64,000 nt of DNA from Eubacterium sp. (lineage in GTDB: Bacteria; Bacillota; Clostridia; Lachnospirales; Lachnospiraceae). Below the pieces are notes generated by a model. That model ran no database searches. It was not told the origin of the DNA and was given only the letters and a program-made list of their open reading frames with translations. The translations under genes were made by a program, and so were the position numbers. The stretch covers positions 1-64,000 of the forward strand of contig JAFZRN010000019.1 of assembly GCA_017619835.1 (NCBI GenBank). Direction: 5' to 3'. Positions 1 through 64,000 of the stretch are shown one piece after another. Numbering within the stretch: position 1 is the stretch's first letter; each line of letters begins with the position of its first letter.

Positions 1-111
1 GATAAAGGTAATGGCAATACACTCCTGTCGAGTAGTCAAGCTACAAAATGTCATCAAATGTCCACAGTATCTGAATGTATTGAACCACAGTATAAAAAGA
101 AAGGAAATGTG

Positions 112-153
112 ATGTATCTGCTTCTGACTACATCATACAAGGAAATGTCATGA
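112..153 (+). CDS. possible 13-codon leader ORF before the VanY-like gene
   Basis: An ATG at 112 sits behind AAAGGAAATGTG and opens a 13-codon frame, MYLLLTTSYKEMS, whose TGA stop overlaps the ATG of the next gene (ATGA at 150-153). The overlap would allow translational coupling. It is too short to judge by composition and could be chance. Confidence 0.3.
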   Translation: MYLLLTTSYKEMS

Positions 154-896
154 AAGGACTTATAGCAATAATATCACTTTTCATTATCGCATTCGGAGTA
201 ACTGAAAATGCGATAAAAAATAATACAACAGATTACGACAGTACATACAGCGAAACACTAATAGACTGTGGTGCGGACATCGGGGATTCCTTTGAGGAAG
301 ATCCCACAGTGGAGTATACCACTGAAGATGATACCGCGGTTGAAGACGGTGACTGGGCTCTCATCCTCGTAAATAAGGATAATCCGGTCCCTGAAGGTTA
401 TGAAGTGAAACTGACCCGTCTTTCCAACGGAACCTCAGTTGACAGCAGGATCTATCCGGCACTTCAGGCAATGTTTAATGATGCAAGAGCCAATGGTCTC
501 GGCCTTTTCGTAAGGGAAGGATACAGAACCTACGGTGATCAGCAGCGCATAATGACCGAAAGGATCCATAGCTATATCGATCAGGGTTATTCAAAAGAAG
601 AAGCCGATGCCCTCGCCCGGGAATATGTTGCAATCCCCGGCACAAGCGAACACCAGCTTGGAATCTGTGTAGATATCAACGCCGATACATCAATAAGCTC
701 TGACGACGCTGTATATCAGTGGTTATATGATAATGCTTATAAATACGGTTTTATCAAGCGCTATACAGGCGATAAGTCAGACATCACAGGAATATCCGAT
801 GAGCCCTGGCATTACCGCTATGTCGGTAGAAAGGCCGCACTTAAGATTCATGAAAGCGGTCTCTGCCTCGAAGAATATGTTGATCAGATCAATTAG
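150..896 (+). CDS. VanY-like D-alanyl-D-alanine carboxypeptidase (M15B)
   Basis: This 248-residue protein probably trims the terminal D-Ala of peptidoglycan stem peptides outside the membrane. A hydrophobic N-terminal segment (residues 2-20) looks like a signal peptide or anchor and is followed by an acidic low-complexity spacer to about residue 65. The catalytic domain then shows the M15B zinc-site motifs: GTSEHQLGICVDIN (SxHxxGxxxD) and EPWHYRYVG near residue 215, plus the upstream REGYRTYGDQQ substrate-side motif. The start is supported by AAGGAAATGTC just upstream. The TAG stop overlaps the TAA stop of the convergent FecR-domain gene. It could be a D,D-carboxypeptidase for normal wall turnover rather than a vancomycin-resistance enzyme, because no van regulatory genes are adjacent. 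Confidence 0.85.
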   Translation: MKGLIAIISLFIIAFGVTENAIKNNTTDYDSTYSETLIDCGADIGDSFEEDPTVEYTTEDDTAVEDGDWALILVNKDNPVPEGYEVKLTRLSNGTSVDSRIYPALQAMFNDARANGLGLFVREGYRTYGDQQRIMTERIHSYIDQGYSKEEADALAREYVAIPGTSEHQLGICVDINADTSISSDDAVYQWLYDNAYKYGFIKRYTGDKSDITGISDEPWHYRYVGRKAALKIHESGLCLEEYVDQIN

Positions 897-2200
897 TCTA
901 CATATTCTTTCCTCTCCGCATTACATCTGCGGCACTTATATTTTACATATTTCTCTCCGGTAGATGAATCTGTAGCTCTCTCTGTCTCAACCCAGTCATG
1001 TCCGAGAGGATCGATGGTCTCGGATTCGGATGCCTGACAGCGCTGGCAGTATCTGCTTCTTGATCCGGCACCCTCACAGGTCGGCTCCGTATCAGTTGAC
1101 CAGTCACTCCATGAATGTCCGAGTGGAGCGATCGTTTCGGATTCGGTCTCACCGCATGAACATTTCCTCTGTTTTAATCCGGCTTCGGTACAGGTAGGTT
1201 CCTTAACAGTCTCCCAGTCACCGAAGCTATGCGTATGTGTAGTCTTTTTCTCTTTCTTTGACTTTTCCTTTTCGGTAGTTTTCTCGGTTTTTTCCTCAGT
1301 CTTCTCTTCGGTTGTACTCTGAGTCGTCTTCTGAGTAGTCTTTTCTGTCGTCTTCTCAGTCGGCTCCGGTGTCGGTTCCTCGGTCAGTTCAGGTGTAGGT
1401 TCTTCGGTAACAGCTTCCGTAGTAGCCTCAGTCGGTTCCTCGGTCGTCAGTTCCTCCTCTGTTTCCTCTCCCTCTTCTTCAACTGACTTAAGAAGTGCGA
1501 TCAGCCTCTCAACTCCATCCTCGGGAAGTACACTATAATCAAGATACCATACAGGACTTCCTTCCTCTGACATAACAAATTCGGAGAAATCATAGTTTCC
1601 TCTGATAAGAGCATTCTCTCCGGCCTTGAAAGCTTTTTCAACTCCCGTAAATGTCCCATCCTCGGTCATGAGCTGAGCCAATACTATGCCCTCCTCGACT
1701 TCGAGAAGTGTATATACCAGTCCTCCCTCCTCATAAACAGTCATTCTGAAGGTTGTACCTCTTACAGACATGGTCGAATTCGGTGTCCCGACCTCATAGT
1801 AATCATTCTGCTTAAGCTTTGACTTAAGGACATTCAGCTCGGATCCCTTATCAAGATTAATCCTTATCCTGCTGTTCTTCCTATTCGAACTGGATTCAAG
1901 TGTAAAGTGCGTATTGGCATCCGCATAGACATACTTATCATTATCCATGCACATAGTAAGAGACGATTCATCCTTCACGGTAACATCGTCACCGCTGTAG
2001 AGCCTCTCTCCCGAATATGCCTGACCGTTGTTACGTTCGCCGATGACATCTACGATTCCTTCAACCTGCTGTACAAGAATACTCCTGTACCCCAATCCCT
2101 GAAGGATCACGGCAACAGCAATGCCGACGGCAACCACTGAGACCCCGCCTATCGTAACAACCTTTCCTTTTTTCGTCTTTAAGAATTCCTTAAACTTCAT
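893..2200 (-). CDS. FecR-domain surface protein with Thr/Glu-rich linker and Cys-pair repeats
   Basis: This 435-residue protein has a short basic N-terminus and one membrane segment (about residues 15-35), then a FecR-type domain to about residue 210 with the family pattern VGTPNSTMSVRGTTFRM. A long T/E/P-rich stretch (about 240-325) follows. Two to three C-terminal repeats show GHSWxxW, PTCxxxG and CxxC, of a type common in clostridial surface proteins. Membrane anchoring with an external domain is inferred. Its start overlaps the stop of the CHASE2/HD-GYP gene by 4 bp (ATGA), so the two are probably translated together. FecR domains beside CHASE2 proteins recur in bacteria, which fits an envelope-sensing pair. 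No TonB system is present, so an iron role is unlikely. Confidence 0.75.
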   Translation of the reverse strand: MKFKEFLKTKKGKVVTIGGVSVVAVGIAVAVILQGLGYRSILVQQVEGIVDVIGERNNGQAYSGERLYSGDDVTVKDESSLTMCMDNDKYVYADANTHFTLESSSNRKNSRIRINLDKGSELNVLKSKLKQNDYYEVGTPNSTMSVRGTTFRMTVYEEGGLVYTLLEVEEGIVLAQLMTEDGTFTGVEKAFKAGENALIRGNYDFSEFVMSEEGSPVWYLDYSVLPEDGVERLIALLKSVEEEGEETEEELTTEEPTEATTEAVTEEPTPELTEEPTPEPTEKTTEKTTQKTTQSTTEEKTEEKTEKTTEKEKSKKEKKTTHTHSFGDWETVKEPTCTEAGLKQRKCSCGETESETIAPLGHSWSDWSTDTEPTCEGAGSRSRYCQRCQASESETIDPLGHDWVETERATDSSTGEKYVKYKCRRCNAERKEYVD

Positions 2201-4251
2201 GAGGCTTCCTCCTGCTCCTTAAGGCATTGATATAGATATTCAACCAACTTCCCGTCTATGTTTCCGTTCTTCGCCATATCCCTCATGATGTCGAAGGCCT
2301 TCTCCATCGGGATAGGTTTCTTATATGGTCTGTCCGTCGCAAGCAGCGCGTCGCAGATATCCGCAACAGCCATTATCCTCGCATCAGTCGACAGCTCCTC
2401 AGCTGTCAGCCCGTCCGGATAACCCTTGCCATTAAGGCATTCATGATGCTGTCCGGCAAGTATCGGCGAATTCCGAAAATATTTATTGAAATGTACCTTT
2501 GAAAGGATACGCTTCGTAATGGTAACATGACTCTCCATTACCTTACGTTCCTCATTGGTAAGTGTACCCTTAACTATACTGAGGCATTCCTTCTCGCTGT
2601 CCGTAAAGAACGGCTCATCCTCATATGAATATTCAAGAACCTTTGCAAGCTCTTCCCGGGTTTCTTCATCAACAAAGCCCGCTCCGTTGACCTTCGATAT
2701 CATTTCCCATGCTGTCTTTGTCTTCTCCTCGATATCCTTGTACCAGGCCTCGTCCTTTTCGCCCTGAAGATATCTCACATTTGCTTTAAGGCAAATGATG
2801 TCGAGCCTCTTCTTTATCTCTTCTTCCCTTCCTCCGAGCCTTGTAGCTTTATTCATAACCTCAAGAGGAACGGCGATCTTACCGATATCATGCATCAGAG
2901 CGCCCATCACCAGCTGCTCACGCCTGTTTGTCGAGAAATGCTCCTTTTCCTTACCCTTCGCATGAAGAGAATTCATGTAGTCCGCCATCATGCCGCAGTA
3001 TTTGGCGACATTTCTGGTATGGCTTGCATTATACGGAGTCCTCTCATCGATAGCGGCTGCCATGGCCTCGGTAAAGGACCACATCTGAGCCTTAAGCTCT
3101 CTCTGATATATGTCTATCATGAAATATAAATCGGCAAGGAATAAGAGAAAGATTATATAAACGCACGGTATCACGATCCCGCCCACTGCAAGAGCCTTAC
3201 CGATAAGCATATAAATGATCACCGCCAGGACCGAAAATGCCACGCATAACGGAAGGCTTACCTTCTTCTTTCTCATTACTATCATGAAGGCTCCGATAAG
3301 AAGAGCAGTAATGACAGCCATGATGATCTTATTTGCCACAACCATGGTCTTATTCTGGAAAAAGGCCTGAATGATATTGGCATGTATCTCTACTCCGTAC
3401 ATCGGATTTTTTCTGTCCGTTGCCGGCTGATAGCGGTCCTGGAAACCGGGCGCATAAGCGCCTACCATGACTATCGCATCCCTGAATGCTTCCGCAGGGA
3501 TCTTCCCCGAAAGTACCGCACTCAGGCTGACCTCTGAGAATTCTCCCGTCTCACCGGAATACCTGAACTGGAACTGTCCGCCAGAATTTGTGGCTATCTT
3601 CTTTATTTCAAGCCCTTCAGCCTCGCAGTACTGCTTATAAACCTCGTAAGCAAAGCTGTCCTGGAAATCATTTCCGATCAAATCTATCTTATCTTCGGGA
3701 ATCATGACGGTCTTCATCGCATATCTGATATAGCCGTCATCTGCTATTCCTTCATTTGTAAAACCGACCGTGACATTTTCCTTAAGCTCATCATAGGGCA
3801 TCTCGATATCGGAAATGTATTCCGAATTATAATAGAGCTCTTCTCCTGCCCCGCGTTCGACACGGCCTCTGTAGACAATATTTGAACCGGTGACGATCCG
3901 TCCGCCGGAATTCTTAACAGCCTCTGCAAGAAGGCCGTCGCTTTCTTTATCCAATGATTCGGAAAGGATAAAATCGAGTCCCACAACTGCCGGCGCATTT
4001 GCCGGGTCACTGTAGAGCTGATTGATAAGCTCAGCAAGCTTCTCTCTGGACCAGAGATTGAAGTTTCCGTATTCAGCCAGAGTTTCTTCATCCACTCCGA
4101 CTATCACTATCCTGCTGTCGGTTCCGGAAAAATGCGTATAAAGATGGTCGGTGACAAAGCAGTCCGCATCATAAAAGGGATCAAAGAACACGAGAAGAAA
4201 GGCCAGTATCATGGCGATCACTATTGCGGTTTTATTGACCTCACTGCTCAC
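2197..4251 (-). CDS. CHASE2 sensor with C-terminal HD-GYP domain
   Basis: This membrane protein joins an extracellular CHASE2 sensor to a cytoplasmic HD-GYP domain, so it probably hydrolyses c-di-GMP. One N-terminal membrane segment precedes the CHASE2 domain, which has SRIVIVGVDEETL near its start and AIVMVGAYAPGFQD near its end. About three membrane helices follow. The HD-GYP part shows HDIGKIAVP and GQHHECLNGKGYPDG, so both metal-binding and GYP signatures are intact. An ATG at 4293 is in frame, but the GTG at 4251 behind AAAGGGGGA fits translation better. The promoter at 4302-4330 would put the transcript start almost on the 4293 codon. The gene is followed, with 4-bp overlap, by the FecR-domain gene. 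Confidence 0.85.
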   Translation of the reverse strand: MSSEVNKTAIVIAMILAFLLVFFDPFYDADCFVTDHLYTHFSGTDSRIVIVGVDEETLAEYGNFNLWSREKLAELINQLYSDPANAPAVVGLDFILSESLDKESDGLLAEAVKNSGGRIVTGSNIVYRGRVERGAGEELYYNSEYISDIEMPYDELKENVTVGFTNEGIADDGYIRYAMKTVMIPEDKIDLIGNDFQDSFAYEVYKQYCEAEGLEIKKIATNSGGQFQFRYSGETGEFSEVSLSAVLSGKIPAEAFRDAIVMVGAYAPGFQDRYQPATDRKNPMYGVEIHANIIQAFFQNKTMVVANKIIMAVITALLIGAFMIVMRKKKVSLPLCVAFSVLAVIIYMLIGKALAVGGIVIPCVYIIFLLFLADLYFMIDIYQRELKAQMWSFTEAMAAAIDERTPYNASHTRNVAKYCGMMADYMNSLHAKGKEKEHFSTNRREQLVMGALMHDIGKIAVPLEVMNKATRLGGREEEIKKRLDIICLKANVRYLQGEKDEAWYKDIEEKTKTAWEMISKVNGAGFVDEETREELAKVLEYSYEDEPFFTDSEKECLSIVKGTLTNEERKVMESHVTITKRILSKVHFNKYFRNSPILAGQHHECLNGKGYPDGLTAEELSTDARIMAVADICDALLATDRPYKKPIPMEKAFDIMRDMAKNGNIDGKLVEYLYQCLKEQEEAS

Positions 4252-4301
4252 GGCATCTTCCCCCTTTGAATAATTTCGGTCCCACATTTTCAACCAATTA
4301 T

Positions 4302-4330
4302 ACTATACACATTAAAAGCATCTCATTCAA
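4302..4330 (-). promoter_or_regulatory. sigma-A-like promoter for the CHASE2/HD-GYP operon
   Basis: On the minus strand TTGAAT (4325-4330) is separated by 17 bases from TATAGT (4302-4307). The site is divergent from the DHH gene promoter. Confidence 0.55.
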
Positions 4331-4383
4331 GCAAATCATCCCATTTTCCGCAAAAGTATCCATTGGATACCATCCAAAATCAA

Positions 4384-4412
4384 TTGTAGAAACCGCCTTT
4401 TAATGCTATACT
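4384..4412 (+). promoter_or_regulatory. sigma-A-like promoter for the DHH gene
   Basis: TTGTAG (4384-4389), a 17-base spacer and TATACT (4407-4412) lie about 34 bases before the ATG, which has GAGG just upstream. Confidence 0.6.
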
Positions 4413-4445
4413 ATCTCTACATTCTATAGTAAGTGAGGATAGAAG

Positions 4446-5957
4446 ATGAAATTACATGAACTGCTTTCCTTTAACGATATCGTGATCCAGTGTCACGACA
4501 ATCCCGATGCTGACGCGCTCGCGTCAGGCTACGCCCTTTATACATATCTTAAAAAGAACGGCAAAGACCCGAGATTCATCTATCGCGGAAGATGGAAGAT
4601 CGGCAAATTCTGTCTTATGCTCATGATGGAAGCTCTCGAGATACCCATCAGCTATGAGCCTGACTTTGATGAAGTGCCCGAGCTTCTCGTGCTTACCGAC
4701 TGCCAGTATGGCCAGAAAAATGTCACGACCACGGAAGCCAAAACCATAGCTGTGATCGACCACCACCAGATTTCCGGCGAACTTCCGCCCCTTTCGGAGG
4801 TCAGAAGCCGTCTCGGAAGCTGCTCAACCTTAATGTGGGATATGCTTCGTGAAGAAGGAATAAGTCTGGACGATAACGTTAAGCTTTCGACAGCCCTCTA
4901 TTACGGGCTCTATACCGATACCAACAAGCTTTCCGAGGTTTCCCATCCTCTCGACAGAGATATGATAGATTCACTCATCATCAACAAGAGCCTTGTGAAA
5001 GAGATGAGTAATTCCAACATCACCCTAGGCGAGCTGAAGATAACCGGTAAAGCCATACTCGGAAGCGAGTACAGCAAGGAGCACCGCTATCTCATCATCC
5101 AGGCTGAGCCCTGCGATCCAGTGATACTCGGTGTAATGAGCGACTTCTCAATGGAAACGGAAAATGTCGATATCTGTGTCGCTTATTATGACAGCCCGAC
5201 CGAAGTCAAGTTCTCGGTAAGAAGCTGTGTGAAGGAAGTTCACGCCGATGAAGTAGCCGACTACATAGCAGACGGCTTCGGCGGAGGCGGCGGACATATC
5301 TATAAAGCCGGCGGAATCCTCTGGCCCGATAAGCTTGCTCTGGCCGGAGTAGGTGTTAACGGTGCTACCGCAAATGATTTCATCCGCCAGCGTCTCGATG
5401 ATTACTATGCCGAGTACGAGATACTCTACGCCCGCACTGCCGAGCTCGACAGATCAGACATGAAGCTATATGAAAAGAGACCTCAGCTTCTCGGCACCGT
5501 CAAGATGACCGACCTCTTCCCAGCAGGAACCCCTGTCGAGATACGTACTCTCGAAGGAGATGTTACGGTAAGGATAGATAACGAGACCTTCCTCATGATC
5601 GGAGTCGAAGGAGAGGTTTATCCCATAAAAGAAGAAAAGCTCCGGAGAAGCTACACCTTTTCAGATGAAGCTTACACCAGAAGCTTTGAATATGATCCAA
5701 GTATTAAAGATATGCTTACGGGCGAAAGGAAAAATGTCCTCGAACACGTAAGAAGCGTCATAGCCAAGGGCGGCGCACGGGTCTATGCCAAGCCGCTCAC
5801 AACTCATGTCAAGCTCTTCACCGCATGGGATGAAGAAAAGTATTACAGTGGTGTTCCCGGCGACTTTATCGCCTCGAGGGAAGATGATCCACATGATATC
5901 TACGTAATAAGAAGAAGGCTGATGGATCAGCTATATAAAGAAGTATCAGTCATCTGA
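4446..5957 (+). CDS. DHH/DHHA1 family phosphoesterase
   Basis: This 503-residue protein is probably a cytoplasmic metal-dependent phosphodiesterase of the NrnA/RecJ-like DHH superfamily, acting on short oligonucleotides or cyclic-dinucleotide breakdown products. The N-terminal half shows HDNPDADALASG (motif I), TDCQYG, VIDHHQ (the DHH motif, near residue 106) and a later GLYTDTNKL motif. The DHHA1 part has the glycine-rich GGGGGHIYKAGG near residue 275. About 180 further residues form a C-terminal extension that I do not recognise and that ordinary NrnA proteins lack. No membrane segment is seen, so it is not GdpP. The gene stands alone with its own promoter, and its stop overlaps the convergent TIR gene by about 12 bp. 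Confidence 0.82.
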   Translation: MKLHELLSFNDIVIQCHDNPDADALASGYALYTYLKKNGKDPRFIYRGRWKIGKFCLMLMMEALEIPISYEPDFDEVPELLVLTDCQYGQKNVTTTEAKTIAVIDHHQISGELPPLSEVRSRLGSCSTLMWDMLREEGISLDDNVKLSTALYYGLYTDTNKLSEVSHPLDRDMIDSLIINKSLVKEMSNSNITLGELKITGKAILGSEYSKEHRYLIIQAEPCDPVILGVMSDFSMETENVDICVAYYDSPTEVKFSVRSCVKEVHADEVADYIADGFGGGGGHIYKAGGILWPDKLALAGVGVNGATANDFIRQRLDDYYAEYEILYARTAELDRSDMKLYEKRPQLLGTVKMTDLFPAGTPVEIRTLEGDVTVRIDNETFLMIGVEGEVYPIKEEKLRRSYTFSDEAYTRSFEYDPSIKDMLTGERKNVLEHVRSVIAKGGARVYAKPLTTHVKLFTAWDEEKYYSGVPGDFIASREDDPHDIYVIRRRLMDQLYKEVSVI

Positions 5958-8900
5958 TATTCCGTACTGCGACTTCTGTTCATCGGAAAGCTCGGCGCCA
6001 TTTAAAATGGCACGGGCTTTTTCCTTTAGCTCTTCTGTCGAGTATTTCTGAAAATAGCCTATCGCATATTTATCCGAATCAAGTCTTCCGTAAGTAATGA
6101 ATCTGTCCGTACCCTTATGATAACCGAAGCAGGCTTCGACCACAAAGTACGGAACCCATGACTCTGTATCGATCGCAGTCAGGGCATTGAAACCGCTGTG
6201 GCGGATATATAAGATATCCTTACTCTCATCATACTGGAAATAGATAGTGTCATCATAGCTTGTTTCGCCTTCCATTTCGGATATGACGGTATTTCCGGCA
6301 AAGCTTCCGTCGGAAACATTATATCTTACGATGGTTCCGTTATCCTGAATTACAAGGATAAGTTCAGTTCCGTCCTTCTGCTTAAAGTACTTCACACCTG
6401 CAAGAAACTTCCCATTGAATTGAAGCGTATATAACGTTTCACCCTTGGGACTTACTATAAGTATCTGTCTTCCGTCGGACACCGCATAAAGCCCCGCCCC
6501 ATCGAGAGAAGACACATAATTTGTGCCCATCCAGATTTCAGGCTGATTGATATCGATCAATTCTCCCGACTCGGTATCAACTATACGGTTGACTGCATCA
6601 TTGTAGCAGAATACCGAATGCTGGCTCTTAAGCGAAACCGGTTCAGTCATGAAAAATTCAGGAAGACTGTTCGAAGCATCCTTACGCTGAATATTATATT
6701 CCTTTGTTTCCTTTGTAGTCAGATCATAACTGCAGAGCACGTGATTATAGTTCTCGTCATACGAATAAAAGTAAATTACCGGATCATCTTCGGTAAGAGC
6801 GCTGTATGCCGATATTTCCTGATCAGAAAGAACTGTTTCTTCCTTTTCACCGGTAGTCTTATCTACGGCTATAAGCATCTGCTTTTCGTCTTTCGTGTAT
6901 GTCAGATAAAGCTTTCCGTTATAAGCACCCATGATCTCATAGACATAATCATCACCGTCATCAAAAGCAACCATCTGACAGTCATAATCCTCATCATTCA
7001 GATTTATCATCGTAAGGCATTTGGACTTATCCGGGAAATAAGCACATATGTCATCATCAAGAAAGTAATTATCCGGAACCGTTTCAAATGTATCTTCCGG
7101 AGTTTTTATCCTTTTCCAGCTTTCATCGAATAATCCCGACCTGTAGCTTATCAGCTCTTTTGAAGAATTCTGGTGAACGCAGATGCTTCCTTTTCTGATA
7201 TCGGCAATATCAAGCTCATCTGAAAAATACGTTCTTATAACTATCTTGTCGGGATCATCCGGTCCGGCCGGATAGCAGATGTTTCCGTTACGTGTGATAA
7301 AATACGGGATCTGGGCACCGGAGGACTGGAATGCATAGATTATCGAATCATTTACATCTCCTTCATAAAGAACCTCACCATTAGATGCATTTATTACCTT
7401 GTAGATATTTCCATTATAAAAGGTAACCGAATCATTTTCCTCGATATAAAGGAAGCCGGTGTTGATCACTGTCTCGGTACTTTCGAAATCCATATCCCAG
7501 GATGCCTGCATGGTATTTAAGTCAAGACATACAAGTCTGGAATGATTTTTCATCTGGATCTTTGTGTCGCCCAAAGTCGAACTCGAATTATATACATCAT
7601 CCAGATACTGGATCATTACATGATCTTTATCTATCAGACTTGTCTCGGAGATCATACCCGGTGTCTGATCATACCACTCGCTCTTTCCCGTCTTAGTGTC
7701 GAAGCTCATCAGCACTCCTCTATCCGAAAATGAGTTGAAAGTATAAACTATCTTATCATTTTCCTCTGATATCAGAGTGTCACTGAGATAGATATCATTT
7801 GAATAATCCGCATCGGTTTCGGAAGCGCCGTCGATTGAAAAAGAATCAACGAGATCATTAAGCTCCTGAATAGCATCGGTAAGCGAAGCATCAAGTCCGT
7901 AATAATTATTTTCCGTATCATTTTTAGCTTCTTCCGACGGAACATATCCGGTTGGAACATCATATTCATTTACCGGAGTTCCGTCCTTGGGATCTATGAC
8001 CATCAGCTTATCGTCCGAAGTCGGAAGATATATATATTCATCTGAAACGACAAGGGCTTCGGAACTGAAGATTTTACTTTTATCAAGCTTATAGGTCCAT
8101 TTTGCCGTTCCGGACTTGGCATCAACAAGAACAACCTTGTTATCACCGTAATAGACAAGGGAATCGTCCTGCATAAATTCAATATTATTGACCCATCCGC
8201 CGGCATTACCGTAATAAACCCGTGAATAATCTTCAAGGTTCCATATAGCGACATTTGCGCTTTTATCTTCAGCGGCAAGATATCTGCCATCAGGTGATAT
8301 AGTAAAATGTTTAACTACATCTACCATCTTATAGCTGCAGTCGGAATCGATCCTCGAACCGGAGTAAGCCCTGTAGGCATAGCACGCCCTGGTAAGGGCT
8401 CCTACTGCCTCGGGGATCACGGGGCGGGGATCATTTTCATCCTTGGGAAGAGCCTCGAGTGCCAGCTGAAGAGCCGTCATACGCTGAAACTTTTCCATAA
8501 GATAATCCGATTCATTTGCAAGAAAACGGGACTGGTTTTTGAGAGATTCGACATAATTCTTCTGAACCTGCCTTCGGCTGTAGAACATGTATCCCGCAAA
8601 AAGGAGCGAGAGCATGATGGCAGCGGCCGAGGCCAGGATGACACGTCTCATCACATACTGGCGGTGGCGGTTCATAAGGTCATTATAAGAACAGCCGATG
8701 AGTGCGGCCGCAAGTCTCGGAAGCTCGATCCTTTTGGCCCTGCCTACCGGCATTCTGAAATCACAGGAAAGCGGTTCCAGATTCTCCCTTATGGTAGTCG
8801 GCATTCCGAGATTGTTATAGACTGTCTTTTCATCATATAGAAGCGGACCGGGGATAACATCTCCGGGTTCTCCGTCAACGAGCACGGTAAGGACCTTATC

Positions 8901-9209
8901 CTTTGTGTGGGTCCTGAGGAAGAACTCTATCTCACGGCTTACCCACTCTGACTCCTTGGTCTTGGTGGAACAGATGACAATGAGATAGTCCGAATTATTC
9001 AGCGCATCAAGAATAGTATCGCTCAGATTACTTGTGGTCGGAAGTTCATTTTTATCACGGAAGATCCTGTTGATTCTCTTTACTCCCGTAGCCTTCTTGA
9101 TCTTGGAAGGAATACTGTAGTTTTCCAGGTTTTTCTGGACCAGCGCGGCAATACGGCTGTCCTTCTTTTCATGCTTATAAGATATAAATGCATTGTAATG
9201 TGTACTCAT
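5946..9209 (-). CDS. TIR-domain membrane protein with long beta-propeller-like C-terminus
   Basis: This 1087-residue protein opens with a TIR domain (residues 1 to about 150). YNAFISYKH is the first strand, SDYLIVICS an inner strand, and SEWVSREIEF contains W89 and E93, where active TIR NADases carry the catalytic glutamate. A membrane helix follows at about 189-210. The remaining 850 residues are rich in repeated WD/PQQ-like blade motifs (DGRYLA, SGTAKWTY, NGEVLYEG), suggesting one or two propellers outside the membrane. The role may be signalling or defence: an outside ligand read by the propeller could trigger an inside TIR. No defence partner is adjacent. The neighbour 9231-10172 lies 21 bp upstream on the same strand and may be co-transcribed. 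Confidence 0.8.
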   Translation of the reverse strand: MSTHYNAFISYKHEKKDSRIAALVQKNLENYSIPSKIKKATGVKRINRIFRDKNELPTTSNLSDTILDALNNSDYLIVICSTKTKESEWVSREIEFFLRTHTKDKVLTVLVDGEPGDVIPGPLLYDEKTVYNNLGMPTTIRENLEPLSCDFRMPVGRAKRIELPRLAAALIGCSYNDLMNRHRQYVMRRVILASAAAIMLSLLFAGYMFYSRRQVQKNYVESLKNQSRFLANESDYLMEKFQRMTALQLALEALPKDENDPRPVIPEAVGALTRACYAYRAYSGSRIDSDCSYKMVDVVKHFTISPDGRYLAAEDKSANVAIWNLEDYSRVYYGNAGGWVNNIEFMQDDSLVYYGDNKVVLVDAKSGTAKWTYKLDKSKIFSSEALVVSDEYIYLPTSDDKLMVIDPKDGTPVNEYDVPTGYVPSEEAKNDTENNYYGLDASLTDAIQELNDLVDSFSIDGASETDADYSNDIYLSDTLISEENDKIVYTFNSFSDRGVLMSFDTKTGKSEWYDQTPGMISETSLIDKDHVMIQYLDDVYNSSSTLGDTKIQMKNHSRLVCLDLNTMQASWDMDFESTETVINTGFLYIEENDSVTFYNGNIYKVINASNGEVLYEGDVNDSIIYAFQSSGAQIPYFITRNGNICYPAGPDDPDKIVIRTYFSDELDIADIRKGSICVHQNSSKELISYRSGLFDESWKRIKTPEDTFETVPDNYFLDDDICAYFPDKSKCLTMINLNDEDYDCQMVAFDDGDDYVYEIMGAYNGKLYLTYTKDEKQMLIAVDKTTGEKEETVLSDQEISAYSALTEDDPVIYFYSYDENYNHVLCSYDLTTKETKEYNIQRKDASNSLPEFFMTEPVSLKSQHSVFCYNDAVNRIVDTESGELIDINQPEIWMGTNYVSSLDGAGLYAVSDGRQILIVSPKGETLYTLQFNGKFLAGVKYFKQKDGTELILVIQDNGTIVRYNVSDGSFAGNTVISEMEGETSYDDTIYFQYDESKDILYIRHSGFNALTAIDTESWVPYFVVEACFGYHKGTDRFITYGRLDSDKYAIGYFQKYSTEELKEKARAILNGAELSDEQKSQYGISDD

Positions 9210-9230
9210 CTCTCGGTTTCTCCCGGGTAA

Positions 9231-10172
9231 TTATCTCAACCCATTTAATATTTCATCCACATATCTTTCGAGATACGGGTCATTGATCTTGATCAGTCCA
9301 AGCTCCTTCATCATGTTTGCTATCATAAATGCGATCTGTTCGGAAATGAAAATGACACGGTCATTCATATTTATCGAGACAGGACTATATGAAGTATCTG
9401 TCCAGGCCTCCGGATCAGCCTTAAGGTCAGCCAGTTCTCTTATCAGCTGTGCGAACCTGCCATCCTCATCTATCTCGGTAAGGCGCCTGTAGGTCCATTT
9501 ATAATATGGCGGATATACTCTCTTCATAAGGAAGAAGAGCTGCATCGCCGCTTCGAGTCCCTTTGACTGACAGAGCTTTGCCGCTACGATATCATTTCTT
9601 GTCATGCAGCGTGCGTAATTAACCTGAAGTGCAGCCGAAAATGTATGAAGCTCATTTACGATACGGTATTTCCAGGCACGATCGGGATAATAATCCAGAA
9701 GATAATTTCTGAAAGCTGTAAAATTCCCAAGATCATCTCTGAATACTTCACCGTTGACCGCAGTCGCAAGGCAGTTATGATCAAGGCTCAGCCACTCATT
9801 CTGTGTAAGATAAACCCCATTCGTATCACAGTCGATGTTCAGGTTATTTGAATAAAAATCATGTATCGTCATCACGCCGCGGCGCTCCGTCAGACGGGCC
9901 GTAAGAGTGATGCCCTCAGCCTTGATAAGCGCGTTGTACTTATCGCTGAGATCATGTCCGATCCCGGCATAGTCCTCATCGGTAAGCCAGAGGCATACGC
10001 CCGTCCCATAGTCATGATCCCTTGACATCAGGTCATCATAACCAAAGCAGTCCGAGCCCTCCCCTGCGATACCCACCGCAATACGGCTTTCATATTCCGG
10101 AAAGCTCTCGCGGATCATCGGTGCAACGTGATCATTATAAAATCTTCTGCTGTCTTCAAATGCTTTCTTCAT
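9231..10172 (-). CDS. DUF4037 nucleotidyltransferase-like protein
   Basis: This 313-residue cytoplasmic protein has a nucleotidyltransferase-fold signature near the N-terminus: GEGSDCFGYDDLMSRDHDYG, with acidic pairs after GxGS as in polymerase-beta-like enzymes. A helical C-terminal part includes KLCQSKGLEAAMQLFF. This matches the DUF4037 family, whose substrate is not established to my knowledge. The gene ends 21 bp before the TIR gene on the same strand. The start is the ATG at 10172. I infer a transferase or a substrate-binding relative and cannot name the acceptor. Confidence 0.65.
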   Translation of the reverse strand: MKKAFEDSRRFYNDHVAPMIRESFPEYESRIAVGIAGEGSDCFGYDDLMSRDHDYGTGVCLWLTDEDYAGIGHDLSDKYNALIKAEGITLTARLTERRGVMTIHDFYSNNLNIDCDTNGVYLTQNEWLSLDHNCLATAVNGEVFRDDLGNFTAFRNYLLDYYPDRAWKYRIVNELHTFSAALQVNYARCMTRNDIVAAKLCQSKGLEAAMQLFFLMKRVYPPYYKWTYRRLTEIDEDGRFAQLIRELADLKADPEAWTDTSYSPVSINMNDRVIFISEQIAFMIANMMKELGLIKINDPYLERYVDEILNGLR

Positions 10173-10243
10173 ATCTCAATCGGTTTTTTAAGAGCTATTA
10201 CGGTAATCTCATAAGTACGCTTTATTATATCATAAAGACCTTA

Positions 10244-11779
10244 TTATTCATAGAGCCCAAGCACCCGGCCCCCAAGCTTCTCGCGAAACATTTCATCATG
10301 CTCGACAAGTATCATTGTCGGATTATACTGTGCTATCAGTTTCTCAAGCTGCATCCTCGAAAATACATCAATAAAGTTCAGCGGTTCATCCCAGATATAA
10401 AGATGTGCGGGTGTCAGAAGACTTGCCGCAAGCAGAACCTTTTTCTTCTGTCCTTCAGAAAATTCTTCCATATTCTTTTCGAACTGGATACGGCTCAGGT
10501 CAAGCTTTCTGAGAAGTGTAAGCAGAAGGCTGTAATCAAGCCCTTCATGTTCGGCATAGTCCTTAAGGCTTCCATTAAGATGCGATGTATCCTGATTCAC
10601 ATAGGAGATTATCAGTCCTTTTGCGACATCCAGCTGTCCCGATGTTGTCATACCTCCGACATCGCCTGCATCATATTCCGCCTCTTTAAGTATTGCTTTT
10701 ATAAGGCTCGACTTTCCGCAGCCGTTAGGTCCGGCAAGGAACAGTCTTTCGCCCCTCATTAACTGGAATGAAAGATTCTCCAGTACTGCATTATGGCTAT
10801 CCGAATAACCAAGCGAGAAACCCTTACAGTCAATGATACATTTTTTATGATGTTCCATCGGATTAAGCTTAAGGTCATCAACCTTTTCTATATCCTTTAA
10901 AAGCCCTTCCTTCTCGGAAATCTCCCTGTCGATACGTTTTTCGAAGTTGCTTACTCTGGACTGCATCTTCTTTGTCTTTGCACCGATATAAGCTCTCGTC
11001 GATATATTCCTGTCATGCTCCTTGATCGGATCAAATCCTATCTTCGTATTCTCATTCTTATCAGCCCAGCGCGATGCCCTGTCGGCAGAAGTCTTTAGCT
11101 TGCCGATCTCTTTCAGGTGCTTCTGGTTTTCGGCCTCGGCAAATGCATCCGCCTTCTGTTTATTTTCCCACCAGCTGCTGAAGTTCCCTGATACAACCTC
11201 AATGGTTTCACGGTTCAGAACCAGCATGTGGTCGCATACATCATCCAGAAGCTTTCTGTCGTGGGATACGAGGATAAAGCCTTTCTTGGAATTAAGATAC
11301 CGGGTTATGATCTCTCGTCCGGTCTTATCCAGGTGGTTGGTCGGTTCATCTATTAGCAGGAACTCATTTTCACCTGAAAACAGGATTGCGAGCATGACCT
11401 TGGTCCGCTCACCGAAGCTGAGTGTCCTTATCGGACGATAGAGAACCTCGGGATCGACTCCGAGATTACCAAGCTCGATCATAATGCGCCAGCTCTCGGC
11501 CTCGGGCTTCCAGACGTAGCTCATCTCATCCATCGTCTTATCCATATCCGCCGCTTCTATTGGATAAGGGAAATAATCAAAATGAACACTCGTTGATATA
11601 CTGCCCTTATACTCATACTTTCCGAGCATGAGATTAAGGAGCGTTGTCTTTCCTTTTCCGTTCCGGCCGATGAAACCGAGCTTCCAGTCGGTATCCACCG
11701 AGAACGAAATCTCTTCAAATATATTGTCAAAACTGCCTTCGTAGCAGAAGGTCAGATTTGAAACTTGTAGTAATGCCAT
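10244..11779 (-). CDS. ABC-F ribosome-protection-like protein (Lsa/Vml type)
   Basis: This cytoplasmic protein of about 511 residues has two ATPase domains and no membrane segment. Domain 1 has GRNGKGKTT, LSFGERTK and LLIDEPTNHLD. Domain 2 has GPNGCGKSS, FSEGQKKK and YIWDEPLNFID, and the WDEPLNxID form is typical of antibiotic-resistance ABC-F proteins. The charged interdomain linker (about residues 190-290) is the part that reaches the ribosome. The likely role is to dislodge lincosamide, streptogramin A or pleuromutilin drugs, but the spectrum cannot be read from sequence. The start at 11779 follows GGAGG at 7 bases. The longer in-frame reading from 11902 crosses a terminator hairpin and is rejected. 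A 165-base leader with an uORF and a terminator points to attenuation. Confidence 0.85.
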   Translation of the reverse strand: MALLQVSNLTFCYEGSFDNIFEEISFSVDTDWKLGFIGRNGKGKTTLLNLMLGKYEYKGSISTSVHFDYFPYPIEAADMDKTMDEMSYVWKPEAESWRIMIELGNLGVDPEVLYRPIRTLSFGERTKVMLAILFSGENEFLLIDEPTNHLDKTGREIITRYLNSKKGFILVSHDRKLLDDVCDHMLVLNRETIEVVSGNFSSWWENKQKADAFAEAENQKHLKEIGKLKTSADRASRWADKNENTKIGFDPIKEHDRNISTRAYIGAKTKKMQSRVSNFEKRIDREISEKEGLLKDIEKVDDLKLNPMEHHKKCIIDCKGFSLGYSDSHNAVLENLSFQLMRGERLFLAGPNGCGKSSLIKAILKEAEYDAGDVGGMTTSGQLDVAKGLIISYVNQDTSHLNGSLKDYAEHEGLDYSLLLTLLRKLDLSRIQFEKNMEEFSEGQKKKVLLAASLLTPAHLYIWDEPLNFIDVFSRMQLEKLIAQYNPTMILVEHDEMFREKLGGRVLGLYE

Positions 11780-11790
11780 ATCATACCTCC

Positions 11791-11822
11791 AAAAAAATCC
11801 CCGCAGGGAAATTCCCGCGGGG
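11791..11822 (-). terminator. leader terminator (attenuator) of the ABC-F gene
   Basis: On the minus strand a GC-rich hairpin (CCCCGC/GCGGGG plus GGAA/TTCC, one bulge) is followed by seven T. It sits only a few bases before the GGAGG of the ABC-F gene, inside the 5' leader, so it would stop transcription before the gene unless it is opened. Confidence 0.8.
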
Positions 11823-11892
11823 CATAATATGATCCGACAATATATCCAAAAAAAGACACTATAAGAAATTCTCCTGCAATAAGTATATACCA

Positions 11893-11916
11893 TTATCTGC
11901 AAGAAATATTTCTCAT
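11893..11916 (-). CDS. leader peptide MRNISCR in the ABC-F attenuator
   Basis: An ATG at 11916 lies 4 bases after GGAGGAG (11921-11927) and opens a seven-codon frame, MRNISCR, ending in TAA. It lies between the promoter (11951-11979) and the leader terminator. Short leader peptides with a strong ribosome site are typical of drug-sensed attenuators of ABC-F genes. The ribosome stalling site and the antiterminator pairing are inferred. Confidence 0.55.
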   Translation of the reverse strand: MRNISCR

Positions 11917-11950
11917 TGGTCTCCTCCGTTTCTTTCGTAATATCACGGTG

Positions 11951-11979
11951 AGTATAACAGCAAAGCCGTTTCTTTGCAA
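11951..11979 (-). promoter_or_regulatory. sigma-A-like promoter of the ABC-F gene
   Basis: On the minus strand TTGCAA (11974-11979), 17 bases, TATACT (11951-11956). It lies about 30 bases before the leader-peptide ribosome binding site. Confidence 0.65.
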
Positions 11980-12007
11980 CCGGTTTTTTTTAAGCCCTCA
12001 CGAATCT

Positions 12008-12982
12008 TTACAGAAGCAGCTCGTAAAAAAGGACATTTTTCTTATACGTCACCATATAGATTTTTTCATCGGTCCCTTCGAATTCGCACGCACGGACATC
12101 TATCAGTTCATAGTTGATCAGGCCGTTTTTCAGAACCTTCCTCAGATTTGCGCCACCGGTCTTCTTATACTCCTGAAGGTATTTGTTCATGACCTCTTCC
12201 ACTTCGGTGTTACGGGAAGCTACATACGTGAAGTTACCCAGATAATTCTCATCCATAAAAGACTCATTAACTTCAACCAGCTCATATCCGTCGGCCAGCA
12301 TCTCTTCCTTAGTCTTATCCATGGAAATGGTTTGGATCTCGGAGACATTTCCATCCTTACTTATGCAGTAATATTCAAGATATTCCGGCACGAAGGTAAA
12401 ATCCTTGATGTAGAGATTCTTTATCGTAAAGTGAGCATCGGCACCATCGGCAATCTGATTTTTGACGTCCGACATCGCCTTGGAAAACTCATCGCCGGTA
12501 TAAATGTAATACAGCTTTCCCTTACATTCATCGTCTTCATAAGCGACCTGATAGTAGATAGCATCGTTTTCATCCGGCAGGATCGGGTTCATGTCCGAAT
12601 CATAGTACATCCAGTAATCTTCCATCCCGAGCTTTTTTGACTTGATGGAACCTGTATTTACATTACACGCAACCTCTCCCATGAAAAGCTTCATCTGGGT
12701 CACCTTTTCCTCGGCGGTAAGCGTCCGACCGATCATCTTTTCACATGCTTTATCGTATTTTTCGGATTCCTTGAGTATGTATTTGTTATATGAATTCCTG
12801 ATCAGCTTCTCCGATATCCTCACCTGCATACTATCGAAGTTTTCTTCCGATCTCTTTTTCAGATTGTTTATAGTAAGGCCCAAAAAAAGAACGACGATGC
12901 ATACCACCGCGAGCAGGACAATACCTATGATCTTGTAGAGCTTCTTCATGCTAGCTTTGTTTTCCTTTGAAGTCATTTTCAT
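12008..12982 (-). CDS. membrane-anchored protein of unknown function
   Basis: I do not recognise this 324-residue protein. A short basic N-terminus precedes one strong membrane helix (about residues 15-37), and the rest is a soluble, acidic alpha/beta domain rich in Tyr and Asp, probably outside the cell. No lipobox cysteine or catalytic motif is obvious. The gene stands alone: its upstream side faces the AbiEi-like gene across a palindrome (13041-13089), and downstream lies the ABC-F promoter. The start at 12982 has AAGGGTGC just upstream. Confidence 0.6.
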   Translation of the reverse strand: MKMTSKENKASMKKLYKIIGIVLLAVVCIVVLFLGLTINNLKKRSEENFDSMQVRISEKLIRNSYNKYILKESEKYDKACEKMIGRTLTAEEKVTQMKLFMGEVACNVNTGSIKSKKLGMEDYWMYYDSDMNPILPDENDAIYYQVAYEDDECKGKLYYIYTGDEFSKAMSDVKNQIADGADAHFTIKNLYIKDFTFVPEYLEYYCISKDGNVSEIQTISMDKTKEEMLADGYELVEVNESFMDENYLGNFTYVASRNTEVEEVMNKYLQEYKKTGGANLRKVLKNGLINYELIDVRACEFEGTDEKIYMVTYKKNVLFYELLL

Positions 12983-13040
12983 GCACCCTTAACATTATCT
13001 TTCTTTATCTGAAAAGGATACCTTAACCTCCCCAAAAAGG

Positions 13041-13089
13041 CAACCAAAATGTGACAAACAGTTCAGATCTGTTTGTCACATTTTGGTTG
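13041..13089. repeat. palindrome copy 1 (longest arms)
   Basis: CAACCAAAATGTGACAAAC (13041-13059) is perfectly complementary to 13071-13089, with the 11-base spacer AGTTCAGATCT. The same core occurs at three other sites in the window. The right arm overlaps the -35 box of the AbiEi-like gene. Confidence 0.9.
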
Positions 13090-13115
13090 ACGTGTGTATT
13101 AAAAAGTGTTATATT
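13087..13115 (+). promoter_or_regulatory. sigma-A-like promoter of the AbiEi-like gene
   Basis: TTGACG (13087-13092), 17 bases, TATATT (13110-13115). The first three bases of the -35 box lie in the right arm of palindrome copy 1, so a protein bound to the palindrome could block this promoter. Confidence 0.6.
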
Positions 13116-13161
13116 TTGTGTGTAACAATAAGTGCTGTTTATAATATATAGGGCTAAAACA

Positions 13162-13839
13162 ATGCGAAAAATGATCTATGACCGTTTAGATGAAATGGCA
13201 AATGAAAGTAACGGATATGTCGAGACTTCAGAGCTGTTCCAAAAAGGTTTTACTACCAGGCAGATTGGATCTCTCCTGGATGAACATAGATTGGAAAAGG
13301 TATCATTTGGCATATATTGGATAGTAAATGATTCTTTGGTGAAACCGAAAGATTATAAGGCGATTGAGATTTCCATGACTGATCCGGAGGCCGTAATCTG
13401 TGCGGATAGTGCCTGCTATATGCATGGCTTGATAGAACGTGAGCCGTCAAAGCTGTCGGTGGCTACCAGACGTTCTGACAGACATAAACTGGATATGGGT
13501 TTTCCGACCAACAGGTATTATATCTCGGATTCTATCTTTGAAGAGGGTATTGAAGAGGTTAACACGGATTTTGGAAAGTATTACATTTACAATATTGAAA
13601 GAAGCATTTGTGATTGTTTTAAATACAAGAATAAGATAGATGAGGAATCGTTTGAACTCATCAGGAACACTCTGGATAATATGAGCCATGAGGAACAAAC
13701 GTATCTTAGACTCAGTATATATATGAAAATGCTTAGATTAGGAATATCTGATTATGAGTCAGGAAAAATTGTAGACGGAAAAACAGCAATGAAAAAACTT
13801 AGGCAAAAGTATGGTATTGACCCAAGAAGGAAAAGTTAA
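13162..13839 (+). CDS. AbiEi-like transcriptional regulator/antitoxin
   Basis: This protein of about 225 residues has an N-terminal winged-helix segment (GYVETSELFQKGFTTRQIG, then LVKVSFGIY-like sequence) followed by an AbiEi-type C-terminal domain (CADSACYMHGL, NIERSICDCFKYKNKI, YMKMLRLG). AbiEi proteins are antitoxins of type IV toxin-antitoxin pairs and repress their own promoter by binding inverted repeats. A GTG at 13132 is in frame, but it lies only about 15 bases from the predicted -10 box, so the ATG at 13162 is preferred although its ribosome site is weak. The usual AbiEii nucleotidyltransferase toxin is absent, and the next gene overlaps by one base and is of another type. The region is visibly more A/T-rich than its neighbours. 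Confidence 0.7.
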   Translation: MRKMIYDRLDEMANESNGYVETSELFQKGFTTRQIGSLLDEHRLEKVSFGIYWIVNDSLVKPKDYKAIEISMTDPEAVICADSACYMHGLIEREPSKLSVATRRSDRHKLDMGFPTNRYYISDSIFEEGIEEVNTDFGKYYIYNIERSICDCFKYKNKIDEESFELIRNTLDNMSHEEQTYLRLSIYMKMLRLGISDYESGKIVDGKTAMKKLRQKYGIDPRRKS

Positions 13840-14363
13840 TGAATACACATTATTCTGTAATAAAAGATGCTGATAACAGGAATATTGTCATAATAAATGA
13901 TATTAGATTTCGTGGAAAAAGAAAGATTAATTGGAGTGAAGTAGAAGAATATATTAAACAGTATATCGGTAGTTTTTTTGAAATAGCAGAATCAGGGGAT
14001 GTTGTATATATTGGAAAAGATTTTCCAGATGAATATAGTGGTTCAGAGGATTCCGCCAGATTACAGGGAACACTTGCAAAGGCTAAAGCTAATGCGGCAC
14101 AAGGCATACCACAATTAATTGAAAATGCTTCAAATAAAAGATATAAGGAGAATCTTGCTTACAAACACAAAGGAGATGCGCGTTTAGGGTGGTATCGATT
14201 TACTTCGAGATTTGCCTTACCTGTATATGAATCAGATGGAGAAATACTTAGATATAATGTTTTTCGTATTGAAGTATTGATTCGACAAGAAGCGGACGAA
14301 AAAATGTATTTATATGATTTAGTAAATATAAAAAAAGAAACGAGCACCCCGCTTGAGTCTTAA
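13839..14363 (+). CDS. LPD3-like/MuF-associated small protein, possible toxin partner
   Basis: This 174-residue soluble protein has its ATG overlapping the TAA of the AbiEi-like gene (TAATG) behind AAGGAAAAG, so the two are coupled. The middle shows HKGDARLGWYRFTSRFALP and the end VFRIEVLIRQEADEKMYLYD, then NIKKETSTPL. This resembles the large-polyvalent-protein-associated (LPD3) segments found at the ends of phage MuF and mobile-element proteins in Clostridia. It may be a detached C-terminal domain that acts as the toxin of the pair, or cargo. I see no certain catalytic residues. It ends 68 bases before palindrome copy 2. Confidence 0.5.
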   Translation: MNTHYSVIKDADNRNIVIINDIRFRGKRKINWSEVEEYIKQYIGSFFEIAESGDVVYIGKDFPDEYSGSEDSARLQGTLAKAKANAAQGIPQLIENASNKRYKENLAYKHKGDARLGWYRFTSRFALPVYESDGEILRYNVFRIEVLIRQEADEKMYLYDLVNIKKETSTPLES

Positions 14364-14431
14364 AGACTGTACGGTTACAAACCCATTCCTTTGAAAAAAT
14401 AATACTAATTATTTATAATATTGTCAACTCT

Positions 14432-14466
14432 AATGTGACAAACAGTTCAGATCTGTTTGTCACATT
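14432..14466. repeat. palindrome copy 2
   Basis: AATGTGACAAAC (14432-14443) and its complement (14455-14466) flank the same 11-base spacer as copy 1. It is followed on the plus strand by TTT, so it may also end transcription from the AbiEi-like pair. It stops two bases before the MFS stop codon. Confidence 0.88.
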
Positions 14467-14467
14467 T

Positions 14468-15700
14468 TTAGCTTTCCAGTTCTTTAATCTTATCTACTCT
14501 GGTAATACCCGAGGCGATAAACGCAAGACATATCCCGGAAATGATTATGATGATCGAGGCACCTTTCCCGGCTCCTCCTCCGGTAAGTCGTCCCACTGAG
14601 TCTGCCATCAATCCCGAAGTTCCATATGCCACAATGTAACCAAGCTGCGAGATGAATCCTATCAGTCCCCAGGCTCTTCCCTGAAGTTCATCGGGAATGT
14701 TTGTTCTTGCAAGATAATCGAGGCAGTTATTCGCAACAGACAGGGCCGCAAAGAATAAAAATCCAAAAGCACAAATTATAAAGAGATTCTCTGTCAGGGC
14801 AAATCCCGTCATTGTAATTCCCGAAACAACAAGTCCCAGACTAAGATATCTTACGTAATTCTTCTTAATTCCTCTGACACCCAGGATCACACCCGAAAAA
14901 AGCATTCCCGTAGCCACAAGAGTTTCAACAATTCCGAGAGTTTTAGAATCCGAAAACGAGAGAATAAACGGCTCTGCCAGAATCTGAAACATTCCCATAA
15001 AAAGTGTGATAAGTGAAGTAATTATGATAAGAAGCATCAGTCCTTTTTTCGTGGAAACAGCTCTCCAGCCTTCCTTCATGCTTTCGATAAATGACTCATT
15101 TACCTCTTTCTTATTAGCATGTATATTTCCTTTTACAACTGCTGCTGTGATAATCGTAAGGAAAAATGTGCAGATGTCGATTATGAGTATAAGCTTTATA
15201 TCACTGAATGTAAGAAGGAATCCGGCTATGATGGGAGAAAAAAGATATCTCGAACTTCCGGCCATGGATACGAGACCGTTAGCCTTTGAAAATTGTTCTT
15301 TCGTAAGAAGGTCTGTTATGGTTGCAATATATGCCGGCTCCAGTAACGCAGAGAAAACCGAGCTTATTATCACACCGAGATATATCTGCCATAGGGCGGG
15401 CTCTCCCTTAAGCATGCATATAAGAATAAACAGAACTCCAAGCCCTGAACATCCGTCTCCTATCATCATAAGAAGACGTCTATCGAACCTGTCAGCCAGA
15501 ACTCCGGCAGGAACCTTCAATACCAGGACAGGCAGGAATGCGAGGAATGTCATGAAAGCCATATCCGCCGCGCTTCCGGTCTTCTGAAAGATATATATTC
15601 CAAGGCCAAAGCTGGTGAGACCTCCTCCGATACAGGACACAAGCTCTCCAAACCATAACAGTAAGAACAGTTTGTAGTTGCCTTCTTTCTTTTCAGCCAT
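14468..15700 (-). CDS. MFS transporter
   Basis: This 410-residue integral membrane protein has about 12 helices. The loop motif PAGVLADRFDRRLLMM after helix 2 is the major-facilitator signature (GxLaDRxxRR), and FSPIIAGFLL and GRAWGLIGFISQLGYIVAYGTSG are typical of MefA/EntS-type exporters. It probably pumps out a small molecule by proton exchange, and the substrate is unknown. It ends beside palindrome copy 2, convergent with the AbiEi-like pair, and has no co-directional partner. ATG at 15700 has GGAG some 13 bases upstream, which is rather far. Confidence 0.85.
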   Translation of the reverse strand: MAEKKEGNYKLFLLLWFGELVSCIGGGLTSFGLGIYIFQKTGSAADMAFMTFLAFLPVLVLKVPAGVLADRFDRRLLMMIGDGCSGLGVLFILICMLKGEPALWQIYLGVIISSVFSALLEPAYIATITDLLTKEQFSKANGLVSMAGSSRYLFSPIIAGFLLTFSDIKLILIIDICTFFLTIITAAVVKGNIHANKKEVNESFIESMKEGWRAVSTKKGLMLLIIITSLITLFMGMFQILAEPFILSFSDSKTLGIVETLVATGMLFSGVILGVRGIKKNYVRYLSLGLVVSGITMTGFALTENLFIICAFGFLFFAALSVANNCLDYLARTNIPDELQGRAWGLIGFISQLGYIVAYGTSGLMADSVGRLTGGGAGKGASIIIIISGICLAFIASGITRVDKIKELES

Positions 15701-15803
15701 ATTTTGTCACTGACTCCTTTTCATTTTCTAGAGTCAGTTTATAATATCTGAAACTGAAAGTCTTAACCCGCTTCTAATATATTCCTTATTTATTTCTTAA
15801 ATC

Positions 15804-17603
15804 CTAAAATGCGGTGATTATTATTGTTACGTTATCGCATGCCTTTAATGCGTCGGGATGAAAGTCTTTTAATCTGAAGCAGTCTCCGGAGACGGTCTTT
15901 TTCTCCTTTGTCCAGATATCCGTAACTTCGTAGCCGGATGCACTGAAGAATTCCTCGAAGCGGATCATTTTCGAACCTATATAATTCTTTATCAGCTCTT
16001 TACTGATAAAGATATCATCACCCCTGTCGCCAAGGCTCACATTTATGAAGGAAAGCGCAACACTACCGTCAGCCAGCGGCTTTGCCAGAACATCCAGTCT
16101 GTCATTATCGCGGATATAGGTCGTATCGGGAGATACAGCCTTCGTAGTATATATCCTCTTCGCCTGAACCCCAAGCGCATCCTGATTCAGCGCGATCACA
16201 TCGCTGTTGCTGATCACACTATATACCCAGTCTCCTTTCTCGACATTTCTAAGATCCATCCCGAGCATGAGCGGAGAATTCAGCATGCACCACATGGTCA
16301 TATGTGTTTTGCACATCGTCTCACTAAGGCCGTTCATCCCGATCATCAGCATGTCGGGGTCATTCCAGCCCTTCCCGAGCCCGGCGAACTCATCCATTAT
16401 GACCGCCTTATTATACTGCGCAGTCACGCTCGTGGTATAAGCGCCCTCCCAGGCAGCATGCCCGCTGTCTCCGTCCGAGCCCACCTGAAACGTGATATCA
16501 TTCAGTATTCTCCAGGAGTCTCCGACCTTATAGCCCCAGTTCTGTGGCTGGGTTTTACCCCATTCGCATATAGAGAAAATGATGTCGCTATCGGGAGCGA
16601 TCTTAGCAAACTCCTCCCTGATCTTCGCATACGAAGTAAGCGTATTTTCCTGACGTCTGTGGTTCATGAGACGGAGCAGGTTTTCTCCGGAACCAAGCTT
16701 TATCCTGATTGATTCAGACCATATCGCAGATCCGTTCCCGCCATCAGTTTCAGGCAGAAAATCATCATAATAATATTCAGAGCCGACTGCCACCTGAAGC
16801 CACTGACCGCATCCTTCTGACTTTCCGGAACGGTATAATACGGATAATCCGTACTCTCCAGGCTCGGTGACAGGTATTTTAAAATGCAGCTCACTGCTTT
16901 CTTCACCGACCGGCGAAGCATCCGGCCCGGTCCCGTCATAGGTTCCGTTCCCGGTTACATGATCACCTGAGATAAAAGCACGGGTACCTGTTATGATACC
17001 GTCCCGGGGCGAAGTCATTTCCATGAGCACTTCGCCGTCCGGCCCGATAAGCCTGATCCCATAAATATCCGGCGCAAACGTGAAACGCGCATTTTCGGGA
17101 TTTGAAAATGTCGCATTATCCCACACGTTATAGCAGTTATCTATCTTGAAATAATCAATCTTCCATTTGATGTAGTCGCGTGCATCTATATCCTCGTAGC
17201 CGCAGGTTCCGACCTCCAGACCGGAGCAGAGTCGCGAGCCCACGTCATTATACATTCCGAACTTAAGGCCTTTTCCGTGGATAAAGTCGGACATAGCCAT
17301 AAAGCCGCCGGGGAATTTCTTCTCATCACTTTCAAGATGCCCGTCGACACGTGCCGCCCTGTAGCAGCCGTCATCCAGAACAACGTACTTATATCCGAGC
17401 TTATCCAGCCCGAGCTCTACTATCTTCTCTGCCATCGCTTTTGTAAGAAGCTCGGTATTACCGCTCCCGAAAGCATTCCAGCTGTTCCAGCCCATCGCCG
17501 GAAGGCAGTTCTTTTTGCCAAACAGAACCTCACCATTTGAAAATGAATCATATCTATAGGCTGAATCATTTATTACAGCCGGCATTTTGTTCTTTTCATC
17601 CAT
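15804..17603 (-). CDS. GH27 alpha-galactosidase with inserted beta-sandwich domain
   Basis: This roughly 600-residue enzyme probably releases alpha-linked galactose from plant oligosaccharides. GH27 motifs run in order: PAMGWNSWNAFG, YVVLDDGCY, GLKFGMYNDVGSRLC, IDYFKIDNCYN (nucleophile Asp), ICEWGKTQPQNWG, WNDPDMLMIGMNGL (acid/base Asp) and SPLMLGMDL, then a C-terminal beta domain. An extra segment of about 150 residues (roughly 175-325) interrupts the barrel between the nucleophile and ICEWG. Its pattern (ELHFKIPVTEPGEYGLSVLY, IWSESIRIKLGSGEN) is that of a CBM6/CBM35-like carbohydrate-binding sandwich. No signal peptide is visible, so it is probably cytoplasmic. ATG at 17603 is preferred over GTG at 17618. 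Palindrome copy 3 lies upstream. Confidence 0.87.
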   Translation of the reverse strand: MDEKNKMPAVINDSAYRYDSFSNGEVLFGKKNCLPAMGWNSWNAFGSGNTELLTKAMAEKIVELGLDKLGYKYVVLDDGCYRAARVDGHLESDEKKFPGGFMAMSDFIHGKGLKFGMYNDVGSRLCSGLEVGTCGYEDIDARDYIKWKIDYFKIDNCYNVWDNATFSNPENARFTFAPDIYGIRLIGPDGEVLMEMTSPRDGIITGTRAFISGDHVTGNGTYDGTGPDASPVGEESSELHFKIPVTEPGEYGLSVLYRSGKSEGCGQWLQVAVGSEYYYDDFLPETDGGNGSAIWSESIRIKLGSGENLLRLMNHRRQENTLTSYAKIREEFAKIAPDSDIIFSICEWGKTQPQNWGYKVGDSWRILNDITFQVGSDGDSGHAAWEGAYTTSVTAQYNKAVIMDEFAGLGKGWNDPDMLMIGMNGLSETMCKTHMTMWCMLNSPLMLGMDLRNVEKGDWVYSVISNSDVIALNQDALGVQAKRIYTTKAVSPDTTYIRDNDRLDVLAKPLADGSVALSFINVSLGDRGDDIFISKELIKNYIGSKMIRFEEFFSASGYEVTDIWTKEKKTVSGDCFRLKDFHPDALKACDNVTIIITAF

Positions 17604-17660
17604 AATGCGCCACCCCACATTTTTATCATGTATATGTATGACAGTTTACCACCAAAATGA

Positions 17661-17711
17661 AAATGTGACAAACAGTTCAGATCTGTTTGTCACGAACTGT
17701 TTGTCACATTT
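17661..17711. repeat. palindrome copy 3 (with extra half-site)
   Basis: Outer arms of 18 bases, AAATGTGACAAACAGTTC (17661-17678) and its complement (17694-17711), enclose a 15-base loop that itself contains another GTTTGTCAC. Copy 3 is thus a core palindrome plus an added half-site, as if part of the unit had been duplicated. Confidence 0.88.
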
Positions 17712-17751
17712 CCCTCTCTCAAAAATATGTAAAAGAATCACCTTATTCCCA

Positions 17752-17791
17752 TCACAGAGTTACCTTTTTCATCCGTCCCGTAACTCTGTGA
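17752..17791. repeat. inverted repeat with two exclusive pairings
   Basis: TCACAGAGTTAC (17752-17763) is perfectly complementary to 17780-17791. The right arm can pair instead in a shorter hairpin, CCCGT/ACGGG at about 17777-17795. It lies after the small membrane protein gene and before the GH27 gene on the minus strand, and could be a terminator or a leader switch. Confidence 0.5.
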
Positions 17792-17815
17792 CGGGATATC
17801 GGTTATCTCTCTCCC

Positions 17816-18376
17816 TCAGTATCTATATCCATATTCCCGGTCATCCATGAATATTTTGGTTGCTGCCGAGAATGTGATAAAGATCGATGCAAGTGTGGTA
17901 AGCTTCAGTACAAAGAATTTTGCCACATAATCCGGGAAGGTTCCTGCCGAGATCCTCGCAGTTCCGAAGCCTGCAAAATTCAGGATCAATGTATTATTAA
18001 TACCCTGTGGAAATCCACAGTTCAGAAGAATGTTCAGCTCATCGCTGAATGCCGGATTATAACTGAAAGCCTGAGCCTTAAGTTCCTCCAGGAGGGCTTC
18101 ATCCTTCAGCTCCTCTCCGGTCGCCATCTCGTAATCTCTCTTAACCTTGGTCTCTATATCTTCATCAACTATCCGGCTGAGCGTCTGTTCGAGCAGCCCA
18201 TGCTCGCCGAGCCTGTTGATCAGAAAAGCATTAACCTTGGGAGAGATGCAGACCATGAATGCTATCAGCAGGATTCCCAAAAGGATTCTTTTACCGAGTT
18301 CCATAAGTCTCTTAATTATAAATGACATCGTAATGATCACTATGATTGCTATACTGATCTTCATTGTGATATCCAT
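17816..18376 (-). CDS. small CvpA-like membrane protein of the MKEV regulon
   Basis: This protein of about 186 residues has two N-terminal membrane helices (about 5-20 and 28-48), an acidic helical middle (NRLGEHGLLEQTLSRIVDEDIETK) and two C-terminal hydrophobic segments (about 125-140 and 150-172). The topology and middle part recall CvpA family proteins, but I cannot assign a function. It stands alone behind the 35-bp promoter element shared with the large-protein operons, so it is likely to work with them, perhaps as a membrane component. ATG at 18376 follows AAAGGAGAGG at good distance and is preferred to GTG at 18382. Confidence 0.6.
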   Translation of the reverse strand: MDITMKISIAIIVIITMSFIIKRLMELGKRILLGILLIAFMVCISPKVNAFLINRLGEHGLLEQTLSRIVDEDIETKVKRDYEMATGEELKDEALLEELKAQAFSYNPAFSDELNILLNCGFPQGINNTLILNFAGFGTARISAGTFPDYVAKFFVLKLTTLASIFITFSAATKIFMDDREYGYRY

Positions 18377-18410
18377 AACCACCTCTCCTTTCTATCGATT
18401 TTGTGATTAC

Positions 18411-18445
18411 ATCATATCACCCAATGTATAACAAATGCGCAACAC
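18411..18445 (-). promoter_or_regulatory. 35-bp regulon promoter element, copy at 18.4 kb
   Basis: On the minus strand it reads GTGTTGCGCATTTGTT, 13 bases, TATGAT. It is aligned without gaps to four other copies in the window and precedes the small membrane protein gene. Confidence 0.8.
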
Positions 18446-18468
18446 ATTTTTGATATTTTTGCATTTTT

Positions 18469-21306
18469 TTACGGATTCAAGCCCTTCGGATTTTGATTTT
18501 TAGTATTAGCAGCGTCCAATCTTTTTGCCTGATTCTGCATCGTCTTCTCTCTATTTATACTTTCATTGAGATTTCCGGCAAATTTTTTCATAGTTTTCCT
18601 GATATCCGCAACAGGTGCATTTATATCTACGGCATCAACCAGAGGCTTGATCGTATCATTCAGCTTCTTTTGTCCCTCCTGGGTCCTGAGTCTTCCGTGA
18701 ATCTGTGGGATCGGCTTATAGGACTCATTTTGATACTTTGTATCAATCTTTATCAGATCGTCGCCTGTTATATCATTTCTCTCTCCGCTATATATCTGGG
18801 CTGCCAGGGTACCGTATTCTCTCTTAAAGTCCTGAGCAACCTTATTATTATTAACCTGCTCATTCCTGAACCTATCGTGGTTAACAGTAAGAAAATCATA
18901 GGCTATTATATCCTTGACACATGCTTTCTTTTCGGCTTCGCTGAGTTCTACATTGTTCTTGATCGCATTATCCAGCTTTTTCTCTGCATCAATACATTTA
19001 TCAAGATATTTTTTCATATTCATGGTGTCTTCATAATCCTGCTTAGTTTCGGGAGAAAGCTTTTTCATAACAGCATCATAAAGCTCGGGATCCTTTTTTG
19101 TGAACTCGACCATCCTGTCGAGAAGACCGATACCCATGGCATATCCATTTCTTCTTGAACCTGTAATGACACCGGTATGCATACATTCATAGATTTGTTC
19201 ACTGATACCTATCGCCATCATATCAATGAGCGGTTTTTTATCACCTGCCCTGTATTTATCGTAAGCTTCTTTAGCCTTGTCACGCGACGTTTTTATAAAG
19301 TCCACACCATAATGATTAATAGCGTTTTTCCTGGTTCCACCACTTATATCAAGCGTATACATTGTTCTTGCCTGGCTTACTCTGTCATACTTTGTTACAA
19401 GCGGACTCTTTGAATCCGAATGTCTGTTCACAATTTCATCAGTAAAATTGTTGTGATCCATTACAGCCGCATATGCTACCAATGCAAAGTCGTCATTTGA
19501 AATACCTTTACATTCAATCGCAGGACATGTTGCCTTAAAATTCTCATGACTATAAAGTCCGTTTTCAAAATGTTCGGGAATGAATACCGGCTTCTTCGAA
19601 TAATAATTCAGTATCTCATCAACTCCCTCATCATAAGTTCTCTCTGCTTTTTCATTAAGCATTGAAGCATAAACCACGGAAGTGCCTTCGATTGAATGCT
19701 TATTATGATATTCCTTGTTCTTATCAAATCTTTTACAGAGTTCGGAAATGTCTTTAGAAGCCGCATACCTGGTCTGGCCCATCCGTGTCTTGGGTTTCCA
19801 TGCCTTTAACCTCTGAACGACCGCTCTTTCCTGATCTCTTCTCTCCTGACTGTTTTCAGGAAGAGATTCGTCGATCAGCTCTGCCCTGAGGCGCTTTTCC
19901 TCAACAGATTTTTTTGCTTTGGTGTAATTATTGGATTTTGCCGAAAGATCACTCATGATCTTACCGAATTTTTCATCCTCGAATATATTCTTATCGCGAT
20001 TAGCCTTAAGGTATTTGATTGCTTCCCTTGTCTTATCCTTAAGCTCGGTCATCTCCCTTGAATCAAGCGCATCCTTATGGAGAGTACCGCGGTGCTTTGC
20101 CTGAAGCCCCTTCATCATCTTTTCAAGAGACGCGATCATATCATTTCTTATCCGTTCGTCAGGAAGGATCATGACGATCGGATTCTCTCTCTTGTAGGCC
20201 ATTTCCAGTGAGCCTTTAAAATGCTCGATCGTCTTTTCCATTTTTATGCCCGGATCCGGTTTAGCATACTTTTCATGTGTTTTGAAAATGGGTTTGAGGG
20301 AGTCAAGTGCCTTCTTCTTATCATTTGCGTCCCCAAGACGGGTATTCATAAATTTATTATATATATTTGTAATCTGTTTTTTATCTTTTTCAGGTAACTC
20401 TTTGGTAACATCAAGATCACACTTCATCTGATACAGATTATGGATCAATTCAAAATCATCCGGAGTCCAGCCATTTTCAAGAGCCTTAAGCTCCCTGTCG
20501 ACTGCGTTACTTCTGAGTCCGCCTACACGTCCTTTTACCCAGTCATCATAAGCCATGATGTTCGGAATATAGCTCCTTACTTCCTCATCGTTCGGAACCT
20601 GCTTTAGCTTACCAAGAATATCTTTTTGTCTCTGAAGATGTTCATAGGTGGCATTTATATAATCCTTGACCATCTTATCATCAACCTTACCGTTCTTCTT
20701 AGCCTTTAGGTACGGAAGCTGGATTTTATCCCTGTAATCCTGCCTATCCTCAATAAGATCAAAGAAGGGATATTTATCCATAAATTCATTATGTGCCTGA
20801 ATATCACGCTCCTTAACCTTTTCACCATTCAGCTTGGTCACCTCTTTTTCAAGAGGAAGCGGCATATCATTAAATACTCTTTCATACGTAGTATTTATCG
20901 TATGGCTGTCATTATATAGAATTTCCTTATCTCCGTTTGCAATCTGTTCCATCTGATGATAGATCATCTTCTTCATTTTGTAAGCATAGGAATTAATGTC
21001 GAGATCCTTTTTGATATTTGTATCAACAAGATTCATTAATTCCTTACCAAGCTTGTCATAGACTTCCAGCTCATTTTCGGGAAGAGGCGCATTATCATTT
21101 TTTTGCTTTGAGGTCATGGTAGCAGCTAGGAACTCGGTTGCTTTCGCTTCCATTTCGTCCTGCATATCTCCGAAAAGAACTTTTATCGAAATGACATTAG
21201 TCGCAAAATTCCTCATATCCATTTTGGAACTGGATCTCGGAAATCTAAAGGGGGTTTCAATTACTTCGAACTCATCCAGGTTATTCTCATCATAAACTTC
21301 TTTCAT
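18469..21306 (-). CDS. large MKEV protein with FAxxAYAA module
   Basis: This 945-residue protein has no family that I recognise. It begins MKEVYDENNLDEF, the N-terminal pattern shared with other proteins here, and has no signal peptide or membrane helix. It is highly charged and predicted mostly helical. The C-terminal third (from about residue 600) holds NDDFALVAYAAVMD, a long helical block and DPELYDAVMKKL. This aligns with the 823-residue protein at 44037-46508 (KDFAAIAYAAS, DPELMRLAFKNG). The last 50 residues are Asn/Lys-rich. It is the final gene of the 28.8-kb operon, 13 bp after the phosphatase gene, with GGGAGG before the ATG. A role as scaffold or exported effector is inference only. 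Confidence 0.75.
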   Translation of the reverse strand: MKEVYDENNLDEFEVIETPFRFPRSSSKMDMRNFATNVISIKVLFGDMQDEMEAKATEFLAATMTSKQKNDNAPLPENELEVYDKLGKELMNLVDTNIKKDLDINSYAYKMKKMIYHQMEQIANGDKEILYNDSHTINTTYERVFNDMPLPLEKEVTKLNGEKVKERDIQAHNEFMDKYPFFDLIEDRQDYRDKIQLPYLKAKKNGKVDDKMVKDYINATYEHLQRQKDILGKLKQVPNDEEVRSYIPNIMAYDDWVKGRVGGLRSNAVDRELKALENGWTPDDFELIHNLYQMKCDLDVTKELPEKDKKQITNIYNKFMNTRLGDANDKKKALDSLKPIFKTHEKYAKPDPGIKMEKTIEHFKGSLEMAYKRENPIVMILPDERIRNDMIASLEKMMKGLQAKHRGTLHKDALDSREMTELKDKTREAIKYLKANRDKNIFEDEKFGKIMSDLSAKSNNYTKAKKSVEEKRLRAELIDESLPENSQERRDQERAVVQRLKAWKPKTRMGQTRYAASKDISELCKRFDKNKEYHNKHSIEGTSVVYASMLNEKAERTYDEGVDEILNYYSKKPVFIPEHFENGLYSHENFKATCPAIECKGISNDDFALVAYAAVMDHNNFTDEIVNRHSDSKSPLVTKYDRVSQARTMYTLDISGGTRKNAINHYGVDFIKTSRDKAKEAYDKYRAGDKKPLIDMMAIGISEQIYECMHTGVITGSRRNGYAMGIGLLDRMVEFTKKDPELYDAVMKKLSPETKQDYEDTMNMKKYLDKCIDAEKKLDNAIKNNVELSEAEKKACVKDIIAYDFLTVNHDRFRNEQVNNNKVAQDFKREYGTLAAQIYSGERNDITGDDLIKIDTKYQNESYKPIPQIHGRLRTQEGQKKLNDTIKPLVDAVDINAPVADIRKTMKKFAGNLNESINREKTMQNQAKRLDAANTKNQNPKGLNP

Positions 21307-21319
21307 TCAGGTATCCTCC

Positions 21320-22891
21320 CTAATAATTCTTTCTGCCTTTATATGTAAAACTTAACATTGTCATGTCATCAAACTGAGGCTCAGTGTCCGAAAACTTATT
21401 AGCAGCCTCCTTAACGGCATCGATCAATGCCTTGTTATCCGATTCTTTGTTATCATTCAGAACCTTCAGCATTCTCTCGGTTCCGAACCTGTCCGAATTC
21501 GGAGCTTTAGCTTCGACTATGCCGTCAGTATACAGGAATATCCTGTCACCCGGCATCAGGTCAAAGCTCGTTCCCGGAAATGTCATCCCGGGCAGAAGTC
21601 CTACAGCAGGACCATGTTCCGTCTTCTCTATCGTAAAATCCTTACCCATCTTCATGATCGCAGGATAATCGTGGCCGGCATTACATACATCTACATGTCC
21701 CGTCTCAAGGTCAATGATACCGAACCATAGAGTTACAAACATTCCGGCCTGATTATCCTCTTCGATCTTCTCGTCAACAAATGTCACGATCTCCGATGGT
21801 GTTCCTCCCATCTGGGCGCGGGTTTTGATAAGGCTCTTTGATATAGTCATAAAAAGCGCCGCTCCCATTCCCTTATCGGATACATCCGCGATGAGGATTG
21901 CAAAATGTCTGTTATCGATCATAAAGAAATCATAGAAATCTCCGCCCACCTCACGGGCAGGTACCGTCTGGGCATATATATCAAAATCCGTCCTGTCGGG
22001 AAACGGAGGAAATATACTGGGAAGAAGTCCTGTCTGAATCTGTGAAGCAATCTCCAGCTCATTTTTCGTTTTTGCATAATCCTTGCCGCGGTCGGCTATT
22101 ACGATTCCGAAATTGATCAATATGGCAAGCATTATTGCCCCCGGCTTTGTAGATATCCCGAATTTGACATTAGTCAGGAACTCAGCCAGAAACGGAAGAT
22201 AGATAACCGAAGTTATCGTTATGATCTTTTGGATCGGTTCCTTGGATTTTATACACAGTTCTATCAGGCCCGGCACCAGGATGAAATATAAAAATGGTTT
22301 GAAGACGTAAAACGCTTCTCTTTTATATTCTCCCGACGAATCTACTGAAAAGAATATGGGGAGGAAAAAGTCCGCAATACAGATGATCATTACAACTATG
22401 AAGCCGATGTTGAAGGCCGCATTCGTGAGAGTCAGCAATCTGCTGCGGTATCTGAGCATCTTATAAACATAGATCCAGAACATATATCCGATCATATAGT
22501 AGCAGATATGAAGCAGCCCGTTTGATAAGATATTCAGCACGATAGTATCCGGATTAGACTGAACCAGCCACGCACATAGATCCAGGAAAAGCGCCGAAGC
22601 ACACGGGATAAGCATGGATATAAATACGACCATCTTTTCATCCGGTTCATCAACATCCATACTTCTCATACAGCTATAGTATATGATCGCACAGATGAAT
22701 ATCCCTATCGATTCGATTCCCGTACTGAAGGTCCATGTGGGATCCATACCATCAAAGCCACGGATCATCTGAAGGGCAAAACCCGCAACCGACAAGATCA
22801 ACACATATATGAACGCCCCAAATATAACCTTCGGGTTTTTCAGAATCCTGTCGATCAGAAAATTATGTAATTTACCGAGGTTTTTTAGCAT
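21320..22891 (-). CDS. membrane SpoIIE-type PP2C phosphatase (first)
   Basis: This protein of about 523 residues has a multi-helix N-terminal membrane domain (about seven segments to residue 265). A short coiled linker, ELEIASQIQTGLLPS, follows. The C-terminal PP2C domain shows AREVGGDFYDFF, ILIADVSDKGMGAALFM, CNAGHDYPA, FLYTDGIVEA and FDDMT, so the metal-binding aspartates are present. Such enzymes dephosphorylate STAS anti-sigma antagonists in partner-switching pathways. The N-terminal domain is probably the sensor. It lies inside an operon of modular MKEV proteins, and a closely similar catalytic domain occurs in the protein at 51714-53480. ATG at 22891 behind AAAGGGG is preferred to an earlier codon overlapping the previous stop. 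Confidence 0.85.
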   Translation of the reverse strand: MLKNLGKLHNFLIDRILKNPKVIFGAFIYVLILSVAGFALQMIRGFDGMDPTWTFSTGIESIGIFICAIIYYSCMRSMDVDEPDEKMVVFISMLIPCASALFLDLCAWLVQSNPDTIVLNILSNGLLHICYYMIGYMFWIYVYKMLRYRSRLLTLTNAAFNIGFIVVMIICIADFFLPIFFSVDSSGEYKREAFYVFKPFLYFILVPGLIELCIKSKEPIQKIITITSVIYLPFLAEFLTNVKFGISTKPGAIMLAILINFGIVIADRGKDYAKTKNELEIASQIQTGLLPSIFPPFPDRTDFDIYAQTVPAREVGGDFYDFFMIDNRHFAILIADVSDKGMGAALFMTISKSLIKTRAQMGGTPSEIVTFVDEKIEEDNQAGMFVTLWFGIIDLETGHVDVCNAGHDYPAIMKMGKDFTIEKTEHGPAVGLLPGMTFPGTSFDLMPGDRIFLYTDGIVEAKAPNSDRFGTERMLKVLNDNKESDNKALIDAVKEAANKFSDTEPQFDDMTMLSFTYKGRKNY

Positions 22892-22911
22892 AGCAAAACC
22901 CCTTTCTATCA

Positions 22912-25900
22912 TTAGATACTTTGAACTGTTCTATTCTGAACCGTTTTGTTCTGAACCATTTTCTTGTTTGACTTCTTGGCAAGATGCTCTCTGTTCTTTA
23001 TGGCATTTGATTTTATGATCTTGTTAATCCTGGTCTTGTTCTTCGCCATCTTTGCTATATTCTCGGGATTTGTAAAGGCCTTCGGATTCTTCTTTGACTT
23101 AAGAGACTTTTCGAATACACCCAGCGAAAGCTGCTTTTCCATAAATTCCTCAAGCGAAAGCCTCTTTCCGGTATTGGCATCTACCGGTGTCTTATTCCCC
23201 GCTGCACGATACATCTGACCGAAGATAGCATAGGCACTGTCTCTTACAAATTCTTTTTTACTGGTGTACATATCTTTTCCGAGTTCAAGACGTTTTATTG
23301 CTTCATCGGTTTTCTTGAGGAAACTTTGATTCTCGGCTTCAATCCTGATAGTTTCTTCAGCAGGGAAGCCTTCTGTGACCACGAGCTTTCCATGAGCAAA
23401 GTCAGGTTCATACTTGGTTTTTTTCATAAAGCTTCCGTCAAGCATCTTAGGAAGAAGTGGTTTAACATATTGAGGATTACTCTCAATAATCCCAAGTTTT
23501 GGGGCCAGGGCACTCGGAAGAGATCCGGTTACAAATCCCATCTGAGCATGATCTGCTTCATTAAACCAGTCATTCACATGAGTATTCATACTCATCTGTT
23601 TTTTCTGATCCATTATCTCCAGATTTCTTCTGATGATCTCTGTATTACCTATGACTTCTGACGTTGCGGTTTTTACAGTTGTCGGCGTTCTGGATGTGGA
23701 AGCAGTTATCGTGGCTTTCTTTAATCGTTCCATCGACTGAGCTATTTCCATCATCGGAGTCCATAAAACCTTTGCATCGTTCATAGTCCTGAAATTCGGA
23801 TCAGCCTGCTTTGCAATCTTAATATAATCTTCTCTGATGTGGAACATTTCCTGTTCAACATCAAATCTGGCTTTATACATATGCAGGAGCATAGTAAATT
23901 GTTTATCATGATATATATCTACATTCTTAAAATCCGTTTTCTTAACCTGTTCATCCAGCATTCCGTCAGTGACCTTACGTCCATCATGAATCCACCTTGC
24001 TACCTTTTCCCTATTTGCCGGATCGTCGCCATTTTTGAGGGTCTGGATCACCTCATCATACATAGCCTGCTTTTCTTCTCTATAGAATCTTGGATCCATC
24101 AGATCTTCAAAACTGTATTTTCCGGTAGCAGCCAAAGCCATGATCGCTATGGATGTTCCGGCAGAACGAGTAGTCGAAAACTTGTTACAGGGTACGCCAT
24201 GAATCGCTCTTGACTGTCTGTCTCTATATTTATCTCCATAAAATGCTTTATTGCTATCATTCGAAGGGTCCAAAGAATCATGTAATTTGAATTTATCTCC
24301 AAAAAATTCCTCGGTTATTTTATTTTCTGTGATATTCTCAGCCCACTCTATATTATGCAGGGTTGAAAGAAGAACCTTTTTCATCTTTCTTACACCTGCC
24401 ACCTTTTGTAATGAGGATGGTTTATCCAGATTATCCTTATTCATAAGATAATGGTCCGCAAGCTTGTTTACTTTATTGACAAGCTTTGTATAGTCAACTC
24501 TTTCCTCACCGCCTATAGGTCTGTCATCCATTGCAAGGGCCTTCGTATAATCACGAAGCTCCTTAAGAGCTCTTTTCATATCCCCGTAATTCCTGGAGCC
24601 GTTCAGAGTATCATTTTTCTTCACCATCTGATAAAGGTCATCTATCAGCTTAGCCTTTTCCAGAACAGAATCACGGCTGAAATCATTAAATTCTTCCTGA
24701 TCTGCCCAGAACGGATCATTTGCATTATGATGCCCCATTGCCAGATCTGCCATTTCGGCATTAAGCTTTGTTAACTGAGTTTCCAGCTCCGGTCTGCAAC
24801 CGGCATTTATGGTCTTAGCCATCTCTTTAAACTGAGCCGGGATTTCGATTCCGGACAGGGCATTGATTCCCTTCTGGGTCTCATGATCTGCAATCATGAG
24901 ATTATCTATCATGGTTTTGGGATTCTCAGAATTCACGATATTCCGATAGATATCCGACTGCTTGATCTTATCCATGTAAGCAGCCTTAAGAGCATCTCTC
25001 CCGTAAGGAACCGACATCAGAACATCAAACTCGGAGATCGTATTATTATTGATTATATAGGAGGCTTCCTCTGCCTTTTGAGAAAATATATTGTTCTGAT
25101 TCTGGGTATAACGATTCCAGTTATCATCAGCCTCAGTAAGGCCGATATTCCGAAATGTATTCTCACGGTTTTTCTGTACAGCCTCCTGATGCTGCTTTTG
25201 CTGAATGGAACCCATGTTGGCTATGATGCTGTCAAGAAGCATCTCACCGACGATCTCTTCTTTTTCCTGCCTTGTCAGTCTTCCGACATCATTTATCAGT
25301 CTCTGCTTGCTTCTTTCAGCAGCTTTAAGAGAATCCAGCTGTTTTGAATAGCTGGTAAGTTTCTTCTCATTGATATCAGTATAATAAGTTACTTTCGGTT
25401 CAACCCGAAGAGGTCCGTCTATTACGAATTCCTTACAGAATTGATAAGATTTTTGTTCAGGAGTCAGAGCATCAGAAGAAAGGCCTGCTGAAACCCCCAT
25501 GTTTCCGACCGAACTGGCAGTATAAGTTGCATAAGCTTCCAGGTAACCCTTAATCTTATTTTGTCTTCCATTTGCATAATCATTTATTGCTGCACTCACC
25601 CGGTTTAATGCAGTATTGAATACAGGATTGAGTCTTCCGTCAATCTGTCCGTTCGAAAAAACTTCGGTCACAAAGTATTTCTGAAGGTTTTCTATGGAAC
25701 CGGCCTCTTTTATCATATCCGGAACCAAATCCTGAAGAAGTGTTCTGTCCATAAGAGCGCCAATTACCGCTGCAGAGATCACTTCGCGGGAAAGACCGTC
25801 GGGAATCGGAAAATCATTATCCAGAGCATAAAAATCAGTGATAGGTTTATAACCCTGATCAGCCTTTTCGACCATCTCGTTTCTGCCCTGTCTGTAAAGA

Positions 25901-26202
25901 TTTCTCACAGCTTCGGCATTAGATTCCTGCTGACGCCTTTCGGCCGCCTGTCTTTCACGTTCCTGCTGCTGACGTCTCCTAAGCTCGGCAACCTGACGCT
26001 GGTTCGCACGTCTGGCTCCCTGTCTGAAAAGCTGATTCAGATCAATATGCTCCTGATTCGGAGCTGCCTGATTCTGCTGCTCCGGTTCATTATTCAGCTG
26101 ATCCTGAAGATTATTCAGCTCTTCATTAACCTCGGCATCACCTTCTATATCCTGATTGAAGAAATTATTAAGATTATCATTTACATTTTCTACTTCCTTC
26201 AT
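22912..26202 (-). CDS. large MKEV protein with ATGKY module and SAYAIFGQMYR C-terminus
   Basis: This 1096-residue protein is of unknown function. It starts MKEVENVNDNLNNF, followed by an acidic Asn/Gln-rich stretch and an arginine/glutamine coiled coil to about residue 110. Around residues 520-630 it has a helical module shared with several neighbours. Residues from about 647 to 948 form a block with AFYGDKYRD, RSAGTSIAIMALAATGKYSFEDLMD and a final ITG/TEGFP turn, matching two copies in the protein at 28875-31796. Residues about 955-1060 carry FLKKTDEAIKRLE, DSAYAIFGQMYR and SLKSKKNP, also shared with that protein. The tail is very basic. No signal peptide or membrane helix is seen. It is second in the 28.8-kb operon. 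Confidence 0.75.
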   Translation of the reverse strand: MKEVENVNDNLNNFFNQDIEGDAEVNEELNNLQDQLNNEPEQQNQAAPNQEHIDLNQLFRQGARRANQRQVAELRRRQQQERERQAAERRQQESNAEAVRNLYRQGRNEMVEKADQGYKPITDFYALDNDFPIPDGLSREVISAAVIGALMDRTLLQDLVPDMIKEAGSIENLQKYFVTEVFSNGQIDGRLNPVFNTALNRVSAAINDYANGRQNKIKGYLEAYATYTASSVGNMGVSAGLSSDALTPEQKSYQFCKEFVIDGPLRVEPKVTYYTDINEKKLTSYSKQLDSLKAAERSKQRLINDVGRLTRQEKEEIVGEMLLDSIIANMGSIQQKQHQEAVQKNRENTFRNIGLTEADDNWNRYTQNQNNIFSQKAEEASYIINNNTISEFDVLMSVPYGRDALKAAYMDKIKQSDIYRNIVNSENPKTMIDNLMIADHETQKGINALSGIEIPAQFKEMAKTINAGCRPELETQLTKLNAEMADLAMGHHNANDPFWADQEEFNDFSRDSVLEKAKLIDDLYQMVKKNDTLNGSRNYGDMKRALKELRDYTKALAMDDRPIGGEERVDYTKLVNKVNKLADHYLMNKDNLDKPSSLQKVAGVRKMKKVLLSTLHNIEWAENITENKITEEFFGDKFKLHDSLDPSNDSNKAFYGDKYRDRQSRAIHGVPCNKFSTTRSAGTSIAIMALAATGKYSFEDLMDPRFYREEKQAMYDEVIQTLKNGDDPANREKVARWIHDGRKVTDGMLDEQVKKTDFKNVDIYHDKQFTMLLHMYKARFDVEQEMFHIREDYIKIAKQADPNFRTMNDAKVLWTPMMEIAQSMERLKKATITASTSRTPTTVKTATSEVIGNTEIIRRNLEIMDQKKQMSMNTHVNDWFNEADHAQMGFVTGSLPSALAPKLGIIESNPQYVKPLLPKMLDGSFMKKTKYEPDFAHGKLVVTEGFPAEETIRIEAENQSFLKKTDEAIKRLELGKDMYTSKKEFVRDSAYAIFGQMYRAAGNKTPVDANTGKRLSLEEFMEKQLSLGVFEKSLKSKKNPKAFTNPENIAKMAKNKTRINKIIKSNAIKNREHLAKKSNKKMVQNKTVQNRTVQSI

Positions 26203-26215
26203 ATCGAAAATCCTT

Positions 26216-28750
26216 TTATCTTACATTCTCTCTTGCCTTTGGCTTACTTTTCTCAGCCGCCATTCTCCTATCATGAGCCATCTTTGCTCTTTCGGCTCCA
26301 TATCCTTTAGCGAATCTGTTTGCGTCCGAAAGAATATTGTCCTTTCGGACCTCATTGATCTTGTTCACTACCTTAATGACACTTTCGTTCATAGCTTTAC
26401 CTTCATGCCTTGTATATTTGGATACTATCGAAAGTGCATCCATAGAATTGGCAAATGCGTCATTGCCTTTATCCTGAATCCTTACGGTTTCTTTTCCTTT
26501 AACATACTTCTGTACGGCCATTACTACTTTTATATTTGCATTTGCAAAGGCATCCGCTTTTTGTTCTTCGGTCATACCTGCCGTCTTTTCATTCATTTCA
26601 GATGCCTCTTTGATAGCGTTGCAAAGTGCCGTGTATTCATTGCTTCTTCCCTTGGAGGTTCTCATGGAATCCTTAAGTGTATTCATATCCCGGACAAAAT
26701 CATCATATTTTCCGTTCTTAATTCCATACAGACCAACACGGATATTAACAGCTTCCCGGATCATTGATTTTTCGTCCTTGGTGGCATCCATAAGGCGCTC
26801 TTTACCACCCTTTTTAGTATCATAATCCGGATTGGTTTTGATGCAGTAGAATTCTTCTATCTCATTTGCGGCCTTGTGTATATCCTTAACACTGAATTTT
26901 TTACCTTCCTTCTTCAGTGAATACGCTGCTATGACCTTGGCGATATTTGTCTTCTTTTCACCAACGGTTTTTCCGGAATACTTACCGGAATGAAGTCTGA
27001 TATACTTATCAAAGCTGACTTCCGCAGCAGAATTCTTAAGAATGGAAACCGTACTTTCCAGATTTTCTGAAAGCTCATCCAAAGTGCCTATACGGTTTGA
27101 CTCTCCAGCTATTAATCCTTCGGTTTTTTCTGTAGACTTCTCAAAGGATTTACAATTCTTAACAGCCTTCTTAATAGCAGAAGCATTGGTCGCAAGCTGT
27201 TTTGTATATTTTTCCTTTAATTTATCATCCGATAAGCTCTCTGCCGCTCTTATCTTCTTATAGATTCTCTTATGTTCCATAAGCGAAGCAGCCAGCTTCT
27301 CATAACTATCCTTGGACTCATCCGGCTTCACATTACAGTCAGCCAGAGAATCCGAAAGCTTCTTCAGCGAATCATCTATAGATCTGATATAAGCATCATC
27401 ACCAACCTTTGGAAGGATGGTCAGCTTATTCAGCTTTTTTGCTTTCTCAATATATTTCAGTTTCAGATTTGCATCTTCTACTTTTGACAAATTGCCGCCA
27501 TCATTAGCCTTGGCATAAGCCTCAGTGATCTTTTCAGCATTTTCCTTCATCTGAAATATATTCTGCATGGTTTTAACCATCTTTTCAGCTGCTTTAAACT
27601 CAGAAGAATCTGTCATTCCTTTTTCTTTAAGATCCTCGTATTTATCAGCTGCATTATCAAACATTTCCCTCAGCGACCTGTCTATTAACGCTGCAGCATT
27701 CTGGGCACTTGCAGGATAGATTTGTTTTTCCGGTTTAACAAGTTTAGCCTCGACCTCTCGGTTCTTATCAGATATTATTTCCACCGATTCATACTTATAA
27801 TCTTTACCGAGGTGGGTAAAATGTTCAAGACAATAGCGTAAATCTTTATATGCTAATGTTTCTTTATCCGGCCAGTCAATGGAATCAAATTCCTTTAAAA
27901 GATGGTTAGCAACCTTAACCGTAGATTTGATCTGTTTTTCATAATGATCATGCTGATCGAGTAGCGCATTAAGCGAATCCTCAAGTGCTTCAAGTTCTTC
28001 AGCTGACTTGCAGGACTGCACTACCTTCAGATGCTTTGGTAAGTCTGCAAAAGGCGATTCACCCGGAGCAAGCTCTCCCTGCTTATACCTGAAGCCGAGA
28101 GAATTATGATAATCTCTGTTTTCGAACTCCTCCGTATAGTCAAGGGTTTTTTCGTGGGAAATGCCTTTTTTCTCCTCAATACTCTTATAAACTCTTTCGC
28201 TTGTCTCAACATTTATTTCCTGTGCTTTTTTACCGTTAATGCTCTTTCCTTCCAGAGAATTATTCAGAGTTCTATAGAAATGGACATAGGCATCAGAAGC
28301 TACACCATCATCCCTCATTACAAGATCATGGGCAATCTTCCTGACTGTTTTGGGTTCATCCTTTACAAGCTCAGTTCCCTTTACTTTGCCTCTCTTTATC
28401 TGTTCCACGTAGGCATCTCTTCTGCTACCGGCATCGTAAACCGCATTATAATATTTTTCCGAAAAGGCCTGCATGATCTGATTAAGAAAAGCAACGTTCT
28501 CCGGGTTTATTTCTTTACCCTCTTTCTTTGATTCTTCACCTTCCTTTACAGGTGACAGTTCCTTTAAAAATTTTTCGGTTTCTGAAAGGCGTGCATTTGC
28601 ACCTTCATCTCCCATACCGCCATTATAATAATCTTCATGAGCTTCGTAGATCATGTCAACAAGCTCGTTTACTTTACCCTCATCCTTCAGCTGACGAAGG
28701 TTAAGAGCAAACTGCTCGGGTGTTACATCTTTAAACTTTATATCTGCCAT
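26216..28750 (-). CDS. large helical protein, first gene of the 28.8-kb operon
   Basis: This 844-residue, highly charged and predicted helical protein begins MADIKFKDVTPEQF rather than MKEV. I recognise no domain. Its C-terminal third holds SMRTSKGRSNEYTALCNAI and VQKYVKGKETVR, which resemble the shared helical module of the MKEV proteins (a Y-[LVI]-x2-K helix followed by a basic turn). The last 40 residues are rich in Arg, Lys and Ala. It lies directly behind the promoter element at 28801-28835, with AAAGGAG before the ATG, and is followed after 13 bp by an MKEV gene. It is probably cytoplasmic or exported by an unknown route. Confidence 0.7.
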   Translation of the reverse strand: MADIKFKDVTPEQFALNLRQLKDEGKVNELVDMIYEAHEDYYNGGMGDEGANARLSETEKFLKELSPVKEGEESKKEGKEINPENVAFLNQIMQAFSEKYYNAVYDAGSRRDAYVEQIKRGKVKGTELVKDEPKTVRKIAHDLVMRDDGVASDAYVHFYRTLNNSLEGKSINGKKAQEINVETSERVYKSIEEKKGISHEKTLDYTEEFENRDYHNSLGFRYKQGELAPGESPFADLPKHLKVVQSCKSAEELEALEDSLNALLDQHDHYEKQIKSTVKVANHLLKEFDSIDWPDKETLAYKDLRYCLEHFTHLGKDYKYESVEIISDKNREVEAKLVKPEKQIYPASAQNAAALIDRSLREMFDNAADKYEDLKEKGMTDSSEFKAAEKMVKTMQNIFQMKENAEKITEAYAKANDGGNLSKVEDANLKLKYIEKAKKLNKLTILPKVGDDAYIRSIDDSLKKLSDSLADCNVKPDESKDSYEKLAASLMEHKRIYKKIRAAESLSDDKLKEKYTKQLATNASAIKKAVKNCKSFEKSTEKTEGLIAGESNRIGTLDELSENLESTVSILKNSAAEVSFDKYIRLHSGKYSGKTVGEKKTNIAKVIAAYSLKKEGKKFSVKDIHKAANEIEEFYCIKTNPDYDTKKGGKERLMDATKDEKSMIREAVNIRVGLYGIKNGKYDDFVRDMNTLKDSMRTSKGRSNEYTALCNAIKEASEMNEKTAGMTEEQKADAFANANIKVVMAVQKYVKGKETVRIQDKGNDAFANSMDALSIVSKYTRHEGKAMNESVIKVVNKINEVRKDNILSDANRFAKGYGAERAKMAHDRRMAAEKSKPKARENVR

Positions 28751-28800
28751 TTCATGAACTCCTTTTCTTAGTACTTAATATTTCTCTATACTAATAAAAA

Positions 28801-28835
28801 ATTATATCAACGAACGTGCAACAAAAGGGCAACAC
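28801..28835 (-). promoter_or_regulatory. 35-bp regulon promoter element, copy at 28.8 kb
   Basis: On the minus strand: GTGTTGCCCTTTTGTT, 13 bases, TATAAT. GTTGC recurs 11 bp later (GTTGC-N6-GTTGC). It begins within the T-run of the preceding terminator. Confidence 0.85.
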
Positions 28836-28869
28836 AAAAAAATGCCAGTTTGCAAACTGACATTTTTTA
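28836..28869 (-). terminator. terminator after the 37.1-kb operon
   Basis: On the minus strand a perfect hairpin built on CAGTTTGCAAACTG, extended by ATG/CAT and A/T pairs, is followed by seven T. It ends the calpain/kinase operon just before the next promoter. Confidence 0.85.
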
Positions 28870-28874
28870 ATTCA

Positions 28875-31796
28875 TTATACATTTGGTACTTTGGGTACGC
28901 CATTTTGTGCTTTTGGCTCCTTTACCGGAGCATTTATCGTAGGCCCCTTCTTTGCATTGGTATATCGGAGTGCTTCTTTCTTATTAGTCTCTATGATCTT
29001 TCTCATGCTCTCTTCATTCGTAGCCATCTTAACTACAGTAGAAGGCTTTACGAACTTACTAGGATTCTTATTGGATCTTAAGGACTCCTGAAAATCTTTG
29101 CTCCTTATTTTCTTTGCAGCATATTCCTCTAAGGTAAGCTTCTTTCCGGTCTTTGCATCGATCGGCGGTCGGTTTCCTGACATCCTGTACATCTGCCCGA
29201 ATATTGCATATGCAGAATCCTTGATAAATGAATCAACACTCTTATACTTACCGGCTTTCAGTCTGTCTAACGCCATATCGGTCTTTTTAAGGAATTTCTG
29301 ATTGTCCGCGTATTCCTTCATCTCTTCTTTTGAAGGAAAGCCCGTGATCTTTGCCTTACCCTTAGTCATATCCATGGACATCTCAACATTCTTAAGGAGA
29401 GTGCCGTCCACAATCCCCTTGGTAACAAGCTGTGAAAACTTCGGATCATTATCGAGATATCTGAACTTCCCCTTTAATTCCTGCTGCCCAACCGCTGAAG
29501 CAAGAGCAAGATTCTCCATTTTCTTTTCCCGAGGAATCCAGTCCCTCATCGGCTTATCCTTTGCTTCACTTTTCTGCAAATCAGCAAGAGACTTTAAGGT
29601 TTTTTTGATAAATGCACCCTGCAGCACCAATATACTTGCGGTATTATCAAGATTTTCCTTATGAGTCATCATTTCGACTGCCGCATTCTGCTGCTTGTTC
29701 ATTGCATCATTGATATCTCTAAGCGGCGTATTCCTTCCTGTCCACCACTTCTTGTAATCATTCCACGAATTCATCTCGGGATGATCATGCTTTGCAATCT
29801 CAAATATCTCATTCTGACAATGTGCCATCTCCTGCCATGCATCCTGCTGATGTAGCGTCAAATGAAGCATCTGACAGAATGTCTTATTCTGACGGATATT
29901 CGGATTGGAAAAATCGACAGTCTTTGCTGTATCTTCTATCATTTTCTCCGTTGCGATCTGTCCCTTATATATCTGCTCTGCTATCCATTTACTATGTTCA
30001 TTTCCGGGAGCCGAATTCTTAATATGTTCAGCTACCGTATCATACATTGCAGCCTTCTCTGCACGGAGCTTACTGTTATCCATCAGCTCGTCCATTGTAT
30101 ATTTGCCTGTAGCAGCAAGCGCAAATATAGAAATACTGAGTGCTCCCGAACGTTGTAATGAAAAACCGTTATTACTTAACTCACGCGTCTTCGGATCCGC
30201 GTACTTCTGTCCATAAAAGGCATTATTATCACAACGCCATGGATCTGTTTCATTATATGTCTTGTTGACATCTCCGAATACTTCCTTTATCACAGCCTCC
30301 TTCATGGAAGCCGCTGCTTCTTTAAGTGGTGCAACGTTAGCCTTAAGTGCATTTCTCAGCTTCTTCATGCCATCAACTCTTTTTTGAGCATAAGGTGAGT
30401 TGATATCCGTCTTTTCGGCAAGGTACTTTTCCGCCAGCTTATCAACATCATTTGCCAGCGAACGGTATCTGACCATCTCAGGTTCACCAAGTACCATACC
30501 ATGCTTAGCATACTTTTCGGAAAGTTCCTTTAACTCTTTTAACTTGGAAAGAGTATTCTTATAATTATTATTCTTTGAGCCGCCCCATGTATTGTTACCG
30601 TCGATCAGCTTATACAGCTCACCTATAAGCTTGGCATTTTTCTTAACTGCGTTAGGATCCAGAGAAGTAAATCCGTACTTTGTGAAATCTTCTTTTGCAG
30701 TTTTAACACTTTTTGCAGCCTTCTTCTCAACCTTGACAGGCTTTGGAAGTATGACCTTGCTGTTATCCGAGTCAAGTATCGGAGGATTGATAACATTAAG
30801 CTCCTCATTTTTTATCTCATAAGATGAGCCCTTAAAAAGTGTGCCCTGAATACTGTGCTTCACTAATTGCTGTGATAATTCATCATCAAACCGAGTATCA
30901 ATCCAGTCATCATTAAGAAAAGAACCTGTGAATGCTCCCTCCAGATTATGATAGAAGGTTCTTCCCTGTTTTTTCAGAGAATACTCGGTAAGAGGAATAT
31001 CATTTTCTCTCCAATCCTCAACGAGTTTTTTCATTTCATTTACCATGAAAGCACCCGTAACAACACTCAAAGGATTTGCCGTTGGATTATTATTCTTTAT
31101 TTTTTGATATCCGTTCATGATTTTATACTGGTCGTTTGCAAACTCTGTCATCATTCCTATGTACTTATCAAGCATATAATCATGAGCTTCATCTTTCGTT
31201 TTGATATCCGGCGCTTCTCTCTGAACAAAATCAAGCTGCTCTTTACTGTAATTGGCATCTAACTCCTGCCATGCATCATGCATCATAACCGAAAGACCCG
31301 CAAGCTTCTGGAACGAGGGAGAATACTCATAGTTAGGATCATCAAGATTAAGCCGGGAGGCATAGTCGCTCACAACCTCTGAGCCTCTTTTAAGACCATT
31401 TGTTAAAGTTTCATGGATAAGCTTCTTATCCTCATCATTTCCCCTGAGCGTAGCCTTGATATATTTATCGAACATTTTCTGCTTTTCTTCTACGAAAGCA
31501 TTCGGGTCACATATCTCTTCAAAGGTATACTTCGGATTACCCGCTTTGTCTTTTTCCAAAAGAAGTGCAAGCACAGTTATACTGTAACCTGCTGAACGTC
31601 CTATACTTAGTTTGCCCGGATTACCACCCTTAAATTGATCCATCTTGCCCTTATAAAGAGGACCCTCAAGACTCTCCCTGAATGCCGGATTAGTCTTTGC
31701 ATCATAGATCTTTTTCAGATTATTGGCATACTCCATCTTCTGATCGATGTTTTCAAACTCCGGTAACTTCTCATCAATTAATTCAACTTCCTTCAT
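28875..31796 (-). CDS. large MKEV protein with two ATGKY-type units and SAYAIFGQMYR C-terminus
   Basis: This 973-residue protein of unknown function starts MKEVELIDEKLPEF. It contains an internal duplication. Unit 1 is about residues 45-340 (YKGKMDQF, RSAGYSITVLAL, KYTFEEICD, VVTGAFM, LVKHSIQGTLFK). Unit 2 is about residues 525-820 (FYGQKYADP, RSGALSISIFALAATGKYTMDELMD, VLQGAFI, LVTKGIVDGTLLK). A helical module sits between them (about 390-490). A C-terminal block (about 830-930) has FLKKTDMALDRL, DSAYAIFGQMYR and SLRSNKNPSKF. No membrane segment or signal peptide is visible. It is the last gene of the operon with the kinase-like and calpain-like genes, and a strong terminator follows. Confidence 0.78.
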   Translation of the reverse strand: MKEVELIDEKLPEFENIDQKMEYANNLKKIYDAKTNPAFRESLEGPLYKGKMDQFKGGNPGKLSIGRSAGYSITVLALLLEKDKAGNPKYTFEEICDPNAFVEEKQKMFDKYIKATLRGNDEDKKLIHETLTNGLKRGSEVVSDYASRLNLDDPNYEYSPSFQKLAGLSVMMHDAWQELDANYSKEQLDFVQREAPDIKTKDEAHDYMLDKYIGMMTEFANDQYKIMNGYQKIKNNNPTANPLSVVTGAFMVNEMKKLVEDWRENDIPLTEYSLKKQGRTFYHNLEGAFTGSFLNDDWIDTRFDDELSQQLVKHSIQGTLFKGSSYEIKNEELNVINPPILDSDNSKVILPKPVKVEKKAAKSVKTAKEDFTKYGFTSLDPNAVKKNAKLIGELYKLIDGNNTWGGSKNNNYKNTLSKLKELKELSEKYAKHGMVLGEPEMVRYRSLANDVDKLAEKYLAEKTDINSPYAQKRVDGMKKLRNALKANVAPLKEAAASMKEAVIKEVFGDVNKTYNETDPWRCDNNAFYGQKYADPKTRELSNNGFSLQRSGALSISIFALAATGKYTMDELMDNSKLRAEKAAMYDTVAEHIKNSAPGNEHSKWIAEQIYKGQIATEKMIEDTAKTVDFSNPNIRQNKTFCQMLHLTLHQQDAWQEMAHCQNEIFEIAKHDHPEMNSWNDYKKWWTGRNTPLRDINDAMNKQQNAAVEMMTHKENLDNTASILVLQGAFIKKTLKSLADLQKSEAKDKPMRDWIPREKKMENLALASAVGQQELKGKFRYLDNDPKFSQLVTKGIVDGTLLKNVEMSMDMTKGKAKITGFPSKEEMKEYADNQKFLKKTDMALDRLKAGKYKSVDSFIKDSAYAIFGQMYRMSGNRPPIDAKTGKKLTLEEYAAKKIRSKDFQESLRSNKNPSKFVKPSTVVKMATNEESMRKIIETNKKEALRYTNAKKGPTINAPVKEPKAQNGVPKVPNV

Positions 31797-31811
31797 ATCA
31801 TTTTCCCTCTA

Positions 31812-34667
31812 TCACTTACTTATTCCCGTATTCTTTTTCGGCTGCATGGTAGCAATATCTATCTTTTTATCTACACCGCGGCCTTTAAGTTTTGTTTCTA
31901 TCGTCTTAAGATCATTTTCCATCTGATTCTTTGCAGGATTCTTCATGTTAAATATGTTTGTTTTATTTGCTATTCCTCTGAACGCCTTATTGTTATACAT
32001 TCTCTCTGCCACTTCATCAATTTTGGATTTATCCTGTATTTTATTCATGTCATAATATTTGTTTATCAGAGTTTTTGCGTATTCCTTTTCATATTCCTGA
32101 TGAGGATTTCTTCCTTCCTCTATGGCTGTCATGACATTACGTATTTCAGTACAGACATTCTTTCTTCTTTTCTGCCTATTAGTTGGTCCGAGGAGTCTTT
32201 TATTTACATGCTTTTCATAATCCCCTACAAGCTTAAGTAACGGCTGAGTAAGCTTCTTCATATCATCAATACTTCTGCCCTGAGCCCCTGCCAGATTGTG
32301 GCGGAACTGCTTAAGTCCTTCCACAAGATCTTTATACTGCTGTGAGTCATTTGAATATTTAGAATTAGTACTTATAAGTGCATCATAAAGATCATTTGCA
32401 GATTTCATATAATCAGTGAGCTTATCATTTGTTACACTGTTTTTTTCGTTTTCAGCTATCTGCTCAGGGGAAATGATATCGTAACCAACTATCTTTTTTG
32501 CCGGCTTATCTGACAGGGCTTTATCACCATTATAGTGAACCTGCTCGAAGTCATGTACAAAGTCTTCGATCTCCATATCGAATACTCCGTCCTTTACATT
32601 CACCCACTTTCCCTTCACCTCGCCTTCTTCGTTAACATACTCCACACCATTAGAAGTTGCGAACTTCGTATATGGATTCTTGATCCTGAAGTAATACTTT
32701 GGCGGAACATCATCTGATGCAAATGCTCCGATAAGTGAATATGCATGTCTTTCATCAGCAAGATTCATTCTATTTGCAGAGCCGTAAGTCGAACAGGAAA
32801 CAGGAAGCCCCTTGTCAATAGCTTCTTTAACCTTATTGAAGAATGTTTCTGTTTTTTCTCTTTGTGGTATCTCTTCTGCCAGTCCGATATCCAGAATACC
32901 TGTACGGATTTCCCCATAAACCTTCCTTATTGCTTTCTCAATATTATCAGCTTCCGTATCCTTTATTCCTTCTTGTTCGAGGGTACTACCGATGGCATTG
33001 GAAAGTGATAATCCAAGTTTGTTTGTAAGTATAACCTGTGTTCTTTTCATATTCTTTGTTTCTTCAAGAACATTTTCAGCCGTTTTCTTTATGGCTTTAT
33101 ATACAATATCCATATTTTCAAAATTCGCCCCCGTATCAGGGAAAAGAGAGTCTACCGCTTCTATCATCTTATTCTCAGGAAGCTTTTGGAAATCCTTTTC
33201 AGACAATTTTCCGCCTTTAATCTTGTAGTGTTTATAAAAAGCGTGCCTTGCAATAGACTCAGGATCATTGATATCCATATCCTTAATGGTGTTAAGGGCA
33301 TCCAGGCTGCTCTCCAGTTTTGTTCTTTCCTCTTTGACTACGTTATACTCTGCTTTATCTATCCTATGGCTCACTCCTTCCGGTCCGAGCATATTTTCAA
33401 GAAAAAGGTCTTCTTGTCCACCCTCGATTGCCTTTACACTCGGTTTCCAGTCTTTATACTTCGGCACACTTGTATAAACAGGAAGGTTTTCTTTTTTATC
33501 ATAAGTTTCGTGAAGCCCGCTCATGGCATAAGCACGTTCTATCAGATTTACCCATAGACAATCCTCACCCATTCTCTCATATTCAGCTCCTAACGCGCCA
33601 AACTTTGATAACTTTTTATCTACACGGACATAGACCGGATTAAACTCGGTCTTTGAAGTCTTTTCATTATACTTTTTTGCATACAATCTTACAGTGGCGG
33701 TTCCATCCCCATTATCCTTGATCATATCCTTGATCTTTTGAGGATACATCCTGGCAATATTCTGAAGTCCTGCATACAGATAGCATTCTCCGGAATAATG
33801 CTGTGACACATCTGTCATCATAGGCTCATGAGGAAATATCGGTGCATCCGGAACAGCTTCCTCATAAGTAGTTTTATTGGCAATACCTGCCATAGCCTTC
33901 TGGAATTTATCCAGTCCATCCGGATCCAGATCTAGATTCATATCCACACCGGCTGAATTAATGTAATAACACAGAACGCCGTCTTTATTATAAAATGTAG
34001 AAACCGCGCGTTCCTTAGAATTATTGGCATATTCAATCTGGAAGTCTGTATCTATAACCGTCTTTTTTAATCCCAGTTCTTCATCTTTTTTCGACTGTGG
34101 CAATGTATACTTAAAGCCTTTTAGCTCATCCAGATCCTTCATATTACCTTTTGTGATACTTTCAAAATACATATCAAAAGATGCAAGAGCCCTTCTTCTG
34201 TTGTCTATCGTCTCCTGCCTCATTGTATATCTGCGGTCAAACTTTTCCTTCTCCTTATCAGAGAGCTGATTATATTTTTCCTCATCGATATCCCTGATCT
34301 CTTCCTGGAATTTCCTCTCTTGTTCGTCCAGCGCCTCATTTAATCTATTAAGCGCAGCAGGAATGCTTTCAACGAAGTCTTTTTCTTTCACATAATTATC
34401 ATGTGTATAGGGATCCAGCTCCGCATATTCCTTCATTTCATCAAGAAAACTCTTAAAGGCGGGATCTCCTTCAAAGAAAACCTTATATTGTTCGCAGAGA
34501 TTCCCTATCATCTGCTTATCGGCAAATGAATCCTCTTCATAATCATGGAATCCCGCATTGATCCTTGCATGTCTTTCAAGCTGCTCAAGAGATTTCTCAC
34601 CATATTTGGCAATAACATCGATCTCCGAATCAAAATTCACCTGATTTTTCTCTTCAACTTCCTTCAT
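31812..34667 (-). CDS. MKEV protein with calpain-like cysteine protease domain
   Basis: This 951-residue protein starts MKEVEEKNQVNF and carries a calpain-type (C2) protease domain. The expected order is present: YSGECYLYAGLQN with Cys295, VYVRVDKKL, then LWVNLIERAYA (372-380), the calpain W-x2-L-x-E-x-A-Y-A motif. ERHAYSLIGAF with His641 and FRIKNPY with Asn664 complete the Cys/His/Asn triad. An insert of about 230 helical residues lies between the AYA motif and the histidine. The N-terminal 270 residues are charged and helical, and a shared helical module lies near 770-860. Calpain domains are scarce in bacteria, and calcium need cannot be judged. It sits between the kinase-like and double-unit genes in one operon, with GGAGG before the ATG. 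The target is unknown. Confidence 0.78.
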   Translation of the reverse strand: MKEVEEKNQVNFDSEIDVIAKYGEKSLEQLERHARINAGFHDYEEDSFADKQMIGNLCEQYKVFFEGDPAFKSFLDEMKEYAELDPYTHDNYVKEKDFVESIPAALNRLNEALDEQERKFQEEIRDIDEEKYNQLSDKEKEKFDRRYTMRQETIDNRRRALASFDMYFESITKGNMKDLDELKGFKYTLPQSKKDEELGLKKTVIDTDFQIEYANNSKERAVSTFYNKDGVLCYYINSAGVDMNLDLDPDGLDKFQKAMAGIANKTTYEEAVPDAPIFPHEPMMTDVSQHYSGECYLYAGLQNIARMYPQKIKDMIKDNGDGTATVRLYAKKYNEKTSKTEFNPVYVRVDKKLSKFGALGAEYERMGEDCLWVNLIERAYAMSGLHETYDKKENLPVYTSVPKYKDWKPSVKAIEGGQEDLFLENMLGPEGVSHRIDKAEYNVVKEERTKLESSLDALNTIKDMDINDPESIARHAFYKHYKIKGGKLSEKDFQKLPENKMIEAVDSLFPDTGANFENMDIVYKAIKKTAENVLEETKNMKRTQVILTNKLGLSLSNAIGSTLEQEGIKDTEADNIEKAIRKVYGEIRTGILDIGLAEEIPQREKTETFFNKVKEAIDKGLPVSCSTYGSANRMNLADERHAYSLIGAFASDDVPPKYYFRIKNPYTKFATSNGVEYVNEEGEVKGKWVNVKDGVFDMEIEDFVHDFEQVHYNGDKALSDKPAKKIVGYDIISPEQIAENEKNSVTNDKLTDYMKSANDLYDALISTNSKYSNDSQQYKDLVEGLKQFRHNLAGAQGRSIDDMKKLTQPLLKLVGDYEKHVNKRLLGPTNRQKRRKNVCTEIRNVMTAIEEGRNPHQEYEKEYAKTLINKYYDMNKIQDKSKIDEVAERMYNNKAFRGIANKTNIFNMKNPAKNQMENDLKTIETKLKGRGVDKKIDIATMQPKKNTGISK

Positions 34668-34711
34668 AGTATAGCCTCCTGATTACATATTTATCCTTTG
34701 GGGGTCATTTT

Positions 34712-36925
34712 TTACCTTCCCATCTTTTTAATCTGCTCTGCAGCCTGTTTCTTCATATCGATATTTCGCTTCTCGTAGTTTGCCATGGTTTCCTGGCGCT
34801 CTCGGTCATTCTTCGGGCCATCAAGATGCGAATTATACTCTTCTACAAATTTCAGCATCTTCTTAGCATAATCAATATGCTTCTGTTCATATTTATTCTT
34901 ACCCCTAAGCTCATCCAGGGATTTCACACCTTTTTCTTTCATCTTGTACTCAAGATATGCATCGGCTTTTTCCATAATGCTTTGGAAATTTGTGCTTGAA
35001 GCCTTTAAAACAGGTCTTGCATCCATTTCCGTGAGCATGGCCTTTTTATCATATTCCTCACTCTTGGACAGCTTTGTGTGAAATGCCTTCGCCTGTTCAA
35101 CTGCTCCGAGAAGGTCTCTGAACTTTTCTGACATACCACGGGCTTTTGTGACCAGCCCTTCTTTATTTTTTATATCGTAGACAACAAGTCTGCGTAATGT
35201 ATCCTCAACGCCTCCTACGGTTCCTTTTCTCTCCGTAGCACTTATGGCCTTAAGTTTTGGATCTATCTCTTCTTCAAGAGGAGTAAATCCAAGTCCCGAC
35301 ATTCTGGCTTCCTTAACTCCGTCTGAAATGAATTTACTAACGGAAGCAAAAACATTCCTTGCATTTTTAGGTGGTTTCAGATCAGCAAGGTTAATCTTAT
35401 TAAAGCTCTTATCATCAACGACTTTGATCATTTTTGCTTCAATATACTCTTTGATCTGAGTCAGTCTTTCAGCTGATTTATTAAGTTCATCCTCTGTAAG
35501 GCCTCTTCCTCTCAGAGAAAATTTAAGCATTTCAGGTGTAAGGGTGTTCAGCTTATCGGCCATACTCTTACTTACAACACGAAGCTTCAGAATATCGTCA
35601 GGTTTAATATCTCTCGTTCCGAAGGAGCTGTCATTATCAATTCCCTGAAGTCCTATGACATTCCCTTCCTTATCCACCTGATACATCAGATTTCCCGGAT
35701 GCCGGTCAACATTAAGACATAGGAAATCGATGACCTGAAGATCCGCTATCTGTTTCAGCAGCTGATTCATCTTTTTGAAAGGTTTGTCGCCGACATGCTT
35801 GAAAAGCTCCGGATGCTCATCGAGATCCAGTCCCTTTCCGAAGTCCATGAATGTTCCTTCGACAACATTTCCGTTATCATCTATATAGTTCATGCTGTCA
35901 GATCTTGCGACAAGTTTTGAAGCTCCGAGGAGACCTGCCACCGCACTCATACAGGAATTACGGTGATCTACTCTATCACCCTCTTTAAGCTCCAGATTCC
36001 AGTTGGATATCTCCGCACCAACATTTTCACTCAGCTTATTCATTCCGTCCGTAAGCTTTTTCATGGTAGCTTTTGAGATCTTTTTTACATCCAGTTCAAG
36101 CTTTTCTTCAAGAAATTCCTCCAGGGCAGCAGATGACATATCACCTCGATAATGATTATAAAGGTATTTTCTCAAATGACCGATCAGATAATCATCGGAT
36201 GCTTTATCTGTTATAGGTTCATTATTTCTTTTTGTAATATTGTTGTTGATAAGAAATGCTTTGTAGCTGCTCAGTATTTTTTTTACTTCCTTTTTTCCCT
36301 CGGGAGAAGATTTTTCAGCAGCTTCCTCAAGCATCTTGTTAAAATCGGATTTTACCGTATTATAGTTCGCCTTGGTGAATACGCCTTTCCTCTTCTCTCC
36401 ACGGGAACCCCGTACAGTCATCGGTATACGGGAAGACTGCATATTACCGAGCTTTGTAAGGGTCTCTCCTCTCAGATCTATGGTTCTTGTCCTTGCCTTC
36501 TCCTGAATCTCGGGAAGGGTCAGCTTAGTCTCGGGATCATATTCAGATATAGCATCAAAATCTTTAGACATGATACCCTGAAGCTTATTGACAACTCCGG
36601 GAATACCATGTACAAGGCTCTTTTTTTCCTGCTGCATCATAGCAAGAAAAGCCTCCCCGGCTTTTCCTGCCTTAACCATAAGACCGAGAAGCTTTTCTTT
36701 TGCTTCCTTTGTGAGCTCCGGAGCAAGACCCATCGGATTATCCTTAGTCCTCTCTCCTGTACCGGAGAGCTTTTCCATTTCCTTATCCATCTCGGCAAAA
36801 GCTTTTTTATAATTCTGATATATATCGTTACCTGTAAGCTCGGCTCCGTTCTCAGCCTCCATTTTCTTTAGCTCTTCAAGGAGCTGAATTCTTTCTTTTC
36901 TTGTAGGAAATTTATATCCTGGCAT
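34712..36925 (-). CDS. kinase-like fold protein with DRHxGN and DND motifs
   Basis: This 737-residue protein has a central domain that reads like a protein- or lipid-kinase fold. A basic glycine-rich stretch (residues 166-186, MTVRGSRGEKRKGVF) could be the nucleotide loop. FMDFGKGLDL (about 359-368) fits the hinge region. LNVDRHPGNLMY (Asp407, Asn412) followed by GIDNDSSFG (Asp430, Asp432) matches the catalytic and metal loops of PI3/PI4-kinase-like, HipA and Fam20-type kinases. Long helical arms flank it on both sides. It begins MPGYKFPTRK, not MKEV, and has no membrane helix. It is the first full-length gene after the 37.1-kb promoter, upstream of the calpain-like gene. Protein or lipid substrate cannot be decided. 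Confidence 0.65.
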   Translation of the reverse strand: MPGYKFPTRKERIQLLEELKKMEAENGAELTGNDIYQNYKKAFAEMDKEMEKLSGTGERTKDNPMGLAPELTKEAKEKLLGLMVKAGKAGEAFLAMMQQEKKSLVHGIPGVVNKLQGIMSKDFDAISEYDPETKLTLPEIQEKARTRTIDLRGETLTKLGNMQSSRIPMTVRGSRGEKRKGVFTKANYNTVKSDFNKMLEEAAEKSSPEGKKEVKKILSSYKAFLINNNITKRNNEPITDKASDDYLIGHLRKYLYNHYRGDMSSAALEEFLEEKLELDVKKISKATMKKLTDGMNKLSENVGAEISNWNLELKEGDRVDHRNSCMSAVAGLLGASKLVARSDSMNYIDDNGNVVEGTFMDFGKGLDLDEHPELFKHVGDKPFKKMNQLLKQIADLQVIDFLCLNVDRHPGNLMYQVDKEGNVIGLQGIDNDSSFGTRDIKPDDILKLRVVSKSMADKLNTLTPEMLKFSLRGRGLTEDELNKSAERLTQIKEYIEAKMIKVVDDKSFNKINLADLKPPKNARNVFASVSKFISDGVKEARMSGLGFTPLEEEIDPKLKAISATERKGTVGGVEDTLRRLVVYDIKNKEGLVTKARGMSEKFRDLLGAVEQAKAFHTKLSKSEEYDKKAMLTEMDARPVLKASSTNFQSIMEKADAYLEYKMKEKGVKSLDELRGKNKYEQKHIDYAKKMLKFVEEYNSHLDGPKNDRERQETMANYEKRNIDMKKQAAEQIKKMGR

Positions 36926-36928
36926 ATC

Positions 36929-37012
36929 TTATCTCCTCTTATCATTTCCGGCATTATTCATAAGAGTAATAGCCATATCCGTAGTCACTTCATCAGCCAT
37001 CATTTTTATCAT
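36929..37012 (-). CDS. possible 27-residue ORF at the head of the 37.1-kb operon
   Basis: An ATG at 37012 opens a 27-codon frame ending 3 bases before the kinase-like gene. Its ribosome site is weak. A good AAAGGAG lies farther up, before an ATG in another frame (37035) that ends after four codons, MKSY. This may be a leader, a decayed gene or chance. The open frame upstream to 37282 is not used, because it crosses the terminator and the -10 box. Confidence 0.3.
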   Translation of the reverse strand: MIKMMADEVTTDMAITLMNNAGNDKRR

Positions 37013-37088
37013 TTCATTTTCTAATAGCTCTTCATTATAATGCTCCTTTCTTTCTGGACGAGCATGTCCATTACACAAATCTGTTCCC

Positions 37089-37123
37089 ATTATATCCGAC
37101 AAATAATAACAAAAGCGCAACAA
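37089..37123 (-). promoter_or_regulatory. 35-bp regulon promoter element, copy at 37.1 kb
   Basis: On the minus strand: TTGTTGCGCTTTTGTT, 13 bases, TATAAT. It follows directly on the T-run of the terminator ending the papain-like gene and starts the kinase/calpain operon. Confidence 0.85.
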
Positions 37124-37162
37124 AAAAAGATGACAAAAAAGTATACCATTTTTTGTCATCTT
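37122..37162 (-). terminator. terminator after the papain-like gene
   Basis: On the minus strand AAGATGACAAAAAA pairs perfectly with TTTTTTGTCATCTT across an 8-base loop and is followed by a run of T that touches the next promoter element. Confidence 0.85.
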
Positions 37163-37169
37163 AGAAATT

Positions 37170-40100
37170 TTATAATTGAGGGGATGTAGCCGGCTGAGTC
37201 GGTTTTTGCCTGTTCTGAGGCTGGTTCTTCTGCACGGTCTGAGTCTGGGCAACCGGAGGAAGAATAGTTCTGTAGTTAACAAGACCGTCGCATTCTCCTA
37301 CGAGAAGTGCTTTTTTCTGATCATCGGGCACTTCCTTCATGAATCTCTTGAATTCCGGACTTGCCAGTACCTTTTCAGTCTCCTTAATATATTTTCTTCT
37401 GTCGGCTTCCTTTTCAAATGTTTTCTCGCCGTCCAGGAATCCAACATAATCAAATTTCGTACGCATTGCTATTATTGCAGCGTAGTCTCTTTCGGTTCCT
37501 TTCCCTTCCAGCAGTCGATGCTTGGTTTCAGCCAGAGCACATCTTACCGGTTCCTTTTTATAACCGAACATCTCCGGACTTACGTACTTCGCACTGGAAG
37601 GTTTATTCTCCACACCGCGTGAGACATTGATCTGTCTGCAATAATCCTCGAATTCCTTCCTTGGCATGGTCTCCTTAAGGAACATCATGCAGAGTCCCCA
37701 CTTTGTCCTGTCGGCACCACGGGCATTCATCTTATCGCTGATATATTCCTTAACATTGTTCACACACTGCATAACCTCCTGTGAGGAAGCATTCTGTGTT
37801 GCACTGATATATCTGATTGATTCAAGAGTAGAATCAAATTCCCTGTCATTTTTACCCGCACCGGCTTCTTCAAAACGAGCGGCCAGGAATTTACAACGCT
37901 TCTGGGTAAGCTTACGATGGGATGAGATATCATAATCCCTTTCGCTTTTAACAAGCTTGATCGAGCTGATCAGACTGCTCTTGAGCTTCTTTGTATCTCG
38001 GAGCTTAGCAAGCTTGACATCATTACCGTTTGCTATCATCTGATTAAAGGCTTTATCTGTCTTTACCTTTTCGGTAAGATCACTGAGCTCCCTGGTAGTC
38101 GTCTGAGGGTTCTTATCACCCTTCATCATCTTTCTGGCCTGGATCTCCGAAAGTGCAACTATCTCAGCAAGCATATCCTTTCTTTGATCGGGAGAAAGTG
38201 TTCCGGGACCGCCATCGGGATTAAGAGCCCTCCAGCGCATATCCATCATCAGCTTGGTATCCTTTATAGATCCAAGTGTCTGGGATCGTCTTAAACCTCC
38301 CAGTTCAAACACTTCAATGGTATCATTGATAAATGCCTTCGTAAACTGAGCCGGATTGGCAGTGAAATTCTGATTAAAGGTATCCTTTATACCGGAATAT
38401 TCTCTGGAGAGATAAGGATCAGCAGTGATTATATCCCATAGCTTTGTGACATCCTCGCGTAAAAATGTATCCAGGAACTGCCCCTTATAATTATGTGCGA
38501 TCGCATCATCAACTTTTTTGTCCAGATTTCTGAGAGTAGCCACGAAATTGTTAGGGAGTCCCTGCATCTTCTGCTGAAGCCCGAGATTATTAACAAGATC
38601 ATCAGAAAGTGATATCGAATAACCAATGGGATCATTCATAAAAGCCGCATCAAGATCATTTCGCAGATTAGGATCATTAAATCTAGAACTGATATTCTGA
38701 TCATTTAATATATAATCTCTGACCCTTACATAATCCTCTTGCAGAAACTGAACAGCCTGTTCATATGGATATCCATTTTTACGGGCCTGAACGGCTTTTC
38801 TCTTAAAACGTCTTATGGACGGTGCAAGATCAGGATTGATCTGATACTGTCCATTCTGACGATTCCTGCTTAGTGTGGGATCCTTCAGATAATAAACTTT
38901 ATTCGGATAATATGAATCATAACTGCCCATACGGTAAGATGAATTTTTCTGGCTTTTAGAGGTAACCGTTTTCCCTGGCAGGACATTCAGATCCATAACA
39001 ACCGGTATATTCAGGCCCTTACCCTCTATCTGACCTGCAGTCGGTTTTCCGTAAGCTGAATAATCTTTATTTTCAGTCAGGATTTTTATCTCCAGATTGC
39101 CATCTTCATCCGCATCTATATAATCCTTCTCATCCTGTCTTCCTGATATATGCTGTATATTTCTCTTATCATATTCAGGAACTTTAATATCAGACAGCCA
39201 TGTCATTCCAAAACCTGTCGGGAAAATAGTTTTTTTAGTCGGAGGATCAGTCGATTTATCTATAACCTCCTTTTCCTCCATGGCATCCTTGACAAAGTCC
39301 TCAATCTTAATATATCTGGTACGTTCTTCGGCAGTTGCCTGAAGCGTATCCTCACAACGGATCCTTGATCCATCTTCGGATATACCGGTAATAGTCATAT
39401 AATGTCCGTTTTTTGTGACCGCAACAGGAGAATGGTCCTCTGTTAATGCTCTTGTTACAGATTTTTTAAAAAGCGTAACTGACTGCTCTATATACTTTTC
39501 CTTGATCGCTTTTGCTTCCTCGGCAGTCGGATTCTTTCCGTCTACCTGGATGTCAGACATGAATATAGGCACTGCCTCTATGGTTTTCATAGAGGTATTC
39601 GGAAGCACCTGTGTCAGAAGGTCTGCATTTTCGGGAATATTATTGATCTCATCGGAATTCATTCGCTGATTGGCTGCGGCTATCTCGCCCTGAGCATTCA
39701 GTTTTTGCTGATCCGTAAGATTTTGCTTTGTCTGATCCGGTCTCCATCCACGTATGATATCCTGAGACAGATCAACGCCACGACTTTTAAGAAGTAATGA
39801 ATATGCAACTGACCAGCATCCATTCCCACTGGTCTGAATTCCCGGACTCTTTATGTCGGCATAACCAAGATAACCATTCTGATTTGACGGCGTCTGGGTT
39901 TCCGGCTGTCTGCCCTCTGCTATATCTGCATATGCTTTATTCCTAAGACGGTCTATCTCTGTTGAAGCCTCTATACGGGCCTGCATATAGACTTTTTCGT
40001 TCTCAGTCATCTTGTCCTGATTCTGTTGATAAAAAGACATAAGTGTAGCCAGATCACCATTACTGATAATCTCCGGAGTAAGTCCTGTCAGCTTCGGAGA

Positions 40101-40223
40101 ATAACCAATGATCACATCTTCAGGCTGATTGGTCTGGGGATTCACAACCTGCTGAGTTATTGCCTCATATTCTATAAAAGGATGATTCTTGTCTACCTTG
40201 AAATCTTTTCCAATAGGTGGCAT
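37170..40223 (-). CDS. large protein with papain-like cysteine peptidase domain
   Basis: This 1017-residue protein carries an N-terminal papain-fold domain. SGNGCWSVAYSLLLKSRG holds Cys136, followed by NGHYMTITGIS with His274 and RCEDTLQ with Asp292, in the order and spacing of C39/C1-like cysteine peptidases. It could be a protease, amidase or acyltransferase of that fold. From about residue 750 it has a helical segment with EYISDKMNARGADR and ETMPRKEFEDYCRQIN-VSRG. This aligns with the 823-residue protein at 44037-46508 (SYIGDKM, DIMPEKDFRNL, INAKRG). The C-terminus is Pro/Gln-rich. The N-terminus is MPPIGKDF, not MKEV, and no signal peptide is seen. A perfect terminator follows. Secretion is inferred only from context. 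Confidence 0.72.
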   Translation of the reverse strand: MPPIGKDFKVDKNHPFIEYEAITQQVVNPQTNQPEDVIIGYSPKLTGLTPEIISNGDLATLMSFYQQNQDKMTENEKVYMQARIEASTEIDRLRNKAYADIAEGRQPETQTPSNQNGYLGYADIKSPGIQTSGNGCWSVAYSLLLKSRGVDLSQDIIRGWRPDQTKQNLTDQQKLNAQGEIAAANQRMNSDEINNIPENADLLTQVLPNTSMKTIEAVPIFMSDIQVDGKNPTAEEAKAIKEKYIEQSVTLFKKSVTRALTEDHSPVAVTKNGHYMTITGISEDGSRIRCEDTLQATAEERTRYIKIEDFVKDAMEEKEVIDKSTDPPTKKTIFPTGFGMTWLSDIKVPEYDKRNIQHISGRQDEKDYIDADEDGNLEIKILTENKDYSAYGKPTAGQIEGKGLNIPVVMDLNVLPGKTVTSKSQKNSSYRMGSYDSYYPNKVYYLKDPTLSRNRQNGQYQINPDLAPSIRRFKRKAVQARKNGYPYEQAVQFLQEDYVRVRDYILNDQNISSRFNDPNLRNDLDAAFMNDPIGYSISLSDDLVNNLGLQQKMQGLPNNFVATLRNLDKKVDDAIAHNYKGQFLDTFLREDVTKLWDIITADPYLSREYSGIKDTFNQNFTANPAQFTKAFINDTIEVFELGGLRRSQTLGSIKDTKLMMDMRWRALNPDGGPGTLSPDQRKDMLAEIVALSEIQARKMMKGDKNPQTTTRELSDLTEKVKTDKAFNQMIANGNDVKLAKLRDTKKLKSSLISSIKLVKSERDYDISSHRKLTQKRCKFLAARFEEAGAGKNDREFDSTLESIRYISATQNASSQEVMQCVNNVKEYISDKMNARGADRTKWGLCMMFLKETMPRKEFEDYCRQINVSRGVENKPSSAKYVSPEMFGYKKEPVRCALAETKHRLLEGKGTERDYAAIIAMRTKFDYVGFLDGEKTFEKEADRRKYIKETEKVLASPEFKRFMKEVPDDQKKALLVGECDGLVNYRTILPPVAQTQTVQKNQPQNRQKPTQPATSPQL

Positions 40224-40257
40224 ATTACTACCTCCTGTCGTACCGGAATGAAAAACA

Positions 40258-42285
40258 TCAGTATTCCGGTGTGGTTATATCGATATATACTAAATCCTTG
40301 CCTGTAATCGTAGCTGTTTTTTCATTTACCAAGGTTCCGTTATAATCCACAGTATTGCTTATGTACTGTTTTCCTCGTTCATGATCAAAGTAAACCGAAA
40401 CCTCACTTTCTCTGATCCCGAATAATCCTATCGTAACTCGTCCATCCGAATCTTTAGAATAATTATTCGGACTTGATTTACTCAGATAACTTGAAGTATT
40501 GGGATTAAGATCCAGAGGATCTTTACGGTTGTATCCGAGTATAATCTTTCCTTTGGCACGGTTCTCTATCTTACTTCCTTTATCAACTATTCCATATGTA
40601 AGTACAAGATTTCCGTAATTGATCAGTGTTCCTCCACCTGTCAGGCTTAAAGGAGCGTTAGTCTGATCATAAGGATTATCAGGTTTTGTTGAGCCATTAC
40701 AAAAGCCGTATATACTTCCACCTTCCATAATGACCACATTTCCACCCTGGCAGTCTATAGTTCCCTGCCCATCACAAATCTTTGTATAAGGGAATATGGT
40801 TCCGCCTTTCTTAATTAGAAGAGTACCGCCATCTTTGATAACTATTTTTCCGTTATTTATCAGCTTACAGGATACTGTGACAGTTCCTTCTATGGTTAAT
40901 GTTTCTCCCTTAGGGATAATGATTCCTTCAGACTGTGCTGCTTTATCTTTACCATCATCACTTGGTTTCATAAATGCTTCATTTGAGATGGGATACAGCT
41001 TTCCGGCGGGAATTGTACGTGTAGTAATAGAGGTAAAAAGATGCGGTGTTCCGACAAATGGTCTGTAAACGCAATATGAATTATATCTTTGCATCGGTCC
41101 AAAAGGGCGACCATCTGAATTCATGAAATATGCCGATTTCGTTCCAATGGCTACATAAGGATAAGTCTGATTTCCAAGTACTGCAAAGAAAGCAGAATCC
41201 GTTTCACCGGTAAAGACATTAGCATAAAAATCTTCGTCACTGACATCATTTCTATAGTCATCATTATATGCCATAATGTATGCCATGTTACCATATAAAA
41301 TGAGATGAAACCAGTCTTTATCACTCATAGGGTCACCATTCTTATAATTTCCCTTTCTTGCGTATAAAGTCGGTTCCGGTCCGTCTCCGGTGGTATGATA
41401 CGCAGCTGAATATAGATAGAATTCCGAACTGTCAGGCTGATATACCATTGCCTCTTCCGTCGTCATCTGCTTTTTAGGAAAACACATTTTGATGGCCTGC
41501 CTCGCAGTACTGTCTCCCCACTGTTTAACCATAACCCAGGGAACTCCCATAGAATCTCCCTTCGTGAAGAATCTCAGGCTGTTAAAATCTTCTTCTGATA
41601 TGGCATTTTTCACGCCTCGATTATCCGACTTAATCAGAAGACTCTCTTCGCAGTTTATGAAATATGCAGCACTATGCTCTTCCGTACCAATACTGGTTGA
41701 TAAACAGCTGCCAAATCCTTCAGGACACGTTGTAGATTCTACATTAACAGATGTAGAATTAAAATCTGACTTATAATCATTCACTCTGTCTGTTTTGGTT
41801 GGAAGAAAATAATGGCTTTTATCGGCATAAGATGAAAGAAACTGATACTTGGTCTTTCCTTCCCCGGGTGTGATATAAAATTTTTTTGCAGAAGCAGCAT
41901 CGGTAGTTGCACCTGGAAGTTCATCAATAGAATTTCCTATAAAGGATAAGTATTTATTATTTTTTTTACTATAAAACTTGTACATGCAGAACATAACCGG
42001 ATGATATTTATTATCGCCAAATATAGACCTGACATTATTACCGTCAAACCTCTTCCATTCCCAGAATTCTACCCTTCCGGTGTCAGGAGCAAGGATGTTA
42101 CTTTCATCCGTTTTTTCCTCCCCCTCTATTTCAGCAGCAGCTTCAGTAGATGCTTCTTCAGCATATACTGCCTTCCCGGGAAATGAGGGAAAAGCTGCGA
42201 GGCATATAAGACCGGCAGTTATCATTGCAATAATTCTGCATCTGATCCTCTTTTGATTTTTAATTTTTTCATTTACTCTTTTCAT
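40258..42285 (-). CDS. secreted protein with beta-helix-like C-terminal half
   Basis: This protein of about 675 residues has a clear signal peptide: a basic start, IIAMITAGLICLAAF, then FPSFPGKAVYAEE with a likely AxA-type cleavage site. A Glu/Ala-rich spacer follows. The N-terminal half (about 70-400) is Tyr-rich and unrecognised. The C-terminal half has short strand repeats (LINNGKIVIKDGGTLLIKKG, GTIDCQGGNVVIMEGGSIYG, GTLINYGNLVLTYG) typical of right-handed beta-helix surface proteins. ATG at 42285 has GAGG at good distance and is preferred to 42297. It follows the two membrane paralogues by a few bases and is probably transcribed from the element at 43218-43252. No wall-sorting signal is seen, so it may be released or held by a partner. 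Confidence 0.68.
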   Translation of the reverse strand: MKRVNEKIKNQKRIRCRIIAMITAGLICLAAFPSFPGKAVYAEEASTEAAAEIEGEEKTDESNILAPDTGRVEFWEWKRFDGNNVRSIFGDNKYHPVMFCMYKFYSKKNNKYLSFIGNSIDELPGATTDAASAKKFYITPGEGKTKYQFLSSYADKSHYFLPTKTDRVNDYKSDFNSTSVNVESTTCPEGFGSCLSTSIGTEEHSAAYFINCEESLLIKSDNRGVKNAISEEDFNSLRFFTKGDSMGVPWVMVKQWGDSTARQAIKMCFPKKQMTTEEAMVYQPDSSEFYLYSAAYHTTGDGPEPTLYARKGNYKNGDPMSDKDWFHLILYGNMAYIMAYNDDYRNDVSDEDFYANVFTGETDSAFFAVLGNQTYPYVAIGTKSAYFMNSDGRPFGPMQRYNSYCVYRPFVGTPHLFTSITTRTIPAGKLYPISNEAFMKPSDDGKDKAAQSEGIIIPKGETLTIEGTVTVSCKLINNGKIVIKDGGTLLIKKGGTIFPYTKICDGQGTIDCQGGNVVIMEGGSIYGFCNGSTKPDNPYDQTNAPLSLTGGGTLINYGNLVLTYGIVDKGSKIENRAKGKIILGYNRKDPLDLNPNTSSYLSKSSPNNYSKDSDGRVTIGLFGIRESEVSVYFDHERGKQYISNTVDYNGTLVNEKTATITGKDLVYIDITTPEY

Positions 42286-42308
42286 ATGCAACCTCATTTA
42301 TATAGGCT

Positions 42309-43172
42309 TTATTTATCTACCCTGTTAAATTCCATATGTCCATCTGAATAGAAGCTCACATTATATGTCACAGTAATATTCAGAGACTGGCTTGAAAGTG
42401 TAAGCAATGCTTCCTTCTTATCCTGAGCTGAATCTGCAGTTATAACTGCATCCCCTCTGCTTGCTGACGGTATATCGGAACCGGCAGTTGTTTCTTCCTC
42501 CAGCATTTGTGGAGAAGCCCCTTCCAGTGAATAGAAGAGATATGAAAAACTTCCGTCTTCTTCATCACAATCCAGTATTTCTATGTCACCATTATCAGCA
42601 CTAATGGTCCAGTCACCTCTGCCATTCATAAAGAAAATATTGCCATAGATCATACCTTCTTCATAATAACCATCAGAGCTGTTATCGCGGAGAATAACCG
42701 GATGATCTGTTCCTGAACCTATAATCTCATCTCCTAAGATCAATTCAGGTTCTTTAGAAAAACTGACATCAAATCCTTCCAGAGTTTCTTTTACATATAT
42801 ATGAAAAACTATCTTTACCTTATCAACATTTATGCTTCCAGCTTCTACGGATTTCGTAAAGCTTACATCCACTTTTCCGGGAGATTTGGGAGTAAGGATA
42901 TAGCTTGCCTTTTTTGTCCCGGTCTTACCCTTTGGTTCCACTACAATAAAATCAGGATCATCTGAAGCCGCTGTCCATACAATATCACTCCGGGTCTTAT
43001 CCTTTACTTTTACAAGAAGCGCTCCTTCATCCCATTTCATGCTGACAGGATAATCTGTATCCTTAAATAAATACAGATGGCTTCTATAATTTGCTATACA
43101 GATTATACCGATGATAACGGCTGCCAGAAGAAGAATTGCAGCGATTATTATTATCTTTGTTCTTTTTTTCAT
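42309..43172 (-). CDS. membrane-anchored protein, tandem paralogue 1
   Basis: This 287-residue protein has one N-terminal membrane helix (about 5-27) and an external beta-rich domain. It aligns along its length with the next upstream gene. Shared marks include [DE][ST]DYPVS-like sequence after the helix, PKSPGKVDVSFTKS, GTDHPVILRD and IFFMNGRGDWTI. The repeated helix-plus-Ig-like design suggests an extracellular accessory or adhesin. It is the first gene after the promoter element at 43218-43252. Function unknown. Confidence 0.65.
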   Translation of the reverse strand: MKKRTKIIIIAAILLLAAVIIGIICIANYRSHLYLFKDTDYPVSMKWDEGALLVKVKDKTRSDIVWTAASDDPDFIVVEPKGKTGTKKASYILTPKSPGKVDVSFTKSVEAGSINVDKVKIVFHIYVKETLEGFDVSFSKEPELILGDEIIGSGTDHPVILRDNSSDGYYEEGMIYGNIFFMNGRGDWTISADNGDIEILDCDEEDGSFSYLFYSLEGASPQMLEEETTAGSDIPSASRGDAVITADSAQDKKEALLTLSSQSLNITVTYNVSFYSDGHMEFNRVDK

Positions 43173-43217
43173 CCCAAACCTCTCAAATGTAACACCAATG
43201 ATGTATTATCAGCACTC

Positions 43218-43252
43218 ATACTATCATAGCAAGAGCAACATAAGAGCAACAC
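43218..43252 (-). promoter_or_regulatory. 35-bp regulon promoter element, copy at 43.2 kb
   Basis: On the minus strand: GTGTTGCTCTTATGTT, 13 bases, TAGTAT. Here the half-site repeats nearly perfectly as GTTGCTCTT at an 11-bp period. No terminator precedes it, so this is an internal promoter of the long operon. Confidence 0.75.
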
Positions 43253-43259
43253 CGCCTTA

Positions 43260-44027
43260 TCAGTTCGTAGTTACCCGTGACAGACTTACTGATCCGTCAT
43301 TATTATATGTAACCTTAAGCTTTTCATTCTTCTTAAGAGAAGAACTGGAAAGGATTATCTCACTGTTATTGACCACTGCTCCTTCAGAGGTTCCGTCTCC
43401 GGAAGCGCTTCCTCTTGTTATATTAACGTAATCATTTCCATTATCGCTCTTATAGTCGAAAACCGCAACCCCATCCGGACTGTCAAGTGTCCAGTCGCCT
43501 TTACCGTTTACAAAATAGATATCACCCATAAGCGCCCCCGTATCATTCAGGATTACCGGATGATCCGAACCTTCCGAGATAACTTCCGGACCCTTTACAA
43601 GATAGGGTTCTTCCAGACAGCTTGTGTCAAATGAGTTCCCGCTCGAAGTGATATAAAGAGGAAGATTAATATTCGCGATCTCAACTGCTGTTCCCGATAT
43701 ATTCATGGATTTGACAAAATTAACCCTTGTTGTGCCCGCTGCTTTGGGCATAACAATATATGTATCCTTTGTATCGCGCCCCGAACTCTTCTGGGTAACG
43801 CTCACAATACTTTCATCGGCAATACGGACCTCCCATGGAAGATCCGGAGTCCTGTGGCCATCCAGCTTTATGGTTATTATACCGTTTTTTATCGTATAGC
43901 TTATAGGATATTCGGAATCCGCAAAAAGATCATCATTCTTTCGGGAGCTTCTTATGCCGATCACAATAAGAGCCGCTAAGATACCCAGTAATATAACCAT
44001 TGCTATTATAAAAAATCTTTTCTTCAT
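43260..44027 (-). CDS. membrane-anchored protein, tandem paralogue 2
   Basis: This 255-residue protein has an N-terminal membrane helix (about 5-25) and an external beta-rich domain paralogous to that of the next gene downstream. SEYPISYTIKNG, MPKAAGTTRVNFVKSMN, GSDHPVILND and IYFVNGKGDWTLD align position by position. GAGGATTATC precedes the ATG. It follows the 823-residue modular protein by 9 bp and is separated from its paralogue by 87 bp that hold the 43.2-kb promoter element. Confidence 0.65.
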   Translation of the reverse strand: MKKRFFIIAMVILLGILAALIVIGIRSSRKNDDLFADSEYPISYTIKNGIITIKLDGHRTPDLPWEVRIADESIVSVTQKSSGRDTKDTYIVMPKAAGTTRVNFVKSMNISGTAVEIANINLPLYITSSGNSFDTSCLEEPYLVKGPEVISEGSDHPVILNDTGALMGDIYFVNGKGDWTLDSPDGVAVFDYKSDNGNDYVNITRGSASGDGTSEGAVVNNSEIILSSSSLKKNEKLKVTYNNDGSVSLSRVTTN

Positions 44028-44036
44028 GATAATCCT

Positions 44037-46508
44037 CTACTTTGTTTTAGCATTCTGACGGACAGGCTGAGCTTTCTGTTTTGCCGCAAGGATCGGCCTT
44101 GTGATCTCACCAAGGCTTCTGAAATATCCGGAAATGTTTCGCGGATCCTTAAGTATCTCGGCACTTTTATCCTCCAGACCGGATTTTTTTACATATTCCT
44201 TTACTTTATCTCTGAGAACATTACGTATCTTCGGATTCGCAAGATCATCTATGGAGCCTCTTACGATTGGTTTCTTATTCCGGTCTCTTTCTCCATAAAG
44301 ATACATATCACATGCGGATTTAAATACCACATCTGTTACAAGCTCGGTTCTCTGTTCCTTAGTATCATACTTTCCGTCAAGAAGCCTGATCATGGATTTC
44401 TTATATTGGGTAACTATGTCCGCACCCACATTTACCGCCTTCATCCGGTCGATATCAGACTTTTTCATTCCGTTTTTAAAGGCAAGTCTCATAAGCTCGG
44501 GATCACGATCCATCATATTACTGATCCTTCCAAGCATTTCGTTATTGCAGATCGTCGCATCATCTATTGCATACTGATTCTTTGCGGTAGTAGTTATATT
44601 TTTTACTCCCTCCTGGAGAATCTTAGCCAGCGGTTCTTTCATGCCGCTCTGATAAGCTTTGAGTGCATTTTCGGCATATTCACGGCCATATTTTACCAGC
44701 TTCTTTTCGGGACTTAAGGATTTATTCTTGGAATCCTGATTCATAACTGCCGAAGTAAAGGATGCAGCATATGCTATAGCCGCAAAATCCTTATTGGAAA
44801 GTTCTGCCGCCTCGCGGAAAGGTCCTATGGGCTCGAATCTGGTCTTGATATCCGGACCCTTACCGAACTTCTTATCCATCCCGGCTACTTTTTGTTCATC
44901 CCTTGGGATCATCTTGGTGCTGTTCTTAAGTGTGGATTTCTGCACCAGATCTTCGCGGGCTCTCTCTTCCTGTCTCAGCTCACTATATCTCGAGCCTTTT
45001 GCATATTTATCTTTATAGGTTTTATCGTAATCTATATAATTACTGTTTCCGGGCTTGGCGCCTCTTTTGGCATTGATAGTACCAATCAGATTCCTGAAGT
45101 CCTTCTCGGGCATGATATCGGAGAGAATGAGCAGTGCATCATCGAATCTCTTCTGACCGTAAGCTTTAGTCCTTACTCTTCCCATCTTGTCGCCGATATA
45201 ACTAAGACAGTCCTTTATAAGATCCTGTTTCTTATCCAGTGCGGTTCCACCGCTTCCGGCTTTCACAAGAAATGTATATTCTCTTAAAGTATTTACCATC
45301 TTATCAAATGCTATGGTATTCTTGTGTTTCGTACCCTTTGCGGAATTCTCAAGGTCATGATAGACGCCATTTAAAAACGAAGGATCCGAATTAATGATCT
45401 CCTTCTTATATATCTCACTAAGAAGTGCATTATCGCGGGCCCCCATATTTTTGCCACTGAACAGTCTTTCTTCGAAATTAGCGGTTATGGCATCGGCATT
45501 TTTAGATGAGAGCTCGTCGGCTTTTGCCTTTCCCTCTTTATTGATCCAGTCCGTGAAGCCTGTGATCTTTTTACTGATAGCATCCTGTTCCGGAACACTT
45601 TTACCGAGAGCGACATTGTCACCCTTCATTATGCTGATATCATGATTGGGATCATCATCAACCGGTCTGCTTCCGGTCTGGATATAATGCCCCTCCTGAA
45701 AAAGCTTTTTCTCGTTTTCGGGAAGTATGGAAACAACATCCATCAGCCCCTCATGGGTAATGTTCATGGAATAATTATCACAAATCGACACAAACTCATG
45801 TGTATAATCTGTAATAATATTCTTAATGATCTGTTCATCCGTTATATTCGGATCTTTTTCTTTTGCAGTCTTACTGAAAACATCAAAATACCTGAAATCC
45901 CTATTGCAGTTATTAGCCTTACAGAATTCCTCCAGTTCCTTATCATTCTTATCCAGAGCCTTAAAATATGCCTCAACGCTCATATTCTTTGAAAAGTTCA
46001 GACCCCTTCCGATGGTTTCGGCAGCTTCTTCATCAAATGATATATAATTGGATATACCCGATAATCCGAGAAGCTCCTGATAACCGGCATACATATATTT
46101 ACCTCTGGAGTCGGAGGAATAAACGAGATATGCTGCTTTATTCTCGCGCTGGGGATCATCCTTCGGAATGGTCTTAAGTACATCTTCATAATCCATACCC
46201 ATCTGGATATAAGCTCTTGTAAGTATATATCCAAGCTTTCTGTAGCTTTCCTTGATGGTCTTTAATGAACCGTCTCCAAGCATTTCCTTATAAAGACCGG
46301 CCTTCAGTTCGCCCATGGAATCCCGAAGTTCTTCGGGAAATCTTTCATCCTGGGGAATATCCTGTTTATTCTTGTCGTTAACCGAGGAATTGTCATATCC
46401 GGCCGCAAGCATCATAAAATACATACGGTCTTCGAGACTGTACTGTTTACTGTAGGTATTATTGAGATTATTAATCTTATCCCGAGTAGATAGCTTTTTA
46501 GGTGCCAT
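44037..46508 (-). CDS. large modular protein with two shared blocks
   Basis: This 823-residue protein without signal peptide begins MAPKKLSTRDKINNLNNTYS and is charged and helical throughout. Around residues 400-490 it has YIGDKM, DIMPEKDFRNL and INAKRG, matching the C-terminal part of the papain-like protein at 37170. Around residues 570-740 it has KDFAAIAYAAS, YAENALKAYQSG and DPELMRLAFKNG, matching the MKEV protein at 18469. It therefore bridges two otherwise different neighbours. It has no recognised catalytic motif and no MKEV start. It lies 18 bp after the coiled-coil gene in the long operon. Function unknown. Confidence 0.7.
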   Translation of the reverse strand: MAPKKLSTRDKINNLNNTYSKQYSLEDRMYFMMLAAGYDNSSVNDKNKQDIPQDERFPEELRDSMGELKAGLYKEMLGDGSLKTIKESYRKLGYILTRAYIQMGMDYEDVLKTIPKDDPQRENKAAYLVYSSDSRGKYMYAGYQELLGLSGISNYISFDEEAAETIGRGLNFSKNMSVEAYFKALDKNDKELEEFCKANNCNRDFRYFDVFSKTAKEKDPNITDEQIIKNIITDYTHEFVSICDNYSMNITHEGLMDVVSILPENEKKLFQEGHYIQTGSRPVDDDPNHDISIMKGDNVALGKSVPEQDAISKKITGFTDWINKEGKAKADELSSKNADAITANFEERLFSGKNMGARDNALLSEIYKKEIINSDPSFLNGVYHDLENSAKGTKHKNTIAFDKMVNTLREYTFLVKAGSGGTALDKKQDLIKDCLSYIGDKMGRVRTKAYGQKRFDDALLILSDIMPEKDFRNLIGTINAKRGAKPGNSNYIDYDKTYKDKYAKGSRYSELRQEERAREDLVQKSTLKNSTKMIPRDEQKVAGMDKKFGKGPDIKTRFEPIGPFREAAELSNKDFAAIAYAASFTSAVMNQDSKNKSLSPEKKLVKYGREYAENALKAYQSGMKEPLAKILQEGVKNITTTAKNQYAIDDATICNNEMLGRISNMMDRDPELMRLAFKNGMKKSDIDRMKAVNVGADIVTQYKKSMIRLLDGKYDTKEQRTELVTDVVFKSACDMYLYGERDRNKKPIVRGSIDDLANPKIRNVLRDKVKEYVKKSGLEDKSAEILKDPRNISGYFRSLGEITRPILAAKQKAQPVRQNAKTK

Positions 46509-46526
46509 TTTATTCTCCTGATATTA

Positions 46527-48173
46527 TTATTTTCCGGCTGTAGGTGCTTTTACCGGTTTCTTTTTTGCAAGTTGTTTTTCGTATTGCTTTACCATTTCTT
46601 TTTCAGCATCTTTTGCAAGGAAATTAATGACATTTTCCTTAAAGTCGCCTTTCTTCATGTACTTATCATATATCTTATTGAACTCAGGACTTGAAGCAAT
46701 CTCTTTTGCTTTGGTATTCAATATATTGGTATTCTTTCTGAGGTCAGACTTCTTTATATCCTCTACCATTTTTTTGAAGGCAGGATTATTTGTTTTTTCA
46801 CTGACTTCCACAATTTCAAAAAGCAGGAGTGCTGCAAGATTTTCCTTGATACTGGCCTTATCAAACTGATTAAGCTCTCCTTTTTCCTTCACACGCCTAA
46901 ATGCCTTCTGGGTTTCACCCATTGCCCATTCACCAACAAGAGCAAGTGTAGTTCCGCTCTTCTTGCCGTCTTTAACAGCAAGCTCCCCTCTATAAGACTT
47001 TTCAATCCTCTGGATCTTCGACCATGCCCTCATTTCGTTTGTAGCTTTCTTGCCGAGGTTTTTTACGGAAGGAACCATTCCTTCCGGAAGATCCTTGAAT
47101 ACCTTCCAGCATTCCATTTCTTTTCTCAGTTCGTTAGTATCCTGCTTAACCTTATCATTTTTCAGCTGAGGATCAATATTACCTTTTACCTCCATGGCAG
47201 CCATATAAAGTTTTGTGAGCTTTGTAACCTCCTGCTCCTTGGATTTATCGGCACTCATTTCAGTCATCTTCTGAAGAAGATTATCGGTATATTCTTTGAG
47301 CTTGTTATCAACAGCTGTTTCCTTATCGATGATCTCTTTTGTATATCCGTTTCCTTTTATAAAATCACTCTCACCGGTGGCAAACTCATTCTGAAGCCTT
47401 CTGGTTGTCAAAGCAATCTCCTGAATCTCCTTCAAAGTGCTGATAAAGAATTCTTTTTCTTCATCGGTAGCAACCTTTTCCATATCATTTTTAATGAACT
47501 TCTTAAGTGATATCTCAGCCTTTTCGAAGCCATTCTTATCGGTAAGGATTTCCTTCAGGATCCTTTCATTCTCAGTAAAATCCTGACTGAGTTTTCTTCC
47601 GGCATGAGTAAACTCACGTTCCATCATCTTATTATATTCGACCTTCTGATCCTGCTCCTCACGATTCAGACGGTCTGAATCATTCTTGGCCATCTCAATG
47701 AATTTCTTATTGTTTTTTATCTGATCAACCATATCGATGGTAACATACTTAAATTCATGTGACCTGAAATAAGCCTCTATCAGCTTTCGGTTTTTCTCCT
47801 CACGAAGGGCAGCTCTTTCTGCACGGGCAGCTTCTCTGTCGGCATCCATTCTTCTCTGACGTTCAAAAGCTATACGCATGCTTTCATTGGCAATACCGAC
47901 AATGATAGCCATTTTGATAATACGCTCAAGATCTTTTCTTTCTTCTTCTGTCTTGGCCTTGGCGTACTGTTTTTCATACTCCTCCATGGCTCCTTTGACA
48001 GCAGTGGTATTCTGCTCGATGATGGTTCTTTCCTTCCTGAGACGGGCAACCTCTTCAGGATTATCTTCCTTATCCATTTTGGCTTCCAGATCCCTGCCGG
48101 CATTATCCAGCATTCTCAGAGTCTCATTCATCTTATCCAGTATTTTCTTTTTTTCTTCAGCGCTATTTCCCAT
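46527..48173 (-). CDS. coiled-coil protein of the long operon
   Basis: This 548-residue protein is very rich in Glu, Lys and Arg, with a near-continuous predicted coiled coil over about residues 1-260 (MDADREAARAERAALREEKN). A less charged helical block follows near 400-480, with GTTLALVGEWAMGETQKAF. The C-terminus is Lys/Pro/Ala-rich. No signal peptide, membrane helix or enzyme motif is seen. Palindrome copy 4 lies just upstream, between it and the acetyltransferase gene. A structural or scaffold role is plausible but unproven. Confidence 0.65.
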   Translation of the reverse strand: MGNSAEEKKKILDKMNETLRMLDNAGRDLEAKMDKEDNPEEVARLRKERTIIEQNTTAVKGAMEEYEKQYAKAKTEEERKDLERIIKMAIIVGIANESMRIAFERQRRMDADREAARAERAALREEKNRKLIEAYFRSHEFKYVTIDMVDQIKNNKKFIEMAKNDSDRLNREEQDQKVEYNKMMEREFTHAGRKLSQDFTENERILKEILTDKNGFEKAEISLKKFIKNDMEKVATDEEKEFFISTLKEIQEIALTTRRLQNEFATGESDFIKGNGYTKEIIDKETAVDNKLKEYTDNLLQKMTEMSADKSKEQEVTKLTKLYMAAMEVKGNIDPQLKNDKVKQDTNELRKEMECWKVFKDLPEGMVPSVKNLGKKATNEMRAWSKIQRIEKSYRGELAVKDGKKSGTTLALVGEWAMGETQKAFRRVKEKGELNQFDKASIKENLAALLLFEIVEVSEKTNNPAFKKMVEDIKKSDLRKNTNILNTKAKEIASSPEFNKIYDKYMKKGDFKENVINFLAKDAEKEMVKQYEKQLAKKKPVKAPTAGK

Positions 48174-48193
48174 ATCTCACACCTTTTTTTCAT

Positions 48194-48228
48194 AATGTGA
48201 CAAACAAATCAGATCTGTTTGTCACATT
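48194..48228. repeat. palindrome copy 4
   Basis: AATGTGACAAAC (48194-48205) and its complement (48217-48228) flank AAATCAGATCT, differing from the other spacers at a few bases. It overlaps the first base of the acetyltransferase stop codon on the minus strand, a position like that of copy 2 beside the MFS stop. Confidence 0.88.
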
Positions 48229-48779
48229 TAGTACTTTTTGTTTATGTATGCGTATCTCAGGTGGTCACGGAAACGACCCCCGATTAAGATGCTCTCCTTC
48301 TCAAAGCCCTCGTGGAAAAATCCGAGCCTTTCAAGTACGTGTATCGATTTTTCGTTATCAGTGAGGACCCTTGACTCGATCCTGTGAATATGTGCAATGC
48401 TAAAGAGATGCTCCATAGCCGCCCCGCAGGCCTCGGTGCAGTAACCATGTCCCTGATAGGCTTCATCGATATTATAACCGAATATCGTACTGGCATAGGG
48501 CTCCTTCCTTATCCGGCAGAAGCTCATGGAACCTATCATCCTTTCCGGATCCTCTTTCAGAAAATAGTAATAATATGCAGAGGCCAGATGATCCATCTGC
48601 AATTTCTCATGCTCCAGTGACTTTGTCTGATATTCGATCGTATAATAAGAGTCTCCCATCAGTGGTTCATGCTTCTCGAAAAACGCACGATTTCCCCCGT
48701 AATACTTAAGAAGCTGTTCGGGGGTAATGTCGTGGGAGGTTTTAATTATCAGTCTTTCTGATTCAAATGTCGTCGTCAT
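48228..48779 (-). CDS. GNAT acetyltransferase, RimJ/RimL type
   Basis: This protein of about 183 residues probably transfers an acetyl group from acetyl-CoA to a protein N-terminus or a small amine. It shows a GNAT fold order: ESERLIIKTS at the start, ERMIGSMSF, IFGYNIDEAYQGHGYCTEA (the Q/RxxGxG/A CoA loop), and IESRVLTDNEKSIHVLERLGF, typical of RimJ/RimL relatives. ATG at 48779 follows the HD-GYP stop by 2 bases, so the two are likely co-translated. A TTG at 48794 would overlap that gene and is less likely. Confidence 0.85.
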   Translation of the reverse strand: MTTTFESERLIIKTSHDITPEQLLKYYGGNRAFFEKHEPLMGDSYYTIEYQTKSLEHEKLQMDHLASAYYYYFLKEDPERMIGSMSFCRIRKEPYASTIFGYNIDEAYQGHGYCTEACGAAMEHLFSIAHIHRIESRVLTDNEKSIHVLERLGFFHEGFEKESILIGGRFRDHLRYAYINKKY

Positions 48780-48781
48780 CG

Positions 48782-50137
48782 TTATACTTTCCAAGCATTG
48801 CTTGCTATAAAATCTTCGAGGATCACAGAATCGATCTTTCCTTCCTTAGCCATGTCACGAAGTATGTCAAATGCCTTCTCTGACGAAAGCGGCGGCTTAT
48901 AAGGACGATCCTCTGCAGTTAATGCATCATAGATATCAAGGATTGTAAGTATTCTCGTCTCGCGGGGTATATCATCGGCACTGATACCCTCCGGATATCC
49001 AGATCCGTCTAGCAGCTCATGGTGCTTTCCTGCCCATTCGGGTACATCCTTATATGGTCCTTCGAATTCCATCTGTCTCAGCATCTCATAGGACTTTATA
49101 ACATGAGACTGCATAATATCTCTTTCTGTTTTAGTAAGAGTCCCCCGCTCGATGGTAAGTGCTTCTCGCTCATATTCATTAAGGAGAGGAACTGTTTCAC
49201 CGGATGGGGTAAGACACTTTATATCAGCATATTCCATGATACGGCTGCAGGACTCCTTATCCATATATCCTCTTTGATTTACATCAAGAATAAATTCAAG
49301 TGCTTCCTCAAGAAGCTTTATCCTTGTCGATTCCTCAGCCACATCGGAATAATCCTCCAGGCTGATATCTACGGCAGCCCCCGGATTATTACGGGCCTTT
49401 TCTATCTCGGAATCGGTCACAGCCTTACGTTCTGCTATCCTGAGTTTCTCACATAGTATAGCTACTTCGACTCTGTGTCTTACATCTTTTTCCTTATCGC
49501 CGAGTCTTGTAGGTTTATCCATTATCCGAAGAGGGATGACCAGCTTACCCACATCGTGCATCCATACACTCGATAAAAACGGATTTCTTTGTTCCGGTTC
49601 AAATCCCCTGCCCATCTCATTAAGATAATCAAGATATCTTTCTGCATATGCAACCATACTCTTCGTATGATTTGCATTATAATGAGACCTGGCATCTATT
49701 GCTCCGATCATAACCTTTACAAACCTGTCTACAAATTCCATCAGCTTTCTCATCAGGAGATCATTTTTTGCTCCCAGTTCCGAAAGCTCGGTTATATCAC
49801 TGAACATTACTATTGCGGATATATCATCCATACGGTCTCTGAGCGGTGAAACAACAAGTCTTAAATTTGCTGTTTTATCATCCTTAATAAACGGAACAAC
49901 TCTCGATATCTTTTCCTTCTTGTATACGGCATCGATTATGCACCCGAAGAACTCATCATTCTTTCCGTTCTTACTGATACAGTCAACAAGAGTTTTCCCA
50001 TACAGAGTATCATCACTCATACCCAGTATCTTCAGAGCCAGACTGTTTTCCATACGGATATGTCCGTCATAGCCTACGACGAAAAAACCATCGGTAGTAT
50101 TCTCAAGTAAATGTTCAAATGCGATTCTATCTGACAT
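48782..50137 (-). CDS. PAS/HD-GYP protein
   Basis: This 451-residue cytoplasmic protein has an N-terminal PAS domain (LENTTDGFFVVGYDGHIRMENSLA-like start, AIVMFSDITELSELGAK end) and a C-terminal HD-GYP domain with HDVGKLVIPLRIMDKPTRLGD and GKHHELLDGSGYPEG. It is predicted to hydrolyse c-di-GMP. The HD-GYP half resembles that of the CHASE2 protein at 2197, including DRPYKPP and EKAFDILRDMAKEGKID near the end. It sits inside the long operon, 3 bp after the MKEV coiled-coil gene, so c-di-GMP may feed into control of this set. Confidence 0.85.
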   Translation of the reverse strand: MSDRIAFEHLLENTTDGFFVVGYDGHIRMENSLALKILGMSDDTLYGKTLVDCISKNGKNDEFFGCIIDAVYKKEKISRVVPFIKDDKTANLRLVVSPLRDRMDDISAIVMFSDITELSELGAKNDLLMRKLMEFVDRFVKVMIGAIDARSHYNANHTKSMVAYAERYLDYLNEMGRGFEPEQRNPFLSSVWMHDVGKLVIPLRIMDKPTRLGDKEKDVRHRVEVAILCEKLRIAERKAVTDSEIEKARNNPGAAVDISLEDYSDVAEESTRIKLLEEALEFILDVNQRGYMDKESCSRIMEYADIKCLTPSGETVPLLNEYEREALTIERGTLTKTERDIMQSHVIKSYEMLRQMEFEGPYKDVPEWAGKHHELLDGSGYPEGISADDIPRETRILTILDIYDALTAEDRPYKPPLSSEKAFDILRDMAKEGKIDSVILEDFIASNAWKV

Positions 50138-50140
50138 ATC

Positions 50141-51697
50141 TTACATCCCCGGTACTGTTGGTTTGGGCTGATTCTGCTGAAGCTCCTTATTCTTCTGAGC
50201 CTCATTTTGTTTAACTGCTTCAGGCTTCTTCATGGTACTTTGACGCCATTTTTCCATGGCACGCTTATTTCCCTGAGCCTTTATATATTCATTACGGGAT
50301 TCGGTAATATCTTTATTGGTAAGAGTTTCGTTATTATCCAGCTTTTCCATCCCCTGTTTACTGAGAGTCTTGAAAAGCTCAGTATTTTGAATCCTTAACG
50401 AATCCTCCTGAGTGAGCTCGGTGGATTTATTGAGGCGGTCCATTGCCTTATTGTAGGCTTCTCCCGGTTTCAGATCGATCTCGCCTTTCTTCTGAAGCTG
50501 CTCCATTCTCTCTGTATAGAAGATACTCCTTACGATAGATTCTTCCATCTTCGTCTGAAGATTCTTTCTTGCTTCGGGAGTCTCAGCCATATCCATCTGA
50601 TCTCTTAAAGCCTCTGCCTTTTCGGCTTCCTTCTGACATTTCTCTGTAAGCTCCTTCTGCTTCTCGGCTATCTCTTTTTCGAACATTTCCTTACGCATAC
50701 GCTCGATAGTCTCAAGAAGCTTATTAGTTCCGTCCATCTTAGCCTGATCTTCTGCATAATCACTGAACTCCGGAACATTCTTATCATCCTTATGCTTTTC
50801 ATCATAAGCTTCTTTTGCTTTATCGTGTTTCTTCTGAAGATGTTCCCGATATTCCTTACCTGAATTATAAACTTTAAGAGAAAGGGCGTCGTATACTTCC
50901 ATCTCTCTCGGTGAAAGCTTAGTACGGCCATCGATCTCTTTCATAAATTTATCAAATTCATTAAGATCCTTTACAAGCTTTTTCTGTTCTTTTGAGCCCT
51001 TGAACTTAAAATCATCAAGAATCTGTCTTGATGCATATTTCATAACGTGAACCTCCTTAGCCTGTTTTCCTATGAAGCCATCATCAAAAGCCTGATCCTT
51101 ATATCCTCTTTTTTCTGAATAGTATTCGGCAGTACCCTGTTGCCACGCATATTTGAAATCATGTTCGGGAACTTTTTCTTTTTTCTCTTTATCATATTTT
51201 TCCTTTGCTTCTTCGGCCTTCTTCATTCTGTCTCTTGCTTCATCCTCCAAAGACTTGTTTCTTGTAGTCTCGGACTGTCTGTTCTTCTCTTCCTGCTCTT
51301 TTTTCGAGTTTGCATCGGCTGCAAGATTTGCCTTCATTCTGATATCGTTTTCTTTAACTTTTTCTGCCTCATCTTCCAGGTCTTCCCAGGAATCGAGACC
51401 CATCTCATTTTCCGCAAGGATACCCTGATAGAGATTTCTCTCAGCTTCAGCTTTATTCTCAGCCTCGATCTCACCTATGTTAAGATTCCCGCCAAGCTCT
51501 ATATCTTCATCCCGAATGATATTCGGGGCATTCTGCTCAATATTATTGGCATTAAAATGAAGGTCCTCTTCTCTGATTATCTCCTCATTCTTCAGGACAT
51601 TTTCTTCGTCACCAAACTGAAAATTTCCACCAAGGTCAATATTTACATCTAATTCTTCCCGGTCAAGTTCGTTATTTTCTAAATTAACTTCTTTCAT
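50141..51697 (-). CDS. MKEV coiled-coil protein
   Basis: This 518-residue protein starts MKEVNLENNELDREEL. The first 80 residues are acidic, with two similar short units (IIREEDLHFN and IIRDEDIELGGN). Most of the rest is a highly charged coiled coil (EEAKEKYDKEKKEK region, then AEKQKELTEKCQKEAEKAE). The end is Gln/Pro-rich. There is no signal peptide, membrane helix or enzyme motif. It lies 17 bp after the phosphatase gene with GGAGGGAG before the ATG. It is the MKEV protein nearest the signalling genes and could be an adaptor, which is inference. Confidence 0.7.
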   Translation of the reverse strand: MKEVNLENNELDREELDVNIDLGGNFQFGDEENVLKNEEIIREEDLHFNANNIEQNAPNIIRDEDIELGGNLNIGEIEAENKAEAERNLYQGILAENEMGLDSWEDLEDEAEKVKENDIRMKANLAADANSKKEQEEKNRQSETTRNKSLEDEARDRMKKAEEAKEKYDKEKKEKVPEHDFKYAWQQGTAEYYSEKRGYKDQAFDDGFIGKQAKEVHVMKYASRQILDDFKFKGSKEQKKLVKDLNEFDKFMKEIDGRTKLSPREMEVYDALSLKVYNSGKEYREHLQKKHDKAKEAYDEKHKDDKNVPEFSDYAEDQAKMDGTNKLLETIERMRKEMFEKEIAEKQKELTEKCQKEAEKAEALRDQMDMAETPEARKNLQTKMEESIVRSIFYTERMEQLQKKGEIDLKPGEAYNKAMDRLNKSTELTQEDSLRIQNTELFKTLSKQGMEKLDNNETLTNKDITESRNEYIKAQGNKRAMEKWRQSTMKKPEAVKQNEAQKNKELQQNQPKPTVPGM

Positions 51698-51713
51698 CTA
51701 TAACTCCCTCCTG

Positions 51714-53438
51714 CTATCCATTATATGTGAAGCTTAAGATTGTCATGTCGTCGAACTGAGGTTCATCTCCAGCGAATATCTTCACTTCATCGCTGATCTT
51801 CTCGATCATCATCTCATTACTGAGATTTTTATTGCTATTCAATACTTTAAGCATTCTCTCAATTCCGTATCTTTCTCCGTCTGAACGTTTTGCTTCATTG
51901 AGACCATCCGTATAAAGGAAGATACGGTCTCCGGGCTTAAGATCAGCCTCATAACCGACATGCTTTGCCCCGGGGATAAAGCCTACGGCCGGACCGTGAG
52001 GCATCTTTTCAACCTTATAATCCCCACCGGACTGCATTATGGCCGGATAGTCATGTCCGGCATTACATATATCCATATGACCGGATCTGATATCTATTAT
52101 TCCGAACCAGACTGTGACAAACATTCCCTGAGGATTTTTCTCGGATATGAGTCCATCGACGTATTCTATGATATCGGCAGCACTTCCACCCAGCCTTGCT
52201 CTCGCTTTGATGAGAGTCTTGGATATTGCCATGAAGAATGCGGCAGCAAAGCCCTTATCGGAAACATCTGCTATCAGAATAGCAAGATGAGTATCATCTA
52301 CCATGAAGAAATCATAAAAGTCTCCGCCAACTTCCTTAGCGGTCCTCATGGATGCTGCTATATCGAATTCTTTATAATCATCCAGAAGCTGATCCTTCTG
52401 GGGAAGCATTCCCATCTGGATCTTCGACGCAAGATTCAGATCTGACTCAATTCTCTGCTTATCCATCGTCATGGCTGATATATGTTCTATACGTTTTATA
52501 GTATCTGTCTCCATAATACTAATGGATTCTGCCAGACTGCTTATCTCATTTACTTTACATATATCAGCACTGAGACTTCCCTGAACAGGTGTCACATCCG
52601 TCTCACTTCCCTCTGCGAAACGCTTGGCCTCTTTAGCCATTATGTCGATAGGCTTTATTACCTGCTTCTTTAGAAAAATGGATTCGAGTACAAGTATGAT
52701 TATAATAGCTATTACTGAAAGAGCACTTGTACCCTGGATAAAGGTTCTTATTGTAAGTTCAAGCTCATCCGTATATCTCTGAACACAGAGTATTCCAACT
52801 ATATTGCCATCTTCATTTTTTAAGGGTGAAAGACCGGTTATGTGAGGTCTTCCGCTTCCAAGGTTATTATATCTCTTAACAATTTCAATCTTTGAATCTT
52901 TCTCATATATATTCCTGTATGCATCATAATACTCTTCAGGTGTCTCAACCCTTCGTCCCAACTCCCAGGGTTCGTATCCACTGTCGTCATTCACGCAGTT
53001 AAATATACAGGTGTAATTCTTATAATCACTATCCGGAATAATGGCATATATAACTGACATATTCATAGTATTGCATATTGTAGACAGCAATTCTTTTGAA
53101 CTTCCGTATACGGATCCCTTCAGATACAATTCTTTATCAAGCTCTTCCCCTTTTTCCTCGCACCATTCCTCATACTGGACAAAAGAAGTAAACGCATACA
53201 TCTTTTCCAGGTCCTCCTGGGTATACTTCAGAAATTTCTTAATATCATATCCGTCCATATAATCCAGACACAGCTCATTCACTCTGCTGACTGACTCTTC
53301 ATATTCCTTTGAAAAGGAACTGGTAAATGCAACATAGCCTATCAGCTGCACAAAGATAGAAAACATAATCATTATCAGTATTATGGAGCCTACGGTCATC
53401 GGATAAAGACCCATAAGCATATTTTTCAACTTTTTCAA
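51714..53438 (-). CDS. membrane sensor with SpoIIE-type PP2C phosphatase (second)
   Basis: This protein of about 575 residues has two membrane helices bounding an external sensor domain of about 220 residues, then a HAMP-like segment and a coiled linker (SDLNLASKIQMGMLPQ). The PP2C domain shows AKEVGGDFYDFF, ILIADVSDKGFAAAFFM, CNAGHDYPA, FLYTDGLNEA and FDDMT. It is a likely STAS-protein phosphatase driven by an outside signal. The longest frame starts at 53480, but GGAGG lies 7 bases before TTG at 53438, which is the better start. It follows the RsbW-like gene and precedes an MKEV gene. Confidence 0.83.
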   Translation of the reverse strand: MKKLKNMLMGLYPMTVGSIILIMIMFSIFVQLIGYVAFTSSFSKEYEESVSRVNELCLDYMDGYDIKKFLKYTQEDLEKMYAFTSFVQYEEWCEEKGEELDKELYLKGSVYGSSKELLSTICNTMNMSVIYAIIPDSDYKNYTCIFNCVNDDSGYEPWELGRRVETPEEYYDAYRNIYEKDSKIEIVKRYNNLGSGRPHITGLSPLKNEDGNIVGILCVQRYTDELELTIRTFIQGTSALSVIAIIIILVLESIFLKKQVIKPIDIMAKEAKRFAEGSETDVTPVQGSLSADICKVNEISSLAESISIMETDTIKRIEHISAMTMDKQRIESDLNLASKIQMGMLPQKDQLLDDYKEFDIAASMRTAKEVGGDFYDFFMVDDTHLAILIADVSDKGFAAAFFMAISKTLIKARARLGGSAADIIEYVDGLISEKNPQGMFVTVWFGIIDIRSGHMDICNAGHDYPAIMQSGGDYKVEKMPHGPAVGFIPGAKHVGYEADLKPGDRIFLYTDGLNEAKRSDGERYGIERMLKVLNSNKNLSNEMMIEKISDEVKIFAGDEPQFDDMTILSFTYNG

Positions 53439-53535
53439 AAGCATTCCTCCGTATATAGCAAATGCCACCTTAAGCCACATGCGCAGCCTATCGGTGGCAA
53501 TAAACTAAACTTACTATACTATGTTTATACGTTAC

Positions 53536-54018
53536 TTAAGTCAGGTTTTTCTTTATCCTGAGAATGTTTTTTCCATCTTTATATTCATAATCTACGTCAT
53601 CCATAGTATTCTTTACCAGATGTATTCCGAAACCGCCCGGTTTCTCAAGGAACATTTCACCTGATGTATCAGCCGCTTCAACCTTAAGGGGGTCGAAAGG
53701 CTTTCCGGAATCCATGAACTGGATCGTAACGGTCAGAGGTTCTTCTGCAACATCACACCTGATCTCTGCTTTTCCGACATCCGGTCTATACGCATAGGAA
53801 ATGATATTGACAAATATTTCCTCTACTGCAAGACGTATCTGAAGAAGAGGCTTCTTATCGCATCCGTATTTAAGAAGCTTTTCTCTTATAAAATCCTGTA
53901 CCGGATCCATAGCTTCATCCACTGCATCAATTGTAATGGAATTGCCATCCTCACTGATCTTATACTCTATTGATTGTTCAGCTTCTCCGAAGCTTCCCAG
54001 ATTAATTAATTCTGACAT
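53536..54018 (-). CDS. RsbW-like serine kinase/ATPase (HATPase fold)
   Basis: This 160-residue protein shows the GHKL ATP-binding motifs: RLAVEEIFVNIISYAY (N box), IQFMDSGKPFDP (G1) and KPGGFGIHLVKNTMDD (G2). This size and type match anti-sigma/partner-switching kinases that phosphorylate STAS proteins. With the STAS gene at 60859 and two PP2C genes it makes a full partner-switching set. No sigma factor is visible in the window, so its output may be another target. Confidence 0.82.
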   Translation of the reverse strand: MSELINLGSFGEAEQSIEYKISEDGNSITIDAVDEAMDPVQDFIREKLLKYGCDKKPLLQIRLAVEEIFVNIISYAYRPDVGKAEIRCDVAEEPLTVTIQFMDSGKPFDPLKVEAADTSGEMFLEKPGGFGIHLVKNTMDDVDYEYKDGKNILRIKKNLT

Positions 54019-54030
54019 AATCGTCTCCCA

Positions 54031-54738
54031 TCAATCATTCCAATCGGCGTTAAGGACTTCTGCGATATCTTTGTCCACCTGAGAATCATTTGTTTCCACG
54101 CCATCTGCTTTATTCTTCATATTATCGATTGCACGTTCAACTTCTTTATCAATATTATCATCTATACGTTTACTGATCTTTTGCTTACGTCTTTTATCCT
54201 TATTTTCCTGCCGCTTTTTCTTTTTCTTCTCAAAGAAATCATGAATCTTTTCCGAAAGGGATTTATCCTCGGGATCCATCCTCTCGATAACTCCGTCCAT
54301 TGCTTTCTCGAATTTTCTTACTACCGTACTTATGGCAAGTCCGGATGTAAGCCATCTCGGAGTAAAGGCGGCAAGTTCAAGGACACCTTCTTTGTTTTCA
54401 TAAAAAGCCAGCACTACAGGGTAGAATATATAAGTTCTGACAATACAGCCCGCAGCATCAGGATTAGATTTATAGTTGATCCCGCGACCCAGGGTTATCA
54501 TTCTTTTTTCTGCCCTGAATATGACCTTTCTATTATTCATATCCGATTTATAGGTGCGCTCCCTGTGAGCCACACCCCAGAATCTGAGGCTCGCCTCTCC
54601 ATCGGCGGCGCCCCACATCTGGAATCTGAATTCATCTACAGTAACAAAGCGGTCATGCGCATTTATCGTCACCTGATTCAGAAGCACTTTTCTGGCTTCC
54701 ATCAATATTGGATTTTGTCTGCTTTTCTTTGTCAGCAA
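54031..54738 (-). CDS. unknown protein with basic C-terminal tail
   Basis: I do not recognise this 235-residue protein. The first 150 residues look like a compact beta-rich domain (FVTVDEFRFQMWG, FRAEKRMITLGRG, VRTYIFYPVVLAF). A strongly charged coiled coil (FFEKKKKKRQENKDKRRK) and an acidic end follow. There is no signal peptide. TTG at 54738 with GAGG upstream is the start. It lies 35 bp after the giant secreted-protein gene and 12 bp before the RsbW-like gene. Confidence 0.6.
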   Translation of the reverse strand: MLTKKSRQNPILMEARKVLLNQVTINAHDRFVTVDEFRFQMWGAADGEASLRFWGVAHRERTYKSDMNNRKVIFRAEKRMITLGRGINYKSNPDAAGCIVRTYIFYPVVLAFYENKEGVLELAAFTPRWLTSGLAISTVVRKFEKAMDGVIERMDPEDKSLSEKIHDFFEKKKKKRQENKDKRRKQKISKRIDDNIDKEVERAIDNMKNKADGVETNDSQVDKDIAEVLNADWND

Positions 54739-54773
54739 ATCAGGTACCTCTTTTATAATTCATTAAGTCGTTA

Positions 54774-57700
54774 TCAATCACCATCATCAGGCGGAGCGAT
54801 CGGCGTCGTCTGAGGATCAAAATTCTCTGACGGCTTTGCACTTACTATTATAGTATCTTTGATCGACGAATCTTCAGCTGATGATACTACAATCTTAAAC
54901 TGTGCGGATTCGCTGGTTATCTTAGGAATAATGAAACGGAACGAATCATCATACTTCTCAACCCAGTTAGCCATAAGATTGTCTGCGTTACCATCTATCG
55001 TGCCGGATGCCAGTGTAACCTTTAATTTAAAGCCTTCATCAGAACCATCGATAAGGATATATCCCGAAATCGAATCACCGGTCTCGGCAGATAACGACAT
55101 CAGTCCTCCGGATACGTTGCTTCCCGAATCCGTGTTTTTGGCAATATTGGTAGTAAGCGTAATATTCTTGGGTTCCGGTGTAGGTTCAGGTGTAGGTGTT
55201 GCCTCCGCCGTCCCCTCATTATTAACTGTAATAACTACCGTATCAACAAGATCCGGATCTTCAACACAGGTAACTACTATCTTATAAAGCTCAGTATCAT
55301 CAGATACTTTCTCTGGTATCTTAAGTGAGAAATGATACTCATCCGAAAGAGTAAGCAGATCCTTGGTAACATCGGTATCTTTATTCTTGGAAACCTTATA
55401 TGCTTTAGCCGTAAAGCCTTTGTCGGAACCTACGATAAGTACTGTTCCGTTGATCGTATCCTTCGGTAAAGCAAACATCTGAAGCGAACCACCGGTAACC
55501 GTTACGCCGGATTCATTATTTCTTGCAACACTTGTATTAAGCTTGATATCTTCTCTGCTTTCTACATTTACAAGTATGGTATCTATGATATCCGGGGCAT
55601 CTACAGGCGAAACTTCGATTTTGTAAACCACCAGACTTCCGGATGTATTCTTCGGTACCGTAAATGTAAAGTAGTAATCATCCGAACGGGTTATAGTATC
55701 CTTGGTGACATCCTTAGGAGCATCTCCTACCATAACGGATGCTTTTACATTAAAGCCCTTGGATTTTCCTATTGTTACCGTACCCTTGATCTTGTCACCC
55801 TTTTCACCAACGAGCGTAAGGAGATTATCTTTAACGGTAACAGCCGGTTTATTATTCTGCTGAATGCTCGTACGAAGAGTTACATCAAGCAGCCTTAGTA
55901 CATCACCATTATCAAGTCCGTCAAATGTCTGATTGATATTGTTTCTATCGATCACACGTGCTCCGAAACCGATATCGGCCGAAACACTGGTTATAGTCCA
56001 GTATGCCGTTCTGCTGTCTATTATCTTATCTGCAAGCTTTTCAGCCTTCTTGGTCGAGGTATCAGCCTCTTCTCCGTCACCGACAGAATCTGCAAGAGTC
56101 TGTTCTGTGGACTTATCATCCACACTCTCAGCCACCTGGGCATCTTCCTGCTTGATCTCAACATCCGCATTATAAGGAAGGATATCGATAGTATTTAATG
56201 ACAACTGGTCATTGATATTTTTAAGGAATACAACTACAGTCTGATTTTCACCTGACAGGAACTGTTTTGAATCGCTCTGAATATATGGACAGATATCCTC
56301 ATATTCAACTCTTTCCTTCTGCTCAACCTTCTTGTAGTCAATATAGTGGAACTTCATTCTCACTGCAGACTTGGTACTTCCGTCCTTAGTAGCAGTCGAA
56401 TCAGAAGTAGCAAATGTAAGCTTAACCGGAGCTATACTGTCTTTTCCATACGGAGTTTCAGACGTTCTCTTCTTCTTTTGAGGAGAATCCTTAAGTTCAT
56501 GTGTCTGATTAAATGCAGCGTAGCTTCTCTTGGATCTGGCTTTAGTTTCCATCTCACACGTAGCAACATTCAGCTCACGTTCATCTACCTTATATACCTG
56601 TGCTGCAGCACCGGCTATATTAGCTTCTATAGATCCGTATCCGGCTATATAATATGCCGTGATGTCATTTACAAACGGAACGTCATAATAGAGCTCCGCA
56701 TAGAGTCCTTCCGAAGTCTTCTTATATCCCTGATCCGTCAGATATACATACGGGGAATAATAAGTACCTCCATCCAGAGATGATCTGTATTCAAATGCAA
56801 CAGCCACATCCAGTTTCATAGGCTGAAGGATCTTTTCCTTCGTTCCGGCGTCAAATCCTATACCGATCGTCTCTTCGGTATAATCAATATCTTCCATATT
56901 ATCGGACAGGAAGCCCGAATTACCGCCGGTAGCTACTCCATCTATAAGATTATAGTAGTAATTACTGATAACCGTATCTTCTCTGACATGCTGAACTATA
57001 GCCTTATCGAAAGTCATATTACTCTTACAATATACGGTAAAGTCCTGAGCTCCGACAAAATCAGGTGCACTCACTCCCTTCACCATATACATGTCTCTGC
57101 CGTTAAGGTCCTTGGTAGCTTTAAGATCAGATTCGGCTATTACCTTATACTGTGAAAACGGTATATCATATCTGAAATTAACATTTACACTTGCACCGGT
57201 ATCATTCTTCGAACCATATGTAGGATAAACAAATATGTTGATCTTATCATCTGTCGAATCCGGAATCCTGGATACAGGTGTTGCCCAGTCATCAGTATCA
57301 TTCCAGATGATCTTGTTCGCTGTAAAGGTGATCGGACCGATATAATCCTTTCCTCCTATATCATAGGTTCCCTCTACAACACCGTTAATATTTCCTAAAC
57401 ATACTTTTCTGTATGCGATATTTCTGTAAAGCTCATTACTCTTTGTGAGCTGGATAGCTCCATCTTCGATAACCTGAAGAACAGATATGTTTTTTATACA
57501 CCACTTGGCCGCATGAGAACCAAGATTCTGTCCCGTAAACTTAATGCTTACAAGAGATTCAAGATCCGGAATCGCAGGAAGTATCATACGATCGGTATGA
57601 TTAGGTCTGAACATCCACTTTGAATCAGACAGAGTACCTAGTCCATCCTCTTTAACGATCTGAACATTTGGATTGGTTGCCGTTTCAATGGAGGCAACAT

Positions 57701-60700
57701 TAATACCCATGTAGTCGGCCATGCACTGGACAACATCTATCGTAACTAGCTCTTCCTCGTGAGTAACAGCAGAAATATAAGCAATCTCAGCCTTCATGGA
57801 ACCATAGAACGGATCAAATGTTCCGGACCACGGTTCGGCACTTATCTCACAGACAAGCTTAACATTTTTCTGTTTGTCGGTTACTCTGTAAACCTTGGAA
57901 AGCTCGTTTGCGACTCTTGCTTTCTGACCTCTCGGAGCAATACCCTCGATTTCATCGTGGTAATCGATATCTATCCAGCCTACATCTCCTATGATATAGG
58001 AAATATAGCTTCCTCCGCTGTTCTGTTCCGATACTGTTATCTTCTCTATATTGAGCTTATCAAAAGGATCCGAATCGGAAGATGTATCCTCGGGTATGAT
58101 CCTGAGTCCCTTAAGCTCTCCGTAATTCTGATTTGTAGCTATAGTAAAGTATTCGGTATAACCCGATCTGAAACCATCACTTGTGATCTGCTGATTTGCA
58201 AGAACATAACCACTGTTTCCATTCTTAAAGATCAGCTGGAAGTAGAAATGGTTTGTTGAACCCGAATCACCATCACCGGTATCATGATCCGAATCCTTTG
58301 CAACCTTTACCCCGACACTATATATTTTTCTCTTTTTAAAGAATCCCCAGTTGATCTGTGTCTGATCATGAGTCATTGTATATCTGACTTCAGAATACTT
58401 GGTGGTTCTGAGATCGACATCATTTTCAGTATCAAAATCTATCCTGTAGATAGTGTCCGGCTTTAACGTGATATCGGTATTGATCTTGACATCATCATCC
58501 GTATCTTTTTCGTCATCCGGTACCTCTTCAAGTATAGGATTATTATTCTCATCCAGCTCATACTCACCGGTTTCGGGATCAACCTTATATCTGTATTCTT
58601 TTTGTTTTTCTCCGTTATTATCTACTGTATTACCGTCTTCATCCGTTACCTTTGTCGGATTTCCGAGAAGACTGAATATCTTAACTGCAATCGCAGATCT
58701 TTCAACCCAGAAATTGGAAGTTGCACCTGCAGAAGTAACTGTAGTATTATATGCAGCTCTGGAATCATATTTTTCAAGATATGCAATCGTTAAATTGTGC
58801 AGGGTCCAGGAATCTCCGCCCATATTGACCTCGACACCCGTAAAGTCTCTCATATTATCCGCATCAATAATGAAAGACAGCTTTCCGCCTGCCACAAGAC
58901 CGGTTTCTTCAATAAAATCACCGTCGTTTACGGTTTTCCACTTACCCAGGTAATCGTCAGCAGCCTGCTTTATCTTATAGAGCGGAGTATATTTATTCGC
59001 CCCCTCCATATCCTTATAGCTGAAACGCATGCTTATATCTTTGCTGCTGCCGGCATTTTCAATATCACTGGTACTTACCGTTACAAGGAACTGATCTCCT
59101 CCCGGAGTATATCCGAGAATAGGTGCTTCAGCTTCATATGGATCAAGTCTTAAGGTATCGGTACCGTCGGCACGGATCTGATTTCCGTCCTCTTTGGTAG
59201 TTGTGTAATATTTTAAAGGATATTGATCCTGGAAAGCATAATAAAGCGTTGCGCCCTTAAGATGGTTTCCGTCACTGTCCGTTCCGCCAAGGGTATATGC
59301 CATACATCCGCCCTTATATACAGAGAATCCCTGAATCGAGATATCTTCAGATGCCGTACCGGACAAAGCCCTGCTCATCTTTGAAGTTTCTTTTGATATC
59401 TCTATTCCACCGGTATTCTTAACCTCTGTTCTGGCTTTAGTACCCGCCATTATCTTAACTTCGTCAACTATGGAAGCACATTCCGGAAGAACCGCCTGAA
59501 AGGCTATGGTGTCACCACGCTGTGCAAAACCAAGGATGGTGTCAGAGCTTGCGGTTTTTCTGGCCTGACCGTAGCTGTTCAGAATAACCGGAAGAGTTAC
59601 CTTTCTGTTCCATCCGTGAATATCCTTATACTGCACCATAAGAGACAGGTCTTCTACTATACCATTATCTTCAGTAATTGGTGTAGCAGACGAATTGATA
59701 AAGCTTTCAATTCCACCTGTTACCGTATCGGCAAAATCCATTCTGAATGAATAAAGGGATTCCTCGCCGGCATAATTCTTCTCCGGACAATTATCTTCAT
59801 ATGTATTGAGAACAAATTTACCCGAATCATGAGTCCCGCCTATTGTAGTCACGAAATCCATTCCGCCGCCGCTAAGTGCAGCACCGGTCTTCTTTGTGGT
59901 ATCCGCGATCATATATCCTTTAAAATCAAGGAATGTCTGACCTGAGATCATTCCATATTCTTCATATCCTTTATATTCATCAACCTTATAGATTGCCAGT
60001 CCCGAACAGCTGTAGGTACCCTGTTCGACATATATATCAATACTTCGTACTCTGTATATTGGAGCCTCAGTCTGGAAAGCATAGTCCTGTATAGTCCATG
60101 CTCCGAGAACAGCTGCTTTTCCGGGAGTTTCTTTATAATTCATTTCAGCTGCCATCTTTTTACCATAGGTAGCTGTGATATCTTCCTTGCTGTAGTAATT
60201 GAGGAATTTGTTACTCCTTTCATAAGCATCTACATGCGGGAATAGGAACTGGGTTCTTGTAATACCCTCGCGATCCATATATCGTATGGAAAAATAAAGA
60301 ACATTCTCACCTGCTGTTGCAGCAGTACATACAGAAAGCGAATAGGTATTTTCGGGAGCCTTAAATGTCTTCCTTACCTTCCACTCCTCCATATTTTTAT
60401 AAGCAGTATAGGTAGTAGTATCTGTATCCGGAATGACACTGTATGATTCTTCTTCCACTGCATCTGTTGCTGTGGAAATCAAATCATTACCAAGATCTAT
60501 AGGATTACCATTGATATCGGTTATCGTCCCATTATCTCCAAACGGATTATTCGGATTATATTCATCCAGACCATCTCCGGAATATGTTTCTGTACTTTCG
60601 ACAGAATTATAATCAGAGTCTGAAGGGGAAGACACATCAAAAACACGTGCAGCATTAACACTGCCGGAAACTCCGAATACAGACGGAGAATACGACAGGA

Positions 60701-60758
60701 TCATCATAGCTGCAATGATTCTTGCAATTATTCTTTTGGATTTATCACCAAACTTCAT
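54774..60758 (-). CDS. giant secreted protein with C-terminal Ig-like repeats
   Basis: This 1994-residue protein has an N-terminal signal peptide (basic start, IIARIIAAMMILSYSPSVFG, then a GSVNAA-like cleavage region). The bulk is a chain of beta-rich Tyr/Asp-rich domains that I cannot name. The last part has three tandem units of about 110 residues at roughly 55888-55560, 55551-55225 and 55169-54820. Each begins [LN]xTSIxxN or similar, contains G(F)xxK and ends in D-T-I/V-x-V. A TPTPEPTPEP linker separates the last two. No LPxTG anchor or membrane helix closes it. It is the first gene after the 60.8-kb promoter element, with GAGAGG before the ATG. An adhesin or secretion-apparatus surface part is possible. 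Confidence 0.75.
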   Translation of the reverse strand: MKFGDKSKRIIARIIAAMMILSYSPSVFGVSGSVNAARVFDVSSPSDSDYNSVESTETYSGDGLDEYNPNNPFGDNGTITDINGNPIDLGNDLISTATDAVEEESYSVIPDTDTTTYTAYKNMEEWKVRKTFKAPENTYSLSVCTAATAGENVLYFSIRYMDREGITRTQFLFPHVDAYERSNKFLNYYSKEDITATYGKKMAAEMNYKETPGKAAVLGAWTIQDYAFQTEAPIYRVRSIDIYVEQGTYSCSGLAIYKVDEYKGYEEYGMISGQTFLDFKGYMIADTTKKTGAALSGGGMDFVTTIGGTHDSGKFVLNTYEDNCPEKNYAGEESLYSFRMDFADTVTGGIESFINSSATPITEDNGIVEDLSLMVQYKDIHGWNRKVTLPVILNSYGQARKTASSDTILGFAQRGDTIAFQAVLPECASIVDEVKIMAGTKARTEVKNTGGIEISKETSKMSRALSGTASEDISIQGFSVYKGGCMAYTLGGTDSDGNHLKGATLYYAFQDQYPLKYYTTTKEDGNQIRADGTDTLRLDPYEAEAPILGYTPGGDQFLVTVSTSDIENAGSSKDISMRFSYKDMEGANKYTPLYKIKQAADDYLGKWKTVNDGDFIEETGLVAGGKLSFIIDADNMRDFTGVEVNMGGDSWTLHNLTIAYLEKYDSRAAYNTTVTSAGATSNFWVERSAIAVKIFSLLGNPTKVTDEDGNTVDNNGEKQKEYRYKVDPETGEYELDENNNPILEEVPDDEKDTDDDVKINTDITLKPDTIYRIDFDTENDVDLRTTKYSEVRYTMTHDQTQINWGFFKKRKIYSVGVKVAKDSDHDTGDGDSGSTNHFYFQLIFKNGNSGYVLANQQITSDGFRSGYTEYFTIATNQNYGELKGLRIIPEDTSSDSDPFDKLNIEKITVSEQNSGGSYISYIIGDVGWIDIDYHDEIEGIAPRGQKARVANELSKVYRVTDKQKNVKLVCEISAEPWSGTFDPFYGSMKAEIAYISAVTHEEELVTIDVVQCMADYMGINVASIETATNPNVQIVKEDGLGTLSDSKWMFRPNHTDRMILPAIPDLESLVSIKFTGQNLGSHAAKWCIKNISVLQVIEDGAIQLTKSNELYRNIAYRKVCLGNINGVVEGTYDIGGKDYIGPITFTANKIIWNDTDDWATPVSRIPDSTDDKINIFVYPTYGSKNDTGASVNVNFRYDIPFSQYKVIAESDLKATKDLNGRDMYMVKGVSAPDFVGAQDFTVYCKSNMTFDKAIVQHVREDTVISNYYYNLIDGVATGGNSGFLSDNMEDIDYTEETIGIGFDAGTKEKILQPMKLDVAVAFEYRSSLDGGTYYSPYVYLTDQGYKKTSEGLYAELYYDVPFVNDITAYYIAGYGSIEANIAGAAAQVYKVDERELNVATCEMETKARSKRSYAAFNQTHELKDSPQKKKRTSETPYGKDSIAPVKLTFATSDSTATKDGSTKSAVRMKFHYIDYKKVEQKERVEYEDICPYIQSDSKQFLSGENQTVVVFLKNINDQLSLNTIDILPYNADVEIKQEDAQVAESVDDKSTEQTLADSVGDGEEADTSTKKAEKLADKIIDSRTAYWTITSVSADIGFGARVIDRNNINQTFDGLDNGDVLRLLDVTLRTSIQQNNKPAVTVKDNLLTLVGEKGDKIKGTVTIGKSKGFNVKASVMVGDAPKDVTKDTITRSDDYYFTFTVPKNTSGSLVVYKIEVSPVDAPDIIDTILVNVESREDIKLNTSVARNNESGVTVTGGSLQMFALPKDTINGTVLIVGSDKGFTAKAYKVSKNKDTDVTKDLLTLSDEYHFSLKIPEKVSDDTELYKIVVTCVEDPDLVDTVVITVNNEGTAEATPTPEPTPEPKNITLTTNIAKNTDSGSNVSGGLMSLSAETGDSISGYILIDGSDEGFKLKVTLASGTIDGNADNLMANWVEKYDDSFRFIIPKITSESAQFKIVVSSAEDSSIKDTIIVSAKPSENFDPQTTPIAPPDDGD

Positions 60759-60791
60759 AATTATCCTCTCAAATTATCAGATGATATTTTG

Positions 60792-60826
60792 ATTATAGCC
60801 CCCCAGCAACAACAAAAGCGCAACAC
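60792..60826 (-). promoter_or_regulatory. 35-bp regulon promoter element, copy at 60.8 kb
   Basis: On the minus strand: GTGTTGCGCTTTTGTT, 13 bases, TATAAT. It lies 34 bases before the giant gene start. An A/T-only weak hairpin and T-run precede it, just after the STAS gene. Confidence 0.85.
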
Positions 60827-60858
60827 AAAAAAGTAATAAATTAACTTTATTTAAATAT

Positions 60859-61161
60859 TTATTCACGGATATTCAGGAGTCCCGCAAGACCCGTCATCTC
60901 GAAAACTTCCATGACATTTTCATTGACATTTGTCAGTGAAAGCTTTCCTCCGTTCTGATTAACCTTGATATAGAGATTGCGGATCGCACGAAGGCCCGCA
61001 CTGGATACATATTCCAGATCTTTCATATTAAGTGTGACATTGGTAAATCTGTCAGCTATCTGTGAGAAAAGCATATCTGCGTCCTTTGATGTTCTGGTAT
61101 CCAGATCTCCGGACATAAGAAGCTCGCCTTCATCTTCTCTTGCTATTAGTTTGATATCCAT
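60859..61161 (-). CDS. STAS anti-sigma-antagonist protein
   Basis: This 100-residue protein has a full STAS domain with DLEYVSSAGLRAIRN near residues 48-62, whose serine is the usual phosphorylation site. It would be phosphorylated by the RsbW-like kinase and restored by the SpoIIE-type phosphatases here. It lies 9 bp after the VirB4-like gene and so may link the motor with the signalling set. The target it releases is not known. Confidence 0.87.
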   Translation of the reverse strand: MDIKLIAREDEGELLMSGDLDTRTSKDADMLFSQIADRFTNVTLNMKDLEYVSSAGLRAIRNLYIKVNQNGGKLSLTNVNENVMEVFEMTGLAGLLNIRE

Positions 61162-61170
61162 AGTATCCTC

Positions 61171-64000
61171 CTAGTGCGCTGTTTTCTTCTTGCGCTGCTG
61201 CTTGATATATTCACCGAGTTCTTCAACTGATATCTCAAGCACATCGTCGTTCATCTCTTCCATTCTCTCTTCTAAATCCATACTTGCATACTCATCTGCC
61301 GCTTCGGCAAGTAGTTCTGCAAAAAGGAACGGAGCAGGTTCATATTCTTCGGACTCGGAATCAAAGCCGAAGTCTTCGTCTTCATCATCTGTAAAGAAGT
61401 CTTCGTCCTCATCCTCTTCGTCTTCTTCATCATCTTCGTCCACTTCATCAGGGATATAGATGTCTTCATCTTCATCATCCTCATCAGGGATGTAAGCTTC
61501 ATCTTCTTTATCATCATCGAAGAAGTAGGAATCATCATCGGAATCCTGATCGTCTTCGTACTCGTAGGAATCTTCATCTTCATACTCTTCAGAATCTTCA
61601 TCCTCATACTCATCAAAGTCTTCGGATTCTTCATATTCTTCTTCATATTCATCTTCTTCGAAGAGTAATTCGTCATCCTCTGTAGCAGTTTCATCCTCTT
61701 CATCAGGATATAGCCTTTCTTCCTCATCTGAAGTCTCTTCCACAGATACAGCTTTCACTGCAGAGGATGCTGTATCAGCAGCTGTACCCGCAGCAACTGT
61801 ACCTGCAGCAGCAGCCCCGATTCCGGCTCCGGCAGCACTTGCTCCGAGCGCGATCCACTTGAATTTATCTTCGATATCCCTTGCAATCTCTGCACGGATG
61901 GATTCTTTGAAGGATTCGAGAGCCTTATCCATATCGGCCTGAGTGAAGAGTTTTTCATCCTGAGATGCGGCTTTCTTAGCCTCTTCAGCAGCTCTTTCGG
62001 CCTCTCTTCTGGCCCGCTTTACAGCTTCAAGCTCTTCTGAAACACGGACCGCTTCTTCCTGAGCCGCCAGTAGCTTCGCATTCTTCTCTTCTTCTATACG
62101 CTCAGCCTCACGCTCGGCCTCAGCAACTCTGGCTGCTATCTCCGGATCAACATCATAAAGCTCGATATCATAATCTTCGTCAGAATCTTCTTCTATTTCT
62201 TCTTCTGTTTCTTCTTCTGATTCTTCCTGATACTGATATTCTTCAACTGCCTTCGTTTCTTCGTAAGCTTCGGGTTCTTCAATCTCTTCAGATTTTTCTT
62301 CCGGTTCTTCCTCTACCTCCTGAAGATTGATGCTTCCGAAACGTCCCGTAAGGAGCTCATATTCCTTCTGGTTTACATACTCCTCGGCTGCTATCATCTT
62401 ATCTACGGCACTCTTCATAACAGGTGTCTCTTCAGCTTCTTCTTCGGTTATCTCACTGAAGCTGAAGCTTGATTGTGTCTCCTTAGAAGTTGTGCTTTCG
62501 ATATTTTCTAAGCTAATACGGTCTTCATAATTCCTGTCATGGATAGCCCTGCTGTCCTGAACAAAATCCTCCCATACGGCCTGACCCTCAGTACCATAGA
62601 AGTAACCGCTTCTGTAATCACTCTTCTCGAACATATCCACAAAGGAATCCGGAACTTCTATCATGAACGAGGATCTGGAGGTAGGACTCATAATGGTAAA
62701 TGCCTGTCCTCGTTTAGCCTGAAGTATATCCTCCTGCTCACTTTCGTTGATTCCACCGGCCTTCTCGTATAATTTGCAGAGATCAGACATATCATTAGGA
62801 GCCAGACCAAATACAAAGCTGTACTGACAGGCATTGATGATAGCGGAGGATTTTCTTGCGATATCTTCACTTCCGACAAAGTCCTTGATATTCTGTGTGA
62901 TAACTATCTGCATACCATTATATTTACGGATACGCTTTGCAAGCTGGAACATGAAATCCAGAGCTATCGGGAACTTGGTATCGATAAATACATGGGCTTC
63001 GTCGATAACAACTACGATCTTTCTGTTAAGACCGTATCTGGTATTATAGTCCCTGTTCTTGATGATCTCATTATCCACATACTTCAGAACAAGCAGCATC
63101 TGTGCATTTGCTATGGTCGAGTTTCTATTAGCCAGCATGGACTGGAAATTGAATACGGAGAAGTTCTCCTCAGTCGTAACCGTGGAAGGACCATTCCAGA
63201 TATTCGCATTTCGACCGCCTGTCGAGAATTTGGATATATAATTCACGAGAGATCTGAGAAGATTTCTCAGGTACTCGTTATTGGTTCTTTCAAACTCGGA
63301 AAGGATGACATCATAAAGGTCATCAAATATAGGATAATCCTCTGCGGTAAAGTTCGAGAGATCTGTCTCGGGAGTGATGCCGAAGTTCAGATAAACTCTT
63401 TCAACCAGTGAGTTGAGGTATTCGAGAGCCTCTCTATCCACATCGGGCAGTATCTGCCTGAAGAATTCCTCAAGGAACTGCAGATGTGTGGCAAAGCTTC
63501 CTCCGGGGCCTCCGCCCTCGGTACCCGCTTCATCATCATCAAGTGCAGTGATTATATGGAACGGATTCAGTCGTCCATATTTTGCATTTCCTACATTTAT
63601 AACTTTTCCGTGAAGTGTATGTGCCAGCTCGGAATACTCATTCTCCGGGTCGAGAATGAATATCTTGGCATCCTCGGAAGCAAGATTGGTAAGCAGCGAC
63701 TTGGTCGCATATGATTTACCGGAACCGGACTTACCAACAATTACCATGTTGGAATTGACACGTTCATCATCTCTTCTGAAGAAATCAATGAATACCGGAA
63801 CTCCGTCTGCAGATCCGAGCTTGATACCGCCCACATCCGAAATGTGTGCGAAGATCCAAGGAAACATTCCTGCTATCGTATTAGCGGGAATTCCCCTGGA
63901 ATCCTTTAACATCGGATCATATGCTGAAATCTGGGAACCTATGAAGCTCTGAATCTGAAGGAAATCCATTCCGGAAAGTCTCATTCCTTCCTCGCTCCAG
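61171..64000 (-). CDS. VirB4/TraC-like ATPase with long acidic tail (5' end outside window)
   Basis: The reading frame is open to the window edge, so the N-terminal part of the protein is cut off; the first ATG in view (63984) is probably internal. The ATPase core has GKSGSGKS (Walker A, about residue 84 of the visible part), FILDPENEYSEL, VVVIDEAHVF (Walker B) and RIRKYNGMQIVITQN, which match VirB4/TraC motors of conjugative and type IV secretion systems. After the core come a Glu-rich coiled coil, a Gly/Ala-rich hydrophobic stretch (WIALGASAAGAGIGAA) and about 150 residues of nearly pure Asp/Glu with Tyr/Phe. This tail is not part of typical VirB4. No relaxase, coupling protein or other T4SS gene is in the window. 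Confidence 0.8.
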   Translation of the reverse strand, partial: WSEEGMRLSGMDFLQIQSFIGSQISAYDPMLKDSRGIPANTIAGMFPWIFAHISDVGGIKLGSADGVPVFIDFFRRDDERVNSNMVIVGKSGSGKSYATKSLLTNLASEDAKIFILDPENEYSELAHTLHGKVINVGNAKYGRLNPFHIITALDDDEAGTEGGGPGGSFATHLQFLEEFFRQILPDVDREALEYLNSLVERVYLNFGITPETDLSNFTAEDYPIFDDLYDVILSEFERTNNEYLRNLLRSLVNYISKFSTGGRNANIWNGPSTVTTEENFSVFNFQSMLANRNSTIANAQMLLVLKYVDNEIIKNRDYNTRYGLNRKIVVVIDEAHVFIDTKFPIALDFMFQLAKRIRKYNGMQIVITQNIKDFVGSEDIARKSSAIINACQYSFVFGLAPNDMSDLCKLYEKAGGINESEQEDILQAKRGQAFTIMSPTSRSSFMIEVPDSFVDMFEKSDYRSGYFYGTEGQAVWEDFVQDSRAIHDRNYEDRISLENIESTTSKETQSSFSFSEITEEEAEETPVMKSAVDKMIAAEEYVNQKEYELLTGRFGSINLQEVEEEPEEKSEEIEEPEAYEETKAVEEYQYQEESEEETEEEIEEDSDEDYDIELYDVDPEIAARVAEAEREAERIEEEKNAKLLAAQEEAVRVSEELEAVKRARREAERAAEEAKKAASQDEKLFTQADMDKALESFKESIRAEIARDIEDKFKWIALGASAAGAGIGAAAAGTVAAGTAADTASSAVKAVSVEETSDEEERLYPDEEDETATEDDELLFEEDEYEEEYEESEDFDEYEDEDSEEYEDEDSYEYEDDQDSDDDSYFFDDDKEDEAYIPDEDDEDEDIYIPDEVDEDDEEDEEDEDEDFFTDDEDEDFGFDSESEEYEPAPFLFAELLAEAADEYASMDLEERMEEMNDDVLEISVEELGEYIKQQRKKKTAH

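Follow-up and report, generated by a model that had tools for sequence, protein, structure and literature searches.

The 64,000 nucleotides of Eubacterium sp. analysed here (the window; positions 1-64000 of contig C24 in a genome, G000, of 2.75 Mb and 44 contigs) carry five copies of a 35-bp promoter element, which very probably belong to a two-component regulon in which a type IV secretion system and a set of modular candidate effectors would be governed by a neighbouring response regulator. The original prediction had a single activator switching on the block of large genes in the window; comparison with related genomes supports one such activator for the whole block, but the regulon appears to extend well beyond the block to which it had been confined.

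The five proposed elements proved exact in their coordinates, in their strand (minus) and in the 13-base distance from the 16-mer to the -10 box (Table 1). The window holds two exact matches to the consensus, against 0.00 in shuffles, and a fuzzy scan (at most 4 substitutions in the 16-mer, at most 2 in the -10, spacing 12-14) returned the five together with two worse matches, one of them the site at 28801 shifted by one repeat, and left the left-hand 17 kb free of copies, as had been claimed. The recurrence of the half-site after 11 bp is real at all five elements, the second half-site being GTTGC (28801, 43218) or GTTAT (37089, 18411) as predicted, and at 60792 GTTGT, a form that had not been foreseen. 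A consensus scan of stretches covering the five called no sigma-70 promoter with the elements' own -10; one call overlaps the element at 43218 but uses a different -10. Each copy precedes a gene, but not all of these first genes are large: that at 18411 has 188 aa and that at 43218 287 aa. The terminator-like hairpin beside the element at 37089-37123 is consistent with a transcription unit of that promoter's own; such hairpins show no enrichment over shuffles in the examined stretch (14 found, shuffle mean 11.5).

Table 1. Elements, genes and other features in the window, by position; all lie on the minus strand.
Feature	Position	Strand	Remarks
VirB4-type secretion ATPase, 1528 aa	61171..64000, continuing to C24:65757	-	operon led by copy C24:72205-72237
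STAS-domain protein, 100 aa, last secretion-operon gene before promoter 60792	60859..61161	-	
Putative regulon promoter	60792..60826	-	GTTGC 11-bp direct repeat + 13 bp + TATAAT; leads 1994-aa gene 54774-60758
1994-aa protein, weak PLAT match, first gene of promoter 60792	54774..60758	-	
HATPase_c_2 protein (anti-sigma-kinase-like)	53536..54018	-	
SpoIIE-type phosphatase	51714..53480	-	
Putative regulon promoter, weakest copy (3 mismatches)	43218..43252	-	leads 287-aa gene 42309-43172, then 679- and 1017-aa genes
287-aa protein, first gene of promoter 43218	42309..43172	-	
1017-aa candidate effector	37170..40223	-	similar stretches in a promoter-led G002 gene and in close-group loci
Terminator-like hairpin, 14 pairs and T-tail	37127..37162	-	ends 3 bases before promoter 37089-37123
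Putative regulon promoter	37089..37123	-	leads 737-aa kinase-like gene and large genes after it
737-aa protein, PI3/PI4-kinase and Fam20C-like match (Fam20C below cut-off)	34712..36925	-	
951-aa protein, calpain-family protease match	31812..34667	-	
973-aa candidate effector	28875..31796	-	similar genes in G002
Putative regulon promoter	28801..28835	-	leads 844-aa gene (with shared C-terminal module) and later genes
844-aa candidate effector	26216..28750	-	
Shared C-terminal helical module, basic tail	26219..27043	-	
SpoIIE-type phosphatase	21320..22912	-	
Putative regulon promoter	18411..18445	-	leads 188-aa gene 17816-18382
188-aa protein, first gene of promoter 18411	17816..18382	-	

A scan of the whole genome and of its relatives, proposed earlier as a check, bore the element out. 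With the pattern GTTGCnCTTTTGTT-N13-TATAAT at up to 3 mismatches the genome gave 11 matches and the reversed pattern, used as control, none: five in the block, one at C24:72205, three on contig C15 (preceding genes of 560 to 1072 aa), one at the end of contig C14 and one on C28, antisense and inside an ORF, which is probably a chance match. Among 200 genomes of the family, this one included, two (G160 and G002) encode an orthologue of the regulator, with 69-72% identity; at up to 2 mismatches G000 holds 9 copies, G160 30 (scattered across 21 contigs) and G002 26, with 0 and 1 for the reversed control in the two relatives. The remaining 197 genomes hold 47 copies in all, in 36 genomes (mean 0.24), for 18 of the reversed control. 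Shuffled and reversed controls together reject chance as the source of the elements.

The nearest copy outside the window, C24:72205-72237, lies directly upstream of a type IV pilin gene and heads an operon which, to the right of the window and on one strand, comprises VirB4 (61171-65757), two further proteins, VirD4 (69479-71500) and the pilin (71673-72179). With the VirB4 and VirD4 ATPases and a pilin in one operon, the locus qualifies as a type IV secretion system. Beyond the pilin promoter follow a histidine kinase (C24:72264-73484), a hydrophobic protein and a response regulator (C24:74195-74989), the last of these 2 kb from the promoter. An alignment search of GTDB genomes with the regulator gave 223 loci, and among the best 80 of the 223, which were kept, a close group (about 63% identity and above) consists, by title, of Lachnospiraceae, Eubacterium and a number of unplaced Clostridia. 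Every pilin-bearing locus of this group (34 of 34, one of which, L188, is G160's own) has a copy 0-250 bp before the pilin match on the plus strand of the locus, compared with 0/34 for the reversed pattern and 0/3400 for mononucleotide shuffles, and the regulator lies near the pilin promoter in the close-group loci that hold both. Of ten loci that match the regulator at 48-56% identity, two hold 3 copies between them and none has a pilin match.

What the copies lead is, for the most part, large. At up to 2 mismatches, 57 of the 65 copies in the three genomes stand within 200 bp of a same-strand start (8/9 in G000, 25/30 in G160 and 24/26 in G002; random positions 8%), and first genes of at least 500 aa number 51 by script, or 52 if the cut 1994-aa gene is counted (random 1.8%); the other eight have no gene to lead within that distance, and two of these stand at contig ends. 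At up to 3 mismatches there are 80 sites (11+38+31), 75 of which entered the context table, and 62 of these 75 lead, within 200 bp, a gene of 120 aa or more. These first genes have a median length of 917 aa, compared with 307 aa for all genes of at least 60 aa in the same stretches. Outside the table stand the C28 match of G000, two background-like sites (G160 C24 and G002 C7), G160 C13:84393 and G160 C30, which may lead a 927-aa ORF.

Shared segments connect 40 of the 62 promoter-led first genes, a comparison for which two genes were corrected: that of promoter 60792, cut by the gene caller at the locus end, and the shortened 188-aa gene. A Pfam scan of 48 of these 62 gave 11 families, each limited to at most two proteins and including ADP-ribosylglycohydrolase, PI3/PI4-kinase, MBOAT and Ntox11; a promoter-led stretch on C15 encodes a Big_2 protein and an Ntox11 protein, and the 25 ORFs scanned in the window show promoter-led operons of very large proteins, many without a Pfam match. 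The 737-aa protein resembles promoter-led genes of both relatives, and a 945-aa window protein used as a probe found no match in the named genomes. The three genomes give 19 matches, 2 of them partial, to a helical C-terminal module some 270 residues long that carries a basic tail. Since it was defined from 11 promoter-led genes, only the other 8 matches test its link to the promoter: three are first genes, two lie further down promoter-led operons and one stands 416 bp from a weak copy, while 2 of the 19 are without an upstream copy. No PDB structure matched the module at E 0.001 or below, which weighs neither way. From the shared promoter, the shared C-terminal module and the adjoining machine we infer that the large proteins are probably substrates of the secretion system.

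Promoter architecture was compared across 125 distinct sites (10 from G000, 36 from G160, 29 from G002 and 50 from named loci, with 14 of a GTTGGAC type set aside), whose consensus is TTGTTGCGCTT-TTGTT(GC or AT)gCtt followed by TGnTATAAT, the second half-site having GC in 59 and AT in 52. Columns within the search pattern are conserved through site selection and those free of it are informative; the 1.62 bits of the repeat columns are inflated, because the sites were chosen by those same columns, and are not relied on. Among the free columns, a TG before the -10, making it an extended -10, is found at 89 of 125 sites, and an A at the seventh base after it at 90 of 125, inside the range of 6-8 bases earlier proposed for the start. 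A leading GTG, once taken for a core feature, did not survive the comparison: across the 125 sites GTTGC is preceded by T in 90%, and the second base upstream is T in 57% and G in 32%. With the conserved A as +1, the repeats span -39 to -29 and -28 to -18 and centre at about -28.5.

This geometry is closest to that of SARP sites and matches SARP/OmpR geometry within 1 bp. According to PMC10936776, the Streptomyces AfsR box has its centre at -29.5 and its upstream repeat from -40 to -30, and in SARP sites 8 bp separate the -10 from the 3' repeat, which overlaps the -35; PMC5930380 describes the typical SARP operator as heptamers with 4-bp spacers. Set against such an operator, the element has the 11-bp period and a 3' repeat 9 bp from the -10, one base off. 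The likeness to SARPs of the AfsR, DnrI and ActII-ORF4 type takes in heptamer direct repeats of 11-bp period over the -35 and an OmpR-type winged helix (PMC10936776, PMC5930380). In the present regulator, by contrast, the winged helix is joined to a receiver domain and encoded beside a histidine kinase gene, and the apparent targets are a secretion system in Lachnospiraceae instead of antibiotic clusters in actinomycetes. LytTR sites were also considered and dropped, the spacing of their repeats being different.

For the activator, a protein of PhoB/OmpR type had been suggested and a response regulator gene was to be sought nearby; such a gene, together with that of the histidine kinase, is indeed found next to the pilin, 8-11 kb beyond the edge of the window. 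The predicted structure of the regulator (pLDDT 91) best matches OmpR/PhoB regulators: Foldseek against the PDB ranks VanR, DrrD, DrrB and PhoP first, in alignments of about 230 columns (best E 1.2e-10), with TM-scores that are low (about 0.3-0.5) because the two domains are differently arranged. VIA rows for the regulator mostly cover the receiver, in which the acidic pair (D7, D8), the Asp (D53) and the Lys (K101) are invariant in 29/29 aligned homologues. PhoB binds tandem 11-bp repeats, and the likeness to DrrB, VanR, PhoP and KdpE extends over receiver and winged helix, the top structural matches and the repeats themselves; unlike members of the OmpR/PhoB family, the regulator matches Pfam Trans_reg_C below cut-off (E 0.086) and has a C-terminal extension behind the winged helix, kept in the 29 aligned homologues. 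A Pfam scan at E up to 5 found no BTA domain, and the winged helix sits after the receiver. A profile of the output domain matches DrrB (E 0.003), SaeR (0.04) and, weakly, AfsR (0.046), and in its own genome has a single match, this regulator, although the genome is 93% complete and a further regulator could therefore be missing.

The link between repeat and regulator can be followed in part into more distant relatives. The 27 stretches taken round distant homologues amount to 206 kb. In them, heptamers repeated exactly ahead of a -10 are most frequent at a period of 11, with 6 and 7 hits at gaps of 9 and 10 (overlapping, in 6 loci) and, for the same gaps, 0-1 at periods 9, 10, 12 and 13, a count that omits L164, which lacks a regulator homologue, and L166, both selected for their repeats. 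The heptamers vary by genome (GTTGTCC, GGAGTCC, CTTGCGG, ATTGCAC and others). Most distant regulators lack one: only 27 of 69 have any such repeat within 900 bp, and 12 score well. KNQ recognition helices accompany GTCC repeats in 3/3 cases, a pattern noticed by eye and post hoc, and not relied on.

Within the close group a second repeat, GTTGGACATTTGTTGGAC (the GTTGGAC type, at up to 2 mismatches), is found in 12 of the 12 loci with a paralogue of the regulator and in 2 of the 27 without (39 loci; Fisher 2e-8, the related genomes being not independent). A paralogue was counted only with at least 180 aligned residues; L202 and L204, with receiver-only hits of 119 residues, have no GTTGGAC repeat, and one of the two paralogue-free loci that do is that of G002, whose paralogue lies on another contig. 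G000 has neither paralogue nor GTTGGAC repeat, G160 has 4 such repeats and G002 has 2. As GTTGGAC follows the paralogue, GTTGCGC is assigned to the regulator near the pilin. In five loci the GTTGGAC repeat stands 49-88 bp before the regulator gene, and the arrangement suggests a cascade in which the paralogue would drive the regulator near the pilin.

From the elements, their geometry and placement, the regulator's predicted fold and uniqueness in its own genome, and the link between repeat and regulator, we infer a course of binding, phosphorylation, activation, expression and secretion or delivery. Each 35-bp element would be a sigma-A promoter without a usable -35, on whose two 11-bp repeats two phosphorylated response-regulator monomers would bind head to tail, recruiting RNA polymerase to the TGnTATAAT box for a start at the A seven bases downstream. 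The regulator beside the pilin, with its receiver and its winged helix of OmpR/SARP type, is the most likely activator, presumably driven by the nearby histidine kinase; it would turn on both the secretion operon (pilin, VirD4, VirB4) and the scattered large modular proteins, and in some relatives the paralogue on its GTTGGAC repeat may act above it.

A different transcription factor might instead bind the repeat and leave the neighbouring response regulator to control something else. Two genomes, G114 and G121, carry GTTGnnC repeats without a close homologue of the regulator, and a LytTR gene lies within a promoter-led stretch on C15; we nevertheless hold this to be quite improbable, given that the regulator is the only protein found in its own genome with its output domain, that it keeps to the neighbourhood of the pilin promoter and belongs to a fold class that binds 11-bp repeats, and that the type of repeat tracks the paralogue. 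Very unlikely, too, is an alternative sigma factor, freed by the block's own SpoIIE, HATPase and STAS proteins, as the reader of the element: such partner-switching proteins are encoded in the block and the -35 is not canonical, but the -10 is canonical and extended and the initiator ordinary, the tandem 11-bp halves change together between genomes, which is unexpected for a sigma -35, and no sigma family appeared among the genes scanned with Pfam. Were the copies duplicates of one mobile promoter cassette, their number would be uninformative on regulation, and two copies on C15 are indeed alike somewhat beyond the element; this we find scarcely credible, as the predicted long shared flanks are missing in most copies, the 125 sites share mainly an A/T bias outside the element (the initiator excepted) and the flanks of the 34 pilin sites hold only 0.45 and 0.39 bits.

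The machine itself invites another explanation, that it is an integrative conjugative element (ICE) whose promoter serves transfer control, with cargo riding along. NCBIfam places it among ICE-type conjugation families: VirB4 (below that model's cut-off), the pilin and a transmembrane protein match Mbov_0395-0397, and VirD4 matches CD1115; the parts resemble the type IV systems of ICEs in mycoplasmas and Clostridia (Mbov_0395-0397, CD1110/CD1115). Relaxases of family PF03432 are present in G000 and G002, but on contigs other than that of the secretion locus, and a PF03432 search found none in G160, although G160 has the secretion system; no integrase appeared among the genes scanned with Pfam, and, a difference from those ICE-type systems, the promoter element is common to the machine and dozens of large genes, with copies at up to 2 mismatches on 21 contigs in G160. 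We consider the ICE reading unlikely, and return to a regulon under the neighbouring response regulator.

Promoter elements that mark a secretion machine together with scattered effector genes are familiar as the hrp, tts and PmrA/CpxR boxes, which belong to type III or IVB systems in diderms. Here, too, an element is common to a secretion machine and to scattered large modular proteins, its candidate substrates; unlike those boxes, it accompanies a type IV system of Lachnospiraceae and has a SARP-like operator. Searches by titles and abstract openings, mostly of top-ranked results, found no published account of such an effector regulon. The element may serve as a sequence barcode for likely type IV substrates in gut bacteria, named isolates included, and would take SARP-like operators beyond the control of antibiotics in actinomycetes, to regulators joined to a receiver in Lachnospiraceae and certain other Clostridia; two regulator paralogues paired with two repeats make both recognition and the order of the cascade directly testable. 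Should delivery be borne out, these bacteria would have a new way of interacting with their neighbours, protozoa perhaps among them. A bolder reading, attractive but tentative and in our judgement slightly more doubtful than not, is that rumen Lachnospiraceae use type IV delivery of modular effectors, a large and rapidly changing arsenal in which some members have domains resembling those of eukaryotes (PI3/PI4-kinase-like, calpain-like, ADP-ribosylglycohydrolase), against rumen ciliates, fungi or rival bacteria, under a two-tier cascade of SARP-like response regulators with one heptamer repeat each, and that the promoter alone would identify the arsenal. Several titles in the close group name the rumen or omasum, and its members include Eubacterium ruminantium FB3002 and the isolates NE2001, LC2019, AC2029, AC2031, YSB2008 and C6A11, which, like the RUG and RUI genomes, we take to be of rumen origin.

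Several large proteins that otherwise differ from each other have in common a C-terminal module that is entirely helical and carries a basic tail, a candidate delivery domain for which a structure search of the PDB returned no match at E 0.001. That a bacterium encodes a calpain-like protease and a PI3/PI4-kinase or Fam20C-like protein suggests that there are eukaryotic targets. Elsewhere in the genome, a promoter-led stretch of contig C15 (locus L013) holds CAAX protease and LytTR genes alongside that of a 1283-aa protein matching the Ntox11 toxin family. The block also encodes three SpoIIE phosphatases, one HATPase and one STAS protein, a set that may form a partner-switching circuit, possibly acting on the secretion system.

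Features of the block and of related loci
Feature	Position	Remark
C-terminal helical module	window 26219-27043	18 further matches in G000 (own genome) and relatives G160 and G002
Calpain-like protease	window 31812-34667	bacterial-encoded
PI3/PI4-kinase or Fam20C-like protein	window 34712-36925	bacterial-encoded
Ntox11-family match	L013:7952-11803 (C15)	in promoter-led stretch
SpoIIE phosphatase	window 21320-22912	
SpoIIE phosphatase	window 51714-53480	
SpoIIE phosphatase	C24:77055-78578	
HATPase protein	window 53536-54018	
STAS protein	window 60859-61161	
GTTGGACATTTGTTGGAC-type repeat	G160:C22:15518	
GTTGGACATTTGTTGGAC-type repeat	G002:C55:6290	

Among the 125 logo sites, the second half-site reads GTTGC in 59, GTTAT in 52, GTTAC in nine and GTTGT in five, while the first is GTTGC in most, a dominance partly built in by a search pattern that calls for it there. 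In loci L202 and L204 the element occurs twice in tandem ahead of the pilin gene, with 74 bp between the copies' positions (L202:10911 and 10985; L204:10950 and 11024).

A second repeat type, GTTGGACATTTGTTGGAC, co-occurs with a paralogous response regulator (L186, L187, L188, L191, L199 and others) and in five loci lies upstream of the gene for the regulator near the pilin; judged from sequence, the two regulators likely constitute a two-tier cascade. The same operator design may also be used by other regulators: two family genomes without a close homologue of the regulator near the pilin, G114 and G121, carry 11-bp GTTGTAC and GTTGGAC repeats, which stand upstream of -10 boxes on contigs C10, C12, C38 and C58 of G114 and C43 and C72 of G121.
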